Shown piece after piece: positions 1 to 64,000 of a stretch of DNA of 64,000 bases. Origin of the DNA: Styela clava (Eukaryota; Chordata; Ascidiacea; Stolidobranchia; Styelidae); NCBI RefSeq assembly GCF_964204865.1, contig NC_135250.1:27705395-27769394 (forward strand), written 5' to 3'. Below the pieces are notes generated by a model. The model made no database searches. It saw nothing but the letters and a program-made list of their open reading frames with translations, and was not told the DNA's origin. Both the position numbers and the translations under genes were made by a program. The stretch's first letter is position 1. Each line of letters begins with the position of its first letter.

Positions 1-253
1 TGGAATAAATATAAACACGTTTGGCCGACTCGAATGAGAAAAGTTAATTCATTGCAATTATGGGGCAATGAATATTTAATGCGAACACGTTTGAAAAATT
101 CGAGAGAAATTTACGGCGAACTAGACGCTGTGAGGTTGTGATGCTTACCCGAATGGATAATTAGAAATCGTACTTTGACAGTTGTAAGTCCTTATCAGTG
201 ATCGCAATATAGCGGAATATGACTGATTTAGTTTGAGTAGGAGTTGAAATATA

Positions 254-417
254 CAGGGTGTCCAAAAATCACGCTCGATTTAAAAATGTCTTAAAATTGT
301 CCTTGTTTATCAATAGTTTTCTACAGTGCTTGGAGTTCTCATTTACCATACAATAAAATTTATTTGAACTTACAATTGCTATTACTATTAAATCCGGAAA
401 ATTTTTCGGACACCCTG
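254..417. mobile_element. Tc1/mariner-like MITE
   Basis: Terminal inverted repeats CAGGGTGTCC and GGACACCCTG with TA on both sides. 164 bp, no coding capacity. Confidence 0.8.
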
Positions 418-1184
418 TATAGCAGGCCTCAGACCAATAAGTAATAAATTACCATTTTTATAGAATCGTTGTAGAATGTCTCGTTACTTTAATTGAAAGA
501 CGGCGATACGACTTGTTTGAAGTTTATCTCATGCCTAGTATATATTCATATAATAAATATTTTTTAGGGATTTGGTTATCAATTGCGAATTTCTAGAAGT
601 AGGCTATGAATATTATTTAGATATATTCGTCAACTAACAATTAATTCCGCCGGGTGACTAGCCGTCAGTTGGCGCATATGTGCAAAAAAATCAAGTGAAA
701 TGGGGTGTCAGGTTGCGATAACAACGTAGGCCTATATCTAATATAAATTTAAGCTTTTATAACAAATGTACAACACAACAATCATTAGTAGGCAATAAAT
801 TAGGTGCGTCAGCTTTAACCGTCGGTACTTTCTACGTCGAAAGCTCCGAGGGTTCAGCACTTTTTCCATGGTTTGGACTTTGGAATACACAGTTCGTATG
901 GGTGTCGCTGCTCGATCACCAGTCTTGGTGTCTCGCGCCTCCCTTCACCCTAAAGTACCATATTTCCTATTACTTGTATTGTGTATTCACAATACAAGTA
1001 ACAATTCGTATAATTCTTCAGATCTGAGCATCATCAGCCGTTTATTAGTGATTGCAATAATGACCATTTCCCTTCGGATCAAAAGTAACGATTTACATAC
1101 AAAAAAGCCACAGTACTTCTGTTCACCCAGCGAACCTGTTTTCGCAGGTTCGAAAACCGTGGAAGATAATTTTGTGCGAGATGA

Positions 1185-1345
1185 TTGCTGCCCGTAGGGT
1201 GGTTCACGTAACCCCTGGTCGATTTCGGCTTCCTCCACCATTAAGTCTATGCATCTAGAGTCTAGACTAGTACAAATAACCAATCCCATACCCGACATGG
1301 AATGGTAACCGTCCGTGGTTCGCCATATGATTAAGCCGTGGTATA
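1185..1345 (+). mobile_element. SINE copy
   Basis: Shares CCATTAAGTCTATG, ATACCCGACATGGAATGG and GTGGTTCGCCATATGATTAA with the other copies. Confidence 0.55.
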
Positions 1346-2514
1346 TGCTTTCCTCATCCCCGGAAAAAAATATGCAAATCCTATTCTATCATAAAAAAGG
1401 GAAAAACAACTAATTAGCCACTGGGATCACCCGAATAATAACATTTATACGAAAGTATAACTGTAACGCTTCAGTCGTGGACCAGTACATCTTTGTAATG
1501 ATCAAGGTGTTGACAATCAGACACATACTATACATTGCTTCAATAGCGCTGTGTAAATTGCGTTAGAATTTTAAATTTTTGCACTTGAGTAAGAATGTTT
1601 TTAGTGCATCCATTTCTCCGTTATAGTTTGCTTTCATTTTTTTTACTTTTATCATTATTACAGTAATAATAAATAAAAAACATCATCATGGGCAACACAA
1701 TTGAAAGATTTCTCTTCCCAAGTTTCAGTGAAAACTTTTTTGTGTAGAAAAAAATTTTGATATATTTTTGCGATTGCTGCTAGCGTTAGCATTAATGAAT
1801 TTAATGCGCAACAATTATATCATTTTCACCGCAGCGAATATAAAGTTAACACAACCGTACGGCCCCCTTAAGTAAAATATATTGTTTCATCATACTACAG
1901 AACTTCCAAGCAGAGATTTATAAAAGTATGTCAAATATTTCTAAGAAAGGAATGTGAAGGAACCTGTTAGACGCGTGACATATGTCGGATTTTGTCTCCT
2001 CATGGGAATGTCTGGCATCTACAACCGTTAGATCAGGTTTTGTGGAATGCATTGTTTGTCTAGCCTTCAATGTTTTCAAATACACTGAGTGTCGTGAAAT
2101 ATGTATAATGAAGCATTATGTATTGTACATTCATCCAAATTCTTAATTTTTTTTTTTTAAATTTTTTTTTATTACCATATTCACATGCAGTGTGTTTCAT
2201 GTTGTGTTGTGTCTCTATTTATAGATGTTGTTTTGTCTAACAAACTCCTTTGTACAAACAGTTTTGTACACTCCACCCATATCCCTGTTACTGCATCCAC
2301 CCACCCTCCTTGCACAACTGCCTGTATAAAGGACCATATTGTACATATTTGATTTACCCTATTATAATTTATATATATCAAAAGGGGTGTATGCCGCACA
2401 TCTGTGTTTTAGGCCAATATGGTCTTGTGCATACATCCCGTCTTCAGTATTTATAATTACTTACTCTTTTATATTGCTTTTACGAGACGAATAAACATAC
2501 ATACATACAAGCAC

Positions 2515-2875
2515 TTGGAGTAGTGTGTTTCCGAACACCTGATGATTTCAGAATCGAATCGAATAGTTTGGAGATATATATCTGTATGCGACTTCTTTTT
2601 ACTGCGATGGGTCTTCCAGACACATAAATTACTGAAAACATAGAATCCATCACTCAGTCAGTTCGCTGAGTTGTCAAGAAGCATATTTCATCAATAAATC
2701 ACCGGAAAAATGAAAGTCATATGTAGGAATTGTATCGCAAAAATATGGCTTCAACAAATTGACTAATTCACCTCGACCGTTGACGGACAAAAAAATTAAC
2801 AAGATAGCGGTAATTCAAAATTTTCTTCTGAACCGATTCAAATAATTTTCGATTTAAATTGTTCAACCCTAAACT
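2515..2875. mobile_element. Diverged copy of the 46241 MITE
   Basis: Shares TGATGATTTCAGAATCGAAT, CCAGACACATAAATTACTG and CACCTCGACCGTTG with 46241-46613. Terminal repeats are decayed. Confidence 0.65.
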
Positions 2876-3190
2876 GGGGGTTAATTAATTTGACGGCGGA
2901 ATATTTTATGCTAGTTTGGCTGTATGTGTGGTGTATTTTGATGATTATTCACGGTTTTTAAACTAAATATGTGGTTGGTTGGTATAGTTAACTTGGCGAA
3001 CTGGTAGCCAACAATTTTGAAGTATGTTTCGTGGTGTAAACCCATAATGAAAACTTTTAACTAAATATTCACAGGTCACTCAATAGTCATAATGAAATAT
3101 TTCTTAGCCAATCTCCGGAGAAGAAGACAGAAACAGAAATTTATCACTATTGCGAGTACTACCAAACTATAATATACACTGTATATTATA

Positions 3191-3389
3191 CAGGGTGTCC
3201 ATGAAGTCCCTTTTCAATTTTGTTCTGAAGTCAGTTCTTAATATATGTTAACCATTTTTTTTTGTTTTTTAATCAGTAATTGTTTAGGTATTTTTACTTC
3301 ATTTAATACAACTGTGAGGGCCAAAACAATATGATATCGGAAAATCCCTTTGCAACTTTAAACAATTTTAAGACTCTACGGACACTCTG
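3191..3389. mobile_element. Tc1/mariner-like MITE
   Basis: Ends CAGGGTGTCCATGAAGTC and GACTCTACGGACACTCTG, TA on both sides. Internal sequence (GAAGTCAGTTCT, TTTAATCAGT, CTGTGAGGGCCAA) is shared with 10348-10555. Confidence 0.85.
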
Positions 3390-4227
3390 TATATGTATTA
3401 ACTCATGTCCTGTTCACATCACTAATTCAATTCCAGATAAAAGAGTTTCGTTGTTTGTTGATATGTCTCTTAAATGACGATATTCCTTTTCTTAATTAGG
3501 CTGTTGTTTTTTCCCCACACACGACCCTTGACCATTCAATTGAAACTGTTATTTTCAATAGTGCTTTCATACAATGAGTAATCATGACCCGCGAGACTAA
3601 TCAACACTATCGTTTGATCCAGTATTCCCAAGTAAGTGAGAATATTGATAATATATTTACACTGAGCCGGCGTCTGATATCCCTTCGGGACTGTAATTAA
3701 ATCGCCCAATTAAATCCACATGTGTATGATTGTTGGATAAAGATTTTCGGTTGCAACTTTTAAGAGCGCAGGCTAAAGAGATATGGCGAGTGTTCTCCCA
3801 CAGCTTTTTTATGGAATGATATATATAAAATTGAAGTTACTTTAATAGTGTCTTTTCCCTTTGTTCAAGGTAATAAACAGTAAAGACAATATCGTTTCTA
3901 TTAAAAATTTTCATTTTATCTTGATCTCTACCCGAACTGGAACCCATGCAACCCGCCTCGCATAGGGTCACACAACAGTTCGGTGGATCACGATTCACGA
4001 CTCAAACCTATGCCACTTATCGCTCAGTTGCTCGGTCAAATTTTCTAATCATTCCTAACCTCAACTGGATGATTACTAGTCTGTTTTGTTTTATATTGTG
4101 GAGGGGGTGTTTTTTCCAATCTCACCTTTTCGCGTTAGTGGCGCGGGCTTTTGTACAAAAGATCTCGGTTTCTTACATAATGCATTGTCTCACTTAGAAC
4201 TAGTTTGATATGTTGCATCGTATACAT

Positions 4228-5013
4228 CAGGGGTCACCAAACTACGGCCCCCGGGCCGGATCCTGCCCGTGGCGTCATTTTATCCGACCCGCAATAACAC
4301 GCAAAAATGGCTGAACTTTTTTGATAAGAACTGTAATAAATATGAAAAAATAACACATGTCAATCACTAATATTGAGACTATTTCGGGATTTTATTCTGG
4401 CCACGGTCATTGACACCGCCGAAAGATCGTCGCAAATAAACGCTGGAGTTGTGCATGATAGTTTAATTTGCACTACGAATAAAAGGGGGGAGGCGGAATT
4501 TTTAAAAGCGTCGAAAGCTGAGAAATGTATGCGCTAATGAAAAAATTAAATACCAGATATGTTGTTTATTTTATCTAAATTATGTCAAAATTTCATGGAA
4601 TTCCAAGCTACAGCAGGCAGTGCGTAGTCGTTTTTAGCAGTAGCAGTATTCCAACACGGCGTAACAGTACTTAGCAGACGTGAAGCGTACATTATTTTGG
4701 CGAGAAATAGCCGATTTTGTAACATTCCATGACAGCAACGTTTTGATAACAGCTAAACTCAGGATAGTTGTCTAGATATAGAAATCTTGTATATTTGTTT
4801 TCCTAGGATGTTTTTGATCTATATTCTGCGATATAGATAGAATTAAATATTCAAGTCTTCAGAAATGTAGAATATATATTGTTAAATAAATTGGATGAAT
4901 TTTCCAACTTTTGTGAATTTATTTTATTGCATTGACAAAAATATTCATCCGGCCCGTTTCAACCCAGTTTGAGTCATATCCGGCCCGCGGTCAAAAAAGT
5001 TTGGTGACCCCTG
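4228..5013. mobile_element. Non-autonomous hAT element
   Basis: Ends CAGGGGTCACCAAACT and AGTTTGGTGACCCCTG, perfect 8-bp duplications GTATACAT at 4220-4227 and 5014-5021. 786 bp. Related to 35375-36369. No transposase frame. Confidence 0.92.
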
Positions 5014-7449
5014 GTATACATCAATATAATGTCACGTTATCACATTGTCATCAGCATAATACAAGTCCAAACGGACAGGGTATTTAAATGTGTCTGCAAT
5101 AGGCCTGCAGACTTAGTCCTTAGGGAGTTATTATATTAAAATCACAAATGGATGCGGGTGTCGCCCTATACTATAAGAGCAAAATGGTAAATATTGTCAA
5201 AAAAATTAAGGTGTATCAACCTGCAACGCACGGTAACAATTTGCTCTTTAGTCAATGGATCACTTGATAAGAAATGTGCTGCACTTCTTATAGCATGGCG
5301 TATTACAGGCACGGCGTTCTACCAGGGTTGTGGACTTAGAATTGGCATATTATTTTCACTCGAGTCGAAGTTGTAACTTCAAACTCCTCGGAGTTGGGGT
5401 TCGGGGTGGAAATTCTGGATTTCCGGAGTCGGGATTCCTGGATTCAGACTTTCAGTTCCAATGGTTATCAAAGAAGTGAATATTCTTTATGAAACTAAAA
5501 CAGTATTAGGTCTGGCATATGTTCAGGTGCTTGTGAATAAATTTCGATTTCTCGGAGTCGATTGTAAATTTTCCTTGACTTTGCAAGACCTGCTTTCAAT
5601 CTTATAAAACAGTTATATTTTGAATGATATTTTCTATTTCTTCGAGTTTCAAACGCCCTTCCAATGTATGTTTATACAATGAACACTCAGTATGATACGG
5701 CTTTACTGAATTGCAAATTCGCTTCGTATTATACCCGAGGGAATATTAAATCAACAGACATAATTATCTTTGACCTCACACTCGATTGATATTGGATCTC
5801 AAAACTGGTAAGGATTATGATCGACGACCACGCGAACGCTAGGCATAATCTGTTATTTTTAATTAACACGATCACAACTTCAAGATAGCAAAATTTCTTG
5901 ATATAAAATTGTTCAATCTATGATTATCTGGTACAGAAATGTGAAACTTACCGAAGTGTCCTATGGTATCTTTGTAAACCTACCTACACACAGGTCGACA
6001 AACTGGATAACGAAGTAAATAATAATCTATACAAATACTATTATTAATATATATATAATCCAATAAATTTGGATGTATTATTTAAGCGTAAATCCGATTA
6101 AAGTCGCCAAATTTCGGAAGAATCCGAATTTGTTTTACTATATATATTATATATAATCACATTTCTCGATCACTACGTATACAGTGGCAATATTACTTTC
6201 TATTCCTTTGATCCAATATTTGCATTTCCACACTGCATTGCTTCACTCAGATGTTTGAGCACGCGCACAGGTTCAACATCGTAATTTACCTTCAAATCCC
6301 GACCATTCAAAATATGAACTTCGCTTCCAACATTTGACTGGTACAGTACGCTCCCAAGCTTTTCATATTTGTGGGGGTGGGTGGATTCAAAGTTAGGGGG
6401 TGATACATATTCTGTTATTAGCGATAAAATTATTTATAACCTAAATAAAAGTGTTATGTATTTGAATGGCCATCTTGCCCTGGTATATACACCGATTTTT
6501 GGATATTCAAATAGCCTACAATTATATTTTAGAGGGTTGTTCACCCACTATGAGGAGGGGGTAACTGAACTGGTATATATACATTTGGAGATAAGAAAGG
6601 GTAAGCTTCATAATCGCTCATCAAAATTAAACGTAATTCACTTATTTTCTATGCCATGGACACGGTTACAATCCGCAGGTAGTAACTTCTTCGATCTATG
6701 GTTTTCCGGCTTCACATTACTGTATTATCTGAGTAAACACAAGACCGACAAACGGTACAGAAGAGGAAATAATGAAAAATATACATAATCCTATCACAGT
6801 AATAAACTCATTAGATTGGGGTATCTTATTTTAATGCTAATCCAATTGAAGATCGCGGCAAACTTTAGAATTTTACGAGTTGAAAGATTTTTTTTCATCA
6901 CCCGACATCAGAAGTACGCAAACACCTAGTTGGCGTAAACCGGATATTTTCATTTGATCAATTATTCAAATAAAGTTGGCAAGGGAGAACGTCCTTTTAT
7001 GAAGATCTAAAAAACAAAAGGATTCCACAGCAATTTTCGCGCACTATAGAATTTCACACTTACTTTTACAAAATTAAACCTCGAAAAAGTGGAAAGTGTA
7101 ACACCCTTCTTCAGTGTGAATATTTGGTTATGAGCAACCAAAGCTGCGTGAATCCAGTTCGTTACAGCTAAACTTGCGAGTACCTACAAACAGAGTTGAA
7201 GCCAGAGTTTGATATGTCTCCACTGTAGTCGTATTTTCAAAGTGAAACTCTGGAGTAATAGTTCATAAATCCCGAAGTCGAAATTTCACATTTCCAATGG
7301 TGGTAAAAGAAGCATTCTAAACATTTCAATAATGTATGAAACTTTCGGTAGCTTACTCCCCTGCACACTCAACAATTGAACCTGTATTTAGCACGAATAT
7401 CATGCTTGTCAATATGGGCGGTATCAAGGGGTGTCGACTCACCTTCTCT

Positions 7450-7773
7450 GTAATAAAACTGAAACTTTCAGAATGGATTCGAATATTATTTCTGAATCTT
7501 AGGTTATTGGAAGCTATGTAGATATTTTTTTACTGTAATGAATTGCCAGACGCATAAATTATTGAAAATAGAATATATCAATCAGCCAGTTCGCCGAAAC
7601 ATATTACAATAACAACTCACTCAAAAGTGTGGTAAGACGGAAATGCATTTTAAAAATATGTCTCCGATAAAAAAAAATTGATGGATTCAAAATAACAATA
7701 TGGCGGCAATTCGAATTGTCGTATGAACCAATCCGAATAATTTACTATTCGAATCAAAATGCCCAGCCCTAGT
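7450..7773. mobile_element. Diverged copy of the 46241 MITE
   Basis: Right end ATGCCCAGCCCTA is intact; the left end is lost. Interior shares CCAGACGCATAAATTATTG. Confidence 0.6.
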
Positions 7774-8864
7774 AGTTTCCTTACCCTGACCAAACCTAGA
7801 AAAAAAATCCAATTTTCAAATATCGAATTTATTACGATGAAAAAAGTACTGATTGATAAAATTACTAAAAATCTACAGATTTTGTGTTAAAAGACGCTGA
7901 TGAGCAAAAGTGTTGTAAGAGAAATCAAATTGTTGAAAATGACAATGAAATGGGACGGCGAGATGAGTTATTATAATAAACAAGAGAAAAATGATCGGAT
8001 GTATGAACACGAAAGTTGAATGACTAATACCGCCACCACACTACTGTTTGATATGATATGGGTACTGCTAAATACCACACTTTCTAGACATTCAAATACA
8101 ATTATATTCATGTTAGTAATTGAAGTGTGGCGTTGAAGAGGAGATTAATTTTGGATGTGTGGGTTCATCCCCTACCCCTGGGAGTCCAAGACGAATTTAG
8201 TTGGATTGAAGAGTTAAAATCTGGCATGGGTTCTTATTGCGTTTGACCATTTTTTTGTGAATGATACAAATAGACACATTCGACTGATTTGCTGAACCTT
8301 ATTTAAGTGAACACATTATTTCAATGTTTTTTGTTTCGAGTTTCAATTTGATACGTCTATATAAAACATCGGCATTAGAATAGCGGCGAAAAGAATGAAA
8401 TACCGAAATATGAAAAATAGATTGCAAAGTAAGAATATGCGAAGATATATACATGGCAATTATTGGGGGAGGGGGGGTCTGAATGTTCAAATTGCCAAGT
8501 TAGATTGTCAGCGGGCCAGGAAAAGGTGGGTTAAAAAGGGGTTTAGCCACTAAAAATTGCTATGTATGACACGGGGGCAGGGGGTCCTAATTGGGGGTAC
8601 AAATGTACAATAAATTGCTCCTCCAATTAATTTTTTCATTGAGTTTCTGGGGATTATTGAACATTGTGTGATAGTCTTATGGTCCGTATTATTGATTTGA
8701 AAACCCCAAAGTGGCTTACAAAGTAAATCCCATAGTTTATTAACGATATGCGGAGGCCACACAAATAGCGATGTCATATGCGATTCATATTCCTAATTAT
8801 TGTAAACCAAGGTCATGATTATTACAAAGATGACCAAAGAAAACAACAATCTGTTATTTACTGG

Positions 8865-8897
8865 AGTCAAATTGCCTTAAAGTCAAATTGCCTTAAA
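8865..8897. repeat. Short tandem duplication
   Basis: AGTCAAATTGCCTTAA occurs twice back to back. Confidence 0.8.
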
Positions 8898-9974
8898 TAA
8901 AAGCATGAAGATGCCAGTAATGCAACAAATTCTACCAGACGATTATTTTACTGTAGTGGAAAAAATTCATAATGCCTTGATAAAAGTATGAAGGTATATA
9001 CGACAATAAAAGTGAATGATAAACAATAACTGGGATGGATTTTCACACATAAAATAAGCAATTATAACTGCAGATAGCAATGGTACCTATATAATGTCAC
9101 AGTACATATATAAATTAGAAAAATATTATTCAATAAAGGCACCAATTTGCTAGTACAAATACCTTACAGAATGCAAAAAATAGCACCGTCTCAAAAATAC
9201 AGAAATTGAAAATGACAAATTGCCAGCACTCAGGAAATACAATAAACATTGGAAAAAATAACAAATAAATTGATATTAATAATAGTTTAATTATTAATAA
9301 TAATTTTATTTAACTTAAGATACCTTACATTGTTGGTATATCATACACATGGGCAAATACTCTGAATTGGTTAATAATATTATTTATAACAATTAAATCC
9401 TGACATAATTTAACTTCAACTAAATTTCTTAAACATTGCTAATTATAGTAGGTACACATACAACAAACTTCAAAATAATTCATGCCACAAAATATTTGAG
9501 AGCAATGAAAGTATTTTTAAAAATTTAAAATTATGAATTGCCTAATCAAAATATAATATGAAGGTATTCGAAAAGACAAAAAATAACAGTTATAGAAACA
9601 TATCAATTCATGAAGAGCATTCATGATGATATGATGAATACCAGAATTTGGTTCTAGATATTTTTATGAAATTTACACAACCAATGCACAATGGGTTACA
9701 TTCAATAACAAATCAATAAACTGTTTCCTTTCCCAACATCTTGGAATTTCTTATCAGATAAATGACATTCCAGGAATCAGACAATAAAATGTCTGCATTC
9801 TGCAATGCTTCAACCACAATAGGGATGTTATCTGACTTGAATAGACAGTAGCAATGACATCAGACATTACACAGGAAATCAATCTTATGTTATACAGACA
9901 AAAACACTTCAGTAAAAGATTAGCAGAAGATTAAAAGTGAGCTGAATGGTCACAGATTCTCCTGGTTTAATTTG

Positions 9975-10640
9975 TAATAGCTATAAGAGTCCATATTTTT
10001 TCATGCTTAATTGAACCAACTAGTGTCTACAGAAAATGATGGCCAACAAATTTAATAAAAAATGAAATCAATAAATTTTATGTAATTAAGGCAATGCCCA
10101 CCACATCACTAAGGGTATAATTACGGTAATACATGTTTAGGCAATGCCAAAACTGAGAATGTTTTTCCGCTTTCAAAAATAGTTGCTCGTTGCATATCTG
10201 CGCTGTTTGTGATTTGGAATAGCTACGAGAGTCCATGTTTTTCATGCTTAATTGAACCAACTAGGGTCTACAGAAATTGATGGCCAGAGATGAAATCTGT
10301 GAATTTTATGGAATTAGGACAATGCCCACCTCCTCACTAAGGATATACAGAGTGCCCCTAAAGTCTCGTAACAATTTTAATTTTGTTATGAAGTCAGTTC
10401 TCAATATATCTTTAATAACCGGGTTTGTTGTTTTTTAATCAGTGATTGTTCAAGAATTTTTACTTCATTTAATACATCTGTGAGGGCCAATACAATATAT
10501 GGTATCGATAAATTTCCTTTGCAATTTTGAAAAAAAAGACTTCATGGACGCCCTATAATACATGTTTAGGTAATGCTGAACAGGAAAGATTCTTGCTCCT
10601 TCAAAAATATGCCTGTTGCATATCAGTGCTGCTTATATAC
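9975..10640. repeat. Tandem duplication, about 230-bp unit, second copy carrying a MITE
   Basis: Copy 1 is about 9975-10205, copy 2 about 10208-10640. Shared blocks: TTCATGCTTAATTGAACCAA, GGCAATGCCCACC (GACAATGCCCACC in copy 2) and ATACATGTTTAGG. Copy 2 is longer only by the inserted element. Confidence 0.8.
10348..10555. mobile_element. Tc1/mariner-like MITE inside a tandem duplication
   Basis: Same family as 3191-3389, TA on both sides. It sits in the second copy of a local duplication whose first copy is uninterrupted at the same point (near 10107-10122). Confidence 0.85.
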
Positions 10641-11090
10641 AGCATAAACTAAATAATAATTCCCTATTAACCAAGAGATGAGTATTATGTCAAATAATCT
10701 ATCAAATTAGTAGAGCGATAATTGTAAGACTTCAACATGACTGATATTTTGAAATACAGTATTGATAACACCCCAAACTCAACCACATGAATTTAAAAAT
10801 CAGCAAAAATAAAAGAAACTATCCAAGTTCGAGGACTTTTATGAGTAAGCTGCCTACTTTTCTATCCCAAGTAAATATGGAACAATCTAACACACAACTC
10901 AAAGGCATAAAACTGAAAAAAAAGCTGTGTTGAGAAAATGGAGAAAAAGCATATTTTGAATTATTAAATTTCTGCGACATTTTATTGAAATACTGTGGCG
11001 AATATAGCTCCAAATTAAAGTTAGGACCAGCTTAGGGCACTTATTTTATTTGTAATATTTTCAAGTAATTATTTACAGCATGAATTTCGG

Positions 11091-11290
11091 TACTGCAGAA
11101 GTGTGTGTACAAGTATGGAGGTAACTAATTTTGTTCGCCGACTTTACATCAAGTTGTGTAAAGGGACTGAAACCTATGGGCAGGGAGTATATTCACTTGG
11201 CTATCACAGATAGTCCCAGAACTTGCGTAAATAGAACCCTAAATTGGAATAAAATTTTGGCTTAACCCTAACCTGGTACACACACTACGG
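11091..11290 (+). mobile_element. Dispersed 200-bp repeat, copy 1
   Basis: Core GTTCGCCGACTTTACATCAA, GGGACTGAAACCTATGGGCA, TCACTTGGCTA and CTACGGGCGTACC. The outer ends AGTGTGTGTAC and, read inward, AGTATGTGTACC in other copies look like short inverted repeats, so a MITE is likely. Other copies: 11620-11833, 27776-27975 (minus), 42788-42970, 45866-46030, 24797-24960 (partial, minus). Confidence 0.65.
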
Positions 11291-11619
11291 GCGTACCTGA
11301 ATTTCAGCATTTACCAGTTTATCTTGAAAAGTATTCATTATTCAGGGCGATACATCAATCTATTTCCAATTACAACCTAACTACTATAATGGGACCTCTA
11401 ACAACAGCCTAAACCACTTATTATTATAGATTAGACACACCTTAGTACAACAAGGTATTACAATGTCTAGTGTGTTTTGAAAATTCTCCGAATTCCTTAC
11501 CGCAGGTCAACCATAAATATTGTAAACAGTTCAATTCAAATCAAAAATAGCTGGCAAATTTGCCTCAAAATAATTAAACCGCGAGGTTGGGATTTGATAG
11601 AATATTAAGGATAGTGCAC

Positions 11620-11833
11620 TTCGGAAGTGTGTGTACCAATATGAATGGAGGTAACTGATTTTGTTCGCCTACTTTACAACAAGTTGTGTGACTAAAACTT
11701 ATGGGCAGGGGGAATATTCACTTGGCTAACACAGACAGTCCCTGAACTCCTAATATAACTGAAATAAGGAAAATCGGAATAAAATTATGGCCCAACTCTA
11801 ACATGACTCACATACTACGCAAGTACCAAGGAT
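11620..11833 (+). mobile_element. Dispersed 200-bp repeat, copy 2
   Basis: Same blocks as 11091-11290 (GTTCGCCTACTTTACAACAA, TTCACTTGGCTAACACAGAC). Confidence 0.65.
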
Positions 11834-14800
11834 AGGACTACAACTAATATTTAGATTTGACTTGTCTTATTTGGTGTTCATACTGGCCTGTTATCTGATA
11901 TAATTTTATTTTGAATATTCCAATGTCTAACAGACTCACAGAAAATGGATGTGGTAAAAATTTCAAGACGAATGTGTTGAGAAGGAATGCAACTAATATC
12001 CACTTTTGATTAGTTTTATTGGTCAGAGAGCTATATATCCAATATAATGTCTGAAAGGCTCATGCTGAATGCATGTCATTTCTTTTTCGGGATACCTTAT
12101 TATGTTTGTTTGAGGAAGTCTAACTTTGGTCAAATGTAACGTTACAGAAATATATTTGTGTTAGTGTTCTGCAAGACTCTTATTAAATCCTTCAAAATAG
12201 CAAATTTTGGTTTTTGAAATAATATATAAATATTGTTGTGGTGTAAGTTTAAAAGTATAGTTCTTGGCATGGAACAAATCAGTTTCTGTAGTATAGTTTT
12301 ATTCTTAATCTCCAAACTGCAAAAATCCTCTAATTTAGATTTTAATCAATTGATAATTTTACAAACATGGAATGAGCATCGCTTATTAACCATCTTTGCC
12401 ACACAACAATAGGTCAAATGGCAATTCCTAAGAGTTTTCTAACGTTCCTTGGGGAGAGAAGATTTCATGGTGCAAACTGTGAATATGAGAGCTTTAAAGG
12501 TCTGCCCATGGAGACCATATGTTATTAGATTACAGTGCCAGATATCTCACAAAAACCAGGTCAAATCAGTTCAAATATTTGCAGTCACACCTTTAAATCT
12601 AACACATTTACCTTAGAAATCAAAATCCAAAGCTTTGGGAATTTTCTGGTATTAAAGTGATTTCAATCAAATCCAAATCGAGAACTGTTTCGCACAAATA
12701 TATTACATTCAACAGAAGGCATTTAAACTATTCCAAATACTTGACAAATTATTCTAAAATTGTTTTTTTTGAGTTGATATTAGCACATTATTTTAATTTT
12801 TTCATAGGCTTATCATGCCATTTGCTCCAAACAAGGCCATGTACGATATCTGACATCTACCGAATATGTGGAGAGCTACTATTTATTGAAAGGATCCAAA
12901 GCTATTTGGTTCGGCATTACTTCAATTTTTGACAAAAGTTGGCCAAGCCCAATTTATTTTCTGACCAATCGACCATTATGATTACGCAATATTTATAAAC
13001 TATCCAAACCCCTCAAGGCATAATTTCATAAAGGTCATTGGAGTATTAAGCTTGTAAAACTATTTTAAAAATAAAAGTCACATAAATTTGTTGGACATGT
13101 AGAATATTCAAGTGAGGTTGGATTTGTTGGGACACTCTGTGTTTAATGTCAAAATTATTATTTTGGAATGTATTCAAAACAGTAAAATGTTCAGTTTTGA
13201 ACATCCATGCTACTACATAAAGTCAAATTTAATGATAATATACTTAAATAAAATTCGACTAAATGTTATTTTCTCATATCCATGACTTACATCAGATAGG
13301 GGAGATTTATCAAAATTAGAATGTCATCCGACACCAATCTATAAAGAAACATTAGCAGTTTAAACCTCAAATATGTAAAGCATTGCCGGTACTTAATCTT
13401 GCAAGAAGCCTTTCAAGCAAACAAAACCTAATGAAGCTCATCATTCAAAATCCTTAAAATCAAAGCCTAGCGAATATCGTGGTTGAATCACAATGCAATT
13501 CATCATAAGCAATTGCGAGTCGATTTTGGGTTCAGCTCATTTATAGAGCAGTTATTTTACGCCCATAAAAAGCTCTGAAACTCTTTAATAATATTTGTAT
13601 ATTTAATATTGAAATTTAAATAAATCTTGTCGAAACTGAGCTTTAAAATGACGGAAAGAAATAGGCCTATCCGAAATACTTATTAAGAAATTGAAATAAA
13701 TTTAGATTGTTGAAATATTTAGATTAAAATAGATTCAAATGGGAATTTAAAATTTTAATTTGTGAAAATTATTATTTTAGTGGGGAAATGCATGAATTTT
13801 GAATAGGGCAGTTATATCAATTTGTAAAATCATATGGAGTAAATTTTATGATCTTATGCTTCGAAAGTAATCTAACATCGAAATTCTACAATAGAGTATA
13901 GTATTACCATAATTTAATATGTCACTACAATGTAACAGAACTTATTTACATAAGCAATGTATATCACCACCACACCATATGCTATCAAAATAGAATTCAG
14001 ACATATAGGCTGCCTCTCCTTAACCACAATTGCCAATACCAAGAGAGTTTGAATTTATAAAAACTGATAAGAAACTGATGCCATATGTTGCTTCTAAGAA
14101 ATTGTAAGAGATGACATGATACAAAACCTTCGAAAGCAGGCTAAATTTTAATAACATAGAAATTGTTTAAAAACCAATAAAATCAGGGATAAAATTATCA
14201 AATTAGTAAACCAGGCCTCGAAAAAGCTTACATGTAGAATGTACCAATGTAAATTTTAAATGATTTTTTTTTTATAAATACAAAGACCTTAGTAAGCCCA
14301 TACTCATCAAAAATGAAACCAGAAATATCAGGCTCATAGAAATGCTAGCTGAATTGAATAATGAAATACATTTAAAATAGTTGAATTCACTGTAAGTACT
14401 TGATTTTGAACAATAGTGCATCTCACAGCCAGATAAAACTTGACTTGGAATTTACAAAATAATGAACTATCCAAACATAGCCTACTATGTCCTTTACTAT
14501 GCAATGAGTTGTGAAAATTACTCAGGTATTAAACTTAATCTAAAATAAAACATTAACATATTTCAGACTCAAAAAGACTCTTGGAATGTTCTAAATTAGA
14601 TTATGTTCAACTTCTTCTCATATATCAATATTGCAAATACCAGTACATTTCTTGTCTTCACTTTTAAACAGTTATATATATAGCGGATTAGCTTGGCCTG
14701 AATTGAGTAAATTGACAGATTCTTATAGTATAGCCACCAAGTTCGGGGTACGGTGGTGTGCTTAGGTTCAAAATAATTTGATTTTAAATTAAAATGCCCA

Positions 14801-15437
14801 TAAGAAAAAATCACAACATTGGAAAGTGCTTACCGTATGTGAAGTACCAGTATCTAAATGAATATCAAAAGCTTGCAACGAAAATAATAAACAAATAACT
14901 TGAAATATACCTATAATATGATTTCATTATATCTCATATAATTATGGTAAAAAATCATGGTATTATGTATGACTCAGTGGGAAGCCTATAGTAATGAGAT
15001 GAACTCAAATTCCTTCCGGGAAGAAAATGTATCTAATGTATCGTACAAAGAAAATTACAAAGCTCATGACAAATAGAAAGATCTTTTCATTCCAATAGTG
15101 TTAATAAAATGGACTGAATGTGAAATATTTCCAGTATTGGATGAGTCACCTATTTACAGTTTGAACAACTGTTTTAAAATTTCATGAAGTCTTATTTGCG
15201 GCGATGGTCTAGCGCTGAAACGACAACTGCGATGATCTAATGCAATTTAATAAATAAATAATGTGTTTGACAATTCTAAGGGTTGGGTTTCTTTGTCCGT
15301 TGGATTGTTGTAATTTAGATTGATTTCACAAGGCCCAATGAATGAGATGCTGAAAGAGAACTATATTGCTGCAGTAAAATCAAAACAGCTTGTCACATTT
15401 TTCCGAAATTAGAACCAAAGTATTAAAAAAGTGCTAT

Positions 15438-15443
15438 TTTATT
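15438..15443 (-). terminator. Candidate polyadenylation signal of the CAS gene
   Basis: AATAAA on the minus strand about 665 nt beyond the CAS stop codon. It is the first canonical hexamer I saw downstream. An inverted-repeat-like fragment lies between it and the stop (15852-16063). Confidence 0.35.
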
Positions 15444-16107
15444 AAAATGTTGAAATGTAACATACGTAAGCTGATTTAGTTGTATTGATATTGAATGAAC
15501 CATAAAAGGAATTGAATTAATTTTAATACCTATTTGTAGACATGATGTGACTCTAAAAAATGTTATTTCATTGCTTTCCTCAACTAGGGAGAATATAGAC
15601 ACGACAGAAAAAAACCATGCACCGAATGTAAATTGACAAAAATATTCTTGATAAATCATTCAATTATGTTTGAAATAAAAAATATAAAACTGAAATGAAG
15701 GTTTTAAATTAGCACCACATGTTCCATAAAAATAAGACAAGTGATAGGTGCTAGACTTGTTGCGCAACGGTTTTGAGAATGGCACATATTTGACCTTGAT
15801 TTACGGTAAGTCAAGTATAGGTATGCTACCAAGGGAAACGTACTCACATGACAGCTGTGAAGTCGGGGTTATACATTCAAATTAAATGACAAGTCGAAAT
15901 TTCCCGGAGTTGGATATTTAGAAAGCATCAAGTTTACTAAGATGTCTCAATGCAAGTCTATTACGGTAATTGAAGTACCTTGCATATGCGATAGTTTGAT
16001 ATCAAAATTTGATTTTTTGAGCCGAAGTTGGAGTCAAGATTTTACAATCGCGAGTCCACAGCACTGATTTATACATAAAAAGTTTTAATTGCCACAATGA
16101 TTTTTGC

Positions 16108-18519
16108 TCACCTTACAGAACACTGACTGAGTAAAATTCTAAATTGATGTGCTGATGCAGAAATGTCTGTGACTCTGTCAATCATTTCCTGCACTGCATT
16201 TACAGAAGGCCATTGCTGGGCTGCATTTTTAGTTGCCGCAACAGTTCGTTTTAATGAAGTACATATTTCTGTGCAATGTCCTTTAACTATATCTTGCATT
16301 TGTTGATGGTGTAACCGTCGATATAAAGTATCTCCAAAAAAGACAAGTTCGTGGGCGCAAAGAATAACTTGCTTGCTAAGTGCGACAAATGTTTTCGGCG
16401 GGTCGTTATTATCCAAACACGAGTAAAATCCTTTTATTGCTGATACAAGGCTTTCAACAAGAATTGGTAAATCTTCAACCATGTCTTGGAGAGTAAATTG
16501 GTCATTAGTTATTGAGTTATTCTCGTTTGTTTTACCGTTGATAATCTTGGGGACGCCATGTTGTTTATTACTCATTTCCAAAACTTGTAACACTTCGATA
16601 TGTCGCGTTTTCACCTTTATTGAAACCTCGTTGATCACGCTTGAATTGCTGTTATTGAATGTACCATCTTGTATGGCTTGACCCTGGTCGTCCAATGCAA
16701 CATAATCATAATCCTCAAGCCAGGAGTCTTCATCTGGTCTTGTGATAATAGTAGTGGGAGACCGTAGCTTTTGGGGAGGTAGATCTGGTAAAGGCCTTGT
16801 TTGAATAATCTGTTGTGCTTTGTAATTCTCAAAAGCAGTTGGAGGCCGTGTCTCCACTTTCTTGAAAAGGTATTGCGAGTGTGTGTGAATGAACGCAGCT
16901 ATCTGGCGAGCATCGTCTGACACAGCACGGGATGTCATAACGAAGCTATCAATCTCATCAGGGACCCCGAAGTCTGGATCATTTGATACTACTTTACCAA
17001 GACTCCAATATGCTTGATCTAATGCAGTAAACGCTTGCTGTAACATTAAATTATCTTCTTCCAGAGGTTGCAAAAGTTTATGCATCCCTGTTATAAGAGC
17101 TCGGGGTAAAGTTACAGATAGACCTCGCTGCTGGGCTGCATTAGCATTAGCCATTGCTCCTCTTGCGAATTCAACATATTGCCCAACTGCTGATAGAACG
17201 ACCTCGAAAACTCCTTTTATCACACCAATTTTGCCAGAAATGTTTTCTTTTAACCTCCAGCCTTCATAGACGTGGGTTAACAGCACCGAAACACTGTCTT
17301 CCAGAGACTGTTTCAATTTTATAAGTTGGTCAATGGCTGATGATAACTCCAGATTCAACTCCGTATAGTTGGCGTTCGCTGCAATAATACTAGAAAGAGA
17401 ATCACTTGATGAAGTTGATTTACGATCATTTTTATATTCCGCTGAACCGACAAGAGATAGACGTTTGATGACGAGATCTAGTGACTCGTTTTCAGTCTGT
17501 TGTGAAGTTGATAACGGTTCTCGTGTGATTCGTGGCGGCACATCGTAAACATAGTCTTCAGATTCTTGTTTCAACAAGCTACGATTTCCAGGATGAAATT
17601 TTGAGTTTGTGCTAACGCTGCTCAAATTCAAACTCCCATCTGTGACATCACCAGCTGAACGATTAGATGATGGGACATCGTAAATTAAATCCGGTGAATC
17701 AAGACGATCGGAGCTAACCACTTTCGATGAAGGAGTTGAAGCTTGATACATTGGAATCAAACCGCTATCGACCGTATCTTGGCCAAACGGACGTGACGGA
17801 GGAATATCATATTCTTCTTCGTCTTCCTCTTGTTGTACGAGCATTGCACTGACATCTAGTGGTTCAGGCCCTGACATTTTATTAGACACGGGTACGTCGT
17901 ATACTTCCTCGGGCTCTAAAGACCGATTTGGTGGCACATCATAAATTTCCGATGGATCATACTCACTGGTTATGTTGCTTATATTCGCAGGAGCGATTAG
18001 ATTAGAAGGAACATCATAGACTTCTTGTTCAATTGTAACCGTCCGATGTTGAGGTGAAGACGTTAGTAAATTTTCATTGCTCAATTGAATGTTTGATGTA
18101 TGCAATGTAGCATGAACTGGTGGGACATCATATACCTCATCAGGGTCAAGATCGAGTTCCGGTCGTGACCCGAAATGCCTCGAAACCGGGACATCATAAA
18201 CATCATTAGGGTCATTATTATTGTTATTCTGATTATAATACTGGTGAGTTGGGATATCGTATTCTTCATCTTCCACATTTATCAAAGGTTTTTCCAAAAC
18301 AGTTTGTTGCGAAATACCTTGCATTAAGGGCATCAAGCGTAAGCGATTCCCCGGTGCAATGCCTTTCCGGCCATTCAAAGAACAAAGCCACCATCCATCA
18401 ATTCCTGCAGTATTTTGCTCGATAACTGTAACAATATCTCCGCGATGGAAATTAAGTTCATCCTCTGTCTCTGCCAAATTATCATACAATGCTTTTGCAA
18501 GAATGTTGCCAGCAGTCAT
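16108..18519 (-). CDS. BCAR1: CAS-family SH3 docking protein (p130Cas/BCAR1/NEDD9-like), single exon
   Basis: Cytoplasmic scaffold of focal adhesions that in this family links integrin, FAK and Src signalling to Crk. The 803-aa frame shows the whole family layout: SH3 domain at about residues 5-64 (ALYDNLAETEDELNF, DGWWLCSLNGRKG); a substrate region with nine Crk-type YxxP motifs (YDVP or YDIP at Y87, 108, 130, 168, 193, 207, 237, 280, 325); a helical serine-rich bundle at about 386-553; the bipartite Src site RPLPDLPP (575-582) plus YDYV (604-607); and a C-terminal FAT-like domain at about 674-799. Start: ATG at 18519; a longer reading from TTG at 18531 is less likely because a TAA lies just upstream, and MTAGNILAKALYDN matches the family start. 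The frame has no intron, which is unusual for vertebrate members and allows an old retrocopy, but it is intact. A minus-strand AATAAA lies at 15438-15443. A one-to-one CAS gene (invertebrates usually have one) is more likely than a specific BCAR1 or NEDD9 orthologue. Confidence 0.96.
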   Translation of the reverse strand: MTAGNILAKALYDNLAETEDELNFHRGDIVTVIEQNTAGIDGWWLCSLNGRKGIAPGNRLRLMPLMQGISQQTVLEKPLINVEDEEYDIPTHQYYNQNNNNNDPNDVYDVPVSRHFGSRPELDLDPDEVYDVPPVHATLHTSNIQLSNENLLTSSPQHRTVTIEQEVYDVPSNLIAPANISNITSEYDPSEIYDVPPNRSLEPEEVYDVPVSNKMSGPEPLDVSAMLVQQEEDEEEYDIPPSRPFGQDTVDSGLIPMYQASTPSSKVVSSDRLDSPDLIYDVPSSNRSAGDVTDGSLNLSSVSTNSKFHPGNRSLLKQESEDYVYDVPPRITREPLSTSQQTENESLDLVIKRLSLVGSAEYKNDRKSTSSSDSLSSIIAANANYTELNLELSSAIDQLIKLKQSLEDSVSVLLTHVYEGWRLKENISGKIGVIKGVFEVVLSAVGQYVEFARGAMANANAAQQRGLSVTLPRALITGMHKLLQPLEEDNLMLQQAFTALDQAYWSLGKVVSNDPDFGVPDEIDSFVMTSRAVSDDARQIAAFIHTHSQYLFKKVETRPPTAFENYKAQQIIQTRPLPDLPPQKLRSPTTIITRPDEDSWLEDYDYVALDDQGQAIQDGTFNNSNSSVINEVSIKVKTRHIEVLQVLEMSNKQHGVPKIINGKTNENNSITNDQFTLQDMVEDLPILVESLVSAIKGFYSCLDNNDPPKTFVALSKQVILCAHELVFFGDTLYRRLHHQQMQDIVKGHCTEICTSLKRTVAATKNAAQQWPSVNAVQEMIDRVTDISASAHQFRILLSQCSVR

Positions 18520-18885
18520 TTTGCAATTCAAATTTTAAAATGGATAGGATATTAAAACCTATATAATTTACATTTTAGCCAAACTATACAGAAAAAATAA
18601 GTTTTGAATCAAGTGTAAACATTTTTTTCTTAGTCCTGTAGACAGGAGTCAAAAATACGGTAACGAAGAGGACAATGAAACACAGCGGTTTTTATTGGTC
18701 TATGTTCAGTTTAAAATATGTTTGCCATCCGTAATTTTGAACTAGAATTTAGCATAGACAGTAAGCCACAGTTCTCTGATTCCAAGATGTCCCGGCATTT
18801 AGTTTACTAAAACAATCACGGAGAAACAATCATCTCAGGAGATACCGTACCGGTACATGACTTGTGTCGTACCAGTAACATAAGG

Positions 18886-19972
18886 GGGTGGAGGCTAACT
18901 CGCCATGAGGGCTAACTCGCCATGGACCACTCGCCATGCGACGGCGGTTAACGGGTTAGCCTGCAACTGTGTGGAGGCTCTTCTTGTAATGGGAGATGGA
19001 AAGGTGGCTGTTTATACTAACAACTTCAATAGTAAGGATAAATATATTAAATTAAATGTGTTTGGTTACAATACCTACTGTGCAAATGGTAACAAAGTGA
19101 CAAGAAAACGTGCTTATATGTCGGAAGGCATACCGGTACCGTACGGTACTCGACGCGCAAAGGATGTCTCAACTTATCATTTTCATCTAAGCATGCTAAA
19201 TATATCATCATATTAATTGATTGTATGAGCTCTGAATAACCAACAACGCTAAATATATCAAAAGTTCTATTTTGCTACCGGCAGTCTCATTTTATTCTAA
19301 CAGCCGTTGATTGCGAGCAGAGAGGGAGAGAGAGAGCTAACTCGCCATGTCTATTTTCTTTATAATTGACGATCGACATCGCGAGTTCGAGAGAGAGAGA
19401 GGGCTAACTCGCCATGTCTTTATTCTTTATAATTGACGATCGACATCGCGAGTTCGAGAGGGCTAACTCGCCATGTCTTTATTCTTTATAATTGACCATC
19501 GACATCGCCATTTCGAGAGAGAGAGAGAGAGCTAACTCGCCATGTCTTTATTCTTTATAATTGACGATCGACATCGCGAGTTCGAGAGAGAGGGCTAACT
19601 CGCCATGTCTTTATTCTTTATAATTGACCATCGACATCGCCATTTCGAGAGAGAGAGAGAGAGGGCTAACTCGCCATGTCTTTATTCTTTATAATTGACG
19701 ATCGACATCGCGAGTTCGAGAGAGGGCTAACTCGCCATGTCTTTATTCTTTATAATTGACCATTGTTACCATTTGCACAGTAGGTATTGTAACCAAACAC
19801 ATTTAATTTAATATATTTATCCTTACTATTGAAGTTGTTAGTATAAACAGCCACCTTTCCATCTCCCATTACAAGAAGAGCCTCCGCACAGTTGCAGGCT
19901 AACCCGTTAACCGCCGTCGCATGGCGAGTGGTCCATGGCGAGTTAGCCCTCATGGCGAGTTAGCCGTCAGCC
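18886..19972. mobile_element. Foldback DNA transposon with internal minisatellite
   Basis: Flanked by direct 8-bp repeats ACATAAGG (18878-18885 and 19973-19980), as produced by hAT-type transposases. Arms 18893-19095 and 19763-19965 are 203-bp inverted repeats that differ at one base (GTGTGG against GTGCGG). The outer termini GGGTGGAGGCTAACTCGCC and GGCTGACGGCTAACTCGCC (read inward) are a degenerate inverted pair. The interior is a spacer (19096-19318) and a minisatellite (19319-19762). Each arm has an open frame of over 60 codons by symmetry; it has no recognisable motif. No transposase. Confidence 0.85.
19319..19762. repeat. Alternating minisatellite inside the foldback element
   Basis: Seven units of about 59-69 bp, each a (GA)n run, then GCTAACTCGCCATGTCT, TTTATAATTGAC and a variable end. 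Two variants differ at the end: type 1 GATCGACATCGCGAGTTC, type 2 CATCGACATCGCCATTTC. Order: 1-1-2-1-2-1-2, the last truncated at the right arm. The GCTAACTCGCCATG core also begins each arm. Confidence 0.9.
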
Positions 19973-19980
19973 ACATAAGG

Positions 19981-22900
19981 TACCGTACCGGTACTGGTGG
20001 TGAGCGTATTCCTGACACCTAGCACAGTCAGACAGTAGCATGATCCGCCACACCCTGATACTGCTGAGCTTGTACCGTACCGTAAATTATCTCCGACTCA
20101 ATAGCCCTGGTTTGGAGGGAATATTCATTTTCACGAGGAGGAAGTCTTTACTATATAATCAAACTGTTCACAATCTTTCCACTACTTCCTTTTTTCTCTG
20201 GGCAGCTAGGAGGAAGAAGATGAAAAGCCAAATTGACAGCCACCGCCCACCAGACCGGTACCGGTACCGTCAGACCGTACTGGCAGTCTATAAAGAAAAA
20301 GTATAAGAACCGATCGGCTGATAGACTAGTGCAGTAAAACAGACAACTAATTCACTTTCTACGGCATTTACATTACGGTACATACTTATATTCAGGCTAC
20401 CGGTGTCTACTAACAGACTAACACACCAAAGGCGTGAATCTGTCCTAGACTGCTAAAAAGTGCACGAAAGTAGGAGGAAAAGCAGGCGGCCAGCGTTACT
20501 GAAATCAGCGTACAAAATCAGACTTTTAAGACTGCTCTTTAGCGAAGCCTAACGGCGACTACCTTTAATTCACTCTGGGAAAGAGAGGTCAAATCTTGTG
20601 ACGGGTACGGTAACTTTTATTTACAAGGATGTTATTTTTTCTATGGCATAAATATCGCACTCAAGATTAACAACATGTTCAATTTTGGTTTTACTACAAA
20701 GACTTTCAACCAAGTAGCACTACTCAGTAAACCTCGGTGACAGCAATCTAAGTTTGGTCCACACAATCTGTGAACCATTCTAGTAAAGTGTTGTTGCTAA
20801 CCAAAAAAATGTTGCTTAGCGCTTCAACCTTTCAAACTTTTTATATATGATAAAAAGTGTTTATAACTGTGAAAAAACTATTGCAACTAGAAAATGTAAA
20901 TTGTCGAACCACTTAAAGAGGTGGCAAGTTATCATAAACTCATATTTTTAAGTGCAATTGGATTTATGTGTTATCGTGTGTGAAAAAGTGATGTTTTTAT
21001 TAAAAAAAAACTCAAACTATATATAGAGTATACTACAATTCAGCTACTGAACAGTGTTAGCATACAACATTAAAATTGTGGAGAAGTGGAAATGAATGAT
21101 TTACTTATTTGGCACGGTTGACAATTACCGACTTTCATACGACTCATCAGGGCATGACGACTGCTGCCAGGACCACTTTTTGGGGGGATGCTGCGATTTT
21201 GCAGTGTATTCTCATGTGGTTGGGCGGTAGATGATCCAAGAGATGCTGTACTAGAGATGCTGTAGGTTTTTTGTAATATGTCAGTGTTTTAAGGTACACG
21301 ATAGACTAGTTTGACACGATATCCGTCCTCTGACGATACTGCAGTACCGGTATGAGTGCACCACTAGCAGGTACGGTACCGGTACTCAACCCAAACGACA
21401 AATAGACCGTGGTACTGTGCATGCAACTTAACATAAGTTAAGTAAGTATTAGATTTATAATAATAAAAAGACTGTTGAAGCAACATTTACGCACAGCGAA
21501 CTTTTCGAAGCAGGTACAATGGTTGAGACTACGGGAAATCCCGGGATTTGGACTGTTTTTTTCAATCCGCATTCCGCAATCATTTCCAAAAAATCCCGGG
21601 ATTATAAGATTTTGTTATCCACATATAGATATTCTCACAAATGGTTGGGTATACCATTTTATTTAATACTTATTTTGAAAAATAACCATTCACGCTTACA
21701 GTTTGAGTGGAAGTGGAATTATTGTGCGAAATTTTTCGCAAATTGTACAAAGAAATTATTATTTGACTAGTAGAATTGCCATTATTGCCGACTTATTTAA
21801 TCATAATTTGAACTCAAAATAGCATTCAGTATTCACGCAATGACTTTGCTGGGCTTTTATTCTTTATTTAATACGTAAATAAAGCAATCACACTTTAGAA
21901 AAGTAAAATCAAAAAGGTGAACTATCGTCTTCATAAATATCCGCATTCCGCCGTCAGAAATGATAATATATTTAGCTTAAAATTGGGAAGGTTAATTTAC
22001 AAACGATGACAAGAAAGATCAAAGGCGACTCAGAAGTTAAAAATCGGAATAAAACCCCCAATTCAACCCGATTTTCGACAATTATTCGATTTCGACAAAT
22101 TATTCGATTCAATGAAAATATACTATTTTGACCACCCTTGTGATCTGTAATCATGCCAGTAATCTGGCGAAACGCGAGGTAATCCAAACACTGATGCAAT
22201 GAAACTTAATAAAACCTTCATAAATGTAGTAAATTGCACTACTTCACGAAAGCGTGGTGGAATGGACAATTATTTCATATATCGAACACAAAAATGGTTA
22301 TCTTTTTCGGATAGTTTTTGCGGTCTGTAAAGTCGAAAAAGCGTTTCGACATAGTAAATGATATGATCTTTGCCATCAAATTATGCTTGGGCCTTGCACA
22401 CGAAATTCATAACGTGAAATGATACGTATAGCTGTGAAAATTGTTTATAACAACTTTAAACCTATTTAGTATTTTAAGGCTTTAAGCGATAATAATTAAT
22501 TGTTGTAATGAAATACAGTTTGTTTGCCACTTTCATTTCTCTCGCGACTGCCGACAATAACACGAAAATAATTTTGGCAATGGGAGAAACATTGAATTGT
22601 AACAAAAATGAATTAGGTTGTGAAAAAGTGAGAACACATGCGATAATAATAAGGGCGTAACGTTGAAGGGCGTGCAAAACCGAAGCGCGTGGTTAGCGGT
22701 GCGTTAGAAGAGACCGTATTATAAGTACGGCCGCGCAACTTTTACAATAATGTGAGGTGCTCCGAAGACGCTCTCGTTTACATTAATGTAAGAAAACAGT
22801 TCTAATATCGGTAACTATTAACCATTTTTCGCGTTCGACTATCGCACTCTTAATGGCTAGTAAATATTCGAGTTTTGTGATAGGTGTGCCGCTAATGTTC

Positions 22901-23006
22901 AAAGAGCTAAATAGTGTGCCACGATAAGAAAAAAGGGTTGGGAACTGTCCTAGATGCTCTAATACTTCTGCTTCGATATTACATGAAATAAATACCGGTA
23001 CGTGAT
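19981..23006. other. Intergenic stretch with GTACCGGTAC words
   Basis: Contains repeated self-complementary GGTACCGGTACC-type words (20255-20275, 21360-21385) that also flank the foldback element (18846, 19130, 19981). Open frames at 20040, 21475 and 22474 lack support. Confidence 0.5.
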
Positions 23007-23012
23007 TTTATT
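23007..23012 (-). terminator. Candidate polyadenylation signal of precursor copy A
   Basis: AATAAA on the minus strand about 236 nt after the copy A stop codon. Confidence 0.45.
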
Positions 23013-23247
23013 GTCATGCAAGTTGTTTAAATTTTGATTGCGGTAATTGCCAACATTGTCTCCGAAATGAAGATTTCCATCATAAAATTACGACGTAGAA
23101 GAATACGTCACAGATATACCATTTTGAACACTTACAATTCAAACACACAGAAAAACTGACAAAGTAAAACACCACCGATTTTGTGGATGTAGGATATATT
23201 TGTACCAATTCAAGCATTTAAAAGAGGCACAAGTAAAACATCTACTT

Positions 23248-25195
23248 TCACGAAAAACTGAAATTGTTTTGTTGCTCATCCCAGTCGTCGTCATCTTCGT
23301 TTCCCTCCATATTGTCTGCAAAAGTATAGTTAAAACAAACATATAAGTAGCCTACTTAGTCATGTGTGGCGTGACCTAATGTTAACATTTGTATTGCTTT
23401 TTCGTGTTATGTAGGATTAAAGGTAACGTGCACTGGAGTGGGCGGCATAAAAACCTTGAATGCACATAAATATATTTCAATTCGATAAGTTCCAATTCTT
23501 TGAATTGACTCCCAGCACCACTGCGTAATAGACCACGATGCAGGTCACTTTACTGCTGTTCCGCTGCGGAGTTTGATTGCACTATTTTTTACCGGCTTTA
23601 ATCCGTTTCTCATAGCCATGGTATGGAAATATTCACAGTAGTTATTTAACTTAAACCTCATGTATGGCATAGCAGCATATGGAATCTTCTGAAAGTGGTA
23701 TTAACTTGGATATCATCAAACGGTTTCGATGTGTATGGCCGTGCCCGTACCACTCATGTTACTGAGCGACACTGGAGTCAGAACAAAACTCTTCCAAATA
23801 AGACGAATAGAATACTCTTTTCGCGCGAGTTGAAAATATTCTTACTTCGACTGTCGACTCAGCGTTGGCGAAATTTACCACATGTCTATTTATTGATGTT
23901 ATCGCGTTTAAATATTTTGTACGATGCACAGTCAACACATTTAAAAAAAGTTTCTTTAATAAATTTATTTTTATAACCCTCAACTAATTCGTGATTATGA
24001 TATTGCCCTTGACATATTTTACACACTTGTTTACAAAATCTTGAGATGTCACATGATCACATTGTGCATTTTGGGAATTTCGTTTCGTCGTTTCGAATTT
24101 CTGTGCAAAAAACTTCATGCTTCAAAATTCAATATATATATTATATATATATAATCATAGACAAGCATCCAAATTGGCTATTGCCGTACATACAAATTAT
24201 ATTTTACCACCAATACGACGGCGAAGCCAAGCTTTTAGCTCCTTCTCAGGTACATTTCTAATCCTCGCTAGCCATTTCAGCCACGATCCGCTATTCTTGT
24301 CCTTTGCTCGGGATCTGGAATGAATTAAATAATATGCAATTGAACAATGTTAAAATTCATTTGTACTGTTTGATCAGTTTGAAATAAGATAGCATGATAT
24401 GGCGACATTTCCCATATTCAACTCTAAGAACTCGACGGTTCGTTGACTCATTTCAGGTAAACGTAGATGTCCAACTGGATAATTTCAATACAATTCCTTA
24501 TATTTAGAACCTTTCCAATAGATATAAGATTGGAACTAGTGAATGGACTAAAAAGCTATGGTTCGCCATGTATTTGAGCCGCTCAGTGAATTCCCTTCTT
24601 TGTGATGAAAAATGGAATATCCGTCTCTCTCCCTACCTGTCCTATCAATACCTCAATGGGTCCCTAACATACCAAATCGTGTCATCAGCTCAATAATAAC
24701 AACTAAAAATGTGGGCAATGATTTATCGACGAAGTTTGTTCAGCATTCGAGAGTCAATTAAACATGTCTACCATCAGTGTCCAGAGAAGATACTTAGGCC
24801 ATAATTTTATTCCATTTTTTTTTTTCTTATTTTATTTCTATTACGAGTTCGGGGACCGCCATCTTGGTTCACGTACTACGGGAATACCCCCAGGAAAACC
24901 TGTAACAACTGGTGTTAGATGTTCACGATTCGTATACATGGTTAACCATGGACAAACTAGGATATCATCTTCTATTATATTTTAAAGCAAAGTCACTTGC
25001 CCTTGCATAGGAGCAATGGAGTATAGGAACAAGACCCCTGTGTTTCTATTTATTTTGCTGTCTTGTTTTTATCGAACTTATTCTGTATCACTGTTATTGT
25101 AGCATATATATATTACAATGCACTTACCGCCACAGGGAAGTCGTCGGAGTCACGACGTATAGAAGGATGAAAAGCAACAAGGTCAGCTTAAACAT
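23248..25195 (-). CDS. Small secreted cationic/anionic precursor, copy A (three exons, 80 aa)
   Basis: Exons on the minus strand: 25195-25128, 24314-24208 and 23315-23248. Exon 1 encodes a signal peptide (starts MFKLTLLLFILL, ends TTSLW) and stops at donor CG|GTAAGT in phase 2. Exon 2 follows acceptor ttccag and encodes a 35-residue amphipathic basic core with SWLKWLARIR and KELKAWLRRRIG, about +9 net; its donor is G|GTAAAA in phase 1. Exon 3 follows acceptor tttgcag and encodes an acidic tail (EGNEDDDDWDEQ) ending NNFSFS-stop. Phases join cleanly to give 80 aa. The same three-exon plan recurs in copies B-F. Signal + cationic helix + acidic extension is how several ascidian antimicrobial peptide precursors are built; I do not recognise this sequence as a named family, so that role is inferred. 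A minus-strand AATAAA lies at 23007-23012. Most diverged member of the array and the best amphipathic-helix candidate. Confidence 0.75.
24797..24960 (-). mobile_element. Dispersed 200-bp repeat, partial copy in intron 1 of precursor copy A
   Basis: GGCCATAATTTTATTCC, TTACGAGTTCGGGGACCG and CGTACTACGGGAATACC match parts of the family in reverse. Confidence 0.45.
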
Positions 25196-27640
25196 AACGA
25201 AAGCTGAGGAGTTACAATCTGCAAGTGAAACGTAAGTTAAATTTCAACCAACTGATCTACCGTGAGGTTTGGCTGTTTGTAAATATCTATTATTTTATTT
25301 AATAATCTCATCGAACTAGACTAGACTATAGATATAGTACGTTACATTCCTGATCATATATGTAATTGACATTCTAATACTATTTTCGATGTTGCATTTT
25401 GTTTTTATATGCTTGCTTGAAAGTTGCTGGATTTGGGCTCAAGCCTGTTAGCCACATCACCACTAATTTTCCGGTTTGTTTTCTTTTTTAGGGGTTTGAA
25501 TAATCTTGCTAATCCAAAGGTAAGATGAACAGATCAGAAAATTAGTGTTAGATAATTAATCATAGGTTCTAGTAGGGATAGTGCTATTTGTTTTTTATAT
25601 ACCGTCACTACCGTTTCTCAAAATTCGATCAATAATTTGGCCCTTCATTATCGACAACTCTGAGAGCAATACATTTTCAAGCGAAGTGCCCCGATTTAAG
25701 TAACCATACATACAAGTTAAGCAAGGCTTACAATACTTAACTCCCACGCTGCTTAAAGCTTACCGCGATTAACTCCAACCAAAAGACTTCACGTAATACC
25801 TGTTGGCGAAATCAATTTGAGCGATACATTATGATAGCAGTATGCTATTACTCAATGCTTTTACCTGCTCTGTTATGTCACGCATATTCTATAACAACAA
25901 CATTTTGCAGGTCTGGGAACTAGGTGCAAAGTGTTATATCAAGTTATTCATGTACTGACTTTCTGATCGGTTTTATTCCAGCTCTGTTGAGAATAAAAGC
26001 CGACGAAAATGGGATTAAAAGATGTGTCTTTTCTGTAGCCTTGTTTAGGGTGAAATCGTAAAAATAAATGAAATTGATAATGAGCCAGAATTGAATATAA
26101 AGTATATTTATTCACAGAACGCTTAAATTCAGTTGCAGCTTGCAAGCAATTAATATTTAGTATATATATCAAGCCCACCTTCTGAAAGATATTCGGGCTA
26201 TTTCCTCAACGTTTGTGAGTAGCCCACTGGAAGTAAAAACAAGACTAATGGTTGTAATTTATACATTTGGCTGATTAGTGGCAATATTTAGGCAACTTTG
26301 ATAAATGCATTAGAATATTTCAAAACCTATTTGTATGCCGGTTTTAACTCGAGCCTGAAGCTAGTGCGAGTATTATCTTAACTAAGTATGGATCGACGCG
26401 CTACTGTGGTTGACGATTTGAGTGTCTTCCATTGCATTCTCTCTTGGCCAGGCCTGCCCAACCTTCTCAGTGGCGGGGACACTTTCACATGAAGAAATTC
26501 ATTGCGGTCACAACGATTTACCAAACTCGAATACCAGCTGATTCACATCGGTTGCGCGTCCCTGAATTAAACGCTTGGATTGCACAACGCACTGGCTGAT
26601 TTCAGACGAGCACACGAGAACACACTTCCGTCAACTAAGACGTCAAAATTGAGTGTTATTTTTGCGTCATGATATTTTTTTTATCTAAATACTTCCAGGG
26701 ACAATGATACTGTTTCAACTTTTAATGAACGTGACGTGCGCTAATATCGCGTGAGTTTTGACAACTTTTTAGTTTTGTAAATTTCGAAACAATAATACAA
26801 GCACCTAATTAAGTAACTATGATTTCGTAGTGGATATATTAATTTGAATAAGTAGAAATGTTATTAGTCAATGCGGAATTTAACAGATACGCTGTGACGA
26901 CATTTAAGAAGTTTTATATAACGAAAAAAAATAACATAGACACGATGGAAAAATACAAACAGAAAAAGAGACGGCGAATCCCAGATCCAGTAGCAAAGAC
27001 TTTTTATTTTACAGGGGCGATCAAATCGGACACGATGGATATTAATCAGAATAAATTAATTCGGCTGCTTTCGTCAGCCACTCGCCGCCAACTATCGTGA
27101 AATAGCTTTAGAATTTGCGGGCCTGCAAGAAATGAAACGAACTTTATCATCAATGTTCACCAGAACGCAAGACTTGATACGTGATAATAATAAGAAGACC
27201 CAACAATTGGATGTAGATGGCCCGAACAGTAACACCAAAATCGCAAAACATATTTTAGATTGTAAAAAATACTAATAATTTAAAGTCTGCTTATAAACTC
27301 ATTATATAGCGGTCCGCAATAGACAGCTTGGCGTACCACATGCTGCCGACGGTTGGACAGCCTTGCTTTAGGTATTGTAAAGCAGCAAATACTCTCTTAT
27401 TTGATCTATATCGTATAATAGAGGCTGACATTAAGAAACAGCATTTTTGAAGTATTTGTATGTATATTGCAGTAATGAATATATTTCTAAATGTAAACGT
27501 TAGAGAAGAGACTATAAGTATGCACACTTGATATAACACACTTTTGCAGTCATTTTAATTTAATAGCAGTAGGCTACTTTAATAATTGGCTACACTGTTT
27601 ACATTTCTTTCAAAGTGGCGTCAACTGATGTTTCAGTCTC
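25196..27640. other. Region between precursor copies A and B
   Basis: 25650-25870 and 27400-27540 are duplicated at 41940-42160 and 42700-42780. Holds the old hAT-like element. No additional exon found. Confidence 0.55.
26449..27365. mobile_element. Old hAT-like element
   Basis: Ends CAGGCCTGCCCAACC and GGTTGGACAGCCTTG form imperfect inverted repeats (12 of 15). The flanking octamers CTCTTGGC and CTTTAGGT match at 5 of 8, so the insertion is old. A frame at 26858-27100 on the plus strand has no recognisable motif. Confidence 0.5.
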
Positions 27641-28880
27641 TTATTCGAAAGAAAACTCTTCCAAATCTTCGTCTGTAAAACCACTTTGTGGGTGCCATTG
27701 AGGTTGAAATCCTAAAAGAACAAGTTCAATCGTGAGATACATGTTCCACATTGATTGAGTTTATCAGTACTCCCGTAGTATGTGTACCAGGTTAGGGTTG
27801 GGCCTTAATTTTATTCCAATTTTCCCTATTTTAGTTCTATTACTAGTTCGGTGACTGTCTTGTGTTAGCCAAGTGAATATACCCCCTGCCCATAGGCTTC
27901 CGTCCCTTTACACAACTTGTGTGAAGTAGTCGAAAAAAATAAGTTACCTCCATATTGGTACACACACTCCTTGAGCGCCAGTTTAGCTAACTCAGGCATA
28001 AAATACTTTACCGGTATAAGAAAGGATATATTTCATTCATGTGTATATATATTTATTCACAACAGCAATATTCCTCGTTTAGTTTTCATTTTCAATATTA
28101 TGAATGCTTAATATCTTTTGTACGAGTATTTTTAAAAGAACAAGATGGGCACTCGCTACTCCGAGTTTTCCAATTGCAGACTCACAGTTATATAAAGTTC
28201 CTCTATTAAAATAACTTACTAGTAAAATGTAGCAGTGGCTAAAACATGGTTCCAATTTAATTTGACTTAACAGTTTTGAAGTCTGACTAAATTACCGATA
28301 CCTTGGAGTTCAAAATGATGTTTTCGGGGGTATAAATAATGTCTTCAACACCAGCTTGCAACAACAGATTTCAAATCTATATTTCTGGTCTAAATACCAT
28401 TTAAAACTTTTTTTAGCGAATGTTTTAAATTTCAATAAAAACGAAATATTCTCACTTTTTGTGCCCCATTTCATTGGACGAAAGAAAGTTGTGCGAACTA
28501 TTCCGCCACGAATTGTTTCACGAGGTCTTTGAAATGTGTGTCTAAATGGTCGATAAGTTTCTGTTCTTTTGCTGAAAAATTAGAGAAATATAAAATACAG
28601 ATACGGCAGAATGAATTAAATTAGCTCATTATTAGAAACCTCATTCTTTTCATCTTCAAAACGAAATGTGCTATTTTAAATTCACAGTTTTCACCGTGAT
28701 TACGCCTTTGTTTTTTGAAAACATTAGAAAATAACTAAAATTTCGTATTTCGTGCAAATTAAAAATATATATGAAACCAATAGATATAAAAACTTAAGAG
28801 ATGTCGACCTACCTCCACCACGAAGTTGATGTTTGGATTAGAAGTCCAACAATGCAAATGAATAAAATCATTCCATGCAT
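27641..28880 (-). CDS. Small secreted cationic/anionic precursor, copy B (three exons, 84 aa)
   Basis: Exons: 28880-28813, 28571-28456 and 27711-27641. Exon 1 (68 nt, same length as in copy A) encodes MHGMILFICIVGLLIQ plus TSTSWW, a signal peptide, with donor AG|GTAGGT. Exon 2 (116 nt, acceptor tttttcag, donor A|GTGAGA) encodes an arginine-rich core beginning SKRTETYRPFR and ending RPMKWGTK, about +9 net. Exon 3 (71 nt, acceptor ttcttttag) encodes FQPQWHPQSGF and the acidic end TDEDLEEFSFE-stop. Intron phases are 2 and 1, as in every copy. A dibasic KR directly follows the signal region and could be a processing point. A TATA box lies 37 nt upstream of the ATG. The nearest relatives are copies C and D. 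Function unknown; an antimicrobial or signalling peptide is the inference. Confidence 0.75.
27776..27975 (-). mobile_element. Dispersed 200-bp repeat, copy 3
   Basis: Reverse orientation; lies in intron 2 of precursor copy B. Ends GTATGTGTACCAGG and CCATATTGGTACACACACTC show the short inverted termini. Confidence 0.65.
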
Positions 28881-28916
28881 TATTTGGGTTATAATCTAGT
28901 TAACAAAAGAAACCAC

Positions 28917-28923
28917 TTTTATA
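28917..28923 (-). promoter_or_regulatory. TATA box of copy B
   Basis: TATAAAA on the minus strand within CTTATAAAAG, 37 nt upstream of the ATG. The same CTTATAAAAG block precedes copies C and F, which argues for a real core promoter. Confidence 0.55.
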
Positions 28924-29626
28924 AGCTAGTCGTACGGTGCTAAACAATAACATGAAAAATGCATTAGTTTTACCATTGTTTTAACTTCTCAATAATCACT
29001 TCTCAATTCGCCATAATACTTCATTACTCGTCAACTTTCTCATTTTAAAGTATAAGAAACTAAATATTACTGACCACAACATATTGAATGCGTGCAACAC
29101 CTCCGAATGTCGATGTTTATTAAACATACTCGAACTTTGGGGGCAGGATGACCAAACTTTTTTTTTCCATGTTTTGGTTTCATCGCCTAATATCACGAAG
29201 TCTGCGATACTTTTGTCTCAGTTTCGTTTGTTATGGAACGTTCTTCATCAATCATGTTGTGAATCGATACAAGCTCATCTCTGTCTTATGTTAGTTGAGA
29301 ATAATATTGAGTCATTTCACGCGCCGTCATTTTACAATATGAACTACATGAAAATTCTGATGTTTTTGTATTCATAAGCAAAGAGTATGACAGAGTCTAT
29401 TTTTCTTTGTCGATATCAAAAGCAATGCAATAGTCATAAAACATTACACTTACATCGGCATGGCTTTGGTATCTTTCAAAAAACATCTAAAAACTTTAAA
29501 ACCTATCTTGTGCAAAAAAATATAAAAGACAGTATTCATATACTCCTTCAATCAACGATAGTTACAATCTATTATTCGTGATTGACATTATTTATAGTTT
29601 TTAAAGGGTGAAATGATTCTTTAGAA

Positions 29627-29902
29627 CAGTTTTCAAACGTGCTCTATTTTTAGAACTTTTCAAGTCTCGCGCCCTACCTCGAAAATAACTAGATATTACT
29701 AGAATAACAGCTGGTATGTCGAAAGTGTGGTTTATTCCAGAAAATACGTTGAAAATGCGTGGGTGGAACGTAAATATATATAAAATATCCAAAATAAGGT
29801 GGAAGATCAAATCTAACAAATATTTTAATAATTTCACGCCCTTTCAAAAAATTGTTCACGCCCCTTTTTGGTTGGACGCGCCTCACCGTTTGAGAACCAC
29901 TG
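29627..29902. mobile_element. hAT-like MITE upstream of copy B
   Basis: Ends CAGTTTTCAAACG and CGTTTGAGAACCACTG form imperfect terminal inverted repeats. Perfect 8-bp target duplications CTTTAGAA sit at 29619-29626 and 29903-29910. The same insertion with the same flanking octamer lies upstream of copy C (33177-33358), so it entered before the unit duplicated. Confidence 0.85.
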
Positions 29903-31074
29903 CTTTAGAATGTCGGATTGTCATGTTGGAGAGGTGTTGAGGGAGTACTATGTACCAAGAAGCCATTGAGAGTGTTATATCAACCTTGTGTGACACTTGA
30001 TTTATCTGGCGCTAACAGCGACATTTTAGGGTAAATATCGAATGATAATCTAGTCTTGTGGAACTATTTTTGTACAAAAATAAAAGCAATACTTCATGAT
30101 GTTTGGAATATTTCATTGAATAATATTGACTATTGCATATGCTGAACAAACTATTCCGGTATTTTAGAAACACGTATGCGTATTTCAAGCAAGGTGTGAA
30201 ATACCAACGGTAATTCAGGTGTTCACAGAATCCAGTACTTTGAGATATCACATGATTGCATTGTGCCCGTTGCGGTGTAAGAGGGTCCGACGTTCCCAAT
30301 TCCGGTGCAAAAAAAAACTCGTTTGATAACGAATTTCTATACAGAGACAAACTTCAGCGGATGAAGTCGGCAAATTACATTGTTTTGTTAACATGGTTGA
30401 GGTCCCTATCCTCGAAACGAATTTGCCCAGCTTTAGCTAAAATGAGATCTTCATGTGGCGGAGTCTTCATGTGTATTCAGTTTATTATATTGTTACTTAT
30501 CGATCTTTAGATCGGTAAGTATGTTGATAGGTGTTTGTTTGTCTGTTAGATGCACGCGATATCTCACGAACGCGTGGTTGATTCTGCTCCAAATTTTGCA
30601 TGTGCATTCATCATATCTCGGACCAGAAGCCTATTAATTTTGGATTTATTAATTATGTCGTATAATTAGCGAGTTATTAATTAATTAGTGATGGGACACG
30701 CGGTGTCACTATAGAGTCATGAATCGAAACCGCAGTTTCGATCGATAAGTCTTCAGTCTCCGACCGATATTCTTTTCTAAGTATTATCAAGTTACCGTAT
30801 TTGATCAGTTTTTGGTGACCTGACTAATTTTCATTCCATTCCTTGGCATTGTAATTAAGTAACTTCTCTTCTGATTTGGTATTTATGCAATTTGCATTTG
30901 AATAACGAATGTTTCAGTAATGAATGTAATTCCATATTAAACGTTACACAGAGAAGAGACTAAGAATACACAAATGCATAAGAAACACGCACTAGCATTT
31001 TGTGTGTCAACAAAAATCTACTTCAATTTGGATACCAGGTCATTTTGAGTGGCTGCAATTAGTGTTTTAGCTTC

Positions 31075-32538
31075 TTATTCGAATAAAAAATCTTCCAAAT
31101 CTTCGTCTGCAGAATCACCTTGGACGTCCCACCTAGATAGGAATCCTGTGTATACAAACGTCAATCGTGAGATACATGTTCTACATTGACTGTCTTTTGC
31201 CAACTAGCTCCGGCCCGAAACACTTTGACAATATGAACATAACATTCCATAGGGGTATATAAATAATGACTATATTAATATTTCTAAGTTCGTTTCTCTA
31301 TGGGTTTTCGACTTTATAAATAATGTTTTCCATGAGTATTTTCAAAAGCACAAGATCTATCGAGATGTGCACTCGCTACTTCGACTCCAGATTACTAGGT
31401 GATATATATGTAACACTGCCTCAATCTCGTAGCTAAAATTATTTATCACTGCACATTAATCCCGTGAAAAGCATTGTTTCAATTTGATTCAACTTCGAAG
31501 TTAAACATCTGACTAAACAAATCTGTTCCGCCCCGCACCCTACATCAGGGGAATAAAATTGATACTTTATGAAAATATAAATAAAGACTTTAACACCAGC
31601 TAGCAACAGACTCTAAATCCAATGTCTGTTAAGAATAGAAAATTGGAATTTTTTTGAGCGACTGTTGTCAATTATCACATTTAACGGATTGTTCTTACCC
31701 TTTACATCCCATTTCCATGAATGGTAATTGGTTGTCTTTACCCCCCATTTACTTGGACGGAAATAGGTTGTTCTGGAAAAAAAAAAACGGTATGAAATAC
31801 AGATATGGTTCGTTTGTAGAATACATAATTAAGTCTGTCGTGGACAGTGTCGTCTTTACCATTGACCTAGAGGCATCTAGCTCTCTCAATTGTAAAGGTT
31901 TCTTCCAGAATGAAGCCGGTATAAAATGTTACAAAACTGATATTTGTTTAATGTTTTGGGCGGGTTATTATATTTTGTCCCAAATTTTTTAGCGTCCAAA
32001 AGATTAAAACAGAATACGACCGAATCAATAAATTTGTCCAGTTTTAAAAATCGCTACCTCTTCAATCTTGATAACGTAATATGCTATTTTAAAATACCAG
32101 TTTACCGTAATAATGCCATTACGTTTTTGAAAAAAAGAGAAAATATCTCAGCAACAACGAATCTAATACTTGATATATTTATTACTAGTTCGTATCGGTA
32201 GACGTATTTCATGCAAGTTAAAATAAATTCAATACGTCATATGCAAGAAATGTATATGATGAAGTCACAAGGGTTTCATGACGTCAATATTACTCGAGTT
32301 ACAAAGACTGATTTCTCTGACTGATTTGCGTTTTCATTGTAAGCCACAGTTGAATAATTACAAAAGCTTTCAACCGTTACTAACAAAAATTAGGAAATAC
32401 ATGGATTCGACAAAAATATTAAAACTTTAAATACTGTCCTCATAACCCCGATAAGATATCGACCTACCTATACCATGCCGAAGTTGATGTTTGGATTAGA
32501 AGTTCAACAATGCAAATGAGTAAAATCATTCTATTCAT
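31075..32538 (-). CDS. Small secreted cationic/anionic precursor, copy C (three exons, 71 aa)
   Basis: Exons: 32538-32468, 31772-31699 and 31145-31075. Exon 1 encodes MNRMILLICIVELLIQ then TSTSAWY, donor AG|GTAGGT. Exon 2 is shorter than in copy B (74 nt): its acceptor is a poly-pyrimidine tract ending ttccag, and it keeps only the C-terminal part of the core, TTYFRPSKWGVK, plus a second tract NYHSWKWDVK. Exon 3 (71 nt, acceptor acacag) encodes FLSRWDVQGDSA then DEDLEDFLFE-stop. The phases are 2 and 1 as in the other copies. Core charge is about +5, less than B or D. The shortened exon 2 could reflect a deletion with a shifted acceptor, so expression of this exact form is less sure. TATA box 59 nt upstream. 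Confidence 0.62.
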
Positions 32539-32596
32539 TATGTAGCTTTGGATCTATAAGTTCCTGCAAAATAATCCACTACTTATTTATCTCAAC

Positions 32597-32603
32597 TTTT
32601 ATA
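32597..32603 (-). promoter_or_regulatory. TATA box of copy C
   Basis: TATAAAA on the minus strand in the shared CTTATAAAAG block, 59 nt upstream of the ATG, the same distance as in copy F. Confidence 0.5.
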
Positions 32604-33176
32604 AGCTAGTCGAATGTAGCTGGACAATTACATAAAAAAATACACTGGTTTTACCACTGATTCTACTGCTTATTAATCAACTCCCAATTTGCCATATATT
32701 TTTTTTAATTCAGTTATCTACTTAGAAGTATACGCATACGAAACAAAATATTACTGGCTACAACATATCTGATGCCTGCAACGCCTCCGAATGTGGATGT
32801 TTATTAAACATAATCGAACTTTAAATCGGGGGCAGAATGATGGAATCGTGTTATTTTTCATGTTTTTGTTTCATTGCGTAATATCCCGAAGTTTACGATA
32901 CTATCATGTCAGTTTCGTTTGTTATGGCAATTACTTCATTAAGCATGTTGTGTATCGATACAAGTTCATCTCTGTCTTATGTTAGTTGGAAGTAATAATG
33001 GCGAGTCATTCCACGCACCGTTATTTTACAATACGAGCGATGGGAAAATCCTGATATTTATGTCTCATTAAGAAAACAGTAGGACAAAAAGTCTATTTAT
33101 TGTGCTTTGCCGATATCAAAGGCAATGCAATAGCAATAAAACGTTACGCTTACTTGGGGGAAATATTTCTTTAGAA

Positions 33177-33358
33177 CAGTTCTGAAACTTTTGAAGCCGT
33201 GCTCTCTTTTTTAGAATTTGTCAATTCTAAATAAATATAAATATTTAAAATAAAGAGGTTAAGATAAAATCTAACAAATAATTTAAGTTTATTTTGCTTA
33301 ACGTCCCCTCAAAAACGCCAATTTGTATGGCGTGCCCACCGTTTGAGAACCAAAACTG
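33177..33358. mobile_element. hAT-like MITE upstream of copy C (orthologous insertion)
   Basis: Bounded by CTTTAGAA at 33169-33176 and 33359-33366. Starts CAGTTCTGAAAC and ends GTTTGAGAACCAAAACTG. Shorter than its counterpart at 29627 because of internal loss. Confidence 0.8.
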
Positions 33359-34528
33359 CTTTAGAATGTCAACATAAATAAGTGCCTTTAACGAATGAAT
33401 AGTAAGCAATTGCGTAGTCATGCGAAGACGATTTTGCTGATGAGCTGGTTTGGATCTACACAAAAACGTTGGAGAAATATTGGTAGAGTACCATGCACGA
33501 AGCAGCTATTGAGAGTGCTTTATATCATCTTCACTGGACTCACCTATCTACCCATTGTGAAACTTATCCGGCGTTATCAACGACATTTTAAGTTTAATAT
33601 CGTATACCAAACTGATCTCGTAGAGTCAATGATTTTTAAATTAAAATATACTTCATGAATGTTGATGTTTAAAATAAAATAATTATATGGAACAATTGGT
33701 ATGCATATATTTGTTCGTAAGTACTTGGTATGTTGGCAAGCTTGCTTGGCCTAACGTGCAGCTGAGAAATCACAGACATCGTCACATCCCATCCCCCATG
33801 TTGTAAAATATTGACTAGCATATTATGCTCAACCATCGATTCCGGTATTTCGGAAACACGTATGCGTACTTAGAGCAAGGTGAGAAATCTCAACGGTAAG
33901 TAAGGCGTTCACAAAAGCCAGTACTTCGAGATGTCACATGATTACATTGTGCCTGTTGCAGTGTAACTTGCAGACGTTTCAAATCTTTGCCAAAAAAAAA
34001 ATTTGTTTGTTGTCGGATTTCTAAACGGGATTTGACTTTAGCTGATGAAGTCGGCAATTACATTATTTTGGTCACACCGGTTGTGGTCTATATCCTCGAC
34101 ACGAATATACTCAGTGGCAATCGTGCGCCATGTGTTTAGCTTAAATGGAATCTTCATGTGGCAGAGATACTTCATGTGTGTTCATTATATTATATTGTCT
34201 AATTATTATCAAGTCAACTCATAAAGCCTGCACCGACATGTATCCTATCGCGGTTGGTGACCTGACTAATTTTCATTCCATTCCTTGGCATTGTAATGAA
34301 GTAACTTCTCTTCTGATTTGGTATCTATGCAATTTGCATTTGAATATCGGATGTTTCAGTAATGAATGTATTTCCATATTAAAACATTACACTGAGAAGA
34401 GGCTAAGAATTCACATTGATATAAAAATCCTCCATCAGTATATTCCAGGTCAATGTATTGTCCATACTTTTAATTAGACACAAATTTTTCAGTTCTCTTG
34501 GAATGGCTGCAATTGGTGCTTTAGCTTC

Positions 34529-37082
34529 TTATTTGAAAGCGAACTTTTCCAAATCTTCGGCTGCAGAATCACCTTGGCTTCCTGTGTAATAAAATGTCAA
34601 TTATGAGTTACTTGTTCGACGATTACTGTGTTTGGCCAGTTCCTACCCTAAAACACATTCCCAGTAGGAGAAATAATTTCTTTTATTGATATATATATAT
34701 AAATATTCACACTATACGTTCATTTCGCCATTTGTTTTCGACATTGTAAATGCTAAGAATTTTTTAATTAAAGGAGTATTCCCAAAAGTTCGGGATCAAA
34801 TGAGATGGGCACTCGCTTCTTGGAGTTTTTAACTGCATATTGCAGGTGATATATATACCCCTATCTCTTAGCTAAAATTATTCATCCCTGCAAATTAGTG
34901 GTATAAAAAGCATTGTTTTATTTCAATTTAACGTGAAAAAACAGAGTATAATAAAATGAATCTATTCCTACATATACATCAGTTAGACCCCGACATACAT
35001 CAGTTATAATTGATAATTGGTGCCTCAAGGGCGTATAAATAATGTCTTAAATACCAGCTAGTAACAATAGATTTAATTCCCAGTGTTTCTAGTCAATATT
35101 CGTGAGCGCAGGTTGTTGTTTATCAAATTCAGCGGAATGTTCTTACCTTTCCCAACCCATTTCATCGAACGGGCGGGGGCTTTACGGGTAGAAAGTGTTC
35201 TTATGATGAACTTATCATTCTCATGTGTTTGAAATATGCGCCTGCATGGACGATAAAACTTTGTTCTTGTTCTTTTGCTGAAAAGAAAAACGCTATGAAA
35301 TACAAATATTGTTCAGTGTAGAAAACATAATGTAATCTGTCGTACAAAGTGCCGAATTCACGCTTAGCCTAGGGCAGGGGTCACTAAATTTTTTTGACCA
35401 CGGCCGGGGTATGACTCAAAACTGTATTTAAACGGGATGGATGAATATTTTTGTCAGTGCAGTACAATAAAGTCACAAAAGTTGGGAAATCCGTTCAATT
35501 TATTCAACAATATATATTCTACATTTCTGAAGACTCGAATATTAAATTCTATCTAATTCGCGGAATATAGATCGAGAACATCCTAGGAAACAAATATATA
35601 TACAAGATTTCTATATCTAGACAAATATCCTGAGTTTAGCTGTTATCAAAACGTTGCTGTCATGAATTAGGAATGTTACAAAATCCGCTTTTTTGCGCAA
35701 AAAAATGTTCGCATCACGTCTGCTGAGTACCGTTACGCCGTGTTGGAATACCGCTCCTAAAAAACGACTACGCACTGCCTGCTGTAGCTTGGAATTCCAT
35801 GAAATTTTAACACAATTTAGATAAATTAAACAACTATTATCTATCTATTTAATTTTTTGCATTAGCGCATAAATTTCCCAACATTCGGAGCTTTTAAAAA
35901 GTACGCTCCAGTTATACGTAGTGCAAATTAATTATATTGTCCATGGACACCAATAAAATATTTATTTGCGACGTTCTTTCAGTGGTGTCAATGACCGTTG
36001 TCAGAATAAAATCCTGAAATAGTCTCAATATTCTATAGATGTGACGCACATGGAAAGATTAGTGATTGATATGTGTTCTTTTTTCTTATTTATTACAGTT
36101 CTTATCAAATAAGTAATACAATCCTTATGGAAAAAATTGACCTGTCGGGCGGTTCTAAAATTCCGATATCTCCGTTGGTAACTTGGTATGAAGTTTAATT
36201 TTATTGTAACATACCTTACGCTTTCAGATTACAGTACTGTTAGCGCAAAATGCACATTCCGCGTTCATTTTAGCCCAATGAACGTAAACAGTTTCGTCGA
36301 AAGTGTCTGAGCGGATGCGAAAATGCCCATTATTACGTCACTTTTGTTGCAGTAGTTTGGTGATCCCTGGCCTAGGGAATCCACGCCTTCTAACTTGTAA
36401 AAGTTAGTTCCAGAATAGAGCCGTTTCAAAATGTCACAAATCTGATATTTGTTCAATGGCCCAGTCAAATTAAAAATTCTTGTTTCAAGTTATTTACCGT
36501 TTGAGAGATTAAAACAAAAAACGTCCAATAAATAAATTTGTCTAATTTGGAGAAATTCTCTTCTCAATCATAAAATCGGAATATTCCATTATAAATCTAC
36601 AGTTTTTGGACACCCCGATCGTTTTGCATTTTTGGACACCTTGTTGAAAAGTCGCTTTTCTCTTTGATTACTGAGCCAAAAATTTTAAAATTTCATTTTT
36701 AAAATTTTCAGTTGTTAAAGATGAATTTTCTCTCTAGAAGGCTATTTACTTTTATTCTTTTCAAATATTTCCGTTAGCTCTGTGAGATTCGCCGCCGTAG
36801 GACGACTTCACCAATAAGTCAATGCACGTGAAACAAATAACTGGCTAATTAATCCAATACCCGACATGGACTTATGGCAGGACGAGTGGCCTTGGTTCGC
36901 CATATGATTAAGTGACCTTATCGACTTTCCTCGACTTATGTAAAAACTTAACCTATCCTATTTCTAATAACTCAATAAACATTTTTAGTATTAGTAATTT
37001 TGTCAAATATATCGACCTACCTCCACCACCATGAAGTTGGTGTTTTGATTAGAAGTCCAACAATGCAAATGAGTAAAATCAT
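34529..37082 (-). CDS. Small secreted cationic/anionic precursor, copy D (three exons, 81 aa)
   Basis: Exons: 37082-37021, 35277-35147 and 34581-34529. Exon 1 starts at MILLICIVGLL because the more upstream ATG used in copies B and F is TTG here; it ends TSWWW with donor AG|GTAGGT. Exon 2 (131 nt, acceptor ttttcag, donor G|GTAAGA) encodes the most basic core, beginning SKRTRTKFYRPCRRIF and ending SMKWVGK, about +12 net with one cysteine. Exon 3 is short (53 nt, acceptor acacag): SQGDSAAEDLEKFAFK-stop, weakly acidic. Intron 1 holds a 995-bp hAT insertion (35375-36369) and an SINE copy, yet the splice signals are intact. The TATA block is mutated (CTTATACAGG), so expression may be reduced. Confidence 0.62.
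35375..36369. mobile_element. Non-autonomous hAT element in intron 1 of copy D
   Basis: Starts CAGGGGTCACTAAA, ends TTTGGTGATCCCTG, with perfect 8-bp duplications GCCTAGGG at 35367-35374 and 36370-36377. Its interior is homologous, in reverse orientation, to the element at 4228-5013. No transposase frame seen. Confidence 0.9.
36780..36960 (+). mobile_element. SINE copy in intron 1 of precursor copy D
   Basis: Shares ATACCCGACATGGACTTATG and TTGGTTCGCCATATGATTAA with the copies at 1185 and 52140. Head truncated. Confidence 0.55.
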
Positions 37083-37419
37083 TCTGTGCAATATGAATTA
37101 TATCCACCTGTATAAGCTAGTTGTATGGTGCTAAACAAGGACATGAAAAAATATTATAGTTTTATCACTGCCCTACCTCAGTAATATTTATTAAACCTAA
37201 TCGAATTATAATCGGGACCAAATGGCCGAATCGCGTTATTTTTTTTCATCTGTTTTGGTTTCCTTGCCTAAAGTTGGTATTGTGACCACAAGGTTTGGCT
37301 CAATTTGCTTCTAAGAAATCACAGGCGCCGTCTCGCCAAGGTTGTAATATATTCACTAGCATATGCTTGACAAAAAATTCCGGTATTTTCAAAACATAGC
37401 ATTGGTTAATTTAATAAGT

Positions 37420-37900
37420 CATTTTCCAATGACATATGGCGCTGTTTGAGCGCGTCTCCGTCCTATTTGCAGGATATTTGTAGGCATGTTTACTCTATTT
37501 TTAATAGAATATCTTTAAAAGAATAAAAATTGCTATCATTGCGGGCAATGCTATCGATATATGCTTGTCGCTATTTAGCAACAAGGGTAGCATGCAGCAT
37601 AATGAAGGGGAACAACAACAACAACGGATTTTCCAATTTATAGCGCTCACTGCACCAATGGTAATAATTTAGGTGTCTTGATGATGATAAACCATTTTAC
37701 ACGGACATATGGGGGCTGGTTGATCGGCCATTCAAAGCAAGGTGGGAAATATCAATGGTATTTTTGGATGTCTTGATGTCTGATAAAGCCTTTTCCACTG
37801 ACATATGGGCGCTGATTCGAAGCAAGGTGGGAAATACCAATGGTATTTTGGATGTCTTGATGATGATAAAACATTTTCAACTGACATATGGGCGCCTGTT
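37420..37900. repeat. Minisatellite, same unit as 52730-53340
   Basis: Tandem degenerate copies of the CTGACATATGGGCGCTG / GCAAGGTGGGAAATA unit. Confidence 0.65.
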
Positions 37901-38613
37901 GATCGCGTCATTGTCGTATTTGTAGGCATTTTTACTTCATTTTTTATTAGAATATTTTTGATAGAATATAATTTGGATGGAATATTCTACGGGCAATGCT
38001 TACAACATGTTTTTTTCTCTATTTAACAACAAGGGCGGCATGCACTATAATGAAGGGTTACAACAACACATATTCTTCAATAAAATACGATAATCACAAA
38101 AGAGCTTCATCCACAAACTGTTCAAATTCGAATATTTGTTAACCAGCCATTACATGATTAATCAGTCACTGGAGCAAATATGATGAATCATGCTGTTTAT
38201 TCACTTTGTGATTATAACATATTTCTGCGTCCCAGTTTGCGTTAATAAGTGATTGTACAAGAATTATTCAGAAAATTGGAATTATTCCCAGAATAAGTTT
38301 CATATGGAAACCGATCCTTGAGCAAAAGAAAACTCATTCATACGTCCCTTACATGCAAATATAATATACAAATATAAGTACAAATATTAAACAAATATAA
38401 GTACAAATTGAAGCCTAACTATGTATAAAAATATCTAGGAAAAAAATAGTGTTACATTCAAAAGTTTTTGAAAATTTAGTTCGAAAAGATTTTGTGAAAT
38501 ATAAAAAACGCGTATACATCGGTTGGGCTAAATATTAAGATGCACGCTCCTCGTTTTCCGTAGTTTTATTGTTAAATTAAAGTGTTTTTGAGATAGGATG
38601 AATGCTATTGAAT
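37801..38613. repeat. Segmental duplication, left copy
   Basis: Nearly identical in the same orientation to 53240-54073, which lies just downstream of TMR1. Followed directly by the TMR1-type exon fragment; the 54074-54440 interval is absent here. Confidence 0.85.
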
Positions 38614-38633
38614 CTGCGCTTCGCTTCGTTCTC

Positions 38634-38730
38634 TTACCCCATTTCGTCCTCTTGCTGCGGTTCATGTTGCGGACAAATTTTCGAGCTTGTCGATACTAAC
38701 TGACGATGATATGCCAGTTTATGGAGAAAT
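38634..38730 (-). pseudogene. Fragment of a TMR1-type cytoplasmic exon
   Basis: After acceptor gttttag the frame reads FLHKLAYHRQLVSTSSK, matching the start of TMR1 exon 6 (FYHKLANYRQLLSTTSK), and then HEPQQEDEMG-stop. It abuts the duplicated TMR1 downstream flank (37801-38613). No other TMR exon was seen nearby, so this is the remains of a third gene copy. Confidence 0.75.
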
Positions 38731-38813
38731 CTAAAACACAAGAGCCAGAGATAAAGGCCAGCTAAACGAAATCCGAACGATTAGTAGTCTACAGCAGGGC
38801 TCTCCAAACTAGG

Positions 38814-38880
38814 GGCCGCGGCCCCGCACGGGGCCGCGAAACGAATTTCAGGGGCCGCAAGGAGAACCCCTATTTTACAC
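38814..38880. mobile_element. Solo hAT-like end
   Basis: CAGGGCTCTCCAAACTAGG followed by a GC-rich GGGGCCGCGGCCCC tract, joined to the LINE fragment. No right end found. Confidence 0.4.
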
Positions 38881-38900
38881 ACAAAGTACTACGGGCTGTT

Positions 38901-39419
38901 GGTATTCTGGGTAAAGTTCGCAAGCTTCTTCCCACACAAGTTCTGCGCATGATATACTTTTCCCTCTTTCAAACTCACATTCAGTATGGTCTTGTTGCAT
39001 AGGGATACTCAAGTACCAGCAAATAGTCTAGAAGAATAGAAGTTTTGCAAAATAAAGCTTTAGGAATATTATCCAATTCTACACCTCGTACTAGTTGTAC
39101 CCCTCTATTTGCCACAAAGTTCAAAGACTTATGCTTTTTTGAAGTTGCAAAAATAATGCACCAATTCTCATCAAATTTATTACCAAGGGCTTTTGATAAC
39201 TTTTTCACAGCTCAGTATTTTATACATAGCCATCGCACTCGATCATTATCTCAAGGGTCCCTTTTTGTCCCCAGATGTCAATCGAAGCGGGCCCAAGACA
39301 CTCTCAGATTCACTGGTGTAAAAAGTTGGAATGATCTACCTTCCAGCCTTAAAGACTTGACATATCCCAATTTTAAAAAACAGTTACGCAATCACTTATT
39401 CTCATTGTACTCTTTATAA
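38901..39419 (+). pseudogene. C-terminal fragment of a non-LTR retrotransposon reverse transcriptase
   Basis: One frame of 172 codons reads GILGKVRKLLPTQVLRMIYF, then IQYGLVA, VLQNKALGILS, FEVAKIMHQF and LRFTGVKSWNDLPSSLK. This is the characteristic region after the polymerase domain in CR1/jockey-like ORF2 proteins. Two internal stops (before and after GYSSTSK) show it is dead; it is 5'-truncated. A (TTGAT)n-like tail at 39955-39975, after AATAAAAAAACG, may be its 3' end. Confidence 0.82.
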
Positions 39420-39975
39420 ACATGTATTACTTTACCCCTATTTCATGCTTCAGTACATTTATGACTTCAGTGTCTCATGGACATGATTGTGATCCTATTT
39501 TGTTTGATATATCGTTACACTTATGAAATGTGTTTCCTACTCAGATATCAGTATGAGTATTCCTCTACTGATCTACAGGTAAATCTAGTATAAGTATATT
39601 TTATATTACTCAACTTCCTCCATGAATTCTCCTTCAAAAACTTTTAACTGCTAGAACAGCATTGCGTCAAAATAATAATATATAGGGGAAATCCCTAATT
39701 CGGAAAAAAAACATGGCAACCTATTGCCTTGTAGCGCCATCTCGAGGCAATGCTGTCTTCGTATAAAAGCGTTTACCTGTGTCCGTTTCTTAAATTTTAA
39801 TTAATACAGCTATTGCAAGGTAGCCGCTGACAAGTAGACCGAATGGTCATTTTGCGGCCATCCTGTTCGTTCTGGGCAAAGGCATGTATATTTTTTTCAA
39901 TTTTGCTTCAATTTTTTTTTGTGCCCGTTTGCCTGGACGGCTAATAAAAAAACGACTTGATTGATTTGATTGATC
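39420..39975 (+). mobile_element. Probable 3' UTR and tail of the LINE fragment
   Basis: Non-coding sequence that ends in GCCTGGACGGCTAATAAAAA and a TTGATTGATTTGATTGAT tail, as short-repeat-tailed LINEs do. Confidence 0.45.
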
Positions 39976-40070
39976 TATTGCACATTTTTGGACTCTTGAT
40001 TCGAAATATAATTATATAGCAAAACTGGTGTAAAACAAAAAATCACGATTACTAGTGAATACATCATCAT

Positions 40071-40421
40071 ATTGTGTTTCCCAGAAAATAAGACAGTGTC
40101 TTCAATTAAAATATAAATATGTATGGCTTATTTTGGGGGATGTCTTTTATTTTCATTTTTCAAGAAGACAATTACGAGACTTTTAAATATACAAAATAAG
40201 AGAACCAAATTCTATTTACTTTTAAAAAACACGTTTTTATTTAAAATAACTACCAGTCATAGATTATTAATTATTTAAACGATTTCTTGATATCGACTAG
40301 GTAGAAAAAAGATTTGCAAATAGGTCATATTTTAAAGAAAAGGGCTTATATTAGGATAATTTTTAAACTTCAGGCTAGACCGCATTTTCAGGCTAGGTCT
40401 TATTTTCGGGGAAACACGGTA
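40071..40421. mobile_element. Inverted-repeat element, GTTTCCCCGAAAATAAGAC family
   Basis: Left end GTGTTTCCCAGAAAATAAGAC, right end GTCTTATTTTCGGGGAAACAC, about 350 bp. A related end occurs at 50318-50345. Confidence 0.65.
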
Positions 40422-40780
40422 GAAACACCACGCTTGCATATAACAAATAATGAGGGCTTAAATTGTTTTGTCTCAGTCTCGTTTGTTATGAAACGTGCTT
40501 CATCAAGCATGTTGTGTATCGATACAAGGTCATCTCTGTCTTATCTTAGTTGGAAATAATAATGGCGAGTGACTCCACGCGCCGTCATTTTACAATACGA
40601 ACGATGGGAAAATGGGAAGTTATAATTGATAAGTTATGATTGGTGCCTCAAGGGGGTATAAATAATGTCTTCAACACCAGCTAGTAAAAATAGATTCGGA
40701 TTCCCAATTTCTGGTCAAAATGAAATGTAATTATCGTGAGAGTAAGTTGTTATTTACCAAATTGAGCAGATTTTTCTTAC

Positions 40781-41719
40781 CTGTTGAAACCCATGTCATT
40801 GATTGGGAGGAGGAGGCTGTTCTGGTAAATCCATACCCCTATTCCCGGGATGTGTTTGAAATCTGTACCGGCATGCACGATAAAACGTTTTGAACTTTTT
40901 GCTGAAGAATAAAAACGTTATGATATACAGATATTGTTCATTGTAGAACACATTATGAAGTCTGTCGTGAACAGTGCCTGATTTACCCTTAGGCTGGGGG
41001 AATCCACGCCCTCTAAATTGTAAAGGTTCGTTCCAGAGTATCGCCGGTTTAAAATGTAAAATGTAAATAAAACTAATATTCGTTTTATGTTTTAGTCAGG
41101 TTAGGAATTCTTGTCATGAAATACTCAACGCTCAAAAAATTAAAACAAAAATACGATCAAATAAATAATTTTGTGAAACGATACTTTTTGAATCTTGATA
41201 ACCTAATCTGCTATTTTAAATTGACAGTTTTTACCGTTATATTGTTATTTTTTATTTTGCCTTAATTTTTTTTTTTAAATATGGAAAAATATATCGGCGA
41301 TAGAGTATCTAAAAATTAGTATATTCATTGCTATATCTGATCTATAAATCCGTTTATTTCTAATAATGCAAAGAACGGGTAATATTGACATCAGGTTTTC
41401 TGGTGATGTTTTTTTTACATTTTCGATTTTTGGCGGTTTTTAAATTCAACTTGCTATCAAATCTTCTTGTGTGATAATGGTATTATCATGCTTGTAAAAT
41501 TCCGCGAGTTAAAATTAAATTTATGACGCCATATAAAGATGTAATTTTTCTGACGTCATTTTCAACCAAGCTATTCGTAAATATAGCGACGGGTTCGACA
41601 CCAATATGAAATTTTTATTACTGGCTTCATAACCCCGATAAGATATCGACCTACCTCCATCATGAAGTTGATGTTTGGATTAGAAGTCCAATGTAAATGA
41701 ATAAAATTATTCTATGCAT
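40781..41719 (-). pseudogene. Broken copy E of the small secreted precursor
   Basis: Exon 1 (41719-41655) keeps the signal-peptide reading MHRIILFIYIGLL, but a tryptophan codon near its end is TGA, giving an in-frame stop, and one codon is missing. Exon 2 (40901-40781) is 121 nt, so not divisible in frame: it reads KKFKTFYRACRYRFQTHPG, then shifts frame before MTWVSTG. Splice borders are still recognisable (cag|C and ACAG|GTAAGA). No exon 3 is present: about 160 bp beyond exon 2 the sequence switches to the far upstream part of another unit (40490-40610). Confidence 0.7.
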
Positions 41720-42284
41720 TATGTATACTATGATCCAATCTTGTTCGTGCAAGATAATTCACAACTAATTTATATCCACTCTAATAAGCTAATGAAATAG
41801 TGCTAAAAGAAAAATACACTAGTTTCACCATTTCTTCGAGTTAATATTAACATTTCAATTTGCCGTAATATTTTGAAATTAGATTTAAAATTCGCCTATA
41901 GTTTGAGCTTCACTATATTTTTATATTCTGGCTTTCGTTATGAACAACTCTGATATCAAGGCATATGAATGCAAGAAGTGTTCCCAAATTTGAGTAATCA
42001 TATAAACTAGTTAGGCGAGGCTCATACAATGCTTAACGCCAACACGGTTCAAACTTTACTGCGATAAACACCAACCCAAAGACTTACACGTTATACCTGA
42101 CTATCTTACACTTGAGCGATACATTAAGCTATAGTCGTGTGATATTACTCATTTCCCTGCATTGTTGTCAGGTAAAGTGAATAACATCGTGAGTTTCTAT
42201 AACATTTTAAAATTAGGGGCAAAGTCGGGGAACGAAATGCAAGGTAAAAAAAACACCTAATATTGATCCAAAATTGAATAAAAT

Positions 42285-42293
<9 letters not shown>

Positions 42294-42318
<25 letters not shown>

Positions 42319-42320
42319 CC
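42294..42320. repeat. (TA)n microsatellite
   Basis: Uninterrupted TA dinucleotide run inside a region duplicated from 25.6-27.5 kb. Confidence 0.85.
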
Positions 42321-42787
42321 GTATATATACATACACGGAACGCTCAAATTCAGCTGTTTCAATACTTACGTTTTTATTTTTAAAAAGAAAAAATTTTTCT
42401 TGTACGAAACACGTTAGTCTGCCAGTAACAAGTTTTTAAGTTCCAAAGTTCATCACATTGAACCATGAATGATGATGAATGCGATTATACTGCGTAACAT
42501 ACTAATTTACAAATTTCAAGCAATTATTATTCGGTACATCAAGCCCAACTAGGTTCTGGAACGTTTTCGGTCTCTTCGCTAACGTCGACGAATTTTGGTA
42601 GAAATAAACAGGATTAATAGCATAATAGTCGTAATTTAGAACTGTGCCGAGCTCGAATGAGTACGTCGTGACCTGAACATGACGCGAAAATTGGTAAATG
42701 ACATATATAAATGTATTGTATATTGTATTTCTAAATGTAAACGTTACAGAGAAGAGATTGTGCACACGAACATAACACACACTTGCA

Positions 42788-42970
42788 TTTTTTTTGCCTA
42801 CTTTACTGTTTACATCAAGTTGTGTAAAGGGACTGAAACCTATGGGTAAGGGGTATATTCACTTGGCTAACACAGATAGTCCCAAACTCGTAATAGAACT
42901 AAAATAAGGAAAATCAGAATGAAATTATGGCCTAACTTTAGCCTGGTACATATCCTACGGAAATGCCTGA
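42788..42970 (+). mobile_element. Dispersed 200-bp repeat, copy 4
   Basis: TTTACATCAAGTTGTGTAAA, GGGACTGAAACCTATGGG and ATTCACTTGGCTAACACAGA match copy 1. Confidence 0.65.
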
Positions 42971-43460
42971 AACGTCTCTGACTGTCTGCGATCGTAATCC
43001 GAGACTGAATTATAGGAGTATAGATTTGGAATAGAATATAACAGATAGTGTGCCTGATCGGAGCACAGTTGACTTTCTCTCGGTTAGGATGTTATGCCTA
43101 TGACTAAATAGGTTTCTTTTTTGATGATGTCTTTGGCAATAAATGACTTGTGAAAGAAGAACGTCAATGTGATATCATAATGCAGGGTCTCCTAACCTGG
43201 AAGATATTCCTCTCCGCAGAAAAAAATATTTTCTTTGGAGGAGAAAATATTCTCTTCGGAGGAGAAAACATTACTTGGTATTTTGAGTAGTTACACCAAT
43301 ATTGTTTATTTATTTAGTATCATTGTAATACATATATTTAAACAGGTTATGAAACATCCAAACTGTGCAGAAACCAGGGTGTGAAGATACTTCAAAGTTT
43401 GAAAAATAACTGAAACACATTTTTTTATGTATAATGAGGGAGGAATAATAATGTCTGAAT

Positions 43461-43690
43461 AGCTAAAGGGAGCTCAGCGGCTCGCGCATTGTGCTTAGTG
43501 TTATAGGAATACGCCTGCCATCGCGCCTCTAATCACACTGTGTATGTTCGCTTGTTTGAATCCTGTGGAAAATTACTATATGCGCCAGGATCCCTGGACT
43601 CATACCCGCCGTATGGTGACAGCCTGTTTCGCCATTAAGTCCAAGTATCTGAAACAAATAACTAACTAGCATAACTAAAAATAGGTCGAT
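43461..43690 (+). mobile_element. tRNA-derived SINE
   Basis: A-box-like AGCTCAGCGG at 43471-43480 and B-box-like GTTTGAATCC at 43554-43563 in the expected spacing range, followed by a shared body (TTAAGTCCAAGTATCTGAAA, CAAATAACT). Other copies are at 1185-1345, 36780-36960 and 52140-52350. Confidence 0.65.
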
Positions 43691-43758
43691 TTGGCATTCT
43701 TGCATATTTTGTGTATTGCTAGTATCCAACCATGGATCCTGCACTGTCCGGACTCAAT

Positions 43759-44037
43759 AACCGCAATGATCAAGATCAACCAAAAACAAACTATTCTTTT
43801 CACCAATTACGGAAACTGTGAATCAAAAGAACAAAACTACTACATCATGAAAAGAACTTGGCACAATACACAAAATTGGGGATCATACCAAAAGGACTAT
43901 CGATCACGGAGAAAACTTGTGCAATATCAATCTATAGGAAGGAAAAATGGGAAAACATTCACATTGAATTTTCCAAACAACTCACACAACAGTCACTCAG
44001 AGAAGCAACACCTACTCTCCTCGGGGGTCTCTCATAA
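43759..44037 (+). pseudogene. Possible retroelement-derived coding remnant
   Basis: A 93-codon reading frame with one internal stop has protein-like composition (LAQYTKLGIIPKGLSITEK, then EKWENIHIEFSKQLTQQ). The GIIPKGL stretch reminds me of ORF1/gag-like proteins of chordate repeats, but I cannot name it. It runs into the inverted-repeat element at 44022. The longer overlapping open frame at 43691-44188 is in another phase and looks accidental. Confidence 0.3.
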
Positions 44038-44159
44038 ATGTCGTGTCCCACTGTTTTTACGTGTCACACTTGACCCACTTGTCCCGGAAAATGGGAGAAG
44101 TAGGACACGTGGTACAGGAGGGCAAGTGGAACACGACATTTCTGAGATACCGATCCCTG
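44022..44159. mobile_element. Small inverted-repeat element
   Basis: AAATGTCGTGTCCCACT near the left end and AGTGGAACACGACATTT near the right end pair closely; right terminus GATCCCTG. No matching target duplication seen. Confidence 0.5.
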
Positions 44160-44834
44160 GGGAAAATATGAAATTTTATCCTAAGTAACGAAAACGTTTG
44201 GAAACCCGTATCTCATTGCAAAACAATGGCAAAAACGTAATAAACATTTAATTTATTTACAACTTAAAATTAACTCGTTCGTCAATAATGTATTTCTGCA
44301 ATCAAATATAAGAAATATTTAACAAAAATTTCGAGCAATCTAACTCTCTGAAGATCCGAAAGCAAGTTTGATTTTTATATCAACGAAAGCAGCCATGTCT
44401 GCAAGCTGGCGAGTCCCAGTTCATGGTTGAAACTGAAAAAGAGTGAACATAGATTAAAGTTACTGTAAGGAAAATATGATCAAAATTTTGGGGTTCTGAT
44501 GAAAATATTAACTCATATGTGATGAATATGAACAGATGTTCCGAAAGTGTTATTGGCGCCAAAAATACTCTATTGCAATATTATGCAATGCAAAAAGGTA
44601 TTGTAGTTGTTTTAGTTGTCTTTATATAATTGTATATTGTAAGGTGCGATACCCCACTAGCTTTTCTGTTGAACATACCAGGTTGATGCTGTAGGATGTA
44701 ATGTGAATGTCTCAAAAGATCTTTTTTATTAAATACATACAGGTGCCAACGAAACTCTTTACAATATCACGCAACACAAAACTGTGACGTTACTTATAGA
44801 GTCCTATTTGGCGCAGAGTTTGAAACGTTTAGAT

Positions 44835-45121
44835 CGGGAGTATGTAACGTTTATTACACTCGGTCCAGATAAAAATGATTATGTGAAACCGCAGGCGCCA
44901 CCTTTATTTGACATAAGCGTTCTAGTTGTTGCAGGCACAAAAGCGTTTTAACATTATATGCATAGATAATAAATTTAAATTGGGTTTATGCTCTGCAACG
45001 CAAAGGAATTGAAAGTACTCGCGAGATTAAACTAAATCCAAAACTTGTTACTGCCAGGCGAAATTGGCATTACCCGCGGGCCGCACTATTTTTCCTGCGG
45101 GCCGCAGGTTGCACACCCCTG
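44835..45121. mobile_element. Short hAT-like MITE
   Basis: Perfect duplications GTTTAGAT at 44827-44834 and 45122-45129. Right end GGTTGCACACCCCTG; left end CGGGAGTATGTAAC differs mainly by transitions. Confidence 0.8.
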
Positions 45122-45865
45122 GTTTAGATGGTATTATTTAAGCAACGTTTATAAGTGATCAATGTCAATGATACCTTCATGGAAATTAGCATACCCGCCT
45201 TGGGCCTGTAAACGGACAATCCGTTATGAGCAATTGTCTCATTTTGAATATACATGGAATCTTATTCCAAATCATAAGTATAGTTTTAGTCAAATATACG
45301 CAATTCGGAAGCATATTACCTTTGTAAAGATTGAACTTGGTTGCATAGTCCAGATCTGAAAGCAGAAACGAGATGTTTAAAAAACTATCTCACGTAAAGC
45401 CATGTGTAATAGATACATACTTTCGACATGAAATGAACTTATAAATCGTTTTTTTATTATTCCGCTGTTATAAAAATCGCTTTTTTCTTGAATTACTGGA
45501 CCAGTTGCTTGGTAAATATCAGTGGTTAAAGCTTGTTGTTTTTAACAACAAAGGCTATAACTCTGGGTTCCGTGCGATCGCATTTTCTCTTCGAAGTTTT
45601 GTGTGATGACGTCATCAAGATTAAAAAAAATGCGTTCATGGTTTACTGATTATATCACAGTGATCGGGTGGTTAGACTACTGGTACTGTAAAAGATTTGT
45701 TGCTACCACGGTTTGGCTTTCGTGTTCATTTTAAGTATTTATGTATTGCTTTCTTGTTTTGATCTATCTATAAGTCAGTAGCCTTTCATCGTTTGTTTGC
45801 TTTATTTTGATGCAACGGCCAAGATTTGTTCCATTTTGCTTTACGACTGTAGAACACAACTAAAT

Positions 45866-46030
45866 TAGGGTTAGGCCATAATTTCGGGAATACTGCGGAA
45901 GTCACTTGGCTGGTCCCCGAACTCGTAATAGAATTAAAATAAAGAAAATTGGAATAAACTTAGGGCCTAACTATAACCTGGAACACATACTACGTGTCCG
46001 TCATCTTGGTCCGCATACTACAGGAGTACC
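45866..46030 (+). mobile_element. Dispersed 200-bp repeat, partial copy
   Basis: GTCACTTGGCTGG, CGAACTCGTAATAGAATTAA and AACCTGGAACACATACTACG match the family; the 5' half is missing. Confidence 0.55.
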
Positions 46031-46240
46031 CTAAATTTTTAGGAATTCAACACTATTCTGAGTAAACTGATTAGAAAGTCTAAAATCACTGACTCGACTC
46101 CCCGTCCGTCAAACACTCGAAGTGACTCGAGTCATCCAAACAAAATGATTCGGACTCGTCACCAATTAACCGCCATTTAGACTTAACCCGATCATTGTCC
46201 AACTTTAAACTTTGGACTCGAGACTCGGAGGACTTATGAC

Positions 46241-46613
46241 TAGGGCTGGGCATTTTCGAATACTTGATGATTTCAGAATCGAATCTCGAATACCTGGAAG
46301 GTATGAAATTGTATGTAACTTTCTTATTATTTTAGGTCCTCCAGACACATAAATTACTGGAAACATAGAATACATCACTGACAATAAAAAATAAAAAAAC
46401 GTTTTCATCAATACCTCAATACAGAAAAGAGTCATATGTCAGAATTGTGTTGAAAATATATGGCTTCAATGATAAAAAATTGAGAAATTTACCTCGACCA
46501 TTGGCGGAAAGAGTAAAACAAGATGGCGGCGATTCGAAAATTTGCTCTCAACCGATTCGAATAATTTACTATTCGATTCGATTCGAATATTCTATTCGAA
46601 ATGCCCAGCCCTA
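46241..46613. mobile_element. hAT-like MITE, TAGGGCTGGGCATTT family
   Basis: Ends TAGGGCTGGGCATTTTCGAA and TTCGAAATGCCCAGCCCTA, perfect duplications CTTATGAC at 46233-46240 and 46614-46621. Older partial copies lie at about 2515-2875 and 7450-7773. Confidence 0.9.
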
Positions 46614-47021
46614 CTTATGACTCGCTAATCGCGGTTTAAGGAATTCTACCCAACATTATTAACATTATGTTTCACGTTTTCTGATATCATGGCGGTTTAT
46701 TACCCCTTTAAGCTTCTCAATTTCCTTTTAAATTCGAGTTACTAAATTTACTCGCGTTATTAGCGTATGCATTTATTATAAATGTGCAAATTTGTATTTT
46801 GGATGCAAAAGTAAACATTTATTATGAGGTCATATACTTACAATTATTAATCGCCCCTCCCAACTTAATCCAGATAACGCCACTGGTGACATTTATACAT
46901 CAAATAAGAAGTGTGATTCTTAATTTCTTTGAAGCACCCTTTCATTTATAAAATGATTTAAATCATTGTTAAAAATTTTAAATAATAGAAACAATTTTGA
47001 ATATTATAAAATTATTCTCAC

Positions 47022-48265
47022 CATTCGTACTTTTTTCCCAATTGCCAGTTTTCATTGCTGGGAAAATCACAAAAAAAAAAATTTAGGTCATAATGATTTT
47101 GTTTTTACATGTATATATATATGTGTGCTGATCAACGAACAGTATAAATGTTCGGTTGTGAGTTCGAGAAAAATTTACAATCGACAATCACTCTCGACTC
47201 TAAATAAAACGTTGATTCTAGAAACATCCAATAGAAACATATATCAGACTTTAGAATAATTACCTGCCTTGCCCGCTATAGCGTAGGCAACAGTAACTGT
47301 GTACGCTGAAGCTACCTGCTAAAATATATAAATGTACAGTAATTTAACTATATTTTATAATGTATATTATAGCTAATCTTGGTAAGTATAACTAGAATTC
47401 TAACTCATGTTTTAGTTCTGGGTATACATACTAAATGTATAAACCATGTTATTGAAAGCCTTCACGAAACAGCTTTTCTCTATTGTGTTTTTGGTCATTC
47501 ATGAAATGATGTTACTTGATTTTCTATTACTTGATTGATATTAGATTTTATTTAACATGGCCTTTGTCCAAACAAGAAGCGTATTATCTTCATGGAAAGG
47601 CACAATGCACCAACCCGTATTTATCCAATATCTATACTTGAATAATTTTTCTTAATTGTGTGTACTTATTGTCAAGCTTTACTAGGCACATTACATTTGT
47701 CGAACAGTGTGTGCAAACTAAGGCCCACGGGCCAAATTCGGCACGTAAGAAAAATTGTGCGGCCCGCGAGAAGTGCCAATTTTGAATGGTGTGTCCGCGA
47801 AACGAGTTTTTAGTTTAGTTAGTACGTGCGAGCAATTCCAATCTCTATGCGTCGCAAAGCTTATGCCAGTACTTGAGTGCCACTGTCATATTAGCATAAA
47901 TATTAGCTAGCAAAAATCTGTTGCAGAATACATAGCAGTTTTCTTTAGACAATTTATGCGTTTTAACTCACCATTTCCGCAAGAACCCCTAACAATTCCG
48001 TGAAATCAATAACAAAAAAAAACAATTTGTTGTGCTAGCAACTACTAAAAATGCTATCCTAAATAAAGGGGCGGCCGGCGGCTTCACCCACTTACTTGTA
48101 TCTGGCCCTACTGTAATAAAGGTTGCACACCCCTGTATTATACTGAACAGTACAAGAATAATGTACCTGTGTCACCACGACTCTGTAACCTCCCCATGCA
48201 TCAGCAGGTAGTATACAAACAGACATAAATGTGAGCAACAGTATAATGTGAGCAAATACCGCCAT
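47022..48265 (-). CDS. Possible secreted protein, 5' exons only
   Basis: Three exons fit one another. 48265-48167 encodes a convincing signal peptide MAVFAHIILLLTFMSV ending ADA, then WGGYRVVVTQ, with donor CAG|GTACAT in phase 0. 47318-47264 (acceptor ttttag) reads QVASAYTVTVAYAIAGKA, donor G|GTAATT in phase 1. 47057-47022 (acceptor ttttcccag) reads AMKTGNWEKSTN, donor G|GTGAGA in phase 1. A hAT end (47705-48135) sits in intron 1. The last exon is uncertain: 44432-44380 (acceptor ctctttttcag) continues in phase and ends NWDSPACRHGCFR-stop; an alternative acceptor at 45205 gives only a few in-phase codons before a stop. I do not recognise the protein; small size and signal peptide resemble the neighbouring precursors, but the sequence does not. 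Confidence 0.42.
47705..48135. mobile_element. hAT-like element with decayed target duplication
   Basis: Left end CAGTGTGTGCAAACTAAGGC, right end GGTTGCACACCCCTG. Flanking octamers do not match. Lies in intron 1 of the possible secreted gene. Confidence 0.5.
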
Positions 48266-51248
48266 TCCTAATTATTGCTCTGCGCTTGTATGCAACGCAT
48301 AGAGCATTTAACAATTACATACTTCCTTTCTACTAATCAACGCATGGGATTCTGTGACGATATTCCGCTCGTTAATTTGCAGATAGGTGAAGAAATATTT
48401 CGGATTTGCGGAAATGCGAGACAAACATACACGCTAACTCAGAAATATGAACACGAACAGAGAATATACTTTTAAACCTATTAGAAATTAGATTAGGTAT
48501 CTATCGTAGTGATTTTTATATTTTGACTGATGCATCTGATTAAAATATTCAATAAACTAAACTAGCAAAGCGTTTGTTCTCAACTATTAGTTCTGCTTTG
48601 TCAGATTTGTAATAATAATACGTTTGTTTTGTTTATTTATCCAAATTAAGATACAATCAGTTTAAAACAGTTTAACACCAAAGACACACTGACTAAAATA
48701 AGGACAACAAGATTCAAGAACTAACAGCTTCTTTATGACTATCAATGTGTGGTGTGATCGGCCTAAACATGAATAAGTCACACACAATATGTGGACTTAC
48801 AAAGAAGCCAATCAAAATGTTGTTTGCTTGACACGTTATAAAAGTCACAACGCATGACAAGATTTATTGGACGTGAGGTGTACATATGGATCGTTCTGTT
48901 ACTATGTTGTTTTCAAAATACTTTTCTTATTTTTTTCTTGTTATGATAAATCGCCTTTTTCTTCAATTACTAGACCAATTGCTTTAAAATTTCAAATACC
49001 TGCAGATTTTATTTTTGCTAACAATAAAAGAGCGTTGAAGTAAATATATAATTTGTGAATGTAAAAAGCGCTTTTCCGACGAAAGTTTGGCAACAAAAAT
49101 CACGAATGGCTGCGCCATGTCAATAAAATTAAAAAGCTTACGTTTTAGCATTATCGTTTTATAATTTCATAAACTTTCTCTTAAATATCATAAGGTCGTA
49201 ATCAGGTAAATTTCGATAATTTTGATTCCTGCAAACGAATGTTACATTCAGCATTAAACGTGTGCAATTATTTTTCGTGATTAAGCAACATTATGGAGTC
49301 AATTCGACATCTCGACCTGATTGTCTGAAGACACTTCCAGAACAGCCAGGTATCTGTTACAATCCCCAATATACCATATTTACCAATTATTCATCGCCGT
49401 TAAAGGTACATTTGGACTTCATACACTGGTGTGATATTTATTCATACGCAATCACGTATGAATAATTGCATTGTAGATATTTTATTATTTCTAATGCCAA
49501 GTGAATACGTCATGAAAAATTCGCGATGAATCTACATTTAAATTCGACTCGTTCATACTCAAGTTTCCAATTCCCATTTGAGTTCGAGGTATTCATGATT
49601 TAAAAATGTGATCTACAGCAACTCGTAGGGTTATCAAGAGGTTAACGATATAAGTCTATCGACTCGAAAATATATAAAACTTTTCAAGCAGGTTTTGATA
49701 TAGGATACAAAATTCTATGATCAGAATAGTCTTTGTCAGTGATAATGTACTAGAAAGACAATACCCATAAAAATGAACAAATCGGAAAGACCAGAGGTCT
49801 TCAGGTCATGCGCTACGTCCTACGACATGGAATTGATTGGTAACAGGTTCATATTTCAAGCTCAATTACTCAAAAATGATGCAAATATTAAAAACTTTCA
49901 TGTGTTACTTAATGAATGTTGATGTTCAAAACATTTAATTGGCTTTAAAATAATTTTAATGGAATATTTATTGAATAATTTTATTGGAAAAATGAAACAT
50001 ATAATAGAACAAATAGTAAACCTACATTTGTTTAGTAATAGTTGGTATAGTGGTGAGATCGTTTGGCTCAACGTACACCTTAGAATTCACAGGCACCGTC
50101 AAAACTTGGTTGTAAAATATACAGCAGGCTTCAGTATGTTTTCAGCATATTATTCTTAAGCAAGTTTCCGGTATAGCACAAACATAGCAGCTCGCTGTGT
50201 ATAAGCAAGGTTGGAAATGCCAACGGTAATTTAGGCGTTTGCAAAATTACAGGTTTCGAGATGCCGCATGATGTCGTTGGGAATATATCATGGCACGGTC
50301 TCTTCTACTTTATTTCCCCGAAAATAAGACCTAGCCCGAATTATAAAATCGATTTTAATATAAGCCCCCCGACGACAAATGTGCAAAAAAATTTCATCAT
50401 TTGACGTCGAATTTTTAAGCAAACAAACTTCAGCCCAAATGCCTCATGTGTATTTATTATATCTGTATTCGTATTAAACCCCTCATCTCAGGCAATGTTC
50501 AAACAATTTCCTACATTTGGGACAAATAACTTATGAACTTTCCCAATATCTGACTTGGACCGGTCTTGAGAGGCTTGAGAGGCCGTGGTTAGTTATATAT
50601 TCATTCTGGCTTGGTGACTTCCTATTCTTGTGATACGTTTGAGTTAGTCTTAGGTCTTATGATTAAAGATTATAATTTGCCCGATGTTTTTTTGCTGGCT
50701 GATTTTATAATCAAGCCTGGGCTTTGTCTGATTGTTATCAAGTCAATTCAGAAAGCCTGGACCGGCTTGCTACTGTAGTTGGTGACGTGAATGTCTTCCA
50801 TTACATTCCTTCTAGACATTGTATGATGTAAATTTTCTTCTTATTTGATATCTATGGAATGTGCGTTTGAATAGCGAATGTTGCAGTAATTTTCAAGATG
50901 TTTTACTGGTTGGTTTTAAAATCGAGCCTGGGCTGTAGCTGTATATTTATTATCAAGTCAACTCGTAAAGCCTGGACGGACATGCATGCTATTGGATTTG
51001 ATGAGCTGATTGTCTTCCCTTACATTTCTTCTAGGCATTATCTATGCAATTTGCGTTCAAATGCCGAACGTTTCAGTAATGAATGTATTTCCAAATTTAA
51101 ACGTTACACAGAGGAGAGGCTAAGAATTCACATTGGTATAAAGATCATCCATCAGTGTATTGAATGTCACTGTATTGTCCATATTTTTATTAATCAGCCA
51201 CAAAATTTTATGTTCTCTTGGAGTGACTGTAATTGGTGTCTCGGCTTC
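48266..51248. other. Region downstream of precursor copy F
   Basis: 50160-51230 repeats blocks found downstream of copies C and D (ACGTTACACAGAGGAGAGGC, CAAATCTTCG-like and TCATCCATCAGTGTATT-like words), so it is the distal part of the same unit. 48.3-50.1 kb has no supported feature. Confidence 0.5.
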
Positions 51249-52515
51249 TTATTCAAAAGAAAAATCTTTCCAATCTTCGTCTGCAGTATCACTTTGGACA
51301 TCCCACCAAGATAGGCCGAGACCGTCGTCACCTGTGTAAATAAACGTCAATCATTGGGACTCGCTACTTCGTACTTCGACTCCGAAGTGATATATAAGTA
51401 ACACTGCTTCAATCTCTCAGCTAAAATTATTTATCACTGTTCATTATTCATGTGACTTTTCATTGTTTTAATTTAACTAAACAAATCTGTTCCGCCCCGG
51501 ACCCGACATCCCGGGAGTAAAATTGATACTTTATATAAATATAAACAATGTCATCAACACCAGCTAGCAACAACAGACTTTAAATCGAATCTAAATGTCT
51601 GGTAAAAATAAAATATGGCATTTTCTGAGCGACTGTTGTCAATTATTAAATTTAGCCGTTTGTTATTACCTTTTACATCCCATCCCATTAAACGGGTATA
51701 GGTTGTCACGGGGGGTCCGCTGAAAAATAAAAACATTTTGAAATACAGATATATAATGCTCGTTTTTAGAACACATAATGAAGTCTGTCGTGGACAGTGT
51801 CGGATTTAAAACATAACAACCTGGTGGCCCACACCTTCTAAATTGTAAAGGTTCCTTCCAGAATGAAGCCGGTTTAAAATGTTACAAAATGATATTTGTT
51901 TAATGTTTTAGTCAAGTTTTTAATTCTTGTCCCAAATTATTGAGCGTTCAGAAAATTGAAACAAAAATATGGCCAAATGAATAAATTTGTCTAATTTTGA
52001 GAACGCCCCTTCTTTGATCTTATTAACGTTACTTGCTATTATAAAATCACAGTTCACCGTCATTTTTTTGAAAAGATAAGAGAATATCTCAGCAACAACC
52101 AATCTAGGAATTAGTATATTTAAATTTAATACTATTTCTATTGCACCACTGATTACCCTGCTCGGGATCGCACGTTCAATTCCCTCGGGGAATAAATTTG
52201 TACAAGTGGATTGCTGGATTTCTCGCCGTCATAGCGTCGTGCGGTTCATCAACAAGTCCATATTCATAAAACAAATAAATGCCTGGCTGATTAAATAATA
52301 CCCGACATGGACAGGTAACCAGACGAGTGGCGTGGTTCGTCATATGCCTGAGCCGCCTTTAGGAAATACAGCAATGGAATCAACAAAAATATCAATACTT
52401 CAAATAATGGTCTCATTAATGGTCACCCCGATGAGATATCGACCTACCTAAACCATAAATTTGATGTTCGGATTAGAAGTCCAACAATGCAAATGAGTAA
52501 AATCCTTCCATGCAT
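51249..52515 (-). CDS. Small secreted precursor, copy F (three exons, 66 aa), reduced core
   Basis: Exons: 52515-52448, 51719-51670 and 51331-51249. Exon 1 (68 nt) encodes MHGRILLICIVGLLIRT then SNLWF, donor AG|GTAGGT. Exon 2 is only 50 nt (acceptor tttttcag, donor G|GTAATA) and encodes GPPVTTYTRLMGWDVK, with almost no net charge. Exon 3 (83 nt, acceptor acacag) is extended: DDGLGLSWWDVQSDTA then DEDWKDFSFE-stop, strongly acidic. All joins keep frame. Loss of most of the basic core while the acidic tail grows suggests either a different role or early decay. TATA box 59 nt upstream. Confidence 0.58.
52140..52350 (+). mobile_element. SINE copy
   Basis: B-box-like CGTTCAATTCCC at 52173-52184, then the family body with AACAAGTCCATATT, ATACCCGACATGGACAGG and GTGGTTCGTCATATG. 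Confidence 0.6.
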
Positions 52516-52573
52516 TATGTAGATTATGATCTATAAGTTCTTGCAAAAGAATCCACAACTGATTTATCTATAC

Positions 52574-52580
52574 TTTTATA
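52574..52580 (-). promoter_or_regulatory. TATA box of copy F
   Basis: TATAAAA on the minus strand in the shared CTTATAAAAG block, 59 nt upstream of the ATG. Confidence 0.5.
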
Positions 52581-52729
52581 AGCTAGACGTAAGTCGCTAA
52601 ACAAGAACATGAAAAATTACAATAGTTTTACTACTGCTTTTACCAATTTAATTATTTATTTAATATTTTATAAATATTCATTTATTATTATTATTATTTG
52701 TTTATTTAATTTATCAATTTTTTGGTAAT

Positions 52730-53340
52730 GATAATTTAGGTGACTTGATGATGATAAACTATCTTCCACTGATATATGGGCGCTGTTTGAGCGATGATTC
52801 AAAGCAAGGTGGAAATTTTAAAGGCAATTAAGAGGTCTTGATGATGATAAACCATTTTCCACTGACATATGGGCGCTGGTGGATCGCGCCTTCGTCGTAT
52901 TTGTACGTAATTTGTAGGCATTTATACTCAATTTTTATTAGATGATAGTAATTGATGGATCAAAATTTGGTGTGTATTGGATATGCTATCGTCATATAAT
53001 TTTTTCGCTATTTAATAGCAACAATGATGCAGTTTAATAAAGGGGAACAACAACATCGTATTTTCATATCATAGCAGCTCGCTGCGTATTCCAAGCAAGA
53101 TGGGAAATACCAATGATTATTAAGTTGACTTAATGGTGATAAATCATTTTCCACTGACATATGGTGCCTGATTCGAAGCAATGAGGGAAATATCAATGGT
53201 ATTTTGGGTGACTTAATGACGATAAAACATTTTCAACTGACATATGGACGCTGATTCGAAGCAAGGTGGGAAATATCAATGGTATTTTGGGTGACTTAAT
53301 GATGATAAAACATTTTCAACTGACATATGGGCGCCTGTTG
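52730..53340. repeat. Minisatellite, about 85-90-bp units
   Basis: Degenerate tandem units carrying CTGACATATGGGCGCTG, GAAGCAAGGTGGGAAATA and TGACTTAATGATGATAAA. The same unit occurs at 37420-37900. Confidence 0.7.
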
Positions 53341-54073
53341 ATCGCGTCATCGTCGTATTTGTAGGCATTTTTACTTCATTTTTTATTAGAATATTTTCGA
53401 TAGAATATAATTTGGATTGAATATTCTACGGGCAATGCTTACAATATGTTTTTTTCTCTATTTAACAACAAGGGTGGCATGCAATATAATGAAGAGTTAC
53501 AACAGCACATATTCTTCAATAAAATACGATAATCACAAAAGAGCTTCACCCAAAAACAGTTCAAATTTGAATATTTGTTATGGCCATAACCAGCCATTAT
53601 ATGATTAATCAGTCACTTGAGCAAATATGATGAATCATGCTGTTCATTCACTTTGTGATTATGACATATTTCTGCGTCACAATTTGCGTTAATAAGTGAT
53701 TGTACAAGAATTACTCTGAAAATTGGAATCATTCCCAGAATAAGTTTCTTTAAAGGTTCATATGGAAACCGATCCTTGAACAAAAGAAAACTCATTTATA
53801 CGTCACTTACATGCAAATATAATATACAAATATAAGTACAAATAATAAGCAAATATAAGTACAAATTAAAGTCTAACTATGTATAAAAAATATTTAGGAA
53901 AAAAATAGTGTTACATTCAAAAGTTTTTGAAAATTTAGTTTGAAAAGATTTTGTGAAATATGAAAAACGCGTATACATCGGTTGGGCTAAATATTAAGAT
54001 GCACGCTTCTCGTTTTCCGTAGTTGTATTGGTAAATTAAAGTGTTTTTGAGATAGGATGAATGCTATTGAATG
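53240..54073. repeat. Segmental duplication, right copy
   Basis: Partner of 37801-38613. Only scattered substitutions and short gaps separate the two by eye, so the duplication is recent relative to the peptide array. Confidence 0.85.
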
Positions 54074-54363
54074 ATAAAATACAGTATATATAAGTCACTT
54101 ATATAACACGCGAAAAGAAAACCTAGATATATGTACAATAGTGTTCAAAGAATAAAATAATAATTTGATAAAAGAAAACAGTGTAACAGATCAAAGTCTT
54201 CAGCATTCTGTAAATTGATAAAATTTGCTGTTACGCTAGGAACACTATATATTATAAGCCCGTTTTGTGTTGTCCGAAGTAATAATCAAACCTGAGGGTT
54301 TTGAGACAAAATGAATGTATCTACATATTATAAAGCACGTTGTCTATCATTTCTCTTTCCGAC

Positions 54364-57115
54364 TCAGCGTTTTTTTGAAGTTTTTTCGTTTTTGTTTACC
54401 ACGCTATACATATCTTCAATGTTTTCGGAGTTGTTTGATTCCTGGGCCTCGTCGTTCTCTTGCTGCAATTCGTTTTCTTGCTGCACTTCGTTCTCTTGCT
54501 GCGCTTCCTTCTCTTGCCGCGGTTCAGAATCCAGAGACATTTTTGAGGTTGTAGACAATAATTGACGATAGTTTGCCAGTTTGTGATAAAATCTGAAACA
54601 CATATGACAGAGATAACAAAGAGCTTAGATAAGAACGAGTTGTACTACTGTTTGGACTTCAATATTTGGCTTGAAAGGGGTTCAAAAGTGGGAACTGAAC
54701 TATACTTTCTACCATTTATAAAAGGGTCATTTACCAAGTTACTACAATTTCCTTAAAAGAATTCAGCCCTACATGTAAAAACTTGAGACTGAAACCATGC
54801 AGAATTGATAAAAAATCAAGAATTGCAGATTACCTCAATGTTAGGGTGATTATGAGAAGTACTGCTAAACCAAGCAAGACTGCCGGAACAATTATCAAAA
54901 TTGATTTATCCTTTGTATTACAGTTTCCATCATAACCATTGGAATCCCTCATTGTTGCCGTAATCGGAATTGAGGTTATATCACTCTGTGTATTGTTTAT
55001 CAAATAACCAGATTGAGTTGCCGTCGGTTCATTCTCTGAATATGTTTTGTGATAGTTAGATGTGGTGGGAACGCTATTCCTTTCCGTAGTTTGTTGAAGT
55101 TCTACAAATAGGTACAGTTCACTTATTATTGGCGGGAACCCTCTTTAAATTCAAGCGTATATATCAAAAATCGCCCCTCAATTAAAGATTTTTATAAGAA
55201 ATTATGGTATCAAATATTTGAAAATTTTCATTTGAAAAGTGCGTTTGTTTCGTTAAAACTAAAATTACATTCCCTAATGTATAAGAGATTATTGACTAGT
55301 TGAGTACAGTGTGCTAATGTACTGTATATTTAAAATAATGTATATACTGTACTATTCTACAGAATTAGCCTATTATAATATCGTTGCAGCTCAGCAAGCA
55401 TACAAATTACTTCATTAAGTAATATTAGGTTTACACTTTTTGCAGTTATAATATTTTCTCCTTAAGATTACTGCAGAATATAATACGAAGAATTTAAGTT
55501 GAAGAGACTTATTAAATTCGCTTATACTTAATTTGTTGCTTTTACCTGTGTTGTTTAATATCCGGTGTATTAACAGGATTTTGAATTCTTGAAGTTCATG
55601 AGAGTAACCATCCCCTGTCTTATATGTCAAACTAATTGGAAAAACATTATCTTCAATATTATGCTGGTATATTCCATTACATCCGTCAGTAATAGATTTA
55701 TCAGATACAGCTTTTGAGGCGAAAAGGAAACAGTCGTTGAGTTTGGAATCACACAGTTCTGTATCCACTAATCCAGCTAAAACATAGTGATCAATTGATG
55801 CCTTTACCTGATAGTACATGTAATACCCACTATAATTTACCATATACGGCACTAATGTGAGTATCGGGTCCTAATTTCAAATATTATATCCGATATATTG
55901 GTTACCTACGTAGAGATCTCGGCAAAAAACAGCACAACTGAGACATTTGTAATTCTTAATTAACGCAACAGGAAATCATAAAGACAACTATCAAACTACT
56001 AAAAACTAGATAATATGCAACGTATAACACATAAACATGTTTCGAGTGAAATAACCCCATGGTGGAATAAAAAAACTAGAACACAAATTAATCGAAACAA
56101 GCCTTGAAGGTGGATACAAAACTATATTTTTATAATTAATAGAAGTTTTTTAATTGTTACAAATTAACACGAAAAATGTATTCACTTTGATTGCCAGTAA
56201 TTTTCAGAGATCCAATGCACTGACTGTTTTGATAGAGTTTATTTTCAGTAATATTAACTAACAAGGCGGTGTTAACAGATATGCAACTATCGGCTTTTAA
56301 TTCCCAAATAGTGTGAATATCCCCTGTTCTTCTGAAAAATACAAATTGAAAATAACTATTTAAACTATATTTTCATGTTCATATACGGCTGGTTGATCAT
56401 GAAATTTCATTTCATCATTTTTAAAAGTTTATCAAAAAAAAATTTTCCTATATTTTACATCGTTCTGTTAATTATTATTCATGTTAAAATTATTTTTTAT
56501 TGGATTATATATATGCTTTATTTGTATCAATTTTCATTAAAACCTAATAAAAAATAGAGAAATGTTTTACCTTACACTTGAGCCTTGTTCAGGTTTAGAA
56601 CATAAATCAAGGTTAAACTGACTCAGAACGATAGATTGGCAAAATGTTGCTGACACTATAAGTGAACAAAAAAGAATATTTGTTGCGTTGAATATTTTTC
56701 ATAAAGTCATAAATCCGCTCTAGGGGTGAGTTTCAAATACTCGATAATATTATTGTAGATAACTTCGTTAAGTATACGTACCGTACATTTATTTGCAGTG
56801 CAAGTGTCAATTATCTCACTTATTACTAATTAGTTACGTACTTGTTAATAAAAGTCAAGTTATGAAACGTTGAAGTCCTGAATTTCTAAAAGACTCAAAC
56901 CCTCGATGGATTTCTAGAATTCATATGACTCACTCTAAAAAGTTTCGGAAATATTCAAATTTGAATGAGGCATTTTAACTCAACAAATTCATTCCCTATA
57001 CGTAGTGAAGTAAACAACACATATCCACTTATATACAGTTTGAGAGTCACTGATGAAAAATGATACGAACAAATTACTCACCTATAAGTAACAATACCCG
57101 CGCAAGTAAATACAT
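54364..57115 (-). CDS. Single-pass membrane protein TMR1, unrecognised ectodomain (six exons, 330 aa)
   Basis: Exons: 57115-57082 (signal start MYLLARVLLLI), 56655-56571, 56331-56186, 55776-55546, 55101-54834 and 54592-54364. All joins keep frame (phases 1, 2, 1, 1, 2) at GT-AG borders. The ectodomain of about 165 residues holds cysteines in FNLDLCSKP, ADSC, NSQCIG, TELCDS, NDCFLF and TDGCNG, plus one extra (TFCQS), with N-glycosylation sequons NIT, NQT and NNT. Exon 5 is a Ser/Thr/Asn-rich stalk followed by a membrane segment, ILIIVPAVLLGLAVLLII. Exon 6 is a cytoplasmic tail with an imperfect repeat EAQQENEVQQENELQQEND and one tyrosine site EDMYSVV that resembles an ITIM only loosely. Type I topology. 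It is not an Ig, CUB or sushi fold by any motif I can see. Its ectodomain is shared with TMR2. A receptor role is inferred. Confidence 0.8.
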
Positions 57116-57128
57116 GTTTTTCAAATAT

Positions 57129-57190
57129 TTCAGCTCGTCTCTTGCAACTACGTCTCTTGCAACCCGTCTCTTGCAGCCCGTCTCTTGCAA
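57129..57190. repeat. Short tandem repeat just upstream of the TMR1 start
   Basis: Four copies of CGTCTCTTGCA(A/G)C in the 80 bp upstream of the TMR1 ATG. The TMR2 counterpart (near 63829) has a single copy, so this expanded after duplication. Confidence 0.7.
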
Positions 57191-57564
57191 CTACACCGAA
57201 GAACTTATATGGTAATCCCAAGGTATCAATTTGAAAACGTAAATGTCGGGCAAGGCAACAGTTGTTACGTTGCATTCATCAGAGTACCCATGTATCTATA
57301 CTCTTTATTACGTGTACTAAAGCGATGAATTTTACTTGCCAAATGCAGATTAGTAATTGTAAAGTACGCTCTATGTTGATTGGTAATATGTCGAATCACT
57401 TCCTCGTGCACAAACGATCACCTTCAACAGTTTACTAAGGTTCGTTATTTGAAATCATGATCTGACTAATGTAATTCAATGATTGAGATCGAATCTTCCA
57501 ACAAAATTTTGAATTGGAAGTATTGCTCATTTAGTTCCTGAACGCTTTGGATATTTTTAATTTG

Positions 57565-57765
57565 GTTCCATTACACTTGAACCCACGTAAATTTGAACCC
57601 ATGACAATTGCACCTGTATGCTATTGCACCTATGGAATTTTTTTTGTTTCACGGATAGTTAAACCCATACTAACCCTAACCCATGGGTTTTAGCACCCGC
57701 ATATAGATTGAACCCGTGGATATACGCATGGGTTCAAATGTACATGGGTTCAAATGTACGGTCAC
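57565..57765. repeat. TGAACCCATG / CATGGGTTCA motif cluster
   Basis: Repeated TTGAACCC, CATGGGTTCAAATGTAC (twice in tandem) and inverted copies within 200 bp, between TMR1 and TMR2. Looks like a decayed palindromic satellite or foldback piece. Confidence 0.55.
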
Positions 57766-60016
57766 CTTTTAATTTACTTAGATTACTCTCCACGAATTAT
57801 GTACTTTAAAAGTGAAGTGGTCAAATCATGAACAATTCTATGTATATATAATGAGAGAGCGATCCAATATATGGATACGCAGTGATATTGGTCAGAGCTG
57901 CCATACCGGCACTATATCGCAGCTGAGCACAATATTTTAATTGCAAAAGCGGAACCACCACAAGTAGGTCAATTTTTAATTTTTATGACGTCATCGCACA
58001 AAAAAGGAATCTCATAAAGGCATACACATATTTTTGATATAAAAAAATATAATCGACTTCTAGATAAAAACACAATCTCTAACCACTGAAAATCTCAAAG
58101 CTATTGGTCTAGTAATTAAAGGGAAAGACGTTTTTTCACAAAAAGAAGAAGAAAAGAAAACCTAACATGATGATTATCAAGTACAACAATACAATGATAA
58201 AACGATCCCTATGTACACTTTAACCAGGACCAACCAATCAACAAGAGAGAGCAATGATCAAATATATGGACGCAAAGGTCATGCATCGGCACCAGTACGG
58301 TTAGTCTTGAGTTAAGCAGCACATTTACAGCAACGAATGTAGAGTTCCAGTAAATAACTGGAGTAATCCTCTCCTGAAAAATATTTCCACTTTCATGTCC
58401 CCAAGATTTGAAATCGATTGGTGTATTAGTTTTGTTCACAACAATTTCAGGTGTAAATATTTCTTACAATTTGTTTCAGTCTTGATTCTGCATTTTAATT
58501 TGGGTGCGTATCGACCGACGCATATATTTGATAATTATTTTTTTATCTTATTCAATGTTTTCAAACGCAAGTATTTCGGAGTTTTCTGTATTGAACTATT
58601 TTCAATGCTATACGAATTCCTTTTCCATTTGCAGATTTTTCCATTTCTTAAAAAAGGAACATTGGTAAACTTGTGTTTGCTTAATAAGAATATGACCATT
58701 GGTTTAACGTCTAGGACAAAATCCCGAGGTAAAAATCGTTAGCAAACGATCTTTCTCTGCAGGTGTGATCTTGTTTCAACTTTGGAAGCCTAATCATTCA
58801 CGCCGACAAAAATTATAGTTGTACATCTAAGAACATACCTACAGATACATTAGTTAAATGATAATGATTTTTGCCATAAACTAACACTAATATATTTTAA
58901 CATTTTTTTTGATCCGTACAGTTATACCTTGTCTCGTTTTTTAATTAAATTCTATCTAAAAGAATAGCATATTTAAGCAGAATTTCACAAATGACATATT
59001 ATTGAATGTTCACGGAGATCACTAAATAGCCGTTTTAATTGTACTGCATGCGTGTGATACCTAAAGATATAAATATCCTTTTTATAACCTGAAATTTTGC
59101 ACCTCAATTTCCTCGTCAAATTTATCAGAAACCGAAACCATGATAACAAAATACTTTAACGTAAATTGAGAAGTCACGCGAGAATATTAAACGATCCATT
59201 GCATCCTGTTTGTTGCACTCTTGAATTTCTCATCACAAATTTCTATTGATACAATTTATCCCTTAATAAATTATGTCCATGCTTTCTAATAATTGTTTGT
59301 TATAAAGTTGTTCTTTAGATTTCCATAAATTTTATTTCAGATCTGGAAGAAAAAGGACGTTATGCCACACTATTATTCCAGGTTGAATATAAATATCGCT
59401 TTGCAACTTGAATGTTTTCCACATTTATAATTGAGTCAGTATTCGATCCTGCAAACCCACAAGATTCCAGATCGCTAATACATATTTTCAATAGTTGTCG
59501 CATACAAGCATTTAATTAATATGCGATTAGCAATAATCTAAATGTTATAGTTTGATATTACATCTAAGATTAGAATTTATATTTTATTTTTTCAATATCT
59601 ACTTCATATAGATGAATTTATTTATAAAAAAAAAAAAATTTAAATTAAATTGAAAATGTATACAGTTTTTTTGTAACTTATTTAAAAAAGAAATTATTTA
59701 AGCCAAAACTCGTTTTTTCTACAGATATATCAAATATATATTGATAAAATACACGAAAGAGTACATGGAACATCTAAATAGTGTTTGAAATACGTCTTGA
59801 GAAAAAAAAAAAAATAAGAAGTCTTAACCCAGGTCGCTAAAGTTATCTGTTAAATATATGTATGATTATTTTGTATTTCTATATATACTCTATTATAGCA
59901 AGATCTGATTTTTTAATCAGGAGTGACTATACCCAATCATGTCTAGTTACAACCAGTCAATAACATGAAGAAGAATTGAAATTAATGTTTAACAAATAAA
60001 CAGGAATAAGGTAAAG

Positions 60017-63000
60017 TCAATATTCAATATCATGATACGGGTGAAAATTTGTCGGTTCGTATCCAGATGATTCGTCAGGTTGTTGCAATGAATCACTCGT
60101 CAAGAATTTAATCTGATGTCTTGGATCGGGATGAGAGGTCATTGCAGAATGCTCGTGACAAATAGGCAATTCGTATCCACAAGTTTCAGTAGAGCTGGTT
60201 GTCTTTGATTGTTTAATAGTGTTGTTTTCGTAGATTTCGTGTTCACATCCAAACTGAGCTTTTGATATATTTTTCATACTTGGTTTCTCATTATTCCGGA
60301 TAGCAGTTGTATTTCTGTTGTTTTTCAACCTAAAATAAAAATAAAGTGTAGATTTTCAAACTTTGGTAGTATCTCAAATTCTTGCAGGTCTAACTATTTT
60401 GGCGCCTAAGCCAGGGTCGGCCAACCTTTTTAGCCGACGGGCCACATTTAGTTTACTAATAATTGCGCGGGCCACTTAACATGGTAATTATTTTCCAGTT
60501 TTGCTACACTGACTAAAAGTTAATGAAAGAGCATAGAAAACCCTCGCATCAAACTTTCTCAATAATAAGAACAATAAAAAAAACGAAGATACTGTAAAGT
60601 CAACAAAGGTATTTCTACGCGTAGATATTTTGGTGTGAAGTTTGAAAAAATTTCAATATTCGCTGAAATGAACGATGTAGCAATGTGAAGCCAATTTTTC
60701 CTATGACTGTCAGAAATTAGTGATTTCACAGGGGATTCAAAGCGTAAAGGCAATCCAAAGTTGTCAACTCATCAATATTTTGCTTCATTGCCAAAACATC
60801 AAGGATTTTATGCATGCACATACCACGCCTAAACACACAGCATTGGCAATTATCATTTATGCCCCCAGCAGGTTTGACCAAGTAATATTTGGTTGGTGCT
60901 ACATTTGAACGAGAGACCACGTGATAAAATAAAAGAAGATTGTCTCACAGATGAGATAACGTTAAAGAAGTAGTAGAAGACCCAAGTGTGTAAGCGACTA
61001 TTTAAGTATCGATATCTTCCAGTTGGTTTCGATTCCAAATGGTACTCATCGCTCGTTTGAAAGGGCTAGCAGAGCGCATTTCAGGATCATGAACAAATTT
61101 TTTGTATCAAATCTTTATATTAACTACATCACTTGAAAATTAGAAATTTTTCCCATTTTTTTTTATTTATTTTCGAAAATACAGCGCAGGCCACTCGAAA
61201 CTCCCCGGTGGGCCACATGTGGCCCGCGGGCTAAGGTTTGGACGATCCTGGACGAAGCCTTGTAGATACAACAGTGATGACAACATTTCGACAATGCTAA
61301 CGAAAGCAAATTCGACAATTAATGAATTTAATGTTTCTTGATTATGATTTTGACCTACTTCTACCGATCCCCGATGTCGTACTAACGACTCAACCACTTT
61401 TGAATCAGCTAAAAATAATACCTCTCTAACACAGTTTATATTATTCAAAATAGAAAATCCATTTTTTTAAAACTGCTTTGTTGATATGTGATACGAATAC
61501 CCATATGGACATCTGAAAGCCGGCAGATTCCGAGAGTTTCCAGATTTGAAAACAATAGATAATAAATTGGATGCTAGCTCTTTTAAATCAATGCCCTTGT
61601 CTATGCAATGTTTATTCAACATCCAATAGTTATTTTAATCTTACCTGGTAACAAGGACAATAATGATGATCACTGCAATAACGAGAAGAATGCCAAGTAC
61701 AATAGTGGAGATGACGATGATTTTCCCAGTTTCTTTGCCAAAGTCGTCACTACTTGTACTTGATTTTGTTATTTTCTTAACTCCAGTTTGTTCAAACGAC
61801 GAAGTTGTTGCTTTATTTGTGAGCAGGTCCCAGTTGCCTTCAGTAGTTGCATTTTTATCATTTTTAAAATCTGCAAAGTTTATATAATTCACCATATTTG
61901 AACAATAACATTCATTACAACATTCTCAATTCTGATATTGACGGCATTAAAGTTTAGGAGATAAAATTCACACGAATTTTAATTTTGTTCTATTTAATTT
62001 TTTTCTTAAAATATTTCGTCGATTTTAGTAAAGCCTAAAAATTTGTTTGTCATTTTGTTTATATTATACAAAAGCAATAACTAAGTCGTGCTAATGAATG
62101 ATGGCTCAAAAGGCCATAACTATTCAGTTCGGTCTAAATTAGAATAAATTCCTTGTTTATCATTGGCTCATTCGTTTTACCTTTGCTGCTTGTTTTTACA
62201 TAAATTGAGGGAATGCGAAAATCTTGGAAATGATCATAGAAACCATCCTCTGTCTTATAAGTAATATTTATTGTAAATATATTGCCTTCAATGATGATAT
62301 AAGGAAATATTCTTGCACATCCGTCAGTAATAGAATCATTAGATACATTTTTGAAGTAAAAATGAAACAGTCGTTTGGTTGGGAATCACGAAGTTCTGTG
62401 CTAATTTGATAAAAAAATTGCTATTTGCTGTACGGAGCATTTTATATAGATAGATTGATAAAAATTGAATACAATAGGGAGAACTTAAGTTGAAAGAGAC
62501 TAATTATATCTGCTTTTACCCGTGTTGTTTAATATCCGGTGTATTAACTGGATTTTGAATTTTTGAAATTCATGAGTGTAACCATCTCCTGTCTTATATG
62601 TCAAATTAATTGGAAAAACATTATCTCCAATGATATGCTGGTGTATCCTATTACATCCGTCAGTAATAGATTCATCCGATACGGTTTTTGAGGCGAAAAG
62701 GAAACAGTCGTTGAGATTGGAATCACACAGTTCTGTATCCACTAATCCGGCTGAAACATATTGAAATTGGTTCTTTTACATGATAATGCATGATATTACC
62801 TCCCATAAATTACCATATACGGTATTGTATATTAAATAAAAGTTGTTTAATTGTTACAAATAAACACAAAAAATGTATTCACTTTGATTACCAGTAATTT
62901 TCAGAGATCCAATGCACTGAGTGTTTTGATTGAGATTATTTTCAATAATTTTAACTATCAAGACGCTGTTAACAGATGTGCAACTATCGGTATTTAATTC

Positions 63001-63806
63001 CCAAATAGTGTGAATATCCGCTGCTCTTCTGAAAAATACAATTTAAAAATGACTATTTAAACTATATTTTCATGTTCATATACGGCTGGATGATCATGAA
63101 ACTTCATTTCATCATTTTTAAAAAGTTTATCAAAATCAGAATTTTCTTATATTTTACATCATTCTGTTGATTATTATTCATGTTGAAATTATTTTTCATT
63201 GTATTGGATGCTTTATTTGTATCAATTTTTTTTTAATTTAATCAAAGGATATAGAAATGTTTACCTTACACTTGCTCGAAGTTCGGGTTTGGAACAAGAA
63301 TCAACATTAAACTGACCCAGACCGATAGCTTGGTGAAGTATTGCTGTCACTATCGGTGAACAAAAATGAAGATTAGTTACGTTGAAAATTTTTCCCGGAA
63401 CTGACAAGCCGTAAATCCGTTTTGAGGGGTTTGAGTTTCGAATACGCGATATATAATATTAAAGATGACTTCGTTAAGTATATGTACAATTATATGCATT
63501 TCAAAAGTCAACTATCTCACTTAGTACTAATTAGTTAGATCCTCGTTAAAAAAAGGCAAGTTATAAAACGTTGAAGTCCCGAATTTCTAAAAGACTAAAC
63601 CCTCGATGAATTTCTATAATTCATATCACTCACTCGTAAAAGTTTTGGAATTATATAAATTTGAAAGAACTCAACGAATTTATTCCTTGTACGTAGTGAA
63701 GTAAACAACATCTATCCACTGATATACATTATTGAAAATCCCTAATAAAAACGATATGAACAAATTACTCACCGATAAGTGACAATAACCGCGCGAAGAG
63801 ATGCAT
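60017..63806 (-). CDS. Single-pass membrane protein TMR2, paralogue of TMR1 (six exons, 344 aa)
   Basis: Exons: 63806-63773 (MHLFARLLSLI), 63349-63265, 63028-62883, 62750-62520, 61870-61645 and 60329-60017. The first four exons have exactly the same lengths and phases as in TMR1; by hand count the third and fourth are 35/48 and 64/76 identical in protein. Six ectodomain cysteines are shared; the extra TMR1 cysteine is absent (ILHQA). Exon 5 differs completely: a Thr/Ser-rich stalk, then a membrane segment VISTIVLGILLVIAVIIII. Exon 6 is an unrelated 103-residue tail with tyrosine sites EIYENN (YxN, Grb2-SH2 type), CGYELPI and SGYEPT. The last intron holds a hAT element (60412-61250). Between exons 4 and 5 lies a degraded second copy of exon 4. 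The pair looks like paired receptors: same outside, different inside. Confidence 0.8.
60412..61250. mobile_element. hAT-like element in the last intron of TMR2
   Basis: Ends CAGGGTCGGCCAACCTTTTT and GGTTTGGACGATCCTG. Flanking octamers GCCTAAGC and GACGAAGC match at 6 of 8. 839 bp, no transposase frame. Confidence 0.7.
62181..62400 (-). pseudogene. Degraded duplicate of TMR2 exon 4
   Basis: Similar to the fourth exon of TMR1 and TMR2: NDCFIFTSK, then after a frameshift SNDSITDGCAR and TYKTEDGF, with a preserved donor G|GTAAAAC. The first cysteine codon is CGT (ELRDS) and the 5' end is truncated, so it cannot be spliced in frame. Internal exon duplication followed by decay. Confidence 0.75.
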
Positions 63807-64000
63807 GTTTTCTCAAATATGTCAGCTCCCGTCCTTTGCAACTACACCGAAGAACTATATGGTTATCCCAAGGTATAAAATTTGAAAACGTGAAACTTTG
63901 CCAAGCCAACAGTTGTTAACGCATGCGTTCATCAGAGTATTTATGTATCTACTCTTTTATTACGTGTACTGAAGCGATGAATATGTCTTGCCAAATGCAG

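Follow-up and report, generated by a model that had tools for sequence, protein, structure and literature searches.

The window analysed was a 64,000-nucleotide stretch, C1:27705395-27769394 (contig C1), within an assembly of 376.6 Mb and 379 contigs. The 200 kb beyond the window were also read, giving a total of 264 kb scanned, with coordinates extended from the window. The window carries small minus-strand genes with three exons each: one for the signal peptide, which ends in phase 2, one for the core, which ends in phase 1, and one for the acidic tail (Table 1). In the open copies, exon 1 measured 62-71 nt and encoded, from the start codon on, a hydrophobic signal 20-23 residues long (signal peptides were judged by eye), the core exon measured 50-131 nt, and the tail exon measured 53-83 nt including the stop codon. 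The initial annotation had proposed this plan for six copies. Its exon borders were exact (stop codon of copy A at 23248-23250, exon 1 of copy F from 52515), the intron phases of 2 and then 1 were borne out by the gene models, and an exon 1 of 68 nt was recovered in A, B and F. Five copies (A, B, C, D and F) have open frames on this plan and copy E is broken. As judged from the DNA, the genes are real and their borders correct to the base.

Table 1. Features of the peptide genes and of the adjoining receptor genes
Feature	Position	Strand	Remarks
Copy A exon 1	25128..25195	-	signal peptide, 68 nt, ends phase 2, donor GTAAGT
Copy A core exon	24208..24314	-	charge +9, ends ...RRRIG before tail
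Copy A tail exon	23248..23315	-	acidic, with stop codon
Copy B exon 1	28813..28880	-	68 nt
Copy B core exon	28456..28571	-	charge +9
Copy B tail exon	27641..27711	-	acidic
TATAAAA upstream of copy B	28917..28923	-	
Copy C exon 1	32468..32538	-	71 nt
Copy C core exon	31699..31772	-	two 12-residue repeats, charge +5
Copy C tail exon	31075..31145	-	acidic
TATAAAA upstream of copy C	32597..32603	-	
Copy D exon 1	37021..37082	-	from inner Met, usual ATG lost
Copy D core exon	35147..35277	-	charge +12
Copy D tail exon	34529..34581	-	short, charge -2, ends FAFK
YSVV cytoplasmic exon remnant upstream of copy D	38616..38720	-	contains a stop
Copy E exon 1	41655..41719	-	in-frame stop
Copy E core remnant	40796..40901	-	to in-frame stop; tail exon search empty
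Copy F exon 1	52448..52515	-	68 nt
Copy F core exon	51670..51719	-	about one repeat unit, charge only +1
Copy F tail exon	51249..51331	-	acidic, charge -8
TATAAAA upstream of copy F	52574..52580	-	
YSVV cytoplasmic-tail exon, receptor directly upstream of copy F	54367..54582	-	
Transmembrane stretch, receptor upstream of copy F	54833..54952	-	
Ectodomain stretch, receptor upstream of copy F	55538..55786	-	domain repeated throughout the array
Copies G to P	about 71, 87, 113, 131, 153, 162, 175, 200, 228, 239.7 kb		extended window coordinates

The proposed likeness of the copies was found at the DNA level among B, C, D and F. Copy A has the same layout, but its exons lack DNA similarity to those of the other copies; its kinship with the family is drawn from the intron phases, the exon length, the FSFx ending and an upstream stretch in common (25644-25896 on the copy A side against 41934-42186, 72% identity). 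The genome search gave no paralogues of copy A elsewhere, three weak matches (E 2.25-2.45) being set aside. Copy D is without the usual start codon and must start at an inner Met. Copy E contains one stop in exon 1 and another in the core frame, and the search for its exon 3 was empty. The W-x-x-Q tail motif described for the family was present in B, C and F within the window and in G and P outside it, and absent from D and A. Upstream of copies A and E lie two short, similar-looking, tail-like frames on the minus strand, at 26172-26225 (...FRRWA) and 42542-42586 (...EPSWA), which may be the last exons of another small gene. A 1.2-kb duplication (85%) with 83-nt spaced repeats adjoins copies D and F (37414-38613 and 52847-54072), and one arm of a 700-nt inverted repeat (82%; 4315-5013 and 35375-36114), perhaps a mobile element, lies in intron 1 of copy D.

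The array extends about 176 kb past the window, where ten further copies (G to P) were located. When the 376.6-Mb genome was searched, a 201-nt exon-1 query gave 15 matches and a 117-nt tail query gave 14, all on one strand at C1 27.733-27.945 Mb, in a search that scores best candidates only and that divergent copies could therefore escape. Protein searches with exon 1 (15 matches, to E 2.3) or with the tail (5 matches) gave no place outside the array. The gene family forms a single tandem array on contig C1 at 27.73-27.95 Mb, and the 15 exon-1 matches together with the divergent copy A bring the total to 16 copies. Twelve of these (A, B, C, D, F, G, H, I, K, L, N and P) are open in all three exons with GT-AG borders, P using a different acceptor, and four (E, J, M and O) are broken: the core of J carries a stop and its tail has lost the stop codon, the signal of M is out of frame and an acceptor is lost, and the core search in O was empty. 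A GH6 exon is present in the genome (E 1.5e-6); GH6 in animals is a mark of tunicates.

A scan for open middle exons in the right phases, with a minimum length of 50 nt, succeeded in 10 of 14 gene intervals versus 340 of 1566 control intervals; middle exons in the gene intervals are thus beyond chance. The scan was empty in J, M, O and N, and the core of N, with a pyrimidine tract just below the scan threshold, was added by hand. Of the 12 open genes, eight (B, C, F, G, H, I, L and N) have TATAAAA 43-65 nt 5′ of the ATG, and, given this closeness to the ATG, the peptide genes seem to have a promoter of their own. Only B, D, F and G have a poly(A) signal no more than 80 nt from the stop codon.

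The cores of C, G, H, I, K, L and N consist of two or three 12-residue units with a consensus of approximately TTYYxPxxWxVK. None of 2000 shuffles reached the 12-residue lag in C, G, H, I, K and L, and 11 of 2000 did so in N; in the same test the lag was absent from A, B, D, F and P. Core exons of 50, 74 and 110 nt are separated by steps of 24 and 36 nt, which are whole codons. The B, D and P cores align over one repeat unit, placed behind other sequence, and D and P contain Cys. Core charges (K+R-D-E) calculated for A, B, C and D matched the earlier values exactly (Table 1). The cores are basic, that of F being nearly neutral. Charge balance between core and tail proved loose: their sum was within 2 of neutral in eight of 12 precursors, and D (+10), F (-7), B (+4) and P (+3) departed from it.

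The helical moment suggested as a check was calculated for 11 cores, F being too short. Over 18 residues it was not clearly above that of shuffled cores in any of them (best in B, where 34 of 500 shuffles reached it), and over 11 residues D alone stood out (reached by 5 of 500 shuffles). Since the moments do not clearly exceed those of shuffled cores, a classical amphipathic helix is unsupported. The residues at the core-tail border are KR in B, K, L, N and P, KG in C, D, F, G and H, NG in I and GD in A. The last base of the core exon sets the next residue as G or R, with R in K, L and N versus H and I, and in this way KR is gained or lost. A KR border would be a dibasic cleavage site.

Conservation between the seven lineages B, C, D, F, G, H and P tells more against chance than the middle-exon scan; identities were calculated as pairwise means, gaps set aside. 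Exon 1 gave 0.853 and the terminal 42 nt of the tail 0.864; intron segments gave 0.494-0.694, the 24 nt before the two acceptors 0.727 and 0.803, upstream flanks 0.628-0.767 and downstream flanks 0.571-0.670. Core identity was 0.672 ungapped and 0.306 with gaps counted. Aligned in this way, the signal and tail appear conserved and the middle variable, a pattern described for other defence-peptide families (PMC7387483). In the recent group of H, I, K, L and N, exons were no better kept than introns. Nei-Gojobori omega across 11 copies was 1.35 for exon 1, 1.81 for the tail and 0.66 for the core, with every interval spanning equality and low power because the exons are short; it gave no signal of purifying selection on the protein across these copies. 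Synonymous sites in exon 1 and the tail were conserved at least as well as other sites. With omega near or above 1, the ends are therefore conserved at synonymous sites too, and their conservation does not demonstrate constraint on the protein.

The 12 open precursors were compared with Pfam, which returned stray single-member matches only (E 0.016-0.074), with NCBIfam, a prokaryote library, which returned a stray match (E 0.045), and with solved structures, among which nothing was credible (best E 0.26 for copy G and 1.2 for the profile). The names returned by the solved-structure searches for precursors and receptor exons (E 0.26-2.6) were taken as chance. Literature searches found no publication naming this peptide family, and sequence comparisons gave no link to a named antimicrobial family. 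As far as these libraries and the comparison with clavanin and styelin genes of the same genome reach, the family is undescribed-looking, in keeping with the initial annotation. The review table of tunicate antimicrobial peptides in PMC8719109 contains only a handful of families.

A clavanin A query, with its sequence taken from PMC8719109, matched at C1:10.57 and 10.54 Mb only (83 and 87% identity, all 23 residues), and a styelin-fragment query matched at C10:16.34 Mb only (82% over 17 residues, E 0.015). The first clavanin place (L047, 388-1656) and the styelin place (L048, 493-1611) are precursors of the expected layout. With the GH6 exon, these genes mark the genome as that of Styela or a close relative, which bears out the ascidian setting of the initial annotation. 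Clavanins, with their gene on C1 about 17 Mb from the array, are like the array family in intron phases 2 and 1, secretion and an acidic stretch behind the mature part, but have an acidic propiece exon ahead of the mature peptide, the mature part and tail in one exon, and another sequence. Styelins and botryllin share with it a secreted, basic peptide and an acidic extension behind the mature part, whereas the styelin gene, on C10, has phases 2 and 0, a mature peptide encoded partly by exon 1 and partly by exon 2, and another sequence. The short botryllin epitope VKGWGKDS recalls VKGFLSDS; the botryllin precursor is longer, at 158 residues. Membership of the clavanins was rejected on the propiece and exon plan and the His-rich 23-residue mature sequence, phases 2 and 1 being common, and membership of the styelins on gene structure and the Phe-rich mature sequence of 31-32 residues. 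By these comparisons the array family is neither clavanin nor styelin.

Among the Ciona precursors covered by PMC7387483, most candidates are ordered signal, cationic, anionic, and all five uncharacterised candidates tested were active. The short, secreted precursors of the array have this LCAMP order, though the core of F is nearly neutral (+1) and the charge of the D tail is small (-2), and are like Ci-MAM, Ci-PAP and the KH.S921 family, as presented in that source, in order of parts, conserved signal and shortness. The W-N near the tail start of KH.S921.1 and KH.S921.3 recalls RWNVQ of copy G. Unlike the LCAMPs as presented there, the cores here are without a clear amphipathic helix, contain Cys in D and P, and in seven copies are built of 12-residue repeats. 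When tails were compared with 15 Ciona tails and two botryllin epitopes under whole-tail shuffling, KH.S921.1 or.3 came top for four of eight tails. When the basic and acidic halves were shuffled apart, 19 of 192 comparisons fell below 0.05 against about 10 expected, spread over many peptides, the 192 representing 12 copies, which are not independent, by 16 of 22 table rows (S921.1 and S921.3, 1/12 each). Tail homology to KH.S921, good under the first procedure and lost under the second, is not claimed; the likeness is best described as resemblance and not as membership.

The array is interpreted as a family, so far unnamed, of small secreted precursors. Its products are most likely host-defence peptides of the antimicrobial type, a reading given about an even chance of being right. 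The function is assigned by analogy, since the layout of basic core (nearly neutral in F) followed by acidic tail matches that of ascidian antimicrobial precursors. The antimicrobial claim of the initial annotation is supported by this layout only; the cores showed no clear amphipathic helix, and sequence links to published Ciona peptides did not survive the stricter shuffling. Once translated, as we infer that it is, the chain would be led by the first exon into the secretory path and presumably secreted. The basic, aromatic core would be the active part, presented as two or three 12-residue units in seven copies and presumably directed at a membrane or microbial target, and the acidic tail would neutralise it until cleaved off, presumably at the core-tail border. 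Counting against the host-defence reading are the lack of a clear helix, the +1 core of F, the unbalanced charges of D and F and the absence of KR from seven copies, as well as omega near or above 1, the few poly(A) signals, the four broken copies of 16 and the intron-like conservation of exons in the recent group.

The three-repeat cores contain five or six Tyr in 37 residues, together with Lys and Trp, and DOPA peptides are known in ascidian blood cells (PMC3039461, PMC9966394). The family might on this account provide blood cells or the tunic with peptides rich in tyrosine, either structural or serving as phenoloxidase substrates, whose Tyr would be converted to DOPA and whose basic repeats would be cross-linked in wound or tunic hardening. 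This is considered unlikely: there is one Tyr each in the cores of B, D and F and none in that of A, the precursors are tiny and occur in many divergent forms, and an acidic tail would be needless.

The omega values, the broken copies, the scarcity of poly(A) signals and the poor conservation of exons in the recent group are also what would be expected of a decaying or untranslated array, in which exons were kept as DNA by hitch-hiking or for a regulatory or RNA role and no useful peptide was made. Open frames, phases and splice sites are, however, kept in 12 copies, the core lengths (50, 74 and 110 nt) lie whole numbers of codons apart, and exons exceed introns in identity across the seven diverged lineages, which makes decay a rather improbable account.

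Between the peptide genes, and on their strand, lie genes resembling type I membrane receptors. These tandem receptor-like genes, with two kinds of cytoplasmic tail, occupy 54367-63458 of the window and recur in the array beyond it. An ectodomain query gave 50 genome matches, some of them pieces of one domain, with 45 on C1 at 27.585-27.950 Mb (four on the plus strand, 27.585-27.610 Mb); the other five, all weak, were on C6. The YSVV tail, which ends ENIEDMYSVVNK, gave 10 matches at threshold, all 10 directly upstream of a peptide gene (F to O), and upstream of M, near 177.6-177.9 kb, its end occurs twice more as short copies. The longer tail type adjoined a peptide gene (P) in 1 of 27 matches, provided that a receptor whose tail was not found is skipped; these 27 include four close pairs, probably one gene each. 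No YSVV receptor lies directly upstream of A, B, C or E.

Receptor exons gave nothing credible in Pfam or solved structures. Pfam was run with single exons and two concatenations with unverified junctions, a weak test in which no immunoglobulin or sushi domain was found. The predicted structure of the receptor domain (three window sequences) had a mean pLDDT of 43 and was set aside. In Botryllus, fester and FcoR form adjoining, co-expressed receptor pairs with YxxI/L/V tails (PMC12065747). The array is like the fester and FcoR genes, as presented there, in its clustered membrane receptors, its two adjacent kinds and its YxxI/L/V-type tail motif; unlike FcoR, its receptors gave, in the weak test above, no Pfam match to an immunoglobulin or sushi domain.

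The 10 of 10 YSVV tails directly before a peptide gene on the same strand, versus 1 of 27 for the other tail, together with the Botryllus pairs, would be consistent with peptides acting as ligands or self-markers for neighbouring receptors, peptide and YSVV-tail receptor forming one co-inherited unit. This was judged decidedly improbable, because distances between peptide genes do not track those between ectodomains (Mantel r 0.157, with 1346 of 5000 permutations as high, ten units), three of the ten units (J, M and O) carry a broken peptide gene, and the linkage may be plain unit duplication, since blocks recur in which 5.8-10.4 kb align at 82-94% identity. That the whole array is a receptor-and-peptide immune complex, the small secreted peptide with its fast-changing core being a ligand, self-marker or paired effector of its co-inherited YSVV type I receptor, is very doubtful. 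To our knowledge no such germline-paired recognition and effector unit is known in any chordate, and none appeared in literature searches, which were not aimed exactly there.

If the host-defence reading is true, this would be a further family of tunicate antimicrobial peptides, in a Styela-type genome, and its cores, differing by 12-residue units, would offer a natural series on the diversification of defence peptides. The strict adjacency to one receptor tail type makes joint inheritance of effector peptides and recognition receptors testable in a tunicate.

Two further features were seen within the window. Another small secreted gene lies at 44383-48265 (minus strand), spliced by eye into about four exons, with a signal of ...PADAWGGYRVVVTQ and an end of ...CRHGCFR; it was without a Pfam match and was present as one copy in the 264 kb. 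To the left of the array, an open frame of 808 residues at 16108-18534 (minus strand) encodes a p130Cas-type adaptor (SH3, serine-rich, CAS_C).
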